Part shown: piece after piece, positions 1 through 64,000 of the stretch
How the letters are laid out: each line of letters starts with the position of its first letter
How positions within the stretch are numbered: position 1 is the first letter of the stretch
Source of the DNA: Chloranthus sessilifolius
Lineage: Eukaryota; Streptophyta; Magnoliopsida; Chloranthales; Chloranthaceae
Direction: 5' to 3'
Length of the DNA: 64,000 nucleotides
NCBI GenBank assembly: GCA_021018995.1
Contig: CM037587.1
Location: 66,421,604 to 66,485,603 of the forward strand
Translations under genes and position numbers: made by a program
Notes under the pieces: generated by a model
The model's database searches: none
What the model was told of the DNA's origin: nothing
Seen by the model: only the letters and a program-made list of their open reading frames with translations

Positions 1-229
1 GTTCTAATTCTAATAAAAGAAATAACTAAAATAAAAGATTCCTAATATAACTCTAATTCTAATTTTATTCTTCCTTGTTTTCAACGGTTGATGTGTTCCA
101 GATTTCTCTCCTTGATAATAACAGCAAAGATATTAGGAGTTTATCTTCTTCAATCTTCTCAGATCCGTGATTAGCCAAACTTCTAATTAAAGAGTTCTTC
201 TAATTTTGTTCTTGGTGGTGATAGTTTTC

Positions 230-560
230 ATGTGATCAGCAGCAATAGAAAAGCTTCTATAATCATAATCGTAATTCACGATTATTCTTTTTCTTCTTTT
301 TTCTTAGAAAATCGTAAATCACGATTTTCTATCTTTCATAGCTTCCTTAGTAGACGATTCTTTATAACGAACGATCACTTTCGTCGGTATCGCTTTTTAC
401 TCTTTTGTCGCTTTCTGAACAATTGTCTTTTGAAGAATTGTAAATTACGATTTCTTGTTTTTTTCTTTTCTTTAGCTTTAGTATTAGTGCTCAATCGTAA
501 AATATAATTTCTCATCTTTTAATAGGTGGCGAATCGTCTTCTTTCGCTCAATCATCTTTT
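230..560. repeat. Cluster of TCGTAAATYACGA-type inverted repeats in the presumed A 5' LTR
   Basis: Several copies of a self-complementary motif built on TCGTAAWTYACGA, with half-sites ACGATT and AATCGT, lie in T-rich DNA upstream of the gag remnant. By position this should be the LTR or 5' leader of element A. I could not place an LTR boundary or primer site. The arrangement recalls the palindrome arrays in the LTRs of elements B, C, D and E. Confidence 0.4.
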
Positions 561-829
561 TATTGCTTTTTGAGTTCATTTTGATGAATATTAACACTTT
601 GGCTCTCTTTTACTATTTTTCTTTAGTATCTGCACATCAGCAACTTATAGTAGCAAACTAAGTCCTAGCATCACTAAGTTAAGGGTGATAAAATGGTATA
701 TTCTGTGACTGATCACATGCCGCATTGCCCGTCTAAAATCTTATTGTGGGGACATGTGCCGACACGACGGAGATGAACGACTCCTCATCAAAGTGTTCTA
801 AAAAAGTCTCACGGGACCGTACTAAGATG

Positions 830-1330
830 GTTCACTTCTCTTGAACCATCCATGTTAAAAACTTGGAAGGATCCCACTCACCTATTCCAAGAGCAATACA
901 TCTACAACATGGACATTGAGTCACACAAATTCGATCTGGCCCAGTTTAAACAAAAGCCCGACGAGACGTTTAGTGAGTACCTTGAAAATGGAGAGCTCTA
1001 GCAGCCCAAGTAAGGAACCTCATCCTTGATGAGGAGCAAATTGAGATGATCTTGAAAACAACCTTACCACTTATCTCTGATTTCTTAGTATACTAACAAC
1101 GATCAAGTTTCCCTGACTTGGTAAGGAACGCCAACCGCTAAGAAGACATGTTAAGAGAAGGATGGCTAAATAAAAGCACAACTAGTGGGCTAGTGGGGGT
1201 TCGGAAATTTACCGTGCAAAGAAGAACCAGGACAGATGTTCAGACAATAATGAACACTTAATCCAATACCTCGCACTAGTCGAGATGAGATCAGATCGGC
1301 AATGGGCAAGGCTCATAGATGACCCCAGAA
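830..1330 (+). pseudogene. Element A gag remnant
   Basis: A + frame from about 850 reads like a plant gypsy gag core: a TWKDPTHLFQEQYIYNMD block, then QFKQKPDETFSEY. Tat gag proteins have the same order (Trp, Gln-Tyr, then a Lys-Pro-x-Glu-Ser/Thr-Phe-x-Glu-Tyr block). Only this core is readable and the rest is decayed. In living relatives Gag forms the cytoplasmic particle; here it is a fossil. Family assignment rests on one short conserved block. Confidence 0.5.
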
Positions 1331-2339
1331 CAAAGGAGGGCTCGGTTTAACCGAGTGTTCACACCATTGGGGCAAGCCCTGAATGTTCATTTACTATTTT
1401 TGGTTGAAAAGGTCTTGTCACATGATTCTAGCTCCGATCACCACCAAATCTACTCCTAAAAAATTACGATCCTAACACTGACCCATTGCAATTTCCATCA
1501 AGGGCCGGGTCACCCAACTGATCGATGCTTTCCTCTGAAGCATGCGATACAAGATTTTATAGAAGCCAGAAAGATCATCCCCCCAACACTTTCCCAGGCA
1601 AATCAGCACGCCAACATCTATCAGGTTCTGCTGCCACCAGGGGGAGTAGGCCCGAGGCCCACCGTCAACAAGATAGAAGCAGATGAAGAGGTTTTTGATC
1701 ATTCGGAATACATCAGCACTCGAGGAAACTTCATAGTACCAAAGCAGGGGGATTAAGAATAAAAGCATAGGAGTAATCCAGCCTTTGAACATGGTTGATT
1801 ACTTCCCCAATTCGACACCTCAAGCAGAACTGAGGATGTACTTCCCAGTGCTAGCCCCCTGTGATATTCTCAAATTGGCCTAACTCCATACCAGCCGTGT
1901 GCTATAGAAACCCCCACCAATTGCCTGATGCTTGACCGATTAGCTACCAGTGGCCTCGCTTCGCCACATCACTCCCAGTACGGTCATCCACCAGTCCCGT
2001 AGACCACATTTGGCCCATTTTTGCCGCTCCTCCAACCTATCCACCTCTAGCAGAAGTTAACCATGTTTTATCTAGTTATCCTGCCCCATCAATCCAGGCA
2101 CCCCTGATACCCTCACCCAATCTGTCTCAGATCCTAGGGCTGACCTTTGACCCCCACTAGGTCTCGCTTAATTATAATCAAACTAACATCAATGCGGGCA
2201 ATAACAGCGAGGGGGCAGTTGAATTCATTACACGATCAAGGAAGATCTCTAAGCAACCAGAGGTACCGATGCTAGTCCAACCAGAAGAGAAAAAGGAACC
2301 TCCTGCAATACACCCCATGGAAAAATGAGTAGAGAGCAC

Positions 2340-2940
2340 GTGCTAAGAACATAGCTAAAAAGAATGCTAGCTGACATCACCATCTGGGACCTATTAATGA
2401 CATCCCCGCTCCACTTCCAAGCTCTAATGGGAGCCCTGAAAGATGCGCATGTATCTAGCAAAGTGTCCCCAGATGAAGTAGGGGAGATAATCGGGTACGT
2501 GTTGGCTCCCAACGCTATCTCATTTTCGGATGCCAATCTTCCGAATGAGGGAAGCAATCATTCTAAACCCCTCAACATTATGGTAGAAGTAAAGGACTTG
2601 GTGATCCCATTAGTGTTGATAGACAATGGATCAACTTAAATGTGTGCCCTCTAAGAACTTTGAGATAGGGGTGGATCCCTCCACGTTCAGGCCTGCCATA
2701 ACAAGTGCGAGAGGATTCGACAACACAAGGAGAGAAATAATAGGAGAAGTCGATCTTGAGCTCACCGTTGGGCCAATGACCTTCTCCATCCCATTCCAAG
2801 TCATGGACATTAAATCCATCATTAACCCATTCCTGGGGCGCCCATGGCTACATGAAATCAAGGCAGTACCTTCAACTTTGCGTCAAAAACTCAGGTTCAT
2901 ATTAGAGCAGAAGGTTATCACCATTTTAGGCGAAGGATAA
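2340..2940 (+). pseudogene. Element A aspartic protease region
   Basis: Two neighbouring + frames carry the protease neighbourhood of Tat elements. The first has TIWDLLMTSPLHFQALMGAL, a block like the 'DLLM.S..HR.AL...L' seen before Tat proteases, then LPNEGSNHSKPL and the active-site triad LIDNGST. The second has the downstream flap region and a GRPWLHEIKAVPSTL block, matching the conserved 'lGRPWlh...avpStlhQ.lkf' of this family. The protease would mature the Gag-Pol polyprotein. Broken. Confidence 0.75.
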
Positions 2941-2982
2941 GAGGAAGGAGAAAAGGTCAAATACAACATCGAGAACCTTAAG

Positions 2983-3183
2983 GTGTTGGATGTGCCACAC
3001 GCAGCTGAAGACACAGAACTCCACAGTTTTCAGTATGATGTGTCAGCAGTAATGCCCAAATCCCTCAGAAGAATCACCTTGAGGATGGGAGGAGGAATGA
3101 TGAAAACAGTAGCCATGCTCCATAAATGGGGCTACCAGAAAGGAAAGGGTTTAGGTCCTTGCTTACAAGGCAGGAAAGACTAG
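2983..3183 (+). pseudogene. Element A G-patch-like segment
   Basis: The C-terminal third of this 66-residue frame contains MLHKWGYQKGKGLGPCLQG: an aromatic residue, then G-x-G-x-G-L-G spacing and a following Gln-Gly. This matches G-patch-like segments that Tat/Ogre elements carry between protease and reverse transcriptase. G-patch domains in other proteins bind RNA or partner DEAH helicases; the role in Tat elements is not established. The first half matches nothing I recognise. Confidence 0.55.
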
Positions 3184-3863
3184 TCAGGGTCAGAGGCAGA
3201 CAAAAGATCAAGTTCGGGTTAGGTCACAAGCCCACTGAAGAAGAAGTCCAGGAAGCCAAATAGAAGGCCTGAGCCATCGCTGTAGCCAAAGCGAGGGGGA
3301 TAGACTAGGAGGATGAGCCTTGATCACTACCTCACATCCTAATCACTTTTGTAAGCGCAAGGGTCATCAAGATAGACCAAAATGGGGCAACGCAACTGAC
3401 CCCACACAAACCGATAGCCGTTGTCCACCTAAACAATCCCTGAATCATCCCACCCGATATGGAAATAGACCTAGCATCCATGACCCTTTTTGAGGAGGAG
3501 GTTCCCCCACCAATACAAACCCCTGTCATAAACAACCATAAGCCCATGTTAATATTTGAGGATCGGGTCCCAAACGAACCAATGATAAATATGATGGAGG
3601 TTGACCCTTAAATCCATCTCAATCAGCCTCCTTCACTTGTCCAGGTAAAGGTGCAGCATCTTAGGTAAGGAATTGGGTATTAATACCCCTAACTCTGGAA
3701 ACTTCGAGTGGCCTAAAATTCAGCACCGGCTTCCCAAAAAAAAAACTATCAAAAGTGAGATTAGCCCTTGGCAAGCAATACCATGTGTGTATAGAGACTC
3801 GCTTTTCAAGGGGCCCATCTTTGAAGAAAAGAAAAACGATAAAAAAATACAAAAAGTCCAAAA

Positions 3864-5005
3864 ATGTTGTATTTTAAAATTTTCAAAAAAAGCAAAGAAA
3901 ATGTTGCCTTAATTAAAAAGCCCGTCCGACGTGAAGTCGACCTCTTCACCATAGAAATACAAGAAGAGGTAGGAGTCACGGATCTGGATGGCGAGGACTT
4001 AATAGAGGAGCTCCCCAATGAGCTCCTTGAATGGTATGCCGAGTTTGAGCCTGGTCCTTCCCTGATTGTTAAAGAGACTGAAGATGTCAACCTGGGCACT
4101 GAAGAGATCCCCAGAATCACCAAGATCGGAACGTCGCTATCTCCCGAGGAAAGAAGAAGCATGATTGATCTCCTTTAGTCATACAAAAATGTCTCTACAC
4201 TATCATACGAAGATATGCCTAGTTTGGAAACCGATTTGGTTGAGCATGAGTTACTGCTATATCTGGATGTTAAGCCAGTCGAGCAAAAATTAAGGCGGCT
4301 CAGGCCGGAATGGATGCTAAAAGTGAAGATGAGGTCATAAAATAATATGACACAGGTTTCTTGATGGTTTCAAAATACCTATAGTGGTTGGATAACATCA
4401 TCCGTGTACCGAAGAAAGATGGAAGGGTACGCATGTGCATCGATTTAAGAAATTTGAACAAGGCAAGCCCGAAAGATTACTTCCCTTTGTCCCAAATCAA
4501 CATCTTGGTCGATAACACTGTCAAGAATGGAATGCTCTCGTTCATGAACGGTTTCTCCGGCTATAATCAAATCAAAATGGCAGAGGCGGACTGAGAAAAG
4601 ACAACGTTCATCACCCCATGGGGAACTTTCTACTATCGAGTCCTGCCATTCAGATTGAAGAATGCCGATGCAACATACAAAAGGGCCATGACAACACTGT
4701 TCCATGACATGATGCACCAAGAACTTGAGGTATACATAGACGACATGATTGCCAAGTCACACAAGAGAGGTGATCCTCTGGAGAACCTCCAAAAGTTGTT
4801 TGAAAGATTGAAGAAATATAGGCTATGTCAGAATCCTCAGAAATGTGCATTCGGCGCCATGTCAGGAAAGTTATTGGGCTTCATCGTCTGCAAGAGAGGC
4901 ATCGAAGTCGACCCAATCAAAGTGAAAGCCATCGTCAAAATGCCTCTGCCATCTATCGAGAAAGAGGCCAGTGGTTTCTTGGGCAGAATACAGTACATCA
5001 GTTGA
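3864..5005 (+). pseudogene. Element A reverse transcriptase region
   Basis: The upstream part has the pre-RT leader of Tat elements (VNLGTEEIPRITKIG, then SPEERRSMIDLL). The RT core follows: VPKKDGRVRMCIDLRNLNKA, then FMNGFSGYNQIKMA, then TPWGTFYY with KNADATYKRAMTTLFHDMMH, and the catalytic block VYIDDMIAKS. The thumb-side block LLGFIVCKRGIEVDP is also present. This copies genomic RNA to cDNA in living relatives. The DDM spelling and the 'RAMTTLFHDMMH' block are Tat/Ogre hallmarks and differ from the Athila and chromovirus RTs elsewhere in the window. Broken in several places. Confidence 0.85.
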
Positions 5006-5009
5006 TTCA

Positions 5010-5975
5010 TGGCACAATTAACTCCTATCTGCACGCCGATCTTCAAGTTATTGAAGAAAGATTTGCCCATTAAATGAAACAATGATTATCAAGCAGCGTT
5101 CGATAAGATCAAGGGTTACCTCCTCAAACCTTCAATTCTGGTACCACCAGTACCCGAGAGACCACTCTTAATGTACCTCTCAATGACGGAATTCTCGATG
5201 GGATGTGTCGATGAGACTGGAAGAAGAGAGCAAGCCACTTACTACCTAAGCAAGAAGTTCACCGATTACGAGGCATACTATTTTCATCTAGAGAAAGCAT
5301 GCCTGGCTCTCGTATAGGCTACGCAAAGGCTTCGTTACTACCTGTCCTCTCAGGTAGTTTTCCTCCTGGCTCTAATGGATCCTTTGAAGTACTCGTTTGA
5401 AAAGCCAACTCTCACAGGCTGAACTGCATAGTGAAAACTTCTCTTATCAGAGTTCGACATCACATATGTCATGTAAAGTCAATCAAGGGGCAAGCACTCG
5501 CTAACCATCTTGCAGAGAATCCTTTACCTAACTAGGAACCTTTGAGACTGAATTTCCTAATGAGGACATCTTATTCATGACAGAGGATGATATAGAAGAA
5601 ATAGAGGAGTCCTGGGTAATGCACTTCGATGGGGCATCGAATGCTGAAGGTCAAGGAGTGGGCGCCATTCTAATCTTGCCGAAAGGGTCTCATATACCAG
5701 TTTCCATTAATCTCAATTTCCCTTACACCAATAACATGGCTGAATATGAAGCCTGCGTTGTTGGCTTGCATGTAGCTCTTGACCTGAACATAACTCACTT
5801 CAAGATATTTGGTGACTCACAGCTGATCATATGTTAGACCAATGGAGATTGGAAGACAAAAGATGAAAAAATAATCCCCTACCATGAACTTCTCGAGGAT
5901 CTGATAGCATGCACCAATGACGTTACCTTCTCTTATGTCCTGCGAGCGAGAAAGTGATTTTCCGATGCGCTAGCC
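5010..5975 (+). pseudogene. Element A tandem RNase H domains (including archaeal-type aRH)
   Basis: The first part (about 5010-5500) continues from RT and has degraded RNase H and connection blocks. The second part (5577 onward) is a separate RNase H-type fold: WVMHFDGASNAEGQGVGAIL, then NNMAEYEACVVGLHVAL, then IFGDSQLI. The D...E...D spacing of the catalytic residues is clear. A second, archaeal-type RNase H after the retroelement one is a known signature of Tat/Ogre elements. The trailing block DALATLASMVEVP also matches that family. Confidence 0.75.
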
Positions 5976-6169
5976 ACCTTGGCATCAATGGTAGAAGTTC
6001 CCTATGTCGTTGAAATGAAACCAATCAAGATCGGACAAAGACATGAGCGGGCCTTTTACCTCCAGATCGAGGGATCCACAGAGTTAGATGTTGAGCCTGC
6101 ATGGTTCTCAGATATTAAGAATTTCCTTAAACTCGAGCCTTCCCTGAAGGTACATCCATAACAGATAGG

Positions 6170-7340
6170 TGGACCATCCCACATTTAGCGGCAAACTACG
6201 TCATCTGTGGTGAGTGCCTCTACAAGCTATTATATAATAATATCTTGCTCTGATGTCTAACTGAGACTGAGGTAGCCAATGTTATGAAAGAGATCCACGG
6301 AGTATGCGGGGCCCACGTCAATGGCCACATGCTCGCCAAGAAGATCCTATGGCAAGGGTATTTCTGGACCACAATGGAAACTGACTATTGCAAGCACATT
6401 CAGAAGTGCTACAAATACTAAGAACACTCCAGTCTGATACATGCTCCTGCTATAGATCTACATAGCATGACCACTCTTTGTCCATTCACCACATGGGGTC
6501 TCGACGTCATCGGAAAGGTCAATTAAAAGCATTTAATGGGCATAAGTTCATCCTTGTCGCCATCGAGTACTTCACAAAATGGGTAGAGGCTGCATCCTAT
6601 ACAAACATCATAGCCAGCCATGTCAAAAAGTTGATCAAGAATAACATCGTTTGTCGATTCGGCATGCCTAAAGACATCATCATAGACAATGATACCAACT
6701 TTGCGAACAAGCGCATTAGAGCCTTATGCGAGCAGTATAAGATCAAGCATCACCGCTCGTCACCATATCGGTCGTAAACCAACAGAGCCATCAAATTCAC
6801 CAACAAAATAGTTGTCCGCATCCTTGAGAAGATGGTTGTCACTTACTGAGATTGGAGTGAAATGCTACCTTTCGCACTATGGGCTTATTGAACATTGATC
6901 CGTATCGCTACAGGGGCCACACCATTTTCCCTTGTGTACGAAACTAAGGCTGCGCTACCAGTTGAGGTTGAAGTGCCTTCACTCGACATCCTCATCAAAA
7001 CTGATCTATTGGAGGTCGAAAGAGAGAGAGCCCATTTCAAACAATTGAGCATGATCGATGAAAAGAAGCTCCTAGCCTTGTGTCACACCTAGGCCTATCA
7101 GAGGAGGATTGCACGTGCTTAAAATAAGCGTGCTTGCATTCGAGATTTAAAGGTGGGTGACACGGTACTCAAGAAAATCTTCCCATCTCTCCACTCCGAT
7201 CCGAGAGGAAAATTCAAGCCAAACTGGGAAGGACCCTCCATCATTAGAGAGGTACTCCCTGGATACGCGCTTTGTCTTGCCACCATGGACGGGGATCATT
7301 TTCTTGAGCCCATCAACGTTGGATATGTATGACAATTCTA
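6170..7340 (+). pseudogene. Element A integrase
   Basis: An N-terminal zinc-binding block is visible (EIHGVCGAHVNGHMLAKK, then CKHIQKC). The catalytic core has WGLDVIGK, FILVAIEYFTKWVEA, RFGMPKDIIIDNDTNF and the tail of the D,D35E core, then ATGATPFSLVYETKAALPVE as the conserved 'G.tPf.LvYG.eavlP.E' block. A C-terminal part continues to about 7340 (KANWEGPSII-like block in a neighbouring frame). Living relatives use it to insert cDNA. Degraded, with multiple breaks. No chromodomain is visible, as expected for Tat. Confidence 0.8.
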
Positions 7341-7961
7341 CTCATAGTCTCCCACAATAAGATAAGTATTGATAATATGGATACATAATTGCTTAAGGAC
7401 CCCATAAAAGAGGCCATCATTTTAAAGCTAAATAGTAAAAAAGCATCCCTAAATGCTCATACCTTTGCTACCCAATTAAGCCATTAGCCTTTCTTTCATA
7501 ACCCCTCCCCAGAAAAAGGAGAAAGAAATGTGTATATATCAAACAAAAGAAAGAGAAAAAGAGTTACCATCAAAATCCAAAAAAATAAATCAGAAAAGCA
7601 AAATCTCAAAAGAGGATAAGCAAAAAGAACAAAAAATAGAAAAGAAGAGATAGAAAAACCATGGGGCATATACAATAAAAATCCCCCAAGGAAGAAGCGT
7701 ATTATGACAGTCGAAACCCAATCAAGAAAAATCTTTAAACCCGAGAATACCTTCGAAATTTATAACCTATCCCATGGCCAAGATACATTCCTGGAGAAAG
7801 TCCTCTTTAAGGTCTACAAGCTCACAATATCTGTTGAGTCAGCATAAGCCGAGCTGAGAGACAATAGAAGAACTCCATCCAGCCGACTATGATGGAATCG
7901 ATGTCCATGTCATGACCTTTGAAAAGAAAGAAAATAAAAATATACAAGCTCAAAGCAAAAT
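7340..7961. other. A-rich 3' sequence after A integrase, nothing recognised
   Basis: About 600 bases of A-rich DNA with many AAAGAAA runs. No coding block, LTR edge or structured RNA was recognised. It is best read as the untranslated 3' region of element A. Confidence 0.5.
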
Positions 7962-8104
7962 GGACGTGGTGAAAACCTGAAAGGGCGCCATGGGTAAAAG
8001 GAGTGAGCTTGCTTGGAGCAAGTGAAAACCTGAAATGGCGCCTGGGGTAAAAAGGCATACCCACGGACGTAGTGAAAACCCGAAAGGTTGCTACGAGTAA
8101 AAAC
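7962..8104 (+). repeat. Three GTGAAAACCYGAAAGG-type repeats
   Basis: GTGAAAACC begins near 7969, 8022 and 8072, so the period is 50-53 bp. Each copy continues with CTGAAA or CGAAAGG, then a GC-rich step and GTAAAA. The copies are clearly related but diverged. They lie in the 3' untranslated part of element A. Confidence 0.6.
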
Positions 8105-8446
8105 AAGGGCAATGACGGGCACGACGAAAAAAGTAAAAAGGTTTTGTTTAAAAGAAAAAAGAAAGAAAAAGAGAAAGTCGTCAATTACCCCTTTGGTCAT
8201 GTACAAATCCCCTAGTCGCCTACTGGCCCACCAATATTAGCTCAAATCAGGTCCTGACCAGGAATATCTTCATAACCGCACCGTCGAACGCATGGTTAGA
8301 GGTAAAGATAAATGGCTAACTCAATCCAAAAGGGATGGACTTTCTAACCTTGGGAAAATTTTGGACCTCGGCCCCTACCACCTGAACGGATTCAGCTATT
8401 CTCAAAATGAGACCCGTTACCTCTCCTCACGTTTAAAGGCAAAGAA

Positions 8447-8612
8447 AACAATAGATTTCCTTTTTCCATTTTAGATAAAATAATAAAAATGAGATAATAG
8501 ATTTCCCTTTTCCTTTTTTAGATAAAGAAAATAATAAAAATAAGATAATAGATTTCCCTTTTCCACAAAGAAAACAACGAAATATAAGATAATAGATTTC
8601 CCTTTCCCATTT
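8447..8612 (+). repeat. Four tandem AATAGATTTCCCTTTTCC repeats
   Basis: Four copies of AATAGATTTCCYTTTYCC separated by A-rich spacers (GATAAAATAATAAAAATGAG and similar) form a short minisatellite with a period of about 40-65 bp. It is pyrimidine-rich next to purine-rich on the same strand. No coding potential. Confidence 0.65.
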
Positions 8613-8732
8613 TCATTTCTGAACTTGTCTTGCACCACATCTCAAAAAGATAAACGGTGTGGCACCCTGTTTCTCCCTTTACAAATTTAAAAAAGAAACA
8701 AAAACATTAAAAAATACATACACAAAAACCCA

Positions 8733-8752
8733 ATATATATATATATATATAT
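8733..8752. repeat. (AT)10 microsatellite
   Basis: An uninterrupted AT dinucleotide run, likely length-polymorphic. Confidence 0.9.
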
Positions 8753-8824
8753 CTGTCAAGGGGGTTTTCATACCCCCTCACTATGGTATCTGATCTGTGT
8801 AAAAAAGGGTATGTGCAGGATTGG

Positions 8825-10030
8825 TCATCGGCCTAGCTTGCGCTCCAAGTCGCGAACTTGCTCACGTAAGGCATCTTCATGGACATTCCATTTGGTCATC
8901 CATTGGCCATGGAGATCCTTGTACCGCTTTCGGGAACCATCAGTGTGACCAAGGACGTCACTCAAAGTTTCCTCCAAACGAAGGGCTTCATATTCTGCAA
9001 CATGGGCCTTCGTTTCAACAATATCAGCCATTACTTGCTCTTTTACTAGGCGCTCTTATAGTACCCACTTTTCATCTACGAGAAGCTCTATTCGAGTCAA
9101 AAACACTGCTTCTTTCTTTGGCCAAGGTCCCTCAGAATTACTACTCTTAGCCGGAACAAGCCACCTTGTAAAAGGTGTCATGGAAGATAACCAAGTCTCA
9201 TACTCTGAAGAAGTCAAAGGGACAGCCCCCTGCTCCAGGTCCCACATATGCATCGATTGATGTGTCTACCAAAGTGCCACTATCTTCTCCAAATCTTCAG
9301 AGGACCCCCGAGAGAAAATCAAGCCACACAGGGGAGGTCTTGTGGTATAAGGCAAATGTTGAGTATAGCCAAACTGGCGTAAACCCTGAGAAGGAAAATA
9401 ATGGGTGCTGCCAGTCAACCCTAGAAGGTTGATACCCTCATGATCTCGGGAGCATTGTGGGGAAGGTCCCATCAAGCCATGGAAGCCTCCATATAAGCTC
9501 CACTTTGATCAACCAAAGGTGCATCTCGCGTGTATTCTTTTGAGGCAACCTGAAACATCGGCCTAAAAAGTAATGAGCAACCTCTCCTCGCACCATGTAA
9601 AAATGAGGTACTGATCCCAAAATGGCAAGATGCTCTCCAAGCCAGACCTAAAGAAGAACGGGGCATCCCTGAAAGCACTCAACCTTGCCCGAGGCAAAGG
9701 CATCAAGACTGCGGTAAAGCTCGGCCAACACAAAATGCATCACAGAGCGACCTTCTCCGGCTCCACTACTACGTCGCAGAGTGCAAGAGAGAAACTCTCC
9801 CCACCCGTGTAAAAAAGGACCTCCGAGAGAAGGCAAAGGGCGAAAGCATTCACGTTATGAATATTTCTGGTTGGCAATTTTTGCAAACTTTCGTTGTCAA
9901 AAATTTCTCTTAGGAATTTCATCGAACACCTGGTGGGCCCAACGACAAAGCTCTTCTCATATTCACTTTTCTTCAAACCCAAAATCGTGTGGACGGTCTT
10001 GGCATAACCCAGTTTTGGTACCACCTTAGC
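8825..10030 (-). pseudogene. Antisense DUF7745-like coding fossil with C-terminal coiled coil
   Basis: On the - strand several short frames together carry blocks like the plant DUF7745 family: a block FALCLLSEVLF, then HFVLAELYRSLDAFASGKVE with FQGCPVLL, then WRLPWLDGTFP, then THYFPSQGLRQFGYTQHLP. The last frame (9031 down to 8825) is Glu/Lys/Arg-rich with a heptad-like pattern, suggesting a coiled coil. DUF7745 proteins occur in plants mainly next to transposons and their function is unknown. Antisense extra ORFs are reported in the 3' region of Tat-lineage elements, which fits this place. Broken. Assignment is from memory of the family pattern. Confidence 0.5.
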
Positions 10031-11440
10031 AAGGCCGTGATGTAACCTTAAACTCGAAAAAATAGAGAGCTCTTCAAGTGTCAGAGTTAGCTCACGGGCC
10101 CCAAAATGAAAGCAGTTTCTTCATCCCAATGAGAAACCACCACATGGATAAAATCCCAAAAAGGAGGAACATCTAGAAAAGAGGAGAGACGTGCAAGCCC
10201 AAGTTGGTCCAAACCCACGAGCTCGCTCTCGTTCAAGCATCAAACCAATGTTTTAGAAAGTTGGGCCCTACACCTAAGGAGGGAAGTATAAAGATCTCAG
10301 ATCCTGCCGGAGGGACGGGATCATGAAGCGGGTCCATGATCGTTTAATGAATCACGATTCGATGTAGGACAATGGACCCACCCATGGGAGAAAAAGAGCA
10401 AAAAAAATTAGAGCAAAATCCAGAACCCAATTTAAATTTGAGAAAAAAGAATGCTTTCCCGGGCCTTATAGGCCTATTAGAGACCAAACTTGCCTTGCAT
10501 ATACTTTATATACGCAAGGCCAAAATTCCCCAGAAAATGCCTTGCGTATATTTTATATATGCAAGGCCAAAAATCCCAGAAAATTGCCTTGCGTATATAA
10601 AGTATCATCCTTTTGGATAAAAGAGAGGACATAGCAGGCAATTGAACTTCAATCATACATTGGCCATCAACACAAATAAAGGAAGAAAAACATGAACCTT
10701 GATCGTTTCAGCTATGCATAACTTAGGGGTCATTTCTCCTTGTGCCAAGCTCATGGCTCTTCCTGCAGATGAGTACAAATCATAATTACAGTTTCACACC
10801 CATCTAATCTATTTTTCATTTTGGCAGGCAGGCATATCACATCCGAAAAGGTAGATGACAAATAGAAAGGGAAATTAATGATATCCATTTCCGCGAATTA
10901 TCCAAATGAACTAATCAGTCACAACGTCATTGCATTTCTTCCAAAAGTACTCAAAAAGCTCAAATGTTCATAAAGCAAAAAGGAAAAGCAGCCTCCGACC
11001 AGGTTCTGGGTCCTCAAGAATCCCTCCTCCACCGGCGTTGGGTCCTCTGCTACGTCATGGACGTGACCTCCCCCACCCGCGACCATGCCTAGGTTAGATG
11101 ACTACGCAATGACCGTGACTCCTTCTCACGAGCACGCTGAAAGCATCATGCCAAAAGGGTCAGTTGGGAAAGAGCATGGATCGACAAAATACGGAAAGGA
11201 CAAACCAATCTCATACTCACCACTTCGGCCTCCCGAAGATCAGTAATATGATGGTAATACTCCGCCTGCTGAACGGCTGACTCATAAACCTATAAAAGAA
11301 AAAAAGGGGAAAATATCAGCAGTGTAGAGGAAAAGAAGGGGGGCAAGCACATCCCTGAAGAAGAAACAAACGCACTCCGAGGACCAGCTCGGGAGGAGGA
11401 GCTCTAATCTCCTTTGTGGAAAGGCGGGCACACCCTGTCA
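10030..11440. other. Non-coding spacer between the two antisense fossils
   Basis: No convincing coding block was seen. The only clear structure is the hairpin repeat at 10492-10602. The small open frames here look like chance. Confidence 0.5.
10492..10602. repeat. 47-bp repeats, each a GCCTTGCRTATA hairpin
   Basis: GCCTTGCATATA pairs with TATACGCAAGGC at 10492-10520. GCCTTGCGTATA pairs with TATATGCAAGGC at 10539-10567. A half copy follows at 10586. The start-to-start spacing is 47 bp for each step. Each full copy is an inverted repeat with 11-12-bp arms around a short AT loop, so the transcript could fold into a row of stems. Confidence 0.7.
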
Positions 11441-13420
11441 CATCCTCACACAACTCTGAGAGGAATCCATCGTTAAATCACCTGAAAACCTTGAAAGATC
11501 CTGTGGTAGATGTCCTCGAGGGTCCTGCACCAAAAGCCCCTGAGGGTCATGCACCAGAAGCCACTGAGGGTCCTGCACATGGTACCTCTGAAGGACCCGC
11601 GTCTGCTGCCACATTGGGATCCTCTGCCTCCTCAAACTGAAAAGAGAGAAATTCGATCAGTAAAGCATAAAAAAATCAGAAAGGAGGCCAACGAACAAAG
11701 GAAAGGGGAGGAAATACCTGAGTGTGTGGACCTCTGAATGTCAAAAAGTTGGCACCAAGTATAAAACATGCGAGGGTAGGCAAGAGACTCATACCACTGC
11801 TGATACCCCCCATGCTGAAAAAGGCCATCAGGAGGAATCCCAGGATGGAGGAGCCCCTCTGCAAGCTCCTCAACCGTGCCCCCTGACTCCATAACATCCT
11901 CAGGAGGACCCTGAGGCACAACAAAGTAGTCGCAATACTGGTGTACGACTCTCTCTCCCAAATAGTAGGTTTGGGTCCAGGCACCATAAAAGAAGATGAC
12001 ACGACGATCAATGAGCAGCCGAGATCGGCCAACAATAGCGCGATCATGGAATGGGGAGTCGATGTTGGGATCAAACACAATCTGTTCAAGAAAGACGAAC
12101 GCCGTTAGTCGGAGAATACAGTCAAACTTCACTAATCAAACAAGGGAAGAAGGTATCAAACTTGCTCCAGAATCATAAGGTAACTGAGACCTCAGACCCA
12201 ACTCCAAGTGTTTCATCCCCACTTCTCGGCGATGATCCTTGTGCCAGCAGCTCATAAGAGGGTAAGTGTACTCATCAGAAAAGAGAAGGGGGTGGTCTAG
12301 ATAAAAATGCAAATAGCCCCAAACTTGGATAGATGCACAAATAAGAAAGTACATATCAAATCGAAATCCAATCCAAAGTAGTAAACCAGGGGGAATGAAA
12401 GAGCAAAGCAGAGGCATTACCTCAATCACAGGCCAAAAGCCATAGGTGGAGGGAAGGTCCTCGATTGAGGCTCTGTCTAGGCTGTCCATTAGTATGGCAC
12501 ACCCAGTGCCACCTCAATCCAAACGATGTATATTGTCCCAGTTCTCCATCAGGCTGAGAAGGGAGAGGGAGACACGACCTCACTAGCTTTGGCAAGGATC
12601 GTCTTGCCCAGAACGAAGAGGAGTGCAATGCGAGCTAGCATTAGGGAATGCTCAGGCTTGATGACGATGTCCATATCAGGTTGGTCTGGGTCAACCAACT
12701 CCTCATCATCAAATAGATCTGCCAGCTATGACAGCTTAACCTCATAACCAGTCATGTGGGAAGAAGAGGGATAAGCCCCAATCCATCAGACTACCTCCTC
12801 ATGGTCGGGAATGTAAGGAGAGAACATTGGATCCCCTCCTATCGCGATCCCCGTAATCATGGACTTGTCGACAGGGGTAATGGTCATCTCAGCCACGGAC
12901 GTATGAAAAGTCATCATCTTGGGACAGACTTACTCTACTAAGGCTTTCTCATAAGGCCAGTTCCCCCTCATAGAGGGACAAGATAGGAAGTCCTCAGAGC
13001 CAGCCTGTGCCAAGAGAAACCCACAACACGAGGAAGGCGGGTGTAGAAGAGCTGATGGTCGAACCAGCCCCTGCGAAATGTGATTAGAGGCAAAGGCTGC
13101 ATCAGGAGAAAGAAAATGTCAGATCTTGGTGCAAAAGGGCACCAACCAAAAGAAAAAGGAGAGAAAAGAACAACCAAGAAATATGTCTTTACCTCACTTG
13201 CAATCCCAAAGTTGGAGATGTGGGTATACTGTTGGTGAAGCAACCAACTATGAGCCGCCTTGCCCTGCATCTCAAACCAACAGCAAGAGGAGTGTTGCAC
13301 CCACACAAGGCGCTCACCTCCAGGACCAAGGACCTCCTCCGGGCTATCCTCACGGCCCTGGTCATCCTCACTTTGTTGACTACGTGGCATACTAAAAAGA
13401 GGTATATGGATAACAAGTAT
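11440..13420 (-). pseudogene. Antisense plant-mobile-domain-like coding fossil
   Basis: Reading the - strand, a start near MPRSQQSEDD (about 13390) leads into an acidic N-terminus, then a WFDHQLFYTRLPRV block. Near 12930-12850 another frame has MMTFHTSVAEMTITPVDKSM followed by a GIAIGGDP motif, like the 'THTFHLP.GEMTITLeDV..llGLp..G.p' core of the plant mobile domain (PF10536). A further frame has YYLGERVVHQYCDYFVVPQG. The tail (about 11640-11440) is a short Pro/Gln-rich repeat. Plant mobile domain proteins include host MAIN/MAIL genes and many transposon-borne copies; this one, in element A's 3' region, is most likely of the latter kind. Broken, and may once have had introns. Confidence 0.55.
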
Positions 13421-13859
13421 TAAAAGATGATAACAAGAGGAAATCAGGTGCTTTGTTAAAAAGGAAAGGTAAGCATGTCTCATTCCCATCAAAATTTCCA
13501 AGCCAAAAATCTAAAAGAGGGCACGCCTATTATTCACTGTAAAGTACCACTTTTCACCTCTTAACCTAGCCTTTGCTAAACCTTGAAACTGACAAATAAC
13601 TATTTGTTTAGCTTATTTTGTAGTTAGTAATAATTGTGCAGCTTGATACAAAGTGCATGTGTTTGGTGCCCAAAAGAGAAAGAATTAAAGCCAGAGAGGA
13701 CTGTTGAGCCAAGGACTGATGGAACACCATGGTGGTACACACCATGGTGACTAGTTTGCATGCCAAGGTGGACCAAAGAAGTTCAGCAGATGAGAGAAGT
13801 GTAGATGAGAGTGGAGGAAGTTGCAAAAACAGCATATGCATTGCAGCAAAGTCATTTTC

Positions 13860-14520
13860 TCGCGTAGTCAAAGATGTTGCCTCACGTGTCTAAAACCACA
13901 GCAAAGCTTCCTCATGCAGCTGTTACATGCAGCATAATGAACTCGTGAAGAACTCACACACCCAGTGGAGGAATGAACCTCAGAGAACTGCTTCATGCAG
14001 TAGTCACGCGTTTGATCTACTTTTAGCACTCCAAGACTTCGTGCAACAGTCGTGCATTAAACCTTCAGAAATCCAACTCGCAAAGTTCTTGCGAGGATCA
14101 AGTCTTATATCAGCCATGCGAGTAGTCTCGCGAGACTAATATGCATAAAAGAGTCAAGAAAGCTCACACAGCACAAGAGGAGAGAGCTCCAGAAATTCAC
14201 TCTCACAACTCTAGCACGCGTAAAAGCTAAAAGTCTACCTGGCGAGCTGTGCTATGCACTAATCAAGGAGCCAAGCGAGATCAAAGATCTTCTACGTGAG
14301 ACCCTCACGATAGGAAATTTTGAAGCTCCACTATGCGACCAAAACCCAAGCATGCAAACTCTACCTCGCGACTGCATTTCAGGCCAAAGCAACTACGTGA
14401 TAATCTAAAGTCTTCTGCGCGAGCTAGGAGCTTTCCAAGCCAAATGCTACCTCACGAGTACTCTACAAACTGCGCGAATGAATTAATGAGCCAAAGTCAG
14501 TCTCGTGAAGCTCGAGCTCT
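13860..14520. repeat. CTCGCGAG/CTCGTGAG motif cluster upstream of the E TATA box
   Basis: About twenty variants of a CG-centred motif (CTCGCGAG, CTCACGAG, TGCGCGAG, CACGCGT, CTACGTGAG) are scattered over 650 bp. The surrounding DNA is otherwise CG-poor. The cluster ends about 180 bp before the TATA box. Confidence 0.6.
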
Positions 14521-14695
14521 CCACTTCTCAGTCATTACTCAGGGAACTTTTAGGGATTTCCCCAAGTCTAGGGCACACATCTCGAGGCTCTGATCTCGAT
14601 GCACACATCCCAAGGCATCCATGGGTTATGACAAAGCCACATCTGCCCTAAAATTAGGGTTTATTCTTCTCTTAGCCGAGGCATTAAGGACTAAG

Positions 14696-14703
14696 TATAT
14701 AAA
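14696..14703 (+). promoter_or_regulatory. Likely TATA box of E 5' LTR
   Basis: TATATAAA followed by another TATAAAT, in the middle of the LTR just downstream of the CG-motif cluster, the same layout as in elements B and C. No transcript start can be proved. Confidence 0.5.
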
Positions 14704-15149
14704 CTATAAATTTAACTTAGAAAACATCTCTCCTTCAACCTCAGTCAGCTATGAGCTCGAGCAGATTAGGGTTAGGGTTTGATCACCTCTTTTTCTATTT
14801 TTTTTCTTCTTCCTTAGTCTAGCACTTGTTGGCTATATCTTCTGTAAGCAATTAGGTTTAGTTTTACTCAGTTTTTGTAATGGGTCTTGTAACCTTTGGG
14901 AGTTGTTGATGAGCTATTATGCACAAGGTTGCTGCCTTGAGGACATCTCATTGTGAGTATTAGCTTAATCAATGAATGTCTATTTTAAATGTTTATTTAA
15001 TATGTTATTTTTCTATTTGCCCATAATTTTGTTCAATCTATGCCATGCATTTAGGATTTGAGCTGATTTAAAATACCTATGAAAGCTTGAGCTTGTAGCC
15101 CTGGGACCTTGGTGGTAGCAGAAATTTTCATGTTCCATCTCAGTCCTCT

Positions 15150-15715
15150 ATGGTGTGGATAATCTCTGTGGATAGCCTGTGACTATTCAAGTGGACAGAC
15201 TATAGCCCTAGGGTGATTCCAAGCCACAGATCTAAGAGGGATTCTTTTCCTTTGCACTTGAGCTTGTAGCCTTGTGAGAGGTTGTTGCAGGAACAAGCTC
15301 CCCTCTATTTTACTTGACCAACATCAGATGTTAGATCTGATTTCTCTGTAGAGATTGCAGACTTATGAGCTGAGTCATTACAAGCCTTTTGTAGCAATGA
15401 CCAATTGCATTTAAGTCTCCAAATAGCTTTTGAATTGCTATGGTTTCAATTGGTTCTTTAAGAACTATTTGCTCCCATGGGTGCCTGAGCTTGTAGCCTG
15501 GCATACATGGTGTCTGCAATGATTTTCATGGTCTGATTTGAGCCATTAGGTGGAGGATATCTATTGGATAATCTATGACCATTTAAGTGGACAGGTTATA
15601 TCCTTAAGATTAGTCTATTCTATTAGATCAGATTGGTTTTCTGATTTAATTCATGTGGTTTGATCCTCTCCATTGGATATCCTGTGACCATTGAAGTGGA
15701 CAGGTTATAGCCTTA
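15150..15715 (+). repeat. Three diverged stem-loop repeats in E R/U5
   Basis: Three copies of a module centred near 15180, 15570 and 15690 have arms such as GGATATCCTGTGACCA and TGGACAGGTTATAGCC around a short loop (TTGAAG or similar). Copies of GCTTGTAGCC lie nearby. Element C has one related module at 25350-25395, and its 3' LTR has another near 49580-49625. The arms stay complementary where their sequence differs, which suggests selection for RNA or DNA pairing. Confidence 0.55.
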
Positions 15716-16243
15716 GGAGATTAGGTCATGCCATAAGAGTTGAGTTAGATATATCTTCCTTACAGATGTACTTATAGCCTTCTGAGGGACTGCTGCAGAG
15801 ACAGTCCTAAGTCTGAGTTACAAAGCTGAAAGAACCTTAGCTTAATTGCCTACTTCCTATCATTTTTATCTTTATTTTAAACACACACCATCACCACCTT
15901 CTTCATAATCCTTTCTTTAGGATAGGACTGCACTTTATTTCTCTTCTTGTAGTGATAATTTAGTGTAGTTGTGACACCCAACTCCCTTTCTCTAGGATTG
16001 TCATATCTGTAGCTAGATCTGGAGGTCTACTAACATAACCCATTTTGGGTTTTAGATCAATTTCTCAGTGGGACAAACTCTTACTTACTCAAAACTTGCT
16101 ACAATAGCCCTGTATCTTGCAGGCAGTGTATTTCAGATTTGTTGTTTTAGCCAATTTTTACTTCTTCACTTCTTGATTTATATTTCTTTACCACTATTTT
16201 CTCACCAATAATAAGACAGCACCTGAGATCAACAACAACTTTT

Positions 16244-16261
16244 TGGTGCCGTTGCCAGGGA
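16244..16261 (+). other. Element E primer binding site (tRNA-Asp type)
   Basis: TGGTGCCGTTGCCAGGGA lies six bases after the LTR end. It differs little from the tRNA-Asp-type primer site of Athila elements and from the C site at 25918. Confidence 0.85.
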
Positions 16262-16563
16262 GATTGATCTTTTTAGTAAACCTGAGTTGTATTATATTTT
16301 AGACTAGAAAATTATTTATAGTTGTGCCTTCAATAGAATAAAAAGTACTACTGATCTTTGTGGAATTTTTACAGAATTCGATAGCAGCAGCAGGGAAAAG
16401 CTAGAGCTGCAGCTAGAGTTTAGCTAGCTCTGTTTGCACTTCTTCTGCCCTAAAACTCAGTCCATTTATGTTGAATTCCTTGTCAATAGTTTAGTTGTAA
16501 ATCTGTTTAGTTGTAAATTTTGTTTGCAAATTTTTTGTATGCTGTGAGCATTTTCTTTACCTG

Positions 16564-17071
16564 TTGTTCTGTGTGTGCATTCTTGGTAGAAGGTCCCTTA
16601 ACCCTGAATTAGAACCTCCAAATCCAAAGGTTGAAAGGGTCCTTGGACTGAGAAACACCACACCAGCCCCTACTGTTGAAACTGAGCCAGCTGTAATGGC
16701 TGAGAGGCAAAGAACTCTGAAGGAATATAATGCACTTGGAGATTACACATCTCTCTTTTGTATACAATTCCCTTCAGTTAAGGGAAATTATGAAATCAAG
16801 TCCTCCACCATTAATATGCTACCATCTTTTCATGGGATCAGTAAGGAAGATCCTTACAAGCACATTGATCAATTCTTGGCACTTTGCATCACATTTAACA
16901 TAGCTAGCTTGGGACCTAAAGCCAACAAACTTAGACTTTTTCCTTTTTTCCTAAAGGACAAAGCCAATTCCAGGCGCTCTAAGCTCCTAGCCAATAGCAT
17001 CCAAAAATGGAGTGACCTCCAAAGCTAATTTCTGGTAAAATTCTTTCCCATGAATAAAACTAATCAGATGA
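16564..17071 (+). pseudogene. Element E gag, left part
   Basis: The open frame begins near RRSLNPELEPPNPKVERVL and runs through YNALGDYTSLFCIQFP, NYEIKSSTINMLPSFHG and EDPYKHIDQFLALCITFNIA to a KANKLRLFPFFLKDKA block and KWSDLQ. The same blocks in the same order occur in the gags of B (- strand, from 56294) and C (from 26103), so all three are relatives. Gag would form the particle shell. The copy is cut at 17071 by element B and carries a small number of other breaks. Confidence 0.85.
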
Positions 17072-19362
17072 TGTTATGCAGCCTACCTTACAATTATCAA
17101 ATGGATAAAAACAACAGATTAACTGCACAAACTACAGCAAAGTTGAACTAAGGTAAGCTGCCAGTCCTGCAAGAACTAGGGCTGTTGTAGCAAGTTTTAA
17201 GAGGTAAGTAAGGGTATGTCCACAGGGAGATGTGGTTCAACTACAGTAAATCTCCAGCTCTATGGTAGATCTGGCGCTCTATCCTAATTTAAACTAGACT
17301 AAAGCAGGAAAGAGGAGAGGTTTTAGGTTTTTGACACTTTTACTACAAACTACAAAAGTTAAATGCAATTGATCCAGATCTAATCAAACACAGAGATAAG
17401 GGGAGATATAGAAAAGATGAAAATTCAAAAGGTCGAGAACAGCAGCTAGGGGTCTTGGTCTCTTACTAAAAATCAAAGGAATCAAAAGCAATGTAGAGGA
17501 CTGATTTGTTACAATCTTCTTTTCTGGCTCCAAGCTACCCAGGTTCCCCCGACAGAGGTAAGGTATACTAATCCAACCTCCACCAATGGATCAAAGTAAT
17601 CCTGAGGTTAGGATTATCCCTTCTACTGGATATAGTCCTAAGGTTATGATCTGCCCTTCTACAGGATACAGTTCATCCTCGAGATCGCTCCAATCTATTG
17701 ATCTTGATTGGAACAAGTAAACTATTGTAGATGCTATAGATGCCAGGCTACCAGCTCCCCATTTCCGGCTAGCATCCACAGGAGTATCCAATCTAGGAAA
17801 ATCAAATATGAATAAGTGAAATGTAGATTAGAATCACCTTTAAAAATTATAATTATATTGCAAGCTTATAATACTATTGTGCCCAGATCTATAATCTGTG
17901 CAATAAACATTCTCTTACAAGCCTCTGAATCTCTCAATTTATAGCTCAAGACCTCACCCTAACTACTGAAAAGAGTTTAGCCACTCATGATTGGCTAAAG
18001 AGAGAATGGGAGAAGAAGGAAGAAGGAGGGAGAATTTGGAGGGAAAAATGAATCTCTTACTAAGCTCTCGTTCTCTCAAATTATGGAAGGTTCTTCTGTA
18101 AAAGCTCTCTCCTATTTATACCTTCTCCCTCTGTATCAGATCCGTTTAAGCCAATCAGAGCCTAAGAGAATAATTCTGTTATTCTGGTCCACAATTGGAA
18201 AATACACATGAAGCAATTAGGATTTTCAATCGTGCATAGTTGAATGCTAAAAATATCCCTAGGGGTCGCTGACATGCTTTGGAACTCGTGCACCAAATTT
18301 TGGCATTGGCAGTTACTGAAGAAACATGCTGAGAAGTTGCCAGTTCAAGTGTCGAGAGGTTCAGGGATCCTCTCAACAGGTTCTGAATTTGGATTGTGTT
18401 CACATCGACAGGTTGTAGTGGCTGTCGACAACTTTGTAGACTTCTCGAGAGGTTTGGAGTCTTCTCGACAGGATGAGTGGCACTCGTCGATTGGATTAGA
18501 ATAGCTCTTGCTATGTTCAACTTGACTAGTTGATAGGATTGGAGAGTATTCTCACCCTTTGTCCAGTGCGGCATTCATCCTCTCGATAGGTTATAGAAAA
18601 TCCTGTCGACATCTTTGTGAAGTTCCTATTTGTGCTTTTGACAGGTTGTCTGAACCTCGCGAGGATGAGCATCGTTTAGCTTCAGGTGAGTTGTTGACAG
18701 GTTATCTTGGACTGCTCGACAGGTTTAGCTGAACCTCTCGAGATGTAACTTAGAACCTCTCAACTTCCCCTGGATCTCCAGGTATCCTCTCGACTGGATC
18801 CACAACTGCATCTCCAACCTCTCGATAGGTAACTGGATCCTCATAAGATGTTCATAATTCCAACTTATTACCTCTCGACAGGTTGAGCTAGACTTCTGGG
18901 TCCTCATGATAGCTTAATGGCACCTCTCGATACTTAGCTTTCGAGCATCAGAACCTCTCGATAGTTAGACTTAACCTCTCGATAGGTCCTGCCTTGTGCT
19001 TCCACAGCTGACACACATCTTGGGTGTGCTGGTCTTCATTTGTTCAACACTTAGCAGCCTCTTAGTAGGTTCAATCTTTATTCCTTACAGCTGCACTTGG
19101 TCCCAGGCATTTCAAGTTGTTCCCATGACCTTCTCATGAATCTCTAAGGCCCTTGTGGATTGCTTGATTGGCTGGCCTTTGGGTTGTAAGGTCACCTATT
19201 GAGCGGCAAATTACTTCTTTTGCTCTTTTAAGTGAATATCTACACTAAGCTTGCAATTCATTACTTATCTATAAATACACTTAAAACACATTATTAGTCA
19301 GCTCAAGGGTCCACCAAAGGTCAAGTTAGAAGGTGAAAAATGGTATTTTTCACTGCTCAACA
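17072..19362 (-). repeat. Element B 3' LTR
   Basis: It pairs with 56614-58950 along its whole length. Edges on the + strand are TGTTATGCAGCC at the left and ACTGCTCAACA at the right. A TATA box (TATAAATAGG on the minus strand, 18111-18120) follows a dense CCTCTCGACAGG-type array (about 18340-19000). A conserved U5 block lies at 17166-17230. A repeated module in U5 (about 17600-17700) has the core ATCCWGTAGAAGGG followed by AACCTTAGGA. Confidence 0.9.
18340..19000. repeat. CCTCTCGACAGG palindrome array in B 3' LTR
   Basis: More than fifteen variants of CCTSTCGAYAGGTT are present; the perfect form AACCTGTCGACAGGTT is a 16-bp palindrome. Spacing is irregular (about 20-60 bp). The array sits just upstream (in element orientation) of the TATA box. 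The B 5' LTR carries the matching array at about 57930-58580. Confidence 0.8.
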
Positions 19363-19380
19363 CGCCCCCAAACCTAAGCT
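19363..19380 (-). other. Element B polypurine tract
   Basis: On the minus strand AGCTTAGGTTTGGGGGCG abuts the LTR start TGTTGAG. It is nearly the same as the C tract at 48262-48280. Confidence 0.75.
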
Positions 19381-19435
19381 TTACTAGTTCTTGAGGAAAG
19401 GAAAAAAATAAAAGCAATTATTGAAAATAAAACAT

Positions 19436-19530
19436 GCCACTTTTGTAGGGAACACATATGCATTTAGCATATGCATCAATCCTTTTAAACCCCTAGGTGA
19501 TCCCTAGTGGAGGAGTGAAGTCTCCTGAGG
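19436..19530 (-). other. Conserved non-coding block near the B 3' LTR
   Basis: On the minus strand this stretch matches 48130-48222 of element C almost base for base. About 50 bases around GGAGACTTCACTCCTCC and GGATCACCTAGGGGTTT are identical, and about 41 of the next 45 match. The same elements' LTRs align poorly, so this block is under constraint or was exchanged. It contains GGAG/CTCC and CCTAGGGATC-type pairing arms. Function unknown. Confidence 0.75.
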
Positions 19531-21002
19531 GTTTATAGTGAAGTTACCCATAAACTTCTCCAATAAAATTAGTTAATATTAGTGCAGCATGTTAAAACAA
19601 AATTCAAGCAATATAAAAATTCATTCCACACCTTATCCATTTAGTTTTAGAGGATTCTCAGCAAAAACATGATAGTTTAAAAACTAAAATTTTGCTGTAA
19701 TTCCTTCACAATCAATCAGCTCATGTCAAGGTATTTTATAGGAAAATTAATGCAAAGCTTACCCTCAAATTGAGAATCATGTTTTGATAATGCCCCCATC
19801 AATCTTGATTACAGACCCAAAGCTCACCAGGGCTGTCACTCTCAATAAAAATAGAAGGGTGTATCAATTCACACAACTCAAGGCCAGCTACAACCCTCAA
19901 ATAGGACTACAAGCATGAGCATAGGCATTGCTCTAACTTCTGAAATTTTCTAACTCTTTTCACCATAGATCAAACAAATCCTTATCTCCACATGACAACT
20001 CAATTAATTTCAGATCAGTAAGAACTTTTTATTGGATTGTAATGTGGCTTATGAGTGAAGTTTATACAGAATAAAAAGGTGAAATAGGATTCAAAATTGA
20101 GAAATCAGTAAGGTAAGGAGGTGATCTGCAACTTCACAACCTTCATTTAAGCATAAATCCATCTATTTCTTGAATTTTTAGATTTGAAGTGATCAGTTTC
20201 TAATCCTCATTTTCATCTTTCAATGAATTGACTTCTCTTTCTCACTCTTTTGTTTTGCTTTTCTATTTTTCTTTTCTTTTTGTATACTTTTTTTCTTTTT
20301 ATTTTTCTCTATTTTTCTTTTCATGGGCTGGAATGCCACAACTATACATCACACTTGCCTTCAAATGTGTTTTCTTCAATTTTCAACCAAATATCAAACC
20401 AGCTCCTTTAGTCTCACTTCTCCTATTTCCTGATTTCTCAAATTCAGGGTGAACTAAAATAGGTCAAGAGGTTTTGGGTTTAAATTTTCTAGTTTTCATC
20501 AAAGAAAATGGGGACTTTTAAGGCTAAAAAAGGTGTGTATCAATGGCAGTTCAAAGGTGGGAAGTTTTAAGCTCAAACTGTCTAAGGGATGGCCTTACTT
20601 CATGTCCTTCATGTCATGAGTGCTGTCAAGCTGTTTTAACTTGGATTTGCCTAACTTCTAGTGAGCAGAGGTAGATCCAATCAGTCCTTAGAGCAGAAGA
20701 AATTGCCAAACACTCTTCAAAGAAAATTTTTCAGGCCCAAATCTCACTGGGTATGGTCTTCCATCAGATTTCTGGGGCATATCCTCATAATTTTCTCTCT
20801 TTTCAAGTTTACTAAGTACTAATTTTTAGAAATTCCTGACATTTGCTTCATGAAAATGTTAGAACTATAACAGATTCCAGTTTTAAAACGTTTTTAATTT
20901 CCTCTATATATATAAAAAAATCAGGTGAGAAATTATTTTATTTTCTTAATTTCTGTTAAAACCTTGCTGCACTACCATTAACTATCCATTGGCAAACCTT
21001 GC
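19531..21002 (-). other. Element B 3' untranslated region
   Basis: About 1.5 kb without coding blocks, AT-rich, with pyrimidine runs (20228-20320). Short stretches match the corresponding region of C (for example around 20590-20660 against 47030-47105). No gene is seen. Confidence 0.6.
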
Positions 21003-21036
21003 CACACCCCTAAACCTATGAGGAGTAGTGTCCTCA
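21003..21036 (-). other. Internal polypurine-tract-like block in B
   Basis: On the minus strand it reads TGAGGACACTACTCCTCATA followed by GGTTTAGGGGTGTG. It matches the C block at 46654-46688 and resembles the authentic tract next to the 3' LTR (AGGTTTGGGGG). It lies about 1.6 kb upstream of the LTR, right after the 3' ORF. Confidence 0.6.
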
Positions 21037-21323
21037 TTGATTCAAAGATAAGGAAATGTGCAGCATGAGAAAAACATATACAGATAAGCAAGGAAAGAAA
21101 AAGAAATAAATAAACTGCAGCTAAATAGAGAACATCAATACACAAACAAAATAAGAACCAGTAGTAAAAAAAACATAAAAAAATAGACAATAAAATAGAA
21201 AGAAAGCAAGAAAACCACAGTAAATAGACTAAAGAGAAATTCCTTTGTTAACACCAAAATATGCACAATGTAAAGGAAAGTGTTCCACAAGAGATTATGC
21301 AAAAATATCCTAGCTGTATAACT

Positions 21324-24049
21324 CTAATCATCTGACTCCTCTGCAACCTCAAGTGGATCTTTGAGTCCTTTACCCTTTTCTATCTTCTGAGCAGCAGCAG
21401 TGGACTGAGACCTTGTGGAGGAAGGTTTTCTAGTCCTAGATGTGGTTGTCTTTGGAGGGGGTGGCTTTGGCTTGGAAGGGGGCTCCTTGAATTTGATGCC
21501 AGGCTTGACTTTGCTAGGCTCCTTTGGTTGAGGAGCTGTTTCCAAGGGAGGTGCATTAGGGTTTAATTCTTTGGAAATAGCCTCATCTAACTCCCTGTCA
21601 GTCTTTTCAGTTAAGTTCTTCTGCATGGCTGCAATAGTCAGCCCATACTCATGAGCTTTGTCCCGTGCTACTCTTAGCTGCGCCTGCAGGGCCTTTATCA
21701 CATCCTCCTGGCCCTCAGCTCTATTCTTCTCCTGATTATATTACACCATAATGTCCTGCCAACACTTCTTTATCTCTTTCTTCTTCAGCTTGTAAGTTAC
21801 TTGTAGAAATTTGATGTGGTCAATCAGAGGTTGCCTCATAGTGGTTCTCAGGTCAGCCATGCCTCTAAGTACATCTCTCTTAATATAGGCATTGGCTTGT
21901 ATGGCCTTGAGGAGAGTAAGGTAGGGAGGTGGGGGATTAAGGGAAGCAGGTAGGATGGACTGATCAGTAGGGGGAGTAGGGCCATCCAGCTGTGGAGGAG
22001 AAATGGATGATGGCATGGGTGGGGTAGAAGTAGAGGGAATGGGCTGGGGAAATGCAACCTCAAGGAGGTCGATTGGGTGGATGATGGTAAAGGTAGGGAG
22101 AGGAACTTCAGGGATAGGTTCAACCAATTGTAAGGGTTGTGGGGAAGTGGGGGTAGTGGGGATATGGATTGGTAAAGGGATATTTGGCTTTTGGGATGGT
22201 TGGGTTAAAATTTGCAAAGTGGAATTGATGGCTAGCACAGTGGAAGGAATGGAGGCTTGGTTTAGAAGTGTGTAGTTCATGACTTGAAGTGTGGCCTCAA
22301 TTGATGATTGGGTTTGATTGTTGGCCATCACTTGGGATTGAAGGGAAAGTAAAAGGTTGAGGATATGGGGTAAAGGGTCAGGTGTGACAGGGGCTGTGGG
22401 TTGGAATGGTGGAATAGGTTGGAAAGGGGGAGTGTGGGTATGGGTAAAAGGTGGGGTGGGTGAGGTGTGTAAATGGGTAGGCTGTGGAGAATCTGGTAGT
22501 GGGGTGTACTCATGCCCAATATTGTCCACAATGAACTTTATTAGGGATGAATAACCCTCACTAGAGATTTGGTCTTGGGTATGTGGAGGTGAGATGGGAA
22601 AAATGTGGTCAAAGTCAAAGAGAATGAATGGAGGGGAAGAAGTAGCTGGGCCAACTGGTGAAGCTGGTGCAGGGCTCAAAGGGGGAGTGGCTAATATGGA
22701 TGGGCTAGCTGGAATGGTGAGTGAAGGTAAGGTGGGGATTGGGTCAATGGTAAAAGGAATGGATAGAGGTGTTGATGTGGTGATGGTGGAAAAAGAGGCT
22801 GAGGTGCTGGGAGGTATCGAGGTAGGAATAGAAGGTAGGGAAACTGATATGGATGGTGTGATAGAAGGGATGGTGGTGGGGCTGGCCCTCTCAGAGCTGA
22901 CAAAGGATACAACTGGGACAAATGGGGGCACAAATGGAGGAGTAATAGATGTGGGCAAAGTCTCAAAGGGGATTGCCACATAAGTTTTAGGTGGAGGTAG
23001 TGACAGCTGTAGGGTGAGGCTCTGAGCTCACAGAAGCAAATGGGGCTGCATGTGGAGCTTCAACCTCAGTATCTTCACTGAACTTGTTTTTACTCTTGCT
23101 AATGAGGGTCCTACTGGCAGACCAGACCCTCTTTCTAAAATTTAGGGGTCACCTTTACCACTGGCTCATCTACTTTGAACACAAAATCCTTTCTTTTTAG
23201 TAAGGCAGTGATGAGCCTGCTGTAAAGGAGCCCAGGTAGGGTTTGCACTCTCCTGATTTTATCATGTACATCCACCATTGCATCAAAAATTAAATTTGCA
23301 GCATTCATAAACTGGCCCTCGGAGAAGAAATATAGGGCATCCATTATTAGCACTCTCCTCTCTTGTTGGTGCCCACTCACATAGATATTCTTCCTCAAAA
23401 TAGAGTAAAAGAAGAGCATGCTGGGGTGCAAATCTCTTCTCATTATTGAGTCCCCAGACCCCACAATGCCTTGAGTGAGGTGCCTGGCCATTGCTTTGAA
23501 AGGGACATTCTCAGGTGTAGCTAGGCCATAGACTGAATCAAAAATAGAAGGGACCCCCAATGCTATTCCAATATCTCTGTAGTCCACCACCATCTCCACA
23601 TAATCAATCAAAATTACAAGGCAGGGCTCAAGTGAATCTGGCTTGGTTTGTTTCCTAAGATTCTAATACCACAACTTAACCAGCCTTGGGTAAGATTTTT
23701 CATTCAGTGGGCTCAACATGGGTGGTAGGCCTGCCTTCACAAAATAATTCAAAGTATCCTGACACTCCTCTACCTTAGAGAAATAGGGGGTGTCAACAAT
23801 AGTCTCTGGGATAAGACCTAATGCATCCACAAATTCATTGGGTGTGGATCTGAGCAAAGGGAGTTCAGGCTCAGCCACAAGGCTATTCTCAGACTCAGGA
23901 AGAATGGTAGGCTCAACTACATGGATTTCTACCTCAGGGGCCTCCTCAACTATTTCTTCACTGGGTTGGGCCCTCTGTGATTTCTTGGCTTTCTTGGATT
24001 TCACAGTTTTCTCAGCTTGGTCCATGACCAATTTTCTCTTTGTAGGTGG
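21324..24049 (-). pseudogene. Element B 3' ORF, main part (third ORF, not envelope-like)
   Basis: Minus-strand frames from 24031 downward give, in order: a Lys-rich start (KSKKAKKSQRAQPSEEIVEE), a conserved core (about 23611-23135) with IVGSGDSIMRRDL and VSGHQQERRVLIMDALYFFS, then a very long Pro/Ser/Thr-rich linker (22979-21741), then a helical segment (LQAQLRVARDKAHEYGLTIA) and a Pro/Lys-rich tail ending EVAEESDD. The core is shared with the C and D third ORFs and resembles the 'putative plant transposon protein' domain (PF20167). No signal peptide or membrane segment is visible. Element C interrupts the ORF near its start. Broken, with several breaks. Confidence 0.7.
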
Positions 24050-24054
24050 GGTCT

Positions 24055-25911
24055 TGTTGAGAACTGGAAAATATCATTTTCCACCCCTTACCCTGGGTCT
24101 TGATGGACCTTTGAGAGAACTAAATAAGTGTTTTAAGTGCTTATTTCACAGCTAACAATAAAGGCAGGCTTAACCCTGAAAGCAGCCTAAAAGTGCCAAA
24201 AAGATGAGAACTCCGGTGAAACTAATGGAAGAAAGAGAAGGGACAAACTCACTGGCTGGCAAGATGTATAAACCAAAGAGGACAAAGGCCTAATCTCAAC
24301 CTGGAAGGAGGATTGGAAGCTATTCGAACAGTAGAAGGCAGTACAAATTACTTTTGGAAAAGAACCTGAACTTTTCGAAAAGAACCTGAAATCTCCAAAA
24401 AGTATTAAAAGCTCCAGGTTTAGTTTTTGAAGAGAATCTGAACTCTTCGAAAGGATTTATGAACTTTTCGAAAAGAAGAGAACCCCTTAACGACACCGGA
24501 CACTGCATTTAAAAGAGCTTCAGAAGCCACAGAACTTTGCGAAAAGTTCTCCAGACTATGCGAAATGGTATTATGAAGATTCCCAGCATTTCCAAGGGTA
24601 ATTCAGTAATCTCTACACGTGCCCCAATGCATTTAAAAACCGAGGGACATTTCAGAAGATTCTGAGCACGAAACAAAGGCATATTCCACCCCATGTGAAC
24701 ACCCGAAAATGAGATTACTTGGCGGGAACTTCTAGAAGCTTTAACTGATTTTTGAATTACATAACAGAATTGATGCTTCACACCGATTGGAATGAACCAG
24801 ATCAAGCAGTTCTGATTGGCCAAAATAGATCTGGATCCTTGCGCTCGACTCCTATTGGTGGATACAGATCCAACCAATTTTGATTGGTTGATACACATCT
24901 GAGCTAGACTTTGGGAAAACTATAAATAGATAAACCATTTGCCCAATTTGGGTATCCAGATTTTGAGTTTCATTTCTATTCCCCCATTTTCATTTGGATA
25001 AGCATGCGAAACTCGTAATAGCCTAGCTTTTATTTGTAATTGAGAGCTATGAGATAATTCTATAATTCAAGAGAGAATTGTGTTCAAGACTACAAATCTG
25101 AGAGCTGTTAAGCTGAGCTCTGTAATTGTAATGGTGAATTTGAAAAGGTTGCTGTGAACCGTATGTTCTTAATTGGATTCGTGTTAAGGGCCCTGTGATC
25201 TCCTGATTGCACTAGACTCCTTTAGATTTACTATTTTTCCAGCAATTTCCCTTAATTCATTACTCCTGTGAAAATTAGCGTCTGTAACCTAACTTTTTCA
25301 CAGCCTTTGTAGTGATATTCTCGTTCTGAATTGAGGGTCAAGATTAAAGACTATTGGATGGTCTGTGTCCATTAAAGTGGACAGACCATAGCCATAAGCT
25401 TAACTCTAATCCTTGACTTAGATTACTTTCTCTTACATCTGTGCTTGTAGCCAGATGAAGATTGGATCATATCTCATTTGATCTACATTTAGTCTCATTT
25501 TGCACCAAGTACTAAATCAAAGTTAGATATTATTTCTCCATTCTTATTAATTTATATCAAATCTGCCCAACTCGGATCTGGATCATTTAGTTTAATTTTT
25601 ACTTTTATCATGTAGTTAATGTGACAAATTCAACCTCGCATCTTATGTGCTTTATAGATAGGATCAGAGGTCAGATCTGGTAGCTCAGATCTGAAGGTTT
25701 ATCTTACATTTTAAATCAATTCCCTGTGGACGATCTTTTACTCACTTACATTTAAAACTTGCTACAATTGGCCCTGATCTTGCAGGCTAATTAAGTTCTC
25801 TCTGTGCTGATATTTTCTTATTCTTTTTGATTTTCCAAATTTAGTACAATTCATCATCTGTAAGTCTATTTTCAAAACACAAATAAATCATGCACATTTA
25901 GAACAGCAACA
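24055..25911 (+). repeat. Element C 5' LTR
   Basis: TGTTGAGAACTGG...AGAACAGCAACA. It holds a TTTTCGAAAA-type array (about 24340-24790), a TATA box TATAAATAGA (24921-24930), one stem-loop module (25350-25395, arms GGTCTGtgTCCA and TGGACAGACC) and the conserved U5 block (25720-25786). Confidence 0.95.
24340..24790. repeat. TTTTCGAAAA palindrome array in C 5' LTR
   Basis: About eight variants of CTTTTCGAAAAG, TTCGAAAGG and TGCGAAAAG lie upstream of the TATA box. The 3' LTR has the matching array at 48548-48795. Confidence 0.75.
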
Positions 25912-25917
25912 AGTTTT

Positions 25918-25935
25918 TGGCGCCGCTGCCGGGGA
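25918..25935 (+). other. Element C primer binding site (tRNA-Asp type)
   Basis: TGGCGCCGCTGCCGGGGA, six bases after the LTR end, matches the primer site of Athila elements. Confidence 0.9.
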
Positions 25936-26102
25936 ATTTATTTTGAAATTGGTAGACCTAAGTTTTTTTTTTTTACATTAGTGCTAACTGTTCTATTATT
26001 TAAATCTGTGCAGTTATCCTATACATTGTGAGCGTGGAATCTACTTTGAAAGGAATACTGAAGGTTTGCTGTGCATAAGTTGATTCTCTGTTTCTGTGTT
26101 GT

Positions 26103-27167
26103 ATGTTTGGTAGGACTCTCAATCCTGAGATTGTTCCCCTGAATTTAGAAGTTGAAAGGATATTAAGAACCAGACAAACATCACAGAATTTTGCTGAAAC
26201 TGCTACTATGGGTGAAGAACCTAGACTTTTAAGGGATTACTTTGCACCTGGTACATATAATTCTCCATTTTACATTCAATTTCCTACTGTTGAAGGAAAT
26301 TATGAGATCAAATCACCAACTATCCAGATACTTCCTTCCTTTCATGGTTTGAGTAAGGAAGATCCATACAAGCATGTGAATGAATTTTTGTCCCTTTGTA
26401 CAACATTCAACATAGCTAGACTGGGTCCAGAGGCAACCAAGCTTAGGCTCTTTCCTTTTTCATTAAAGGACAAAGCTAGAGCATGGCTGTCCATGTTGCC
26501 ACCAAACAGCATCACTTCTTGGAATGATTTGCAATGCCAGTTTTTAGCCAAATACTTTCCTATGTCTAAGACCAGCCAGTTGAGACAAAATATTGTTTCC
26601 TTCTCACAACAATCAACTGAAACTTTTCATGAAGCATGGGAAAGGTTTAAAGAACTTTTAAGGAAATGTCCTCATCATCAAATTCCCAGATGGCAGCTTG
26701 TTCAAAGTTTCTATCAGGGAATTGATCAAAAGGGCAAGAATATGGTAGATGCTTCTTGTGGAGGCACCTATTTGCAAAAAATAGTTGAGGAGGTCTGGGA
26801 TCTATTTGAAGTGATTAATGAAAATTCAACTCAACAGGAATCTTTGTCGAGAGACATTGAGATTCCTGCTCGGTTGAACAATCAGCAAACCACCAAGGGA
26901 AAGATTTATGAGGTGAATGAATTGGAAAGGAAAATGGATAATTTGACCACTAAGTTTGATAGATTGATGGATTCATTTAAAAATCCAATGGTTGCAAGAA
27001 TAGAGGAGGCATGCCTGATATGCCAATCCCCTACTCATTCACTTGATCAATGTCCAGCTGCACCACAGTTACCAGATTTAGTGGTGGAGCAAGCTCATGC
27101 TGCCCAATCATTTGGACAGATGCAGTCAAATGAATATGCATGGAGAGGGCACCCCAATTTAAGGTAG
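26103..27167 (+). CDS. Element C gag
   Basis: A 354-residue open frame. It starts with FGRTLNPEIVPLNLEVERIL; the core blocks are FYIQFPTVEGNYEIKSPTIQ, LPSFHGLSKEDPYKHVNEFL, LRLFPFSLKDKARAWLSMLP, QCQFLAKYFPMSKTSQLRQN and ETFHEAWERFKELLRKCPHH. Then VQSFYQGIDQ and MVDASCGGTYLQK follow, and a CLICQSPTHSLDQC zinc-knuckle-like block near residue 310. This is a typical Athila gag (retrotransposon gag fold plus nucleic-acid-binding tail). Similar sequence continues past 27167 to 27573 (GQLSNTLAKREEGRLPSQPL and a basic stretch), where element D enters. The start codon is chosen by homology with B and E. Confidence 0.9.
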   Translation: MFGRTLNPEIVPLNLEVERILRTRQTSQNFAETATMGEEPRLLRDYFAPGTYNSPFYIQFPTVEGNYEIKSPTIQILPSFHGLSKEDPYKHVNEFLSLCTTFNIARLGPEATKLRLFPFSLKDKARAWLSMLPPNSITSWNDLQCQFLAKYFPMSKTSQLRQNIVSFSQQSTETFHEAWERFKELLRKCPHHQIPRWQLVQSFYQGIDQKGKNMVDASCGGTYLQKIVEEVWDLFEVINENSTQQESLSRDIEIPARLNNQQTTKGKIYEVNELERKMDNLTTKFDRLMDSFKNPMVARIEEACLICQSPTHSLDQCPAAPQLPDLVVEQAHAAQSFGQMQSNEYAWRGHPNLR

Positions 27168-27578
27168 AGCCAGGGCAATTATCAATCACAACAGCAGTAG
27201 CAACCAAAGAACCAATTACCTTTCAAAACTGCTCAGCCTTATCAGCAGAATTTTTATATCAAGCCAAATTTTCAGCAGCCCATTCCACAACAACCTGTAC
27301 AACAATCTGCTCCAGTTCAAACCCCTTCTAGATCCCCTTCTTTTGAAGATCAAGTTCTAAATTCACTCCAAAATTTAGGGTCTTTAACTCAGACTGTAAA
27401 CTTTCACAGTTAGAGCATAAAGAAGATTGAAGAAACATTGGGTCAACTTTCAAATACTTTGGCCAAAAGAGAGGAAGGCAGGTTACCCAGCCAACCTTTG
27501 AACAATCCTAAAGGACAGTTCATGGTTGAAGAGGCTTCTGTTTCACATGAAGAAGTAAAAGCTATCACTACTTTGAGA

Positions 27579-29732
27579 TGTGACAGCCCGAATTTTGGCA
27601 CCCCAAAATTCATGCCATCAGCATGACCCTCTAGGCCGTGCCCTGGGTTCTTTACGATACATTGGTATATACAAGCCAAAACTGTAATTAGGGCGCACGT
27701 AGCTACTCTAAACAAGTTCTCATATATAAAAAAAAATCATGGTATTGAAAAGCAGTCCTTGTCCCATGCCAATTCATGGGCATAAGAACTTACCCAAACC
27801 ATTGGTGATAACTGTTCATCCTAGACGTTTTATCAAAAGAAACGGTATTTAAATACATTCGAATAAAGAGGCTTGACATACCAAGCCGTACCTAATACTC
27901 TCAACTCACTCTCAAAGTATGCAGTGGGTTTCCTAGAAGAATTCCTCAGGAGGAGGTTCTGACTCTTCTGTGGGCACGAAATCCGAATCCCCTAGATCTG
28001 CGTCTCTAAAAGTCTCTGTTGCCGCTAGTCCTGGACCTGCGACGTATAGTCTAAGGGGAGTGAGCTACATCCTAGCTCCGTAGGGAAACAAAAAGAACAT
28101 ATAGATTAACCTTCACACATATGTCAGCAGTTTTAAAAGCATAAATTATCGAGTAACATTTATGGAAAATAGTTGAATAACTGGAATAAAAATAATGATT
28201 TCGACTGTCACTTTGCATGGTTTTGTTTAATCTCCTTGCTGGTTTAGTTGTGAATTTGGCCCAAATCTCTTAAATCTTAACTTAAGTAGTCCCTGAGCAA
28301 TATAGCATCGAGCCCCGATGGAATACCCGCCATCGTCGTCTAACTAGACAGTTGTTATATGTATTCCCTGGGATTACTGCCCAAGCCCCTTTCTCATAGG
28401 TGGCGGGGTCTATTCTTAAATCTACATCCCTGGGATGTGCTATAAATGTACGGATTGGCCGCCGTATCGGTCACGGATATCCTGCCGTGTCAGTTGTGGG
28501 TATCCCGCCACGTCGGTGGGGTATTCTAATCAAACCTTAAATAATAAAAATATCGAATGTGCTCTACATATAGTTATTCACCGTGATTATGCTAATTATA
28601 TTACATCAGGCCTCATCACATTACTTCCGTTTCACTGTTAGTTTTCATCTGCATCCCTGGGATGCCCCTGATTCCATTGCATCCTTCAGATGTTTACTTT
28701 ATAATTTTTCGTCCCCTGGGGACCTCAAGACTATCACGTTTGAAACTCACCCACACACCCTTTTTCATAATGATCATGCAGTACTTGACTATTTAATTGA
28801 ATTACACTACACATATGAATTGGTGAAATAATGAACATGTTTCAAGAATATTCCCTACCTCAACACAATCCAACGCGTTCCTTTCTCGCAGAAACTTATG
28901 CGCAACAACCCACGTTGAACCTACATTGTATGAGACACAGTTTTACTCAGAAGGTCCTTAGACCCCTTGAAAACACAGTCCTCATGAACCATACCCAAAA
29001 GAATTTAGAGAGCTGGAAGGAAGTCCTCGCGTGAGCGGTTATGTAGCCTCGCGCGAGCGAGCTCCTGACCTCACTCGAGCGGCCACTATTCATCGCTCGA
29101 GTGATTATTATTCATCGCTCGAGCAAGCACTATTCATCGCTCGAGCGAGCACTATTCATCGCTCGAGCGATTATTATTTGAGATATCTGGGATTTTAAGA
29201 GATGCCTCGCTCGAGCGAACCATTTTTTACCGCTCGAGCGAGCCACGAAACGGTGTATGTTCTCCATTCATTCGGAGATTATCCTCTTCCTCATGAGAAG
29301 ATTAATAGTGTCTAAGATCATTCGACCCCTAGTTTAAACTCTACTAAAAATATTTGAAAACATTTAAATCATACCTTACTCGATGGTCCCCCTATTATTT
29401 GATCCAACTTCTTTCAATCGTGAGGCCCTTCAAGGTCCTCTATGGAAAGACTAAGAACCTCACCTCTTTTGTAAACCTTTTCCTCTAAACTCGCTCCTTT
29501 TTCTCTCTATTTGTCCTTCTTTCTATCTAGGTTGATTTAGATTACGTAGGAGAGACTCTCCTCCCCACTTTCACTTATATAGTGAAAGCTACAAAATATC
29601 ACATATACACAGAAAGTGTGTATACGTAGTTTTAATTTGGTTTCCTTGTGAGACACTAATACTTGTGTATGAAGTGTGGTATTTTGCATGGTATGTGATG
29701 TGTATGGTTTTCAAAAATCTGGGGTTATGACA
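27579..29732 (-). repeat. Element D 3' LTR
   Basis: TGTGACAGCCC...GGGGTTATGACA on the + strand. The palindrome array is at 29028-29250. A likely TATA box (TATATAAG on the minus strand) is at 29574-29583. It is about 44 bp longer than its partner because of extra palindrome units. Confidence 0.95.
29028..29250. repeat. CGCTCGAGCGA palindrome array in D 3' LTR
   Basis: Nine copies of CGCTCGAGCGA and near variants. Four of them sit in direct repeats of about 25 bp with the spacer CACTATTCAT or TTATTATTCAT. XhoI-like CTCGAG is the centre of the palindrome. Confidence 0.9.
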
Positions 29733-29750
29733 TTCACTCCACCTTAAAAA
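29733..29750 (-). other. Element D polypurine tract
   Basis: On the minus strand TTTTTAAGGTGGAGTGAA directly precedes the LTR start TGTCATAA. Confidence 0.75.
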
Positions 29751-30248
29751 TTTTCGTCCTCGAAAATTGACGACCCACTAGAAAACAAAGAACATTATAT
29801 CCAACACAAAAGAATTCATTCGTAACAACACACTCGACAAATCAAAATCGGATCATGCAGCATATGGTTCAAAGACCCCAGATCATACCTGCATGGGGAA
29901 TTTTCTTTAATCTATACAAAATGAGAACACTCATATCGATCATCTTAATTATTTTAAAACTCTCTTAACGGTTATTTTCACAAGCAGAAGGGCACTATTC
30001 TACTCCAATTTATGCGAACCTGTACCAGGATTCAGTTACTATTATACAATCAAATATGTACACATTGTACCAATTAGACTCATTAAAATTTAAATTTATG
30101 CTTATCCACATTAAGTCACTCTTCATACCGGTCCAGGCATTGTCACGATTTTTTTTTTTCTTAACAAAATTTGTCACCAAAAAAATTTATAATGATTACA
30201 TTGAAGATCACAAAACACAAAACAACAACCAATAAGAAAGAGGAGGAC

Positions 30249-31531
30249 CTAGTCGTCACTCTGCTCATACTCTTCATCATCCTCCTCATCCTCCTCATCA
30301 TCGTCATCGTCCTCATCATCCACATCCTCGACAACCACCCTGGCGGCAGTGGCACCCACCGTAGTGCTCCTCGTAGCAGGGCCCGAGCTAGATGTTCCAA
30401 AAATAGCACCCCTCATGGCACTAACGCGCTCCTTGTATGACTGCGGATACACATGGCCCATGAGGTCTATGAGTAGCGCCTCCTGGAACCTCTGATGCAG
30501 CCTGATCTCCCGCTCCTACTGGAGGATCTCTTGCATCATGTTGGCGTCGGTGGTAGGTAGGGGCTGTGAAGATGAAGTAGAGGGAGCAGTAGGTGTCGCC
30601 GGTGTTTGTTGTGTGGCTTGTCGGGAAATTTGGCGATCTCTCTTCTTGTTGATACTAGTTTGGAGGCTCTTTAAATTTCGACTTAAATCTTGGGCGAGGT
30701 ATGGGATGATGTTGTCGGTGAGCGCGATTTCATTTGTTTTGATTTGAAACCCCTCCTTCCCATGTCGTGATTCAAGGAGTCGGGAGATCAAACGTGCATA
30801 GGGTAAACGGTTTATCGGTGGGGGAATAGCACCCCTTAGGTTTCTTTTGTGGGCATGCGCCATGCCCTTGATGACCACCATCGGAGCGCTAAACCACCTA
30901 TTGTGGAAAGCGGAGTGTAGAGCCCGCAAAATCATCTCTCGACGCTCTTGGTCATGACCGGTCGGGTGTAGATTCTTCTTAAAAATAATATCTAGCAACC
31001 GCATGCGTGGCGGTAATTGTGAGCGGGTGATTGATTGCCCTGATGCGGTGGCGCCGCCGGTAATGTCGGCGATAATGGTAGGGAAACCTACGTTCCTTGA
31101 AAAAGGTGGTAGAGAAAGGGGGTTTGGTGTGTAGGTGTTGGGGTAATGCATGACGGAGGAGACATCGACACTGCCGAAAATCAGTTCCTTGCCGTCAATG
31201 GTGACGAGGATAGAGTCCTCAGTCGGATAGGTCTTTAGTGTTTGATAAAACAATTTGACGAGCCTCGGATACTACCGATCTCCAAAAGGGTTCAACAGTG
31301 GTCGTAAGACGTTGTTTGTAAGAAAATCCGAGGTCTATGGGTGGACGTCGGATCCCCAAAACAGGAGGGATGGATCTCCCATTCATTTTCAAAAACTTTC
31401 GATCCCCACCATTCAGTTAATTGTATTGGGGTAGGAGGTGTGGATGGTGTCTGTGGCGCTTGATTGCACGAGGATGGCGATTGGATCGCCGTCCGTTTCC
31501 TAGGTTGGGTGCTAGGGCCTTGGGATGTCAT
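30249..31531 (-). pseudogene. Element D extra 3' ORF (shared core with the Athila third ORF)
   Basis: Minus-strand frames starting at 31531 (MTSQGPSTQPRKRTAIQS) are Pro/Ser-rich at first. The core (31253-30516) has MRLLDIIFKKNLHPTGHDQE followed by RREMILRALHSAFHNRWFSA and LPYARLISRLLE. This aligns with the cores of the B and C third ORFs (GH.QERR..I..AL..F...F.A, then Y/F.RLI). A basic stretch (NKKRDRQISRQA) and a strongly acidic tail (DDEDDDDDEEDEEDDEE, about 30250-30330) follow. No signal peptide or membrane segment is visible. It is unusual to find this ORF in a chromovirus. Function unknown; a nuclear role is inference. Contains breaks. Confidence 0.65.
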
Positions 31532-31726
31532 TCAGATAAAAGAAAATTTTCTAATTGAAAGAAAATAGAAAATTGTGAAGATTTCACCTTTTTGAAAGTT
31601 TTCAACGGATCGGATCGTTCGAAACCGACTTGAATCGGAAAAAAAAACTTGGAGGCAGAAGTAAAAGCCCTAACCCTCGCTCGGCTGGCTCTCGCGTGAA
31701 GATGAAATACGAAATAGAAGTTCGCT

Positions 31727-31881
31727 CCTATTTATATTCTGACCTCGCTCGAGCGGTTATAATTTCTCGCTCGAGCGGTCAAAATGCCTCGCTCGAGTGA
31801 GCAATAGCTATCGCTCAAGCGAGAGGAATTGTGATTTTATGTGGTTCGCTCGAGTGAACATAAGTGGTCGCTCGAGCGAGA
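31727..31881 (-). promoter_or_regulatory. Element D internal palindrome array plus TATA box before the 3' ORF
   Basis: Six copies of CGCTCGAGCGR or one- to two-base variants lie at 31745-31881, the same motif as the D LTR array. On the minus strand they are followed at once by TATAAATAGG (31727-31736) and about 200 nt later by the 3' ORF start (31531). The layout is that of an upstream element array plus core promoter. Transcription from here is inferred, not shown. Confidence 0.65.
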
Positions 31882-31940
31882 CCAGAAACATTTTTCTGGT
31901 ACCCTTTTGCTTGTTTTCGGTTTCTAATCTCATTACTAGT

Positions 31941-31960
31941 TATATATATATATATATATA
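31941..31960. repeat. (TA)10 microsatellite
   Basis: An uninterrupted TA run between the D palindrome array and the chromodomain end. Confidence 0.9.
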
Positions 31961-32090
31961 AAGTTCAACGAAAAGTTGGTTCTATCATTGCTTGGAGTCA
32001 ATATATTAAAAAAAAAAATTTCAATCTTTCGAAAAATATATAGACTTCATACTACCCGTAATCACATATTCTCAATTTGAATAAAACTAT

Positions 32091-33745
32091 TCAGTTGGCA
32101 ATTTCGAACAATTTGGGATATTGTTCTCTAACATCTGCCTCACGTTCCCATGTTGCTTCTTCGACCGGATGGTTCTTCCATCGGACAAGTACTAAGGGAA
32201 TAACTTTTGTTTGCAACACATGCTCCTTTCGATCTAAAATTTTCACCGGCTCTTCAATCATGGTCATATCCTCATGCATTTCAAATGATTGGCTCTCAGC
32301 ACGTGATCAGGGTCATTGAGATATTTCCTGAGCATCGACACGTGGAACACGTTGTGCACTTGATCAAATAACGGTGGTAATCCAATGCGGTAAGCAACTT
32401 CCCCTACTCGACCTAGAACCTCAAATGGTCCGAGATAGCGGGGACTTATCTTCCCTCTCTTTCCAAATCTCATCACCCCCTTCATCGGTGATACTTTCAC
32501 GAACACATGTTCACCTACCTTAAAGTCTACACTCGTCCGCTTGATGTCAGCATAGCTTTTTTGTCTGCTTTGAGCCGCCTTTAGTCTTCCCCTGATCATG
32601 CGGACAATAGCCGCGTTATCTTTAAGTAGCTCGGGTCCCAAAACAAATTTCTCGCCAATTTCCTCCCAATTGATTGGTGATTTGCATCGTCTTCCGTACA
32701 AGGCTTCATACGGTGCCATTCCGATGCTCGTCTGAAAGCTATTATTATATGCGAACTCAATCAATGGTAGGTGTTGATCCCACGATCCTTGTAATTCTAA
32801 CATACATGCTCTAAGCGTGTCTTCAATGACTTGATTGACCCTTTCAGTCTGTCCGTCAGTTTGTGGGTGAAACGCCGTACTAAAATCTAGCCTAGTTCCC
32901 ATTCCTTCTTGAAATTTCTTCCAAAACTTTGATGCATATAATGGGTCCCGGTCTGAAACAATGCTACTTGGAATCCCATGTAAACGGACGATCTCTTTCA
33001 TATAGAGCTCTGCCAGTCTTCCCGCCGTGTACATCGTGTTGTAAGGCAAGAAGTGTGCTAACTTAGTCAATCGATCGACTACTACCCAAATGGCGTTATG
33101 CTTCCTTGCAGTTCGCGGTAGACCGACTATGAAATCCATGAAGATAGATTCCCACTTCCATTCCGGTATGGGTAGAGGCTGTAATGGGCCTGTGGGGTGT
33201 CTATGATCGATCTTCACTTGTTGGCACGTCAAATATCGTGACACGTACTCTGCTACATCTTGTTTCAAGCCTCTCCACCAGTAATTCTTTTTCAGATCTT
33301 GATACATCTTTGTGCTTCCCGGGTGGATAGCATAGCTTGACTTGTGAGATTCATCAAGAATAGTTCGCCACAAATCGACATTGTCTGGAATGCAAAGTCG
33401 CCCCTTGAATACTAAGGAACCATCCTCCTTGATTGAAAACTCAGATGTAATACCTTCAGTTACATCTTGACACATCTTCGTTAGAATTGGGTCTTTCATC
33501 TGTAGTTCTCGTATGTGTTCAAATATCACTGGTTTCACTGATATGTTGGCTAAGAAGGCTCCTATGGCTTGTGGCTGTATGTTTGCGCCACATAGCGCTA
33601 GATCCTTCAACAGTTTCCATCGATGTATACCCGAAATTAGATTAGAAAACTGAGCTGAACTTTTCCGACTCAAGGCGTCGGCCACTACGTTAGCTTTGCC
33701 TGGATGGTACTGTATGGAAAAGTCGTGGTCTTTGAGGAATTCCAT
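32091..33745 (-). CDS. Element D integrase and C-terminal chromodomain
   Basis: The main frame (33745-32264, 493 residues) opens in the tail of RNase H (HPGKANVVADALSRKSS). The integrase zinc region follows (HPGSTKMYQDLKKNYWW, then a CQQVK block). The core has WESIFMDFIVGLP, IVSDRDPLYASKFW and the HPQTDGQTERVNQVIED block, giving the D,D,E triad. GMAPYEALYGRRCKSP and a GPFEVLGRVGEVAYRIGLPP block follow. Downstream (32279-32091) is VLVRWKNHPVEEATWERE, a chromodomain with the expected aromatic residues, which in chromoviruses steers integration to marked chromatin. The boundary between the two frames is close. Confidence 0.9.
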
Positions 33746-33754
33746 CCACCTACG

Positions 33755-35254
33755 CTACCTCATATTTAGTTCCTTCTGTGTAAACAGATATCTGAGGCTC
33801 TTATGGTCAGTGAAAATTTCAAATGTTTTTCCGTATAAATAATGTTGCCATATCTTTAATGCGAATATGACTGCTGCTAGTTCCAGATCATGTGTTGGGT
33901 AGTTCTTTTCGTGCTCTTTCAACTGTCTTGAGCCGTAAGCTATTACCTTTTTATATTGATTTAGTACACAACCCAACCCGTTATACGAAGCATCACTATA
34001 GACTGCGAATCCTCCACTGCCCGATGGAATGGCTAACACTGGAGCTGAGGTGAGTCTCTTCTTGAGTTCTTGAAAACTCTTCTCACACACCTCACTCCAC
34101 TCAAATCTTGAGTCCTTTCTTGTAAGCCTCGTAAGAGGTCCTGATATTTTTGAAAACCCCTCGACGAAACGTCGATAATAACCTGCCAGTCCGAGGAAAC
34201 TTCGGAGGTCTATCACAATTTTTGGTTGCTCCCAGTTCACTACTGCCTCGATCTTAGCGGGATCTACTGTGACATCATGCTTTGAGACGACATGTCCCAA
34301 AAAGCTAACATCTTCTAGCCAAAACTCACATTTGCTGAGCTTGGTGTACAATTGGTGTTCACGCAAGGTTTGTAGAGCGACTCGTAAGTGTTCTTCATGT
34401 CCCGTCTTTGATTTTGAGTAAATCAGGATGTCATCAACAAACACTACAACGCAGGAGTCTAGGTGTGGTTTAAACACCTGATTCATCAAGTCCATAAACG
34501 ACGCCGGTGCGTTCGTCAGTCCGAATGGCATCACTAAAAATTCATAGTGTCCATACCGTGTTCTAAATGCCATTTTCTGAATGTCCTCGGCCCTGACTCT
34601 TAACTGATGGTATCCAGATCTTAGATCGATCTTGGAAAAATGTTTTGCTCCCTGCAACTGATTGAACAAGTCATCTATTCTTGGCAACGAATATCGATTC
34701 TTCACAGTGACTTTGTTCAATTGACGGTAGTCAATGCACAACCGCATCGACCCATCTTTCTTTTTCATGAATAGAACTGGTGCTCCCCATGGAGACACGC
34801 TTGGTCTTATGAATCCTTTGTCCATGAGCTCTTGCAATTGTTCTTTCAACTCTTTCAACTCTGTAGGGGCCATCTTGTAAGGCGCCTTTGAAACAGGTTC
34901 TGTTCCTGGTGCTAAGTCGATAGCAAATTCCACTTCTCTTTCTGGAGGTAACCCTGGCAATTCTTCTGGAAATACATCTGGAAATTCTCGCACTACCGCT
35001 ATCTCAGAGATAATATTCTTTTCTTCTTTATTTTCTTTCAGGAATGCCAAATAACCGCTACACCCCTTTCTGATTAAATGTTCTGCTCTGACTGCAGATA
35101 TGAGTGGCACCTGTGTCGATCTCTCCCCTCGAAATCGAAACGATCTCCTCGTGTTAGGACGGAAAATAATAACTTTATCCTTGCAATCCACTGTTGCGCA
35201 GTGATGAGACAGCCAATCCATGCCAAGGATCACGTCGAATCCTTGCATGTACAA
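33755..35254 (-). CDS. Element D reverse transcriptase / RNase H
   Basis: A 499-residue open frame. It starts in the protease tail ([20 protein letters not shown]). The RT blocks are [52 protein letters not shown] and the catalytic [13 protein letters not shown], then [20 protein letters not shown]. The RNase H part has [30 protein letters not shown] and [19 protein letters not shown]. The sequence is typical of Tekay/Del chromoviruses. Confidence 0.95.
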
Positions 35255-35572
35255 CTATATTAAATTTACATCTAGTTCGTAGACAACGTGATCCCGAACG
35301 CTTACCACTATTGATTTGCAGACTAACTCTGTGTCCACTAATTCTCCTGTTGGGATAGACACTGATAACACAAAGTCCAGTGTCTCCGGAACAATCTTCA
35401 TCTTCTTTGCAAATCTAGGGGTGATGAAGGAGTGGGTAGACCCTGGGTCTATCAGCACTCGTGCGTCATGTGCTACGTAGCACCCTTTCTCATAGACTTG
35501 TAACGTACCTATAATACATACATATACGTACATACCATATACTTTATTTAGAATTCTTCTAACGCGTAACAA
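35255..35572 (-). pseudogene. Element D protease
   Basis: VLIDPGSTHSFITPRFAKKM carries the D-x-G-S/T active-site block in the chromovirus spelling, followed by VSVRDHVVYELDVNLI. It continues into the neighbouring RT frame. It would process the polyprotein. Confidence 0.8.
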
Positions 35573-35822
35573 CGGTTATATACACTTGTCCTAATGAATG
35601 CACATTCTCTATCTATAATTGTATTGAAACCGAAATCCTTTATTTAAAAGAAATCTCACCTTGGATGATGTCGTGTACACTCCCTGCTTCTTGGGCGGTA
35701 ACTGCGTAGGCTCTCCCTCGAACAACTAGCTTTCGTGATTGAATAGGTTGTGGCATGGAAGCTGGGGCCGTCTTTTCTTTAACTGTCTCAGGGCAATCTC
35801 TAATCATGTGGCCTATCTTGCC

Positions 35823-37073
35823 TCATTTGAAACAGCCTCGCATTCCCTGCCTACAATCCGCTGTTTTGTGGGACTTGACACACTTGTCACAAGTTTCCCT
35901 TGGTGTTGAAGTAGCTGCTCTCGAAAAACCTTGGGTAGCTGTAGCCCCACTGGAAATAGCAGGACCCTCATACCTCATTGGTCTCCTTGATGCCAGCAAC
36001 GGAAAACTTTGATGAGTAGTTTGTTGTGCGGCTCTCCCATACCCTGTCTGGAACGATTGTCTTTGATTCGGTGCTACAAACCTCGGTTTCTTATGTACCG
36101 ATTCATAGCTCCCCGTCCTGCTTGGATCAATGCTTCCTCTTCCCTGTTGTTCCCTCTGACGGTATCGGTTATTGTTTTCTTCTTCGACTACTAATGACCT
36201 ACTCATTACTTCTCCATAGGTCTTCAGCTGGAAGGGCACAACCCCTCCTCGGATGTCCGACCTTAAACCTTGTTGGAACCTCTTCGCTTTCATCACATCT
36301 GAAACTACGTAGTCTGGGGCGAAGTAAGCCAGTCTCATGAATTCTACTTCGTACTCTCTCACGGTCATCCTTCCTTGCGCTAGTTGCAAAAATTGGGTCT
36401 CCATCTGATTCCTCACAACTTCAGGAAAATATTGCTTATTGAATTCTTCTACGAATTCGTCCCAAGTCCACGACATATCTGGAGTTTCTTGTGCTCTCAT
36501 TCGCGAAACGGATTTCCACCAAGGTCCAGCTTCTCCATCTAGCATATATGCCGCCCAACGGACGCTCTCATCCTCTGTGCATGTCAGTACGCTAAACACC
36601 TTTTCCATTTCACCCAGCTAGTTTTTGGCTGCCATTATGTCTGCCTGTCCTAAATAGTTAGGAGGTCTCATCCTTCTGAACTCGATAAATGCTGAAGCCA
36701 CTGGTGGTGTAGGTCCCACTGGAGGTGTAGGTGTTCATTGTGGTTCTGGGGCTGTATGTGCTGCCAAGGATGCTGCTTGCTGTGCCATGGCAGTTGCCAT
36801 TGTCTCCATTGTGTGCATCATCCTCTGACGCTCTTCTCTTTCTTCATTTCTCTCCCTCACTCTATCTTGTTCCCTCTGATTTCGATCCTGTCGATCTAGA
36901 TCTTGATCTTCTGCTTGATTTTGGTTTCCTCCTTGGCCACTGCCCTCGAGAATCTCCTTGTTTCCCAATGGTACCCTGTTTGTAGGTGAGACGAACCCAT
37001 CTCTACTGCGTAAATTCCTATCATGACCACCCCTGGGTCGGCCTCTTCCTCTAGGAAACATAACGGTTTGCAT
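35823..37073 (-). pseudogene. Element D gag
   Basis: The first frame (37073-36735) has a Gly/Arg-rich start (RGRGRPRGGHDRNLRSRDG) and a Gln/Arg/Glu-rich helical stretch with many Met and Ala at its end. The second (36608-35823) has the retrotransposon gag core: WAAYMLDGEAGPWWKSV, WDEFVEEFNKQYFPEVVRNQ and MTVREYEVEFMRLAYFAPDY. It ends in a CDKCVKSHKTADC block before a zinc knuckle. Contains at least one break. Confidence 0.85.
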
Positions 37074-37140
37074 GAGAATCCACAGTCTCGTTAGCAGAAG
37101 TCCCTATATTCTGACGAGATGATAGCCAAAACTAGAAAGA

Positions 37141-37156
37141 AACGGCTTTGATACCA
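37141..37156 (-). other. Element D primer binding site (initiator tRNA-Met type)
   Basis: On the minus strand TGGTATCAAAGCC begins two bases after the LTR end. It differs by one base from the usual plant iMet primer site TGGTATCAGAGCC. Confidence 0.85.
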
Positions 37157-37158
37157 AC

Positions 37159-39268
37159 TGTGACAGCCCAAATTTCGGCACCCTGAAATTCGTGCCATCA
37201 GCACGACCCTCTAGGCCGTGCCCTGGGTTCTTTACGATACATTGGTATATACAAGCTAAAACTGTAATTAGGGCGCACGTAGCTACTCTAAACAAGTTCT
37301 CATATATAAAAAAAAATCATGGTATCGAAAAGCAGTCCTTATCCCATGCCAATTCATGGGCATAAGAACTTACCCAAACCATTGGTGATAACTGTTCATC
37401 CTAGATGTTTTATCAAAAGAAACGGTATTTAAATACATTCGAATAAAGAGGCTTGACATACCAAGCCGTACCTAATACTCTCAACTCACTCTCAAAGTAT
37501 GCAGTGGGTTTCCAAGAAGAATTCCTCAGGAGGAGGTTCTGACTCTTCTTTGGGCACGAAATTCGAATCCCCTGGATTTGCGTCTCTAAAAGTCTCTGCT
37601 GCCGCTAGTCCTGGACCTGTGACGTATAGTCTAAGGGGGGTGAGCTACATCCTAGATCCGTAGGAAAACAAAAAGAACATATAGATTAACCTTCACACAT
37701 ATGTCAGCAGTTTTAAAAGCATAAATTATTGAGTAACATTTGTGGAAAACAGTTGAATAACTAGAATAAAAATAATGATTTCGACTGTCACTTTGCATGG
37801 TTTTGTTTAATCTCCTTGCTGGTTTAGTTGTGAATTTGGCCCAAATCTCTTAAATCTTAACTTAAGTAGTCCCCGAGCAATATAGCATCGAGCCCCGATG
37901 GAATACCCGCCATCGTCGTCTAACTAGACAGTTGTTATATGTATTCCCTGGGAATACTGCCCAAGCCCGTTTCTCATAGGTGGCGGGGTCTATTCTTAAA
38001 TCTACATCCCTGGGATGTGCTATAAATGTACGGATTGGCCGCCGTACCGGTCACGGATATCCTGCCGAGTCAGTCGTGGGTATCCCGCCACGTCGGTGGG
38101 GTATTCTAATCAAACCTTAAATAATAAAAATATCGAATGTGCTCTACATATAGTTATTCACCGTGATTGTGCTAATTATATTACATCAGGCCTCATCACA
38201 TTACTTTCGTTTCACTGTTAGTTTTCATCTGCATCCCTGGGATGCCCCTGATTCCATTGCATTCTTCAGATGTTTACTTTATAATTTTGCGTCCCCTGGG
38301 GACCTCAAGACTATCACGTTTGAAACTCACCCACACACCCTTTTTCATAATGATCATGCAGTACTTGACTATTTAATTGAATTACACTACACATATGAAT
38401 TGATGGAATAATGCACATGTTTCAAGAATATTCCCTACCTCAACACAATCCGACGCGTTCCTTTCTCGCAGAAACTTATGCGCAACAACCCACGTTGAAC
38501 CTACATTGTATGAGACACAGTTTTACTCAGAAGGTCCTTAGACCCCTTGAAAACACAGCCCTCATGAACCATACCCAAAAGAATTTAGAGAGCTGGAAGG
38601 AAGTCCTCGTGTGAGCGGTTATGTAGCCTCGCGTGAGCGAGCTCCTGACCTCGCTCGAGAGGCCACTATTCATCGCTTAAGCGAGCACTATTCATCGCTC
38701 GAGCGATTATTATTTGAGATATCTGGGATTTTAAGAGATGCCTCGCTTGAGCGAACCATTTTTTACTGCTCGAGCGAGCCACGAAACGGTGTATGTTCTC
38801 CATTCATTCGGAGATTATCCTCTTCCTCATGAGAAGATTAATAGTGTCTAAGATCATTCGACCCCTAGTTTAAACTCTACTAAAACTATTCGAAAACATT
38901 TAAATCATACCTTACTCGACGGTCCCCCTATTGTTTGATCCAACTTCTTTCAATCGTGAGGCCCTTCAAGGTCCTCTATGGAAAGACTAAGAACCTCACC
39001 TCTTTTGTAAACCTTTTCCTCTAAACTCTCTCCTTTTTCTCTCTATTTTTCCTTCTTTCTATCTAGGTTGATTTAGATTACGTAGGAGAGACTCTCCTCC
39101 CCACTTTCACTTATATAGTGAAAGCTACAAAATATCACATATACACAGAAAGTGTGTATACGTAGTTTTAATTTGGTTTCCTTGTGAGACACTAATACTT
39201 GCGTATGAAGTGTGGTATTTTGCAGGGCATGTGATGTGTATGGTTTTCAAAAATCTGGGGTTATGACA
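37159..39268 (-). repeat. Element D 5' LTR
   Basis: Partner of 27579-29732. The palindrome array (seven units, 38605-38785) lies downstream of the likely TATA box (39111-39119) in element orientation, so it is probably in the transcribed leader here, unlike the upstream arrays in B, C and E. Confidence 0.95.
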
Positions 39269-39273
39269 TGAGA

Positions 39274-40362
39274 AGTGGAAGAGTTGTAAATAAAAATGTG
39301 GGTACTGAAAAGGAAGAAGAAAAAATTGAGGAAACTGCTAGAGATATGCAGCAGGAGCAGCATGATGTTAGCATTGGGGGTACTGATGTACCTCAGAAAA
39401 ATCAAAAAAATGAAAAACAGAAAAATCAAAAATATTTTAATGATGTTTCTAAAGCTGTAAATGAAGGACTAGTTCCTCATTTGCCATTTCCCCATGCCAT
39501 GAAATCTGCATCCCCTTTTGATAAAGGGAACACAAAAATAGATGAAATGATGGAGACTTTCAAGCAAGTCAAGATAAATCTACCTTTGCTTGATGCAATC
39601 AAACAGATCCCAGCATATGCAAAATTTTTGAAAGATATTTGCACTCACAAAAGACAATCTAGGATACAGTTATCCAAGAAGGTCTTTGTTGTGGAAAGAG
39701 TTAATCAGGTTTTGTCCATTACCACACGTCCTAAATTTCAAGATCCTGGAATCCCCACAATCCCTTGCATTATTAGGGAACATACCATTGAAAAGGCTTT
39801 ATTAGATTTGGGTGCTAGTGTCAACCTGCTTCCATATTCTGTATATGAGAAACTAGGTTTGGGAGAGTTAAAACCCACTCATGTGGTGTTACAACTAGCA
39901 GACAGATTTGAAAGAAAGCCAGTTGGGATGATTGAGGATGTGTTGGTAGGAGTAGATAAGTTTTTCTATCCTGCTGATTTTCTGGTATTGGACATGGAAC
40001 CTACAAAAAGCAAAACTTTCATCCCTGTCATTTTGGGGAGACCATTCCTGGCTACAGCCAATGATTGCATTCAGTGCAGGTCTGGTATTATGGAAGTCTC
40101 TTTTGGAAATATGAAGGTGAAGTTAAATATTTACAATGTAGTCACACAACCTCAATTCAGTTCTGAGGAGTGTTTTCTTGTTGATCTATTGGATGAACTA
40201 CTAGAAGAGACTTTACCACAGTTTTTGCAGTATGAAGATTTAACCACAAATTTTAAAAATGTTTGGAGAAATGCCGTGGAAGAGATAGCTGGTGCCTCAA
40301 AGACTGAGGAGGTTAGAGCTGTGCAGGAAACTCATGAAAAAATAGCAAGGTTTTCTTCATGA
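39274..40362 (+). CDS. Element C protease region
   Basis: The open frame resumes right after D's duplication with RSGRVVNKNVG, a continuation of the gag/linker. Glu/Lys/Gln-rich linker follows, then HLPFPHAMKSASPFDKGNTK and a conserved KINLPLLDAIKQIPAYAKFL block. The protease core has KALLDLGASVNLLPYSVYEK, GLGELKPTHVVLQLADRF, then FLVLDMEP and VILGRPFLATANDCIQCRSG. This is the standard Athila protease, with D-L-G-A-S as the active-site block. Confidence 0.85.
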   Translation, partial: SGRVVNKNVGTEKEEEKIEETARDMQQEQHDVSIGGTDVPQKNQKNEKQKNQKYFNDVSKAVNEGLVPHLPFPHAMKSASPFDKGNTKIDEMMETFKQVKINLPLLDAIKQIPAYAKFLKDICTHKRQSRIQLSKKVFVVERVNQVLSITTRPKFQDPGIPTIPCIIREHTIEKALLDLGASVNLLPYSVYEKLGLGELKPTHVVLQLADRFERKPVGMIEDVLVGVDKFFYPADFLVLDMEPTKSKTFIPVILGRPFLATANDCIQCRSGIMEVSFGNMKVKLNIYNVVTQPQFSSEECFLVDLLDELLEETLPQFLQYEDLTTNFKNVWRNAVEEIAGASKTEEVRAVQETHEKIARFSS

Positions 40363-42098
40363 AAACCTGCTATAAACTTCCTCTTCCACAAACAACCAAG
40401 GTACCTTTGTTACCTTCTTTACTCAGCCCACCTGATGTAGAGCTGAAACAGTTGCCAGAAAATATGAAATATGTGTTTTTAGGAGACTATAAAACATTGC
40501 TTGTGATTATTTCTTCCTCCCTCACTGAGGACCAGGAGGAAGAGCTGTTGATTGTATTGAAACAGCATAAGAGGGCAATTGGCTGGACTATTGCTGATTT
40601 AGGAGGAATCAGTCCAGCTGTTTGCATGCATAAAATTCATTTGGAAGAAGATGCAAAGCCTTCTAGAGAAATGCAAAGAAGGCTGAATCCTCATATGCAA
40701 GAAGTGGTCATGAAAGAGGTTGTTAAGTTGTTGGATGCAGGGGTCATTTACCCCATCTCAGATTCAGCTTGGGTGGCACCTACACAGGTGGTACCTAAGA
40801 AATTAGGAATTACTGTGCTAACGTCAGATTCTGGTAAGCTCATTTCAACTAGACAAACCACTGGTTGGCGGGTCTGTATTGATTACAGAAAGCTCAATAC
40901 AATGACCAGAAAAGACCATTTCCCTCTTTCATTCATTGATCAAATTTTAGATAAGCTAGCAGGAAAAACTTATTATTGTTTTCTTGACGGTTACTCTGGT
41001 TACAACCAGATTCCTATGTATCCACAAGATCAGGAAAAGACTACATTCACTTGCCCCTTTGGCACTTTTGCCTATAGGAGGATGCCTTTTGGTCTTTGTA
41101 ATGCCCCTGCTACCTTTCAAAGATGCATGTACTCCATTTTCTCTGATATGATTGACCAATTTATGGAGATTTTTATGGATGATTTTTCAATATATGGAGA
41201 TAGTTTTGCCCAATGTTTACATCATCTCAGCCTGGTGTTACAGAGATGTGAAGAAACCAATCTAGTTTTGAGCTGGGGGAAGAGCCATTTCATGGTCACT
41301 CAAGGCATTGTCCCTGGTCATGTTGTCTCCTACAAAGGCATTGAGGTGGACAGAGCAAAAATTGATTTAATTGCACATTTGCCTCCTCCCAAAACTGTTA
41401 AACAAATAAGAAGTTTTCTAGGGCATGCTGGATTTTACAGAAGGTTCATTAAGGACTTCAGTAAAATATCCAAGCCTCTTTGCCATTTATTGTGCCTAGA
41501 TGTTCCTTTTGTTTTCAATAATGAATGCCTGAAAGCATTTGAATTCTTAAAAAATTGTTTGATTTCAGCCCCAATACTACAGTCTCTAGATTATTCACTG
41601 CCTTTTGAGCTGATGTGTGATGCATCAGATTATGCTTTGGGAGCTGTTCTTGGACAGAGAAAGGATAAGCTACCACATGTCATAGCTTATGCCAGTAGAT
41701 TAATGATTGATGCACAGCTCAATTACACAATAACTGAGAAAGAGCTGTTGGCAATTGTTTTTGCTTTGGAGAAATTCAGGTCATATATTTTGGGTTCACA
41801 AATTGTGGTGTTCACTGACCACTCAGCCTTGAAATACCTTCTGTCTAAGAAGGATACCAAACCAAGATTAATCAGGTGGATCCTCCTATTACAGGAGTTT
41901 GATTTACAGATTAAAGATAAAAAGGGTGTGGAAAATGTGGTGGTTGACCACTTGTCGAGAATTCTAACTACTGAGATTGATAGGCTGCCTATCAATGAAT
42001 CTTTCCCTGATGAGCAACTTTTTGCTATCAGTACACGCCCCCCTTGGTTTGCAAATATAGTCAACTTTTTGGCTACTGGAAGAACTCCTCAACACTAG
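40359..42098 (+). CDS. Element C reverse transcriptase / RNase H
   Basis: A 579-residue open frame. The pre-RT block is HKRAIGWTIADLGGISPAVC. RT blocks are GWRVCIDYRKLNTMTRKDHF, FLDGYSGYNQIPMYPQDQEK, FGTFAYRRMPFGLCNAPATF and the catalytic IFMDDFSIYGDSF, then GHVVSYKGIEVDRAKIDLIA and RSFLGHAGFYRRFIKDFSKI. The RNase H has ELMCDASDYALGAVLGQR, TEKELLAIVFALEKFRSY and [20 protein letters not shown]. It ends in GVENVVVDHLSRI. Clear Athila lineage. In B the equivalent region (53600-52526) is far more decayed. Confidence 0.95.
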   Translation: MKTCYKLPLPQTTKVPLLPSLLSPPDVELKQLPENMKYVFLGDYKTLLVIISSSLTEDQEEELLIVLKQHKRAIGWTIADLGGISPAVCMHKIHLEEDAKPSREMQRRLNPHMQEVVMKEVVKLLDAGVIYPISDSAWVAPTQVVPKKLGITVLTSDSGKLISTRQTTGWRVCIDYRKLNTMTRKDHFPLSFIDQILDKLAGKTYYCFLDGYSGYNQIPMYPQDQEKTTFTCPFGTFAYRRMPFGLCNAPATFQRCMYSIFSDMIDQFMEIFMDDFSIYGDSFAQCLHHLSLVLQRCEETNLVLSWGKSHFMVTQGIVPGHVVSYKGIEVDRAKIDLIAHLPPPKTVKQIRSFLGHAGFYRRFIKDFSKISKPLCHLLCLDVPFVFNNECLKAFEFLKNCLISAPILQSLDYSLPFELMCDASDYALGAVLGQRKDKLPHVIAYASRLMIDAQLNYTITEKELLAIVFALEKFRSYILGSQIVVFTDHSALKYLLSKKDTKPRLIRWILLLQEFDLQIKDKKGVENVVVDHLSRILTTEIDRLPINESFPDEQLFAISTRPPWFANIVNFLATGRTPQH

Positions 42099-42149
42099 AA
42101 TAAAATGGATAAAGATCTTTTCCTCTCAAAGGTTAAACATTTTATTTAG

Positions 42150-43334
42150 GAGGATCCTTATCTGTTCAAGATTTGTGCTGACCAAATAATTAGAAGATGT
42201 GTCCCTGAAAAAGACTTTTATAGCATACTTTCCATGTGCCATGAACAGGCCTGTGGAGGCCATTTTAGTGGAAACAAGACTGCTGCAAAGATTTTGCAAT
42301 GTGGATTTTATTGGCCTACACTTTTCAAAGATGCATTGCAGCACTGTAAGTCATGTCAGAACTGCCAAAAATTGGGCAGTATTTCCAAGAGAAACTCAAT
42401 GCCTTTATAGCCCATTTTGGTAGTTGAATTGTTTGATATTTGGGGGATAGATTTTATGGGTCCCTTTCCTCCTTCAAATGGTTGTAATTTCATCTTAGTA
42501 GCTGTGGATTATGTATCCAAATGGGTTGAAGCCACAGCTACTAAAACCACTGATCATAGAGTTGTCCTGAAATTTTTAAAAGACAACATTTTTTCCAGGT
42601 TTGGTTCCCCCAGAGCTATTATCAGTGATGGGGGAAGCCATTTTTGTAATAAGCGTTTTGAAAGTTTATTGAAAAAGTACTCTGTGACTCATAGAGTAGC
42701 TACTCCATATCATCCACAGACCAGTGGACAAGTGGAGATTTCCAATAGAGAAATCAAACATATTCTGGAAAAGACTGTGAAGAAGGACAGAAAGGATTGG
42801 TCTTTTAAACTGAATGATGCATTATGGGCATATAGGACAGCCTATAAAACCCCAATTGGCATGTCTCCATTCAGATTGGTCTATGGCAAAGCATGCCATT
42901 TACCAGTGGAGTTAGAATATAAGGCCTTTTGGGCTATTAAAACCTTGAACATGGATCTTACTACTGCTGGAAATCACAGGAAACTGCAGCTTGCTGAGTT
43001 GGAGGAGCTGAGAATGGATGCATACACCAATGCAAGATCTTACAAAGAAAAGGTTAAAGCTTTCTATGACAAAAATCTGCTGAGAAGAGAGTTCATAGCT
43101 GGCTCTAAGGTATGGCTATTTAACTCAAAACTTAAGTTTTTTCTTGGAAAGCTGAGATCCAGATGGGAAGGGCCATATACTGTCATTCATGCATCTCCTT
43201 CTGGGGCTGTTGAAATTTTGGACCCAAGTGATGGGAGAACCTTGAAAGTAAATGGTCAGAGGCTCAAACCATGCATTGAAAATACCCTGGAGCTTGTGCT
43301 GACCATCTACCATCAAGAGCCCCCACAAATCTGA
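42150..43334 (+). CDS. Element C integrase
   Basis: The zinc region lies before 42417 in another frame ([10 protein letters not shown]-like block). The main frame (42417-43334, 305 residues) holds [53 protein letters not shown] and [20 protein letters not shown], giving the D,D,E triad. Then [20 protein letters not shown] and [18 protein letters not shown] follow. No chromodomain, as expected for Athila. Confidence 0.9.
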
Positions 43335-43426
43335 TATTAAACAACTGTATCATATGTATTTTACTCATGTTGTTTTGTAATTTTTGCATAGTTTCTTTCT
43401 CTCTGTTTTTAGTCATGTTTACATTC

Positions 43427-43755
43427 AATTCGAGAAGTTTATAATATGTGAAAAATGAATTCGCAAAGAAAAAAAAATTCATTTCGAAAAGTTCAATTTT
43501 CTATTCGAAAAGGATCTGGCCCTGTAACTAACTGCTCGAAAAGAATTACTTGCTTTTAGAATAGTTAGTTCTGAAGCTATTTGCTTTTCGAAATGTTGTT
43601 TCTGAAGCCATGTGCTTTTCGAATAAGTACTGATGCCATTCTCTTTTGAAAATTGGACTATTTTGAACTTTTCGAAAACTTCAAAGATACTTTGCGAAAA
43701 TCATTTTAAGCATATTTAAACCCTTTCGAAGCAAGGGTTTCATATTCGAAAGCCC
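43427..43755 (+). promoter_or_regulatory. Element C internal TTTTCGAAAA array before the 3' ORF
   Basis: Nine TCGA-centred motifs (TTTCGAAAAG, ATTCGAAAAG, TTTTCGAAAA and variants) recur in about 300 bp, matching the LTR array of the same element. CATATTTAAACC (43711-43722) is a TATA-like box inside the array's downstream edge. The 3' ORF start (44033) lies about 310 nt further on. Promoter function is inference. Confidence 0.55.
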
Positions 43756-44032
43756 TCCCAGAACATCCTGTTTCACAGAAAACCCATTTTCTTTTGATCC
43801 CTGCGTGTTTTTAGAGTTCAGCTCCAATTTTCTTCATATTTGTTCGATGGATTAAGCGTGAGGAGAGGGACTTTTTGCTTCTTATTCTAGTGGATTTCAT
43901 CAAGAGATCAACAAGTTCTGCTAATACCCTAGATTTTGGTATTTTTTTTTCTGTACATTGCCTCTGTTTGTGTTTTGCAAAGTTCAATTTGATATCAGCA
44001 TTCATTGTGTGAGATTCAAACAAAACTTTAAG

Positions 44033-46530
44033 ATGGGGAAAACTGAAAAATCATTGGCCGCAATGTTCCCACAGTCCTCTGCTAAGAAAGTTAGCAAACC
44101 CTCTACAAAAGGAAAAGCCAAAACCTCAGCCAAGAGAAAACCTTTGATGGATAAAGCTGATAGAATTGAGAAGGGGAAGAAGGTTAGACATGAGAAACCC
44201 TTCCCAGTAGCTGACCCTAGTCCTGAGCCTGAGCTTCCTTCTCTCCCTATACATTTGGTACTGCCAAACCCATTCATTGAAGCTCAGAAGCTGATCCCAG
44301 AGCTTATCGTGGATGAAACCTTTTTCTTAAACAAACCTGAATGTAAGCTATCCCTGTACTACATCAGGGATGCTTCATTGAGCAATATTCTAACCCCTCT
44401 TCCAGAGAAAATCTATCCAAGAATGGTGAGATTGTGGTACCAAAACATGGTCAAAGTGACTGAGAAGGATGCTGATGTCCCTACTCATATAATTTTCATT
44501 GATGATTGCGATTTAACTGTCACTTATGAAGACATTGGAAATGCTTTGGGGATCCCATTTCAACATGACCCGACTGGGCCCTTTGGTTTCCCCAGAGACA
44601 GCTTCTTTTAGGGAAATGGCTGCACATCTAACCAAAGGCATAGTTGGCAGTGGACAGTCCATCATGAGGAGAGACTTAGCACCTCAATTTTTGCTAATGG
44701 ACTCCATTTTGAGGGGATCTTTTTATGTCACCGGGCACAGCCAGGAAAGAAGAACACCAATTTTGGAGGCCCTCTTTCATTTCTCTAAGGGGCAATTCTT
44801 TAATGCCCCTATGCTCATTTTTGAAGCCATGGCTGACATCAGTGCCAAGATGAAAAAGGAACAGAAAATAGCTGGCATACCATTTGGAAGGCTGATCACA
44901 GCCATGTTAAGGGCAAAATTCGACATTGATGAGGAAGAGCCATTCGAGATTATCTCCCCTCATGCATTTGGAAAAAGGGCTTGGACCACAAGCCAAACCA
45001 TGTTAAATAAAATGAGGGAAGAAGTTGCACCAGCTCCTGCAGCTACCCTGGAACCTGCTACACTTGAACCAGCCCCTGCAGCTGCCCAAGAAGTTCCTAT
45101 ACCTGACCCTGAGGTGCCCAGCTCTTCCGCTGCACCCATTCCACTTGCAGCTGGTGTTGAACCAACTGTCACTATTGAGGTGCCCAGCTCTTGGGCACCC
45201 ATTATTGAAGGGTCATCATCCTACCCACTTCACCGTCTCACCTATTCCAACTGCTCCATCACTCATACCCACCATCATCCCTAATTGCGACTCTCCTCTA
45301 CACCAACCACCAATCACTCTTACACCACCAGTTTCCCCTACCAATGTCCCAAGTATGGCCACAGAGTTTGTGGAACAATCTCCTAGCACTCCCCTTATCC
45401 CAAGCTTCCCAGATTCACCAGCTTCTTCAAATCATACACCTGAAATCACTCATACCCCTGAACCTGAGATATTGACAACAGAGGCCTATTCATCATTGAT
45501 GGGAGCTATCTTGGAGAACATTGAACTTGAATCTGCACCTCTACCTGACCCTCCTCATTTCACCCATGTGGCTACTTCCCCCTTCACAACCATCTCACCC
45601 ATTGACCCTCAACAATCTACATCAATTTTACCAGTCCCTACTTTGCATACCACACCCCCACCTGACACAATTAACCAAATATTCACCTTTCTCCAATCCA
45701 TCCAAACACAACTACAAGTCAACACAGGCAATCAGTCTGTAACAAATGCCCTTCTCCAAACCTTAGCCTCCACATCCTAAACAACCACCTTAGCCACTGT
45801 ACCTGCTGTTGCTGAACATGCTACCCAAACAGACCCTGAGGTAGTTTTTGTAGATCCACCCATCCTCACCACTGCTGACAATGTTACTCAAACATAACTT
45901 GAGGTAGTACATTTTGAGTCCCCTTCAACTTTCCTCAATGTCTCTGATCAAGCTACTCAAACTGACCCTGAGGTCATACTTTTGGACTCCTCTTCTCCCA
46001 CTGCTGGGATACCTTTGGTCCCCTACCACTCCATTCCCATTCCCAGATTTTCCACTCTCAAAAGGGCTATGGAAGAGAACCCTTATGTCTGTCGAGATGT
46101 CCTCAAGGGGTTAGCTGATCTGCAAGCTTACATTAGAACCCCTTATGAAGACTAGATTCAAAAATTGGAGTTGCTCATGAAATTTGAGAGAGAGAAGATG
46201 CAAGACCTACTGGGTCAAACTTTTCAGATGGTTAGGAGTGAACAGCACAAGGTCACCATGTTGCAAGCACAACTTGAATAGGAAAAATTGAGAGCTTCTA
46301 GACTTGAAATGTATATTGGCCTCACCAAAAAGATCAAATCTGAGGAATACACCGAGCTGCAAGGCACAATCCAGGAAAAGGCTAAATCGAGTTCAGACTC
46401 CAATACTGACTCAAGTTCTGACTCTAACAGTGATTCCAGTTCTGATCCCATTGAACCAACTTATGATACAGATTTTGACCCAAGTTATTCGAATACATTG
46501 TACATGTTTGTTTTGTGGGTCTGTCATATG
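44033..46530 (+). pseudogene. Element C 3' ORF (third ORF, not envelope-like)
   Basis: The first frame begins MGKTEKSLAAMFPQ, then is very basic (KKVSKPSTKGKAKTSAKRK and DRIEKGKKVRHEK), then has IPELIVDETFFLNK-like and YPRMVRLWYQNMVKV blocks. The next has the shared core: GIVGSGQSIMRRDLAPQF, YVTGHSQERRTPILEALFHF and GRLITAMLRAKFDIDEEEPF. A Pro/Ser/Thr-rich linker follows (45025-45780), then a helical part and an acidic Ser/Asp tail (SSDSNTDSSSDSNSDSSSD). Same architecture as in B. No signal peptide or membrane segment is seen. Several breaks. Confidence 0.7.
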
Positions 46531-46653
46531 TAATTCCTGCTTTCTTTTAACTTTTGTTAATTAAGTAATTACTGTGCATTTCTTTTCCTTCTTCTCTGCC
46601 ATTATGATTTCTGTTTAATTGCTTTCTTTTCTTTGATTATGCACTTTGGACCA

Positions 46654-46688
46654 GTGAGGACACTACTCATCATAGGTTTGGGGGTGTA
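46654..46688 (+). other. Internal polypurine-tract-like block in C
   Basis: GTGAGGACACTACTCATCAT then AGGTTTGGGGGTGTA. The last part matches the true tract at 48262-48280 over about a dozen bases. The counterpart in B is at 21003-21036. Confidence 0.6.
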
Positions 46689-47384
46689 GCAGAATTACCA
46701 ATAGTTTAGTTAAAATCAGTGCAGCTTATGATCACAGCAGAATTTTTGAAGATAAAGTAATTTCACACCTGTTGTTTTGAAAAATGAGGAAGTTAAAACT
46801 TCTTAAAATTGATTTTTAGTGTAATTCCAATACTTTCATGAAGTGAATGTCAGAAAATTATCAAAATAAAATTGATGTTTTAGTAAACCTAAAAAGAGAG
46901 AAAACAGTGATGATATACTTCAGAAATTTGATAGAAAACTACACCCAGTGAAACTTGGGCCTGAAATGTATTCTTTGGAGATATGAATTGGCAATTTTTT
47001 CTACTCTAGGGACTGTTTGAACCTGCTTACTATCACTAGAAGTTACACATATTCAAATTGAAATAACTTGACAGCTATCATGATATTAAAGACATGATGT
47101 AAGGCCTCCTTTTTGACAGCTTGAACTTCAAAAAGCCCCACCTTTTGAAACTACCTTTGATACACACCAGTTGAGCTTTATAAATCTAAGATTTCTTTGA
47201 AACCTCATAAACCAACCTAATCAACCTCATTTAGCCTAACCCTCACTTTGAGAATTCAGAAGGTAAAGGAAAGAAAGCTGAAGAAAGGAGAGTTGGGTAA
47301 CAGTTTGGTAAAAGAAGAAGAAAAATAATTGAAGGCAATGATGTATCAACAAAAGAAATATGGCATTCCAGTCAATGTCCCTGA

Positions 47385-47416
<32 letters not shown>

Positions 47417-48117
47417 AGGAAAAGTCATTTCATTGGAAATTTGAAAAAGAAAGAGAAAAAGATGGCCACTTTGGCTTTGAAAATTCAAAGAAGAAGATGA
47501 AATTGTGCTGAAATGAAGAAGGTGTGTCTACCACCTCCTGACCTTGACTGACTTCTCAATTTGGAACTCCATTCCACCTCTTTATTCTTGATAAATTTCA
47601 CCCATAAGCCACAATACCACCCAAGTCAAAGTCCTTACTGATCAATGATGGATTGAGCTGGCACATGGAGATAAGGATTTGTGTAATCTATGGTGAAAAG
47701 AGTAGTAGATTCAGAACTGAAAAATTATGCCTATGCTAATGCTTACAGTCCTATTTGAGGATTGTAACTGCTCTTGAGCTGTGTGAAATAGTATAACCCT
47801 CCTATTTGCATGATGAGTGAAAACCCTTGTGAGAGTTGAGTTTGAAATTAAATCATTTGGGGTAACATCAAAACTGATTTTTCAAATAGAAGGCAAGCTT
47901 TTCATTAATTTTTCCTGTAAAAACTTTTTGACACAAACTGAGTGAATGGTAAAAGGAATTACAGCAGAATTTTAGTTTTAAACTGATGTTTTCTTGAAGA
48001 TCTTTTTACAGCTTGACTGATGCAAGTGTGAATAACCTGACTGGATAAAAGTCTGCTTTAACAGAACTGCATTGATATTAACTGATTTATTGGAGGAGTT
48101 TGTGGGTACCTTCACTG
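46689..48117 (+). other. Element C 3' untranslated region
   Basis: About 1.4 kb with no coding blocks. It includes a long A-rich run (47383-47420). Short matches to the B equivalent occur (for example 47030-47105). Confidence 0.6.
47383..47420 (+). repeat. Poly-A run
   Basis: Two A runs separated by a single G, then A-rich DNA. Likely slippage in the 3' untranslated region. Confidence 0.85.
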
Positions 48118-48129
48118 AAAACCCTCAGG

Positions 48130-48222
48130 AGACTTCACTCCTCCACTAGGGATCACCTAGGGGTTTAAAAGGCTTGTTGCATATGCTAAATGCAACTGTG
48201 TTCCCTACAAAAGTGGCCTTTT
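48130..48222 (+). other. Conserved non-coding block near the C 3' LTR
   Basis: Counterpart of 19436-19530 (reverse strand). The match is identical over about 50 bases and about 90% over the rest. It contains GCATATGC, a small palindrome. It ends about 60 bp before the 3' LTR. Confidence 0.75.
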
Positions 48223-48261
48223 CATTCTGTTTTTAATGTTGTCTTTGCTCAGGGACTAGCA

Positions 48262-48280
48262 AAGCTTAGGTTTGGGGGTG
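48262..48280 (+). other. Element C polypurine tract
   Basis: AAGCTTAGGTTTGGGGGTG directly before the LTR start TGTTGAG. Confidence 0.8.
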
Positions 48281-50144
48281 TGTTGAGAACTGGAAAATAC
48301 CATTTTCCACCCCTTAACTTGGGTCTTGATGGACCTTTGAGAGAACTAAATAAGTGTTTTAAGTGCTTATTTCACAGCTAACAATAAAGGCAGGCTTAAC
48401 CCTGAAAGCAGCCTAAAAGTGCCAAAAAGATGAGAATTCCGGTGAAACTAATGGAAGAAAGAGAAGGGACAAACTCACTGGCTGGCAAGATGCATAAACC
48501 AAAGAGGACAAAGGCCTAATCTCAACCTGGAAGGAGGATTGGAAGCTATTCGAACAGCAGAAGGCAGTACAAATTGCTTTTCGAAAAGAACCTGAACTTT
48601 TCGAAAAGAACCTGAAATCTGCGAAAAGTACTAAAAGCTCCAGGTTTAGTTTTTGAAGAGAATCTGAACTCTCTGAAAGGATTTATGAACTTTTCGAAAA
48701 GAAGAGAACCCCTTACGAACAACACCAGACCTGTACGAAAATAGCTTCAGAAGCCACATAACTTTACGAAAAGTTCTCCAAACTGTGCGAAATGGTATTT
48801 TGAAGATTCCCAGCATCTACAAGGGTAATTCAGTAATCTCTGCATGTGCCTCAATGCATTTAAAAACCCAGGGACATTCCAGAAGATTCTGAGCACGAAC
48901 CAAAGGCATATTCCACCCCATGTGAACACCCGAAAATGAGATTACTTGGCGGGAACTTCTAGAAGCTCTAACTGATTTTTGAATTACATAACAGAATTGA
49001 TGCTTCTGTCACCTGATTGGCTGAACTAGATCAAGCAGTTCTGATTGGCCAAAATAGATCTGGATCCTTGCGCTCGACTCTTATTGGTAGATACAGATCC
49101 AACCAATTTTGATTGGTTGATACACATCTGAGCTAGACTTGGAGAAAACTATAAATAGATAAACCATTTGCCCAATTTGGGTATCCAGATTTTGAGTTTC
49201 ATTTCTATTCCCCCATTTTCATTTCAGATAGCTTGTCTGAAACTCCTGTAATAGCCTAGCTTTTATTTGTAATTGAGATCTATGAGATAATTCTGTAATT
49301 CAAGAGAGAATTGTGTTCAAGACTACAAATCGAGAGTCGTTGTCGAGCTCTCAGAATTGTAATGGTGAATTTGAAAAGGTTGCTGTGAACCGTATGTTCT
49401 CAATTGGATTCGTGTTAAGGGTTCCCTGTGATCTCCTGATTGCACTAGACTCCTTTAGATTTACTGTTTTTCCAGCAATTTTCCTTAATTCATTACGCCT
49501 GTGAAAATTAACGTTTGTAACCTAACTTTTTCATAGCATTTGTAGTGATATTCTCATTCTGAATTGAGGGTCCAGATTAAAGACTATTGGATGGTCTGTG
49601 TCCATTAAAGTGGACAGACCATAGCCATAAGCTTAACTCTAATCCTTGACTTAGATTACTTTCTCTTACATCTGTGCTTGTAGCCAGATGAAGATTGGAT
49701 CATATCTCATTTGATCTACATTTAGTCTCATTTTGCACCAAGTACTAAATCAAAGTTAGATATTATTTCTCCATTCTTATTAATTTACATCAAATCTCCC
49801 CAACTCGGATCTGGATCATTTAGTTTAATTTTTACTTTTATCATGTAGTTAATGTGACAAATTCAACCTCCCATCTTATGTGCTTTATAGATAGGATCAG
49901 AGGTCAGATCTAGTAGCTCAGATCTGAAGGTTTATCTTATATTTTAAATCAATTCCCTGTGGACGATCTTTTACTCACTTACATTTAAAACTTGCTACAA
50001 TTGGCCCTGATCTTGCAGGCTAATTAAGTTCTCTCTGTGCTGATATTTTCTTATTCTTTTTAATTTTCCAAATTCAGTACAATTCATCATCTGTAAGTCT
50101 GTTTTTAAAACACAAATAAATCATGCACATTTAGAACAGCAACA
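48281..50144 (+). repeat. Element C 3' LTR
   Basis: Partner of 24055-25911; 1864 against 1857 bp. TATA box TATAAATA at 49150-49157. The palindrome array (48548-48795) and U5 block (49954-50019) are both present. Confidence 0.95.
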
Positions 50145-50254
50145 GGTCTCCTTAGGTTTTGTGAGTTGCCTAGTGGATTTCCTAGTGGCTTTGGTGGTGG
50201 ATTTGGAAGGTGCTTTGAAAAAGGTGGCCAAGGTGTCTTCTTGATCGGACATTG
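50145..50254 (-). pseudogene. Element B 3' ORF, first part
   Basis: The minus-strand start MSDQEDTLATFFKAPS leads into a basic stretch (KSTTKATRKSTRQLTKPKE) before element C's right edge. A basic N-terminus is shared with the C copy. This small piece is the start of the ORF whose main part lies at 24049-21324. Confidence 0.55.
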
Positions 50255-50627
50255 TATACTCAAACAATTGCAATTCACTCCCAATCACCCCACAGACCTT
50301 TGTTATCAATCAAAATAACCACACCAATTTGCAAATGAAATGTCAAAAACACAAAGTGGAGCAGAAGAGAGGCTTACCAGTAGAAACCTGGGGTTTCTCA
50401 GATCTTAAAATGCACATCACCAAACCAGCTCAGACTAGGAGCAAAGTGTAGCTTTTGATGAATTGAAGCAATGGGGAAACTAGCCAGGAAGTTGTTATAA
50501 CAGCCAATGAGATAGAGAGAAAAAACACAATAGAAAAATTGCTAGAGCAAACTTAAAGTGCAAAGAGAAGCTATCGAATGGGAAAAAATGGAGTTGTTGT
50601 TAGGTTTAAAGCAGTGGGAAACGACTT

Positions 50628-51070
50628 TCGACAAGATTGGGGCAAGGTGTCGACAGGTTGAGGCAACCTGTCGAAGAGTAGAAAGTCACTGATCCTCACG
50701 AGAGGTTCACGCAATCCTGTCGACAGATTCAAGTGGACAACAACAATCATTATGAGAGGTTCATAGAACCTCTCGATAGGTTCTTTGAACTCAATATGTA
50801 ATCCTCTCGACAGGTTCTAGACTCCAGAAAATTTTCTTCAAGGGGTTCACAGAACCTTTCGATAGGTACCCTGAACTTGTTGAGAATTCAGCCAAAAATC
50901 TTCAAAACCTGTCGAAATACTTTTGGATCCTATCGACAACCATTTTTACACTTTCAGAACCTGTCGAGAATTAATTCACACCTCTCGACAGCTTTTAGAT
51001 CTTGTCGAAAAGCAAACTGGAAACTCTCAGAACCTGTCGAGATGTTCATAAAACCTATCGACAGGTTATA
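50628..51070 (-). promoter_or_regulatory. Element B internal CCTSTCGACAGG array before the 3' ORF
   Basis: About fourteen variants of AACCTSTCGAYAGGTT occur in about 440 bp, matching the B LTR array. The array ends about 370 nt before the 3' ORF start (50254). TTTAAACC on the minus strand (about 50603-50610) is a weak TATA-like match at the array's downstream edge. Promoter function is inference. Confidence 0.6.
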
Positions 51071-51298
51071 CTGCAGTTTAAATAGGCTTGTAATCAATTC
51101 CCAGTTCATTTCCCAACAGATTTGACACTCAAACTCAGGTCATGTCACAAATTTGACTCATTATCCTACCTAAGGTACAAACATACATAGCAAAAAAAAA
51201 ATCATGTATAATGCCAAACAAAAATGAAACAAAAGAAACAGAAGTAACCAATCACATGAGTTATCATACATAGTATATATTGTGGAAACTCAGCCATG

Positions 51299-52480
51299 TT
51301 ATGGAGGTTCATGATAGTGAATGGTCAGTACAGGCTCTACCACATTTTCAACAACAAGCTTGAGCCTTTGCCCATTCACTTTCATGGTCCTTCCATCTTT
51401 TGGATCCTTGATTTCCATAGCTCCAGATGGAAATACATGCTCAACTATGTAAGGTCCCTCCCCTCTGGATCTCAACTTACTTGGGAAAATTTTTAATTTA
51501 GAGTTGAACAGCCATACCTTGTTGCCAGCTATGAACTCTTTCCTCAGCAGATGCTTGTCATAGAAATCCTTAGTTTTCTCCTTGTAGATCCTAGCATTTA
51601 AATATGCCTCCAACCTCAGTTCTTCCAGCTCTGACAGCTGGAGTTTCCTATGCATGCCAATAGATTTTAAGTCAGTATTCAATGCTTTAACAACCTAATA
51701 AGCTTTGTGCTCAAGCTCTACTGGTAAATGGCATGCCTTGCCATATACCAGCCTGAAGGGAGACATGCCTATTGGCTTATAGGCAGTCTTATAAGCCCAC
51801 AGAGCATCAGGTAACTTTAAGAACTAGTCCTTCCTATCCACTCTCACTGTTGTCTCCAAAATGTGTTGGATTTCCCTATTAGAAATTTTTACCTACCCAC
51901 TGGTTTATGGGTGGTATGGGGCGGCAACTTTGTGTGTCACAAAGTTCTTTCTAAGTAGGTTCTCAAACTGTCTATTACAAAAGTGGCTCCCCCCATCACT
52001 AATGATATCTCTGGGGGTGCCAAACCTGGAGAAAATGTTATCCTTCAAAAAGTTGAGGACAACCTTGTGATCATTTGTTCTTGTAGCTATGGCCTCAACC
52101 CATTTGGACACGTAGTGCACAGCTACAAGGATGTAATTGTATCCAAAGGAAGGAGGGAAAGGACCCATGAAGTCTATCCCCCAAATATCAAAAAGTTCAA
52201 TCACAAGTATTGGTTGTAAAGGCATAGAGTTTCGTTGGGAGATACTTCCCATCTTTTGGCATCTTTCACAAGTTTTACAATGAAGCCATGCATCCTTAAA
52301 GAGAGTGGGCCAGTAGAATCCACTTTGGAGTACCTTGGCAGAAGTTTTCTTTCCACTGAAGTGGCCTCCACAAGCCTGTTCATGACACATAGTTAGCACA
52401 TTGTGGAATTCCTCATCAGGGACACATCTCCTCACCACTTGGTCTGCACAATGCTTGAATAGGTATGGATCTTCCCACAT
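51299..52480 (-). pseudogene. Element B integrase
   Basis: The zinc region has [20 protein letters not shown] and CKTCERCQKMGSISQRN. The core has [36 protein letters not shown] and [20 protein letters not shown]. The distal part (51682-51299) has [20 protein letters not shown] and an [17 protein letters not shown] block. Same family as the C integrase, more decayed. Confidence 0.85.
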
Positions 52481-52525
52481 TTAATGTCTGATCTGTGAAA
52501 ATAATAGATCCTTGTCCATTTTGTT

Positions 52526-53600
52526 CTAATGTGGGGGGATCTTCACTACTACCAAGTAATTCACAATATTTGCAAACCAAGGTGTAGAGGTGTTGATAAA
52601 AAATAGTTGTTCATCCGGAAAGGAGTCATTAATAGGTAGTCCATCAAATTCCTCTGCTAGGATCCTAGAAAAGTGGTCTGCAACCACATTTTCAACCCCT
52701 TTTTTTATCTTTGATCTCAATATCAAACTCCTGTAATAGGAGGATCCATTTGATCAATCTAGGCTTTGCATCCTTTTTTGACAAAAGGTATTTTAGGGCT
52801 AAGTGGTCTGTGAAATCCACTATCTTGGATCCCAGCACATAAGACCTGAACTTATCTAAAGCAAAAATAATTGCCAATAGTTCCTTCTCAATTGTGGTGT
52901 AATTTAACTGAGCATCAATCATGATTTTGTTGGCATATGCAATCACACAAGGGGCCTTATCCTTCCTTTGTCCTAAGATTGCACCAATTGCAAAGTTTAA
53001 TGCATCACACATCAACTCAAAAAGATAGGTGCTTGAAGGATAGGTGCAGAGGTTAGGCAACTTTTCAATAGCTCAAAGGCCTTAAGGCATTCATCATTGA
53101 AATCAACAGGTGGCAAAGATATTTTGAGATTTTGATGAAATCTATGATAAATCGCCTATAGAAGCCAGCAAGCCCTAAGAATGATCTAAAGAGGTTTTGA
53201 GATTTTGTTGAAATCTTTGATAAATCGCCTATAGAAGCCAGCATGCCCCAAGAATGATCTAACTTGTTTCACAGTTTTTGGTGGGGGTAAATGTGCAATC
53301 AGATCTATTTTAGTGCAGTCTACCTCAATGCCTATGTGAGAAATCACATGGCCAAGGACAATGCCATGAGTGACCATAAAATGGCTCTTTTCCCAACTAA
53401 AAATCAAATTAGTTTCCTCACATCTCTGTAGCACAAGGTTGAGATGGTGTAGACATTGGCTAAAACTATCCCCAAAAATAGAGAAATCACCCATGAAAAT
53501 CTCTAGAAACTGCTCAATCATGTCAGAAAATATATCATACATGCACCTTTATAAAGTTATAGGTGCATTACACAATCCAAATGGCATCCTTCTATAGGAA
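52526..53600 (-). pseudogene. Element B reverse transcriptase / RNase H remnants
   Basis: The RT block has FLEIFMGDFSIFGDSFSQCL, GHVISHIGIEVDCTKIDLIA and RSFLGHAGFYRRFIKDFNKI. RNase H has [38 protein letters not shown] and [20 protein letters not shown], ending [13 protein letters not shown]. The N-terminal RT half found in C is not readable here. Broken in several places. Confidence 0.85.
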
Positions 53601-53770
53601 AAGGTGCCAAATGGGCATGTGAAAGTTGTCTTTTCTTGGTATGGAAGAGACATCAAAACAGATTTTCAAGTAAGATACCTTGTTGCTGGCCACACATAAG
53701 AAGTTAAGACTTTCACCTCTTGAACCATGGGTGTGGGGGCCTTCTCTTCCACAATCTCACTCCACACATT

Positions 53771-54652
53771 CTAAAAAATATCATCAAAATCATCACAAGA
53801 ATCATCATAAAAATCATTACAATACAACAGCATGGGCAAAGTCTCTTCCACAAGCTCATCTAATACATCAATTGAAAAACAATCCTCACCATTCAAGTGA
53901 GGCTGATTTGCTGTATTGTAAACATTCAATTTAACTTTCATGTTGCCAAAAGACACCTCCATTACTCCTGATCTACACTGAATACAAGCATTGGTAGTGG
54001 CCAAGAAAGGTCTGCCCAAAATCACAGGAATAGAGGTGGTGCACTTGCTTGACTCCATGTCAAGAACAAGAAAATCTGCTGGATAGAAAAATTTATCAAC
54101 TCCAACTAAAACATCCTCTATCATTCCCACAGGCCTCCTTTAAGATCTGTTTGCTAGTTGTAGCACCACATGTGTGGGCTTCAATTCTCCCAAACCTAAC
54201 TTCTCATAAACAAAATATGGAAGTAGGTTACTAGCTCCCAGATCCAATAAGGCCTTCTCAATAGTATGATCCCCAATGATCCAGGGGATTGTGGGAACTC
54301 CAGGGTCTTGAAGCTTGGTTGGAGTTGTAATAGACAACACTTAGTTCACTTTCTCAGCATAAAAGACTTTCTTGGATAAGTGTATCCTAGACTGTCTTTT
54401 GTGGGTGCATAATTCTTTTAAAATTTTTTCATAGGCTGGAACTTGCTTGATGGCATCAAGTAAAGGTAAGTTGATCTTTACTTGTTTGAAAGTTTCTATC
54501 ATCTCCTCAACCTTAGTATTCCCCTTGTCAAAAGGAGAAGCTGCTTTCAATGCATTAGGAAATGGCAAATGGGGAACTGTCCTCCCATTTGCAGCCTTAG
54601 CAAGTTTATCAGATTTTTCTATGTTTTTGTTTTCAATTTTCTGTTGGGGCAC
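53771..54652 (-). pseudogene. Element B protease region
   Basis: HLPFPNALKAASPFDKGNTK and KINLPLLDAIKQVPAYEKIL lead to KALLDLGASNLLPYFVYEKL, GLGELKPTHVVLQLANRS and VILGRPFLATTNACIQCRSG. Same architecture as the C protease. Broken. Confidence 0.8.
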
Positions 54653-54659
54653 ATTATCA

Positions 54660-56294
54660 CCCCCCTTATTTTTATATGCTGCTCTTGTTGCATATTTTCA
54701 TGGGTTATTTCTTCATTTTCTTCACTTGACTCATCAGGCTCCTCAATACCAACTTGGTTATCCACCAGCCTCCCACTCCTCAAGGTGGTGACAAATTTTA
54801 CTTCTTCATGGGAAGGAGTCTCCTCAACAATGTATTGCCCCTTTGGATTGTTCATGGGCTGACTGGGCAGTCTCCCCTCCTCTCTCCTAGTCAAATAATT
54901 GGATAGCTGACCAAGGTGGTCCTCTATCTTCTTGATGCTTTGATTGTGGGAGTTAACAATTTGAGATAAAGGGCCCAAATTCTGCAGTGAAGGCAGAACT
55001 TGCTCTTCAAATGTGAGGGACCTAGAGGGTGCTGGGATTGGTGCATTTTGATGCACAGGTTGAACCATTGGCTGGGCCATAGGTTGTTGGTATTGGAGCC
55101 TTGGAAATAATTCTGTTGGTATGGCTGGGCATTCCTATAAGGCATGGATTGCTGTGGCTGCTGCTAATTTTAAAAGTTATCTTATCTCCACCTCAAGTTA
55201 GGATAGTTTTTTCAATGATAGCCAACAGTAGGCTATTGTCCATAGGACTGAGCAACATTCATATGTTCTATCACAAAGTCTGAAAATTAGGCAGCTGAGG
55301 GACATTCCTCAAGAGAGTGAGTGGGGGACTAACATATGACACATGCCTCCTCCACTTTAGCAGCCATTGGAGGCTGCAGTGCTCCCATGAGCTTGTCAAA
55401 CTTTTGGGTCAAGCTGTCCACTTTCCTCTCCAAATCATTATGTCCACTCACTTCATACATTTTCCCTCTGGTAATATTTTCTCTCACCAATCTAGGGGTC
55501 TCAACATCTCTTGCCCAGGTTTCCCTTTGCATGAAGTTTTCACTGATGATATCAAATAACTCCCAAGCCTCATCAGCTATCTTGTGGAGGTATGTACCAC
55601 CACAAGAGGCATCAACCATATCCCTGCTTTTGGGATCAATTCCTTGATAGAAACTTTGGACAAGTGGTCATTCAAGAATTTGATGATGGGGACATTGCTT
55701 CAAGAGTTCTTTAAATCTTTCCCAGGCTTGGTGAAAGTCTTCAGTTAAGGCTTGAGCAAATGAGATAATGCTCTTCCTCAGCTGACTTGTTTTGGACATG
55801 GGGAAAAACTTGACCAAAAACTGACATTGAAGATCAATCCAGGACTGAATACTATTGGTTGGGAGCATTGACAACCAAGTTTTGCCTCTATCCTTTAGTG
55901 AAAAAGGAAAGAGTTTAAACCTGGTTGCTTCTTCCCCCAAACCTACAATATTAAAGGTAGAGCACAATCCTAAAAATTCATTAATATGCTTGTATGGGTC
56001 TTCTTTGCTCAGGCTATGGTATGAAGGTAATATCTGTATGATAGAAGACTTGATCTCATAGTTCCCTTGGACAGCAGGGAATTAAATACAGAAGGGAGAA
56101 TTGTAAACCCCTAGTGCATTGAATTCCTTTAAAGTCCTAGGTTGTTCATCCATTACAGTAATTTCAAAATCAACTAAAGGTGTGTGTATGGTTTGCTTAG
56201 GTCTAAGAAGTCTTTTAACTTCAAGATCTAAGGGAGAAATCTCAGGATTAAGAGATCTCCTCCCAAGCATAGACACAGCAGAAACCAAATTCAA
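54660..56294 (-). pseudogene. Element B gag
   Basis: The minus strand starts near MLGRRSLNPEISPLDLEVKR. TRFKLFPFSLKDRGKTWLSM, FFPMSKTSQLRKSIISFAQA and EDFHQAWERFKELLKQCPHH follow, then MVDASCGGTYLHKIADEAWE and a Gln/Pro-rich tail with EDHLGQLSNYLTRREEGRLP. Same order as in C. Several breaks. Confidence 0.85.
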
Positions 56295-56589
56295 AGCAGA
56301 AAATTATAGCACAAAATTCAATCAAAACAATCACAAAATATACAACTAATGCTGCAGATCTACAAAACTATAGATCTAGAAATGTAAATAGAGTTAGAAA
56401 ATACAAACTTAAGCAAAGCTTACTCCTCCGATTGGTACAATGCTCTTTTCAACACCACAGATCCATATCTGAAATAAACAATTAAACTACAAAACACTAC
56501 AACAGTAATTAGTCAAACACTTAACAGTCAATTAAAAATCTAATTCTAAAAATAAGAATAACTTAGATCTACCAAGTTAAAAACATAGC

Positions 56590-56607
56590 TCCCCGACAGC
56601 AGTGCCA
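56590..56607 (-). other. Element B primer binding site (tRNA-Asp type)
   Basis: On the minus strand TGGCACTGCTGTCGGGGA lies six bases after the LTR edge, a slightly diverged form of the C site. Confidence 0.8.
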
Positions 56608-56613
56608 AAAACT

Positions 56614-58950
56614 TATTGTGCGGCCTACCTTATAATTATTAAATGGATAAAAATAGCAGATTAACTACACGAACTACAGCAAGGTTGAACTAAGGGAGCT
56701 GCCAGTCCTGTAAGAACCACGGTTGTTGTAGTAAGTTTTAAAAGGTAAGTAAGGGTATGTCCACAGGGAGATGTTGTTCAACTATAGTAAATCTCTAGAT
56801 CTATGATAGATCTGGCACTCTATCCTAATTTAAACTAGACTAAAGCAAGAAAGAGGAGAGGTTCTAGGTTTTTATCACTTTTACTACAAACTACAAAAGT
56901 TAAATGTAATTGATCCAGATCTAATCAAACATAGAGATAAGGGGAGACATAGGAAAGATGAAAATTCAAAAGGTGGAGAACAGCAGCTAGGGGTCTTGGT
57001 CTCTTATTGAAAATTAAAGGAATCAAAAGCAGTATAGAGGACTGATTTGTAATAATCCTCTTTTCTGGCTCCAAGCTACCCAAGTTCCCCCGACAGAGGT
57101 GAGTTATAAGAATCCAACCTCCACTAATGGATCAAAGCAATCCTAAGGTTAGGATCTGCCCTTCTACTAGATACAATCCTAAGGTTATGATCTGCCTTTC
57201 TACTAGATATAGTTCATCCCCGAGATCGCTCCAATCTATTGATCTTGATTGGAACAGGTAAACCATTGCAGATGCTGTAGATGTAAGGCTACCAGCTCCC
57301 CATTTCTGCCTGGCATCCACAGGAGTATCTAATCTAGGGAAATCAAATATGAAGAAGTGAAATATAGATTAGAATCACCTTTAAAAACCAAAATTATATT
57401 ACAAGCTTATGATACTATTGTGCCCAGATCTACAATTTGTGTAATAAACAATCTCCTACAAGCCTTTGAATCTCTCAATTTATAGCTCAAGACCTCACCC
57501 TAACTACTGAAAAGAGTTTATCAACTCATGATTGGCTTAAGAGAGAATGGGAGAAGAAGGAAGAAGGAGGGAGAATTTGGAGGGAAAAATAGATCTTGCA
57601 CTAAGCTCTGGTTCTCTCAAATTCTGGATGGTTCTTCTATAAAATCTCTCTCCTATTTATACCTTCTCCCTCCATCTCAAATCCGTTTCAGCCAATCAGA
57701 GCCCAAGAGAATAATTCTGTTATTCTAGGCTGCTGATGTGGCTGATTTCTCTTATAGAAGCTCTTCTCCCATTGGTTCACAATTGGAAAATATACATAAA
57801 ACAGTTAGGATTTTCAATCGTGCATAGTTGAATGCTAAAAATACCCCCAGGGGTCGTTAACATGCTTTGAAACTCATGCATAAAATTCTGGCATTGGCAG
57901 TTGCTGAAAAAATGTGCTGAGAAGTTGCCAGTTTGAGTGTTGAGAGGTTCAGGGATCCTCTCGACAGGTTATGAATTTGCATTGTGTTCACATCGACAGG
58001 TTGTAGTGGTTGTCGACAGCTTTGTAGACTTCTTGAGAGGTTTGAAGTCTTCTCGACAGGATGAGTGTCACTCGTCGATAGGATTAGAATAGCTCTCGAT
58101 ATGTTCAGCTTGACTAGTCGATGGGATTGGAGAGTATTCTCACCCTCTATCTAGTTTCGCATTATCCTCTCAACAGGTTATAGAAAATCTTGTCGACATC
58201 TTTTTGAAGTTCCTATTTGAGCTTTTTACAGGTTGCCTGAACCTCGCGAGGATGAGCGTCATTTCGCTTCAGGTGGGTTGTCGACAGGTTGTCTTGGATT
58301 GTTCGACAGGTTTAGCTGAACCTCTCGAGATGTAACTTAGAACCTCTCAACTTCCCCTGCATGTCCAGGTATCCTCTCGACAGGATCCACAACTGCATCT
58401 CCAACCTCTCGATAGGTAACTGGATCCTCACGAGATGTTCACAATTCCAACTCATTACCTCTCGACAGGTTGAGCTAGACTTCTAGATCCTCACGACAGC
58501 TTAATGGCAGCTCTCAATACTTAGCTTTCGAGCATCAGAACCTCTCGACAACTAGACTTAACCTCTCGATAGGTTCTACCTTGTGCTTCCATAGCTGGCA
58601 CATATCTTGGGTGTGTTGGACTTCATTTGTTCAACACTCAGCAGCATCTTAGTAGGTTCAATCTTTATTCCTTGCAGTTGGACTTGGTCCCAGGCATTTC
58701 CAGTTGGGTCCATGACCTTCTCATGAATCTCTAAGGCTCTTGTGGACTGCTTGATTGGATGGCCTTTGGGCTGAAAGGTCACCTATTGAGCAGCGAATTG
58801 CTTCTTTGGATCTTTTAAGTGAATATTTGTACTAAGCCTATAATTCATTGCTTATCTACAAAATACACTTAACACACATTATTAGTCAGCTCAAGGGTCC
58901 ACCAATGGTCAGGTTAGGAGGTGAAAAATGGTATTTTTCACTACTCAACA
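56614..58950 (-). repeat. Element B 5' LTR
   Basis: Partner of 17072-19362. TATA box at 57652-57661 (minus strand TATAAATAGG). Palindrome array at about 57930-58580 and conserved U5 block at 56706-56770. About 46 bp longer than its partner, partly from a segment near 57730-57780 missing in the other copy. Confidence 0.9.
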
Positions 58951-58955
58951 GATAG

Positions 58956-59260
58956 GACAAACATATTGTCATTTACTCAATCCTCAACTGAAGATTTTTA
59001 TGAGGCATGGGAGTGATTTCAAGAAATGTGAAAACAATGCCCTCAACACCAAATTCTACAGTGGCAACTTGTGCAAGTCTTTTACCAAGGAATTAATCCC
59101 AAAAGTAGAGACATGGTGGATGCCTCATGTGGGGCTAGTTACCTCCACAAGACAGCTGATGAAGCATGGGAGTTGTTTAACATTATTGGTGAGAATTCCA
59201 TGCAGCAGGAGTCACTGTCTCGTAATGATAGCCATGTTGGTGCGCGCTTTTTTCTGGGTT
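58956..59260 (+). pseudogene. Element E gag, right part
   Basis: A + frame reads like a later part of Athila gag: a TQSSTEDFYEAWE block, QVFYQGINPKSRDMVDASCG and ASYLHKTADEAWELFNIIGE, then NSMQQESLSR. The same order is seen in C (26600-26860). Similarity fades near 59240-59260, so the end is approximate. Confidence 0.75.
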
Positions 59261-59861
59261 CCTTTCGGTCCCCAGAATCAGTGGCCCAATTCAATCCTGA
59301 GTGGACTCTGGCAATGTTGGTGATGGAGTAATAAATTAGAAAATATTAAATGTTGAGAACAAAGAAGCGAATTCTAAATGAAGAATACTTGAAAAGATGC
59401 GATAGCCAGCTGCAGATATTTATCGGCACTGCAACATGTCACTGATCACTTTTTAAAGGGGGAGCGGGGGACTTGCAGGTTGAACTCCTTTACTGAATCG
59501 TCCACCGACGAACATCAGCAGCTGTGGGTTGCTTTTAGTCTAACTAGTTTGGTTTTCCTATTCTTACTGGGATTTTATTTAACATGGTCTCCTAATCCTA
59601 TTAGGAGTCTAATTGATTTCAATATCTTAATCCTATTAGGAATCTAATTAATTAAGTCTCCAAATCCTAGTAGAAGTCTGATTACTTTAAATATCCTAAT
59701 TTTAATTAGAAATCAAATTAATTAGAAAAAAGGGTTTTGGGCCCGCTATGCTAAAGAGGATTGGCCCCGTTCCCGGGTACCCTTAGTAAGCTCCCTTGGG
59801 CAAATCGGGTGGCTAAAATTGAGAGAGACTGAATTTGAATTATAAAGTAGTATTTTTTGTG

Positions 59862-60420
59862 AAAGCTTGATGATTAGTATTTAAGGGTAAAAATTTTAGG
59901 GCTAAAAAAGAATTAAGAACTGAAACTATAAAGCAAATTTTAGGATTTAGAATTATGAGAAATTAAGACTAAAGCTAAAATCTAAGGACCAAAATTGGGA
60001 TCGAAATTAGGAAAATTTGGATCGTGAAATTACGGACCAATTCTAAAACTTAAGAACTAGGACCTAAAAATTTTAAAAAAGACTGGTTCTAGAACCTAAG
60101 GATTAGAATCAGAAATTAATAATAGGACTGGAGATTGGGAATGCAGAACAAAATTAAGGTTTAGAGTCAGGGATTAGACAATCTGATTAAAGACTGGTCC
60201 TAGGTTCAGAGAATCAGAACCAGATATTAAGAATTACGGTCTAAAAAAAAGGGGTGCTACAGTCTAAGACTAAAAATTAGAACTAATATTAAAACCTAAG
60301 TTTTAAATCTAAGAAATAAAGACTAGGACTAGAGATTAGAAAGTAAAACCTAGGACTAGAAATCAGAGCCTAAGATCTAAAACCAGAAATTAAAACTAGA
60401 AAGTAAATTATAGCTATAGC
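59862..60420 (+). repeat. Purine-rich degenerate quasi-repeat
   Basis: Hundreds of bases built from variants of GGACTAGAAATTAGAA and AACCTAAG, with a loose 10-14-bp rhythm. CG-poor and non-coding. No clean unit can be defined by eye. Confidence 0.55.
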
Positions 60421-60589
60421 CTGGGCTACAGAGAGAAATCTCGGAATCCTAAGCTTGGAGACGAAGAACTCGAAACTCGAATCTCAAAGTTGTGGAGGCC
60501 AGAGTTTGGGTCGTAATGGAAAGGTCTCTTTATAGGTATTTTACTAATTAAATGCCCTGTTTTAGGTGTTTAACTGAATTGCGTGCCGG

Positions 60590-60850
60590 TTTCCAGGTGC
60601 TTAATCTCTTTGAGTCGGTCATCGACTTAGTGAGCGACCGGTTGACTTGCTCAGTGAGTTTCCTAGCTCTAACAATGTTAGGACTAAATGCGCGCTTGGC
60701 GTGGAGTGCGTAATCCGATTAAGCGTCTCATTTGAAGAGCTCGATCGAAGAAGCCTAAGGATCAAGGATCGGGCGTAGGCCAATTACGCGACGATGGTGG
60801 GGCGCTCAATCCGATAGCGCGTCTCATGTCAGGTGCGTGATCGAGTCTCG
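60590..60850. repeat. CG-rich motif cluster (GCGTAATCCGATTAAGCGTC type)
   Basis: GTGCGTAATCCGATTAAGCG, then GCGCTCAATCCGATAGCGCG, share the core YAATCCGAT with flanking GCG and the shared tail CGTCTCAT. Further CG motifs (GAGCGACCGG, GCGCGCTTGG, GCGTGATCGAG) lie nearby. The same style recurs at 63365-63720. Confidence 0.5.
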
Positions 60851-60990
60851 AGGTGGTCTGGGAAAAGAAAGCTGGTTTGAAAAGGGGACTGCTTGCACGC
60901 TTATGGTTCTGCATGTAATCGAATTGTGCGCATGGTTTTGGGCACATAATTCGGGGTTGTTTGGGTCCGGGTCCTGTATGAAATGCGAGC

Positions 60991-61375
60991 CTATTGTTTC
61001 AGCCTACATTCTGACTATATACTATTGTTTCAATATATAGTCTCCCTACATTGGGACTTGAGCCAGAGAGCTATTGTTTCAGCCTGTGTTCAGCCATGTA
61101 CTATTATTTCAGTGCATGGTTCCCAAGTTAGGGTAATGGGGTTTGAAATGTCAGACTATTATTTCAATCTGTATTTTGACTATATACTATTATTTCAGTA
61201 TTTAGTCTCTCTACGTTGGGATCTGAGCCACAGAGCTATTGTTTCGGCCTATGTCCATCCATGCACTATTATTTTAGTGCATGGTTCTCAAGTTAGGGTT
61301 ATGGGGCCTGAGCCACAGAGCTATTGTTTCAGCCTGTGTCTAGCCATGTACTATTGTTTCAGTGCATGGTTCCCA
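60991..61375 (+). repeat. 165-bp higher-order tandem repeat
   Basis: The 12-mer CTATTRTTTCAG or a near variant starts at about 60991, 61022, 61071, 61101, 61156, 61187, 61236, 61266, 61321 and 61351. The steps are 31, 49, 30, 55, 31, 49, 30, 55 and 30, so an 80+85-bp pair repeats every 165 bp. Since 165 is a multiple of three, one + frame stays open for 132 residues across the array with a repeated FQYxVSLxWDLSxRAIVSA block. That frame is probably a by-product of the repeat. Confidence 0.8.
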
Positions 61376-61423
61376 TGTTAGGGTTATGAGGTCAAAGGTT
61401 GATCGAACAAATTTGTATATTTC

Positions 61424-61450
61424 GAGAGGGCAAAACGGGGGTGTCTACAG
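61424..61450 (+). other. Candidate polypurine tract and LTR start
   Basis: GAGAGGGCAAAACGGGGG followed by TGTCTACAG. Purine tract then TG is the usual 3' LTR edge, but no partner LTR is in the window. Confidence 0.35.
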
Positions 61451-61659
61451 ATGCCCCTCTTCTGCGTGCTCTTGTGAAGTAAGAACGCGTCAAAGAAATA
61501 GACACCCCTCATTCAAGGTGTCTTCTCGCTTCTCTTGGAAAATCACAATTGTGAACTGAGGATGTTGACATGACATCCTTGGTTTTCTTATCTATCAGTA
61601 CAAGCTAAAATGGAGCATTCGGGGGCCCAATGGTAGCTGTTGAAAGGCATGTTCCATGG

Positions 61660-61900
61660 TGGATGCCCCCAGGAGTGATCCCGTCGCGTATCGCGACCTG
61701 CTGTCATAGATAGTCGATGGGGGAAGTCAGTGTATCCTATTCCACGGGTGCAAGGGGCATCCCATCGTGTAGCACGACTTGCTGCGAGTGACAGTCAAAT
61801 GGAAAGGAGAAACACCATATCCTAATCTGTGGGTGCTAGGGGCATCCCGCCGCATGTCGCGACCTATTGCAAGGGGCAGTCAAACAGAGGGGTATGACGC
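61660..61900 (+). repeat. Three 81-85-bp repeats with GTCGCG...CGCGAC palindromes
   Basis: Unit anchors are near 61681, 61762 and 61847 (steps of 81 and 85). Each has GGGCATCCC or similar, then an inverted repeat: GTCGCGTATCGCGAC in unit 1, TCGTGTAGCACGA in unit 2, and a decayed form in unit 3. A tail like GACAGTCAAAYGG follows. Confidence 0.65.
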
Positions 61901-62708
61901 AGTCGAGGTACCGGGGGGCATCATACAAATGTCCATAAATAAGGTCCAGGGACCAATAATAATACAATGCAATATAATGTCAAAGGCTGTTATAAGTCAT
62001 GTTAGGCCGGGCGCGTTATTACTCACACCAATGTGCATCAGGCGTTCCTTTTCCGATAGGCGTTTGTAGGTTCTTAGATTAAATATACTCATTGTTTGGT
62101 TTCCCAGGGGAATGGCTGGTTTGGGCTGGTAATTGGGCTGGTAAAGTCCCTTCGTTTATTATTTTTTTGGTTTCTTTTTCATTTTTTGGCTTTGGGAATA
62201 AGAGATTTTTTTAGTTTTGGAATCAGATTTTTGGTTTTGGAATAAGTAGTAAGAGTTTTTTTTTTGTTGTTTCTTCTTTTTTTTTTTTTAGAAATAAAAG
62301 ATTTTTGGTTCGAGAGTAAGTAAGGGGTTTTGAATATTTGAAATTTTAGGGAATTTAACTTAAGATCAATTCGATGGTAAATCGGTGGAAAGCATGGCTT
62401 CCGAGACGTCGCTGAGTAGATCCATCAGTACGGGATTTGTGGACCTGATCATTTATGTGGTTGTCAAGATGACACTTGGCATGTCGGATACTCCATCTAA
62501 CCTTCTTAGCGAATACTGATGATCATCTCTTATGGGAGGACTATAGTGATTCGTGAGTCGAGAGAGATGGGTTTTGGAAAACATTTAATCATAGCTAATT
62601 GTATTTATGAGAAAAATCGAGTAATTGAAAAGTGGATAGTACTTACCTGAGGGTGATACTTACTTGGATTGTGCGTATCTTGTGCGGTCTGGTGGTGTCG
62701 TAGTGTCA

Positions 62709-63300
62709 TGATGGGACTTTGGAGGTTTTTCCTTTCTTCAGGTCTGCTGTGGCAGAGCTTGGCGGTTGTGATGTAATGTCTTGGAGAAATGATGTCGCGA
62801 TGGGACTTGGGGATTCTCCCTTTCTTTGGTTGCATGCTGGGTGAGCCCTGGTGGGACGGAGGATCAATTCGGGAGAGAACTCTTTGCTTTAGCGATGGGA
62901 CACGATCGAGCTTTCCCTCTTTTTTGTCGTATGGCGTGGCAGGTGTTGTCGAAGCTTTTTTAGGGTAGTGATGTTTGCGTTAGGATGATGGCCAAACATA
63001 GTTAGCGATGGGGCGCTGATAGAATATTTGGGCGATAGGTGTGTCTTATTTCTTTCTTTGGCAGATCTTGAGTTATAAAAAATCACGTTGTGATTGCGTC
63101 GTGATTGGCTTAGTTTTTTTTTTGGTGGTGTGCCTTTGGCTTTTCACGATGGGACATGAGGGCATGGCTAATTTATTGCGATGGGACTGGATATTGAGGT
63201 GGTGTCATGTGTGTGCATCCTGTCATGGTGGGGTGTGCATGACAGGGCTTCCCCTCTCTCCTTTCTCTCTAAACAACCTGTGAGGCTACGCGATGGGACA
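62709..63300 (+). repeat. Scattered GCGATGGGAC motif
   Basis: Seven copies of CGATGGGAC or a one- to two-base variant occur near 62709, 62797, 62891, 63004, 63146, 63178 and 63290. Spacing is irregular. No coding block is seen. Confidence 0.6.
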
Positions 63301-63364
63301 AGAGAGTTTTGATCAAGGTGAGGTAGAAAGATGTGAAGGTATAACTTTTTCCAAAGTCAGGCAT

Positions 63365-63745
63365 TGCGCGCCTGATTTAGGTCGCTCAATATGATTGCGC
63401 ACCTATTTTCGGGCATGCAATCGTAGGTTTGAAGGGTTATTTATGCATGTCTAAGTGTTCGTGTGATTGTATTATGCGTTATAATCATAGTGCGTGATTG
63501 AGGCGTCACTAGGTCACAGTGTGAGCGACCTTTCGTATTGCACCTCTGGAGTGTGTCGTTTGATGAGGTTGCGCATTTTATAGTGAGCGTGTGATCGGAG
63601 CGTCGTGTCATTGGCCCGAGCGATGGTTTAGTTGTGTGCTCGGGTTGGGGCCTGTGTTTTAGATTGAGCGTATTGTGTGATGCGTGTGACCGAGTTAAGT
63701 GCATGTGTCTGGGCGTGTGATTAAATTCGTACTCCATATAAGTGG
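63365..63745 (+). promoter_or_regulatory. CG-rich motif cluster and TATA-like box near the window end
   Basis: About ten CG motifs (TTGCGCGCC, TTGCGCACC, GAGCGACC, GAGCGTGTGATCGG, GCGTGTGACCG) precede CATATAAG (63735-63742). The layout matches the upstream arrays of the LTRs of B, C and E. A 77-residue + frame starts just after (63742) but matches nothing I know. Confidence 0.45.
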
Positions 63746-64000
63746 GGGAGTCTGCATTTGTTTCTCATTCTCTAGTTTACTCTCGAGTTTTACTTTTCTT
63801 AGATATTTTTTATTCTAAAATTCATGTTTTAGTGATATTGGGTGATCTAACTGTCCTTCCTGTGTTTGTTACTCTACGTGATCTTCGCCCTGAGGCGATG
63901 CTCGGAGATGTCGTTATTCTAGGAGTGGGCGATATTGGGAATGAGGATATTAGTCTTCACATCGATCCCTTTTAAGGAGCAGTGAATGCAGTGTTGGGGA

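Follow-up and report, generated by a model that had tools for sequence, protein, structure and literature searches.

TCGA-centred palindrome arrays shared by the LTRs and the upstream side of a third ORF in three nested plant retroelements

We found that each of three nested Ty3/gypsy elements has a single family-specific palindrome, which forms an array in either LTR and a further array in the interval from integrase to a third ORF, ORF3 (3/3 elements). The window, the whole 64-kb stretch of Chloranthus sessilifolius DNA analysed, contains elements B and C (Athila-like) and D (a chromovirus). Matches to gag, integrase and a chromodomain indicated the Ty3/gypsy type, and the pol domains are in the order protease-RT-integrase. 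The LTR pairs and pol genes identify LTR retrotransposons and not VANDAL (Mu-like) DNA transposons. The pairing of arrays put forward in the original prediction is real: the same motif, matched exactly or nearly so, is present in the LTR and integrase-to-ORF3 arrays of B, C and D where it had been placed. These internal matches span 31745-31879 in D, 43427-43752 in C and about 50624-51065 in B. On an evenly balanced judgement, the arrays are operator-like sites for a dimeric protein, most likely the element's own ORF3 product, acting on the LTR and on its own promoter. Our sample is three elements, two of them related, and the window holds no control element that has complete LTRs but lacks a third ORF.

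The LTRs were located by self-BLAST and by their ends:
17074..19362, (-) strand: B 3' LTR, left boundary approximate; 88.8% to 56616-58950
56616..58950, (-) strand: B 5' LTR, left boundary approximate
24055..25912, (+) strand: C 5' LTR; 95.0% to the right copy, GGTCT flanks
48281..50144, (+) strand: C 3' LTR
27579..29733, (-) strand: D 3' LTR; 95.4% to 37159-39269, TGAGA flanks
37159..39269, (-) strand: D 5' LTR

The nine arrays are as follows:
18324..18987, (-) strand: B array in the 3' LTR, 25 sites at <=4 mismatches
57935..58574, (-) strand: B array in the 5' LTR, 24 sites at <=4 mismatches
50623..51066, (-) strand: B internal array, 17 sites at <=4 mismatches, with an extra weak site at 50575
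24319..24568, (+) strand: C array in the 5' LTR, 8 sites at <=3 mismatches
48545..48795, (+) strand: C array in the 3' LTR, 9 sites at <=3 mismatches
43425..43760, (+) strand: C internal array, 9 sites at <=3 mismatches as far as 43702, then a weaker site at 43743
29026..29242, (-) strand: D array in the 3' LTR, 9 sites at <=3 mismatches, steps mostly 22 bp
38606..38778, (-) strand: D array in the 5' LTR, 7 sites at <=4 mismatches
31744..31880, (-) strand: D internal array, 6 sites at <=2 mismatches

Each internal array lies between the end of the pol region and the ORF3 start codon. The flanking positions are the integrase end (51299) and the start codon (about 50252) in B, the integrase end (43334) and the start codon (about 44033) in C, and the pol stop (about 32091) and the start codon (about 31531) in D.

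The palindromes are specific to their own arrays. At <=1 mismatch, 15/15 D sites, 12/13 C sites and 24/25 B sites in the window fell inside arrays of the same family; at <=2 mismatches, the matches were 20/21 for D, 19/21 for C and 36/40 for B. The motifs originally proposed are present, and their spelling needed adjustment: the B motif is better written as AACCTNTCGANAGGTT, and the C motif is roughly AACTTTTCGAAAAG with weaker ends. All three share a TCGA core. With TCGA as the sole criterion, the nine arrays had densities of 16-37 per kb, compared to 2.4 per kb outside. In the D arrays, the half-site was followed by GCGA in 19 of 30 cases, compared to 0 of 294 outside.

The motifs were also recovered without prior knowledge of their sequence. 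We searched both strands of each region for enriched 12-mers, allowing <=2 mismatches and excluding low-complexity seeds, and compared counts with 20 dinucleotide shuffles per region. In eight of the nine regions the palindrome of the family, or a variant of it shifted or differing by 1-2 bases, was the commonest word; in the C right LTR, palindrome variants were level with an unrelated word. The expected enrichment over shuffled sequence was borne out for B (16, 16 and 13 matches; highest shuffled counts 5, 5 and 5), for D (9, 7 and 7; highest shuffled counts 6, 5 and 4) and for the C internal array (8; highest shuffled count 5). It did not hold in the C LTRs, where counts of 7 and 6 merely equalled the shuffled maxima of 7 and 6, so that the case for the C LTR arrays rests on specificity and phasing and not on word count. 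LTR and internal arrays, analysed separately, yielded the same motif. We detected no covariation between half-sites within sites, and an initial EM motif run settled on base composition and was uninformative.

The internal arrays are not recent copies of LTR DNA, as had been anticipated: with the sites masked, comparison of the two places gave no similarity (best E 0.21). Sites in B and C are separated by a mix of steps of about 21, 31, 42 and 52 bp, equal to two to five helical turns. Phasing tests pooled one LTR per element. For the 60 pooled spacings (sites at <=3 mismatches), vector strength at 10.5 bp was 0.79, and 0 of 20000 random sets scored as high. Spacings in B and C defined by TCGA alone (n=38) gave 0.76 (p 0.0002), compared to 0.13 for TCGA spacings outside the arrays (n=31), and the register persisted to about 160 bp. 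The B internal array taken alone at <=2 mismatches was weakly phased (n=8, 0.62, p 0.04). D, with its 22-bp steps, fitted the 10.5-bp register more poorly, its best period being near 13.

CpGs in B and C were kept in the sites and stripped from the linkers and pol. The observed/expected CpG ratio was 0.05 in pol, 0.21-0.41 in linkers and 0.64-1.36 over the arrays. Regional loss of methylation as the source of this CpG richness was ruled out, the linkers being depleted. D pol showed no CpG depletion (0.83). The B linkers are unrelated to one another (identity 0.25-0.29 compared to 0.23-0.28 for shuffled sequence). The helical phasing, the unrelated B linkers and the survival of CpGs in B and C sites are new here, and together they point to double-stranded DNA sites bound by a dimeric protein on one face of the helix.

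The third ORFs are shared, as had been claimed: they are homologous in 3/3 elements, with matches between their pieces at 1e-19 to 9e-45. All are broken:
21324..24073, (-) strand: B third ORF, open pieces 21324-21740, 21741-23027, 23135-23662 (core) and 23663-24073
43925..45780, (+) strand: C third ORF, overlapping open pieces 43925-44611, 44517-45284 (core) and 45016-45780
30516..31271, (-) strand: D third ORF core piece, 251 residues, PF20167 match below cut-off

The first part of the B ORF, at about 50148-50252, was severed by the insertion of C. Pieces of these broken ORFs scored 24.6 (D), 19.8 (C) and 23.1 bits (B) against PF20167 (putative plant transposon protein), and none reached the curated cut-off of 45 bits, so the relation is a below-cut-off one. 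Between B and C, ORF3 changes faster than pol: pN was 0.29-0.39 for ORF3 compared to 0.09-0.14 for gag and pol pieces, with pS of 0.66-0.87. We report pN and pS because dS was uncorrectable in 5/8 comparisons. By inspection, B, C and a relative, P0001, have N-terminal stretches rich in lysine or arginine. Of the alignments, A2 has three rows and leaves out two N-terminal pieces that were misplaced in A1; A4 combines the three window pieces with 53 relatives among 120 listed of 1407 for P0001.

ORF3 is favoured as the binder because the third ORFs are homologous and, between B and C, change faster than pol. We infer a mechanism in which a dimeric, sequence-specific DNA-binding protein would recognize the operator-like arrays in each LTR and just upstream of the third ORF, with the TCGA centre common to all sites and the flanking bases fixing family specificity. 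Whole-turn spacing would align adjacent dimers along the same side of the helix and so allow cooperative binding. The putative binder, the third-ORF protein, would target both the LTR and the promoter of its own gene, with activation or anti-silencing as its most likely role, and this action would keep the protein and both arrays in step. The earlier reading, that the third ORF belongs to a self-regulatory or anti-silencing system, is partly supported.

Alternatively, the arrays might be enhancer sites for host transcription factors, with the third ORF sharing the promoter type and doing a different job. Palindromic repeats of plant LTRs are often sites for such factors, the boxes of Sireviruses matched mainly stress-factor sites without a single common factor (Bousios et al. 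2010, PMC2829016, in excerpts), and phasing and CpG retention would suit any dimeric factor. However, three elements in one genome have three non-overlapping specificities. In addition, the B and C motifs differ in their flank bases, and do so alike in LTR and internal arrays, despite pol proteins about 80% alike, which a shared factor would not require. We consider host factors a rather unlikely explanation.

It is less likely still that the product of the third ORF has nothing to do with the arrays and is an RNA-acting silencing suppressor or an envelope-like protein. Excerpts of a sunflower study (PMC11728184) describe a structural likeness of maize and sorghum Tekay aORF proteins to a dsRNA-binding protein, and an antisense Athila aORF that has a transmembrane segment. 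However, the ORF here is a sense 3' ORF, unlike those 5' aORFs and that antisense ORF, and for a sense Athila ORF matching PF20167 the same excerpts give a predicted nuclear location. The core pieces also lack a strong hydrophobic segment, as the original prediction of no envelope features implied: in a check by hydropathy alone, on open pieces, the highest 19-residue means were 0.96 (D), 0.96 (C) and 1.37 (B), which rules out a clear transmembrane envelope for these pieces. A value of 1.58 in C ORF3 lies ahead of the first start codon. AlphaFold models were poor (mean pLDDT 41.9 for D ORF3 and 46.2 for P0001) and resolved no fold, and Foldseek with these two models gave no match at E<=0.001. 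A protein search with D ORF3 and PDB sequence searches gave nothing informative. Scans of viral contigs with D ORF3, C integrase and D RT, and of genome contigs with D RT, found no related DNA; two scans for the array pattern gave a single match, L001, on a 67% GC contig without similarity to the window.

ORF3 might instead bind the arrays to repress, which would hold down copy number or set the timing of expression. This is a variant within the best explanation, and we give it a similarly small share. Phased operators beside the promoter of the binding protein itself suit negative autoregulation equally well, and in D the LTR array is located downstream of the TATATAA box, not upstream as first described. 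In the LTRs of B and C, the array precedes the TATA box. Against repression, a selfish element would presumably be selected more easily for activation or escape from silencing.

It is very improbable that the arrays act as RNA structures, as a source of small RNAs or in packaging or dimerization. The internal arrays do fold far better than shuffled sequences (z -6.6 for B, -5.2 for C and -8.7 for D), and excess small RNAs have been reported on maize Sirevirus palindromes (PMC10760457, in excerpts). However, any palindrome array folds, so these z-scores do not discriminate; adjacent sites are no more complementary than distant ones (lower in 5/6 arrays); RNA offers no reason for a 21/31/42/52-bp helical register with unrelated linkers; and the arrays of B and C stand upstream of the LTR TATA box. 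Least probable of all, the arrays might be functionless by-products of minisatellite-like tandem duplication, for which the 22-bp steps and partly alike LTR and internal linkers of D speak (identity 0.47-0.56 compared to 0.34-0.38 shuffled), leaving D less clear, but a simple origin of this kind is ruled out for B by its unrelated linkers, spacings in B and C combine steps of two to five helical turns, CpG-bearing sites persist amid loss of other CpGs, and the same motif occurs at two unrelated places per element.

The cis architecture has a precedent that the original prediction missed, in the RM boxes of Sireviruses, as described in excerpts of Bousios et al. 2010 (PMC2829016). Palindromic, element-specific boxes occur in the LTRs of 13 Sireviruses; the nine with an ENV gene have further linker boxes, 77/79 of them upstream of ENV, and the four without ENV have none. 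As in B, C and D, there are many LTR copies, with more upstream of the third (ENV-like) gene, and the boxes are CpG-rich, with an internal promoter suspected. Every Sirevirus element has 8 or more of them, located in the LTR's upper half ahead of TATA; the B and C arrays also precede TATA, whereas the D array follows its TATATAA box. Their core is CGG-CCG in 12/13 whereas B, C and D have TCGA, although the Vitis and Tnd-1 motifs also have a central TCGA. Sireviruses are Ty1/copia elements whereas B, C and D are Ty3/gypsy, Athila-like and chromovirus, and in those excerpts ENV is not tied to binding and helical phasing is not mentioned for RM boxes (PMC2829016). The Sirevirus logic has so far been known as cis boxes alone, and excerpts from the MASiVEdb authors say that the ENV-like gene may not be a true envelope gene (PMC3414828).

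VANDAL elements are alike in having clusters of short family-specific motifs in their own non-coding DNA, and related, fast-changing VANC proteins with different targets (Hosaka et al. 2017, PMC5735166; Sasaki et al. 2023, PMC10398659). They differ in being DNA transposons with non-palindromic motifs, YAGTATTAY and AGTTGTCC/AC, and in that protein binding and loss of methylation have been demonstrated for VANC (PMC5735166, PMC10398659). Excerpts on the Retand TRP28 antisense ORF (PMC11963269) and Grande gene23 (PMC7264820) likewise describe an extra ORF between pol and the 3' LTR, proposed to be DNA-binding or nuclear, with its own promoter in Grande. Unlike ORF3, these are antisense ORFs of other families, and the excerpts mention no paired palindrome arrays.

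The third ORF of plant Ty3/gypsy elements has long been labelled 'envelope-like', and the matched motif opens its role in such retroelements to a cheap and exact test. Foamy virus Tas offers a parallel, as an element-encoded activator of both the LTR and an internal promoter that drives Tas itself; foamy viruses are animal retroviruses, and we know of no homology to the B/C/D system. More tentatively than the operator reading, we suggest that the third ORF may be a sequence-specific, dimeric DNA-binding regulator of helically phased TCGA palindromes in the LTR and at its own promoter, that arrays and protein may switch specificity together, and that VANC-like or Tas-like self-activation and anti-silencing may extend across unrelated plant retroelement lineages. 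If each ORF3 binds its own palindrome only, abundant plant elements would hold orthogonal DNA-binding modules, maybe controlling their own silencing.

A candidate core promoter for ORF3 was seen in D; the B and C internal intervals contain no TATAWA box:
31728..31736, (-) strand: TATAAATAG box, 8 bp past the last D internal site

High CpG divergence between LTRs suggests that these copies are or were methylated.

The window consists of plant-type DNA with nested Ty3/gypsy elements. Three of these (B, C and D) have a third ORF (ORF3), an extra gene between integrase and the 3' LTR, and the analysis covers this one window and these three elements, two of which are related. C contains D, and C itself lies within the start of B's ORF3. 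A 5-bp repeat flanks D (TGAGA) and C (GGTCT). The LTR pairs, found by self-BLAST, and the arrays located between pol and ORF3 (internal arrays) were:

17074-19362 and 56616-58950, minus strand, LTR pair of B (88.8% identity)
~24055-25912 and 48281-50144, plus strand, LTR pair of C (95.0% identity)
27579-29733 and 37159-39269, minus strand, LTR pair of D (95.4% identity)
50623-51066, minus strand, internal array of B
43425-43760, plus strand, internal array of C
31744-31880, minus strand, internal array of D

D is a chromovirus, because a chromodomain (PF00385, E 5.8e-8) lies 3' of its integrase. We take D to be, more finely, a Tekay element, and B and C to be Athila elements. ORF3 of B, ORF3 of C and pol of D are broken into pieces. 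The D chromodomain (32094-32291) is in a different frame from the integrase ORF (32264-33754).

We found that each element carries its own TCGA-centred palindrome in two arrays. As originally observed, the same motif was present in the LTR and between pol and the start of ORF3 in 3/3 elements. The consensus site is TCGCTCGAGCGA in D, CTTTTCGAAAAG in C and CCTSTCGASAGG in B. Profiles built separately from LTR and internal arrays agreed in each family, giving AACCTNTCGANAGGTT for B, CTTTTCGAAAAG with AA in front for C and TCGCTCGAGCGA for D. Judged from coordinates, the LTR array begins ~265 bp into the LTR in C, ~377 bp in B and ~492 bp in D. In B and C a TATAAATAG box lies downstream of the array, and in D a TATATAAG box lies upstream of it. 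In the D internal interval a TATAAATAG box starts 8 bp past the last site; the C and B internal intervals contain no TATAWA box.

The motifs were also family-specific, as had been proposed. Of all sites with ≤1 mismatch in the whole window, 15/15 (D), 12/13 (C) and 24/25 (B) were in the family's own arrays. Two sites were strays: the B internal array holds one of C type, and one of B type lies at 12864. The families are told apart by the bases flanking TCGA. GCGA followed 19/30 half-sites in D arrays and 0/294 outside arrays; AAAG followed 16/34 in C arrays, 1/96 in B arrays and 1/294 outside; and NAGG followed 51/96 in B arrays, 2/34 in C arrays and 4/294 outside. With TCGA as the sole criterion, density was 16-37 per kb in arrays versus 2.4 per kb elsewhere. 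In a motif-free search the top-ranked word was the family's own palindrome, or one close to it, in eight of the nine regions; in the remaining one, the right LTR of C, palindrome variants tied for first. The expected enrichment over shuffled sequence was borne out for B (counts far above), D and the C internal array (above), and failed for both C LTRs, where counts were level with the shuffled maxima. Across nine other stretches of the window, near-palindromic 12-mers reached 5 matches at most. Loose, widely spaced palindromes of type AAGCTCGAGCTC, with a TCGA or TTGA centre, occur at 14512, 14757 and 15087; they may be the decayed remains of a related array, or due to chance.

We rejected the explanation that the internal array is a copy of LTR DNA. 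Unmasked comparison of the two arrays within an element gave weak matches, the strongest in D (70% over 159 bp, E 2e-14), including inverted ones because the units are palindromic. With the sites masked, the best match had an E value of 0.21. The LTRs of B and C aligned only in the first 90 bp and near the far end, and their internal intervals did not align. Linkers (the DNA between neighbouring sites) of close B sites were no more alike than shuffled sequence. C has only 3-4 close-site linkers per array, and D linkers were partly alike between LTR and internal arrays.

Sites in B and C were in helical register. Neighbour spacings were mostly 20-23, 30-35, 40-44 and 51-54 bp, with exceptions that include 27 and 71 bp. 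A pooled test (sites with ≤3 mismatches, one LTR per element, 60 spacings) gave a vector strength of 0.79 at 10.5 bp, the best period, and 0/20000 random sets were as high. Singly, vector strength was 0.91 (n=8) for the C internal array, 0.95 (n=8) for the C 3' LTR, 0.75 (n=14) for the B internal array and 0.87 (n=17) for the B 5' LTR; at ≤2 mismatches the B internal array alone gave 0.62 (n=8, p 0.04), and its best period was then 15.3. Using only TCGA positions in B and C, without the flank filter, gave 0.76 (n=38, p 0.0002; best period 10.8), and TCGA outside arrays showed no phasing (n=31, 0.13). The B and C register persisted for pairs up to ~160 bp apart and was not significant at 160-250 bp. 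D (0.74-0.84 at 10.5 bp) is weaker evidence, because it has 22-bp steps, a best period near 13 and partly similar linkers.

Site CpGs have been retained in B and C. In C and B pol (39235-43334 and 51299-54697, respectively) CpG observed/expected was 0.05 (~2 CpG per kb). In the same elements it was 0.21-0.41 in linkers versus 0.64-1.36 in arrays, an excess that is partly built in, since the motif itself has a CG. The telling point is how many site CpGs survive in two elements that have lost most of their other CpGs. D, nested in B and C, differs in its pol (0.83 versus 0.05); its arrays were at 1.46-1.73, with 0, 0 and 2 CpGs in the linkers. Between paired LTRs, divergence of CpG bases in sites versus outside arrays was 18% versus 13% in D, 28% versus 25% in C and 22% versus 31% in B, mostly transitions; other bases outside arrays diverged by 2-9%. 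For non-CpG bases of C, the values were 10% in sites versus 3.5% outside. Since site CpGs diverged about as fast as outside CpGs, the dead copies in the window do not protect their sites. We therefore infer that the replicating lineage kept them.

Based on the palindromes, the helical register, the retention by selection and the presence in two unrelated places per element, the sites are very probably double-stranded DNA targets for a dimeric protein. Action at the RNA level is less likely: the arrays fold strongly as RNA, but in 5/6 of them complementarity was no higher between neighbouring sites than between distant ones.

ORF3 was confirmed as common to the three elements. The cores are homologous (B-C, 54% over 120 columns; D-B, 29% over 165; D-C, 30% over 214) and match Pfam PF20167 below its cut-off. 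No strong hydrophobic segment was found in the core pieces, consistent with the proposed absence of envelope features. Between B and C, pN was 0.29 in the ORF3 core, 0.38 in an N-terminal piece and 0.39 in a later piece, versus 0.09-0.14 in RT, RNase H, integrase and gag pieces; pS was 0.66-0.87 in all pieces compared. ORF3 is thus constrained, yet it changes at about three times the rate of pol. The predicted structures were of poor quality, and a fold search gave no significant match. Searching with the C core brought up two proteins. One of them, P0001, has 431 residues, a reading frame that is open throughout and an arginine-rich stretch near residues 67-80. Its relatives number 1407 at E ≤ 0.001, and the listed ones are on contigs of 44-151 Mb, presumably plant chromosomes. 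Proteins beyond the window that are related to ORF3 (P0001-P0120, about 380-580 residues) are on chromosome-size contigs, and many of their clusters represent dozens to hundreds of copies (one, 549). Together they form a very large family.

The protein predicted to bind the arrays is the element's own ORF3, and we judge the chances of this to be about even. Four points suggest it: each element has a single motif of its own in a shared host genome; B and C differ from each other in both arrays together; the second array is positioned at the ORF3 promoter side; and ORF3 is the sole extra gene found in all three elements, homologous and fast-changing. Such binding could bring about activation, anti-silencing or repression.

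The cis architecture is the same as in Sireviruses, which have a different motif core. Palindromic boxes occur in 13 Sirevirus elements; the 9 with ENV have boxes in the element's linker region, 77/79 of these upstream of ENV, and the 4 without ENV have none there (PMC2829016). VANC systems offer a functional model (PMC5735166, PMC10398659). A 2024 sunflower paper describes a sense 3' ORF in Athila that is partially similar to PF20167 and is predicted to locate to the nucleus (PMC11728184). A 2026 sunflower paper reports methylation drops in the LTRs of one Athila clade, and asks, leaving the question open, whether Athila- and Tork-encoded proteins shape their own methylation (PMC12844716). 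In the portions of openly licensed literature covered, no description of such arrays in Athila or Tekay was found.

Other features were seen in the window. B pol has a 75-bp near-tandem duplication (53115-53262, 92% alike). Gag-like pieces lie on both sides of B (16501-17071 and 58951-59331), and B seems to have inserted in gag of another plus-strand Athila-like element. A remnant of a further Ty3/gypsy-type element is on the plus strand at 1460-6777 (RVT_1 match 4595-5005, E 1.7e-11); its LTRs were not found within the window. A tandem repeat at 60976-61392 has units ~90-165 bp apart that are 80-90% alike.
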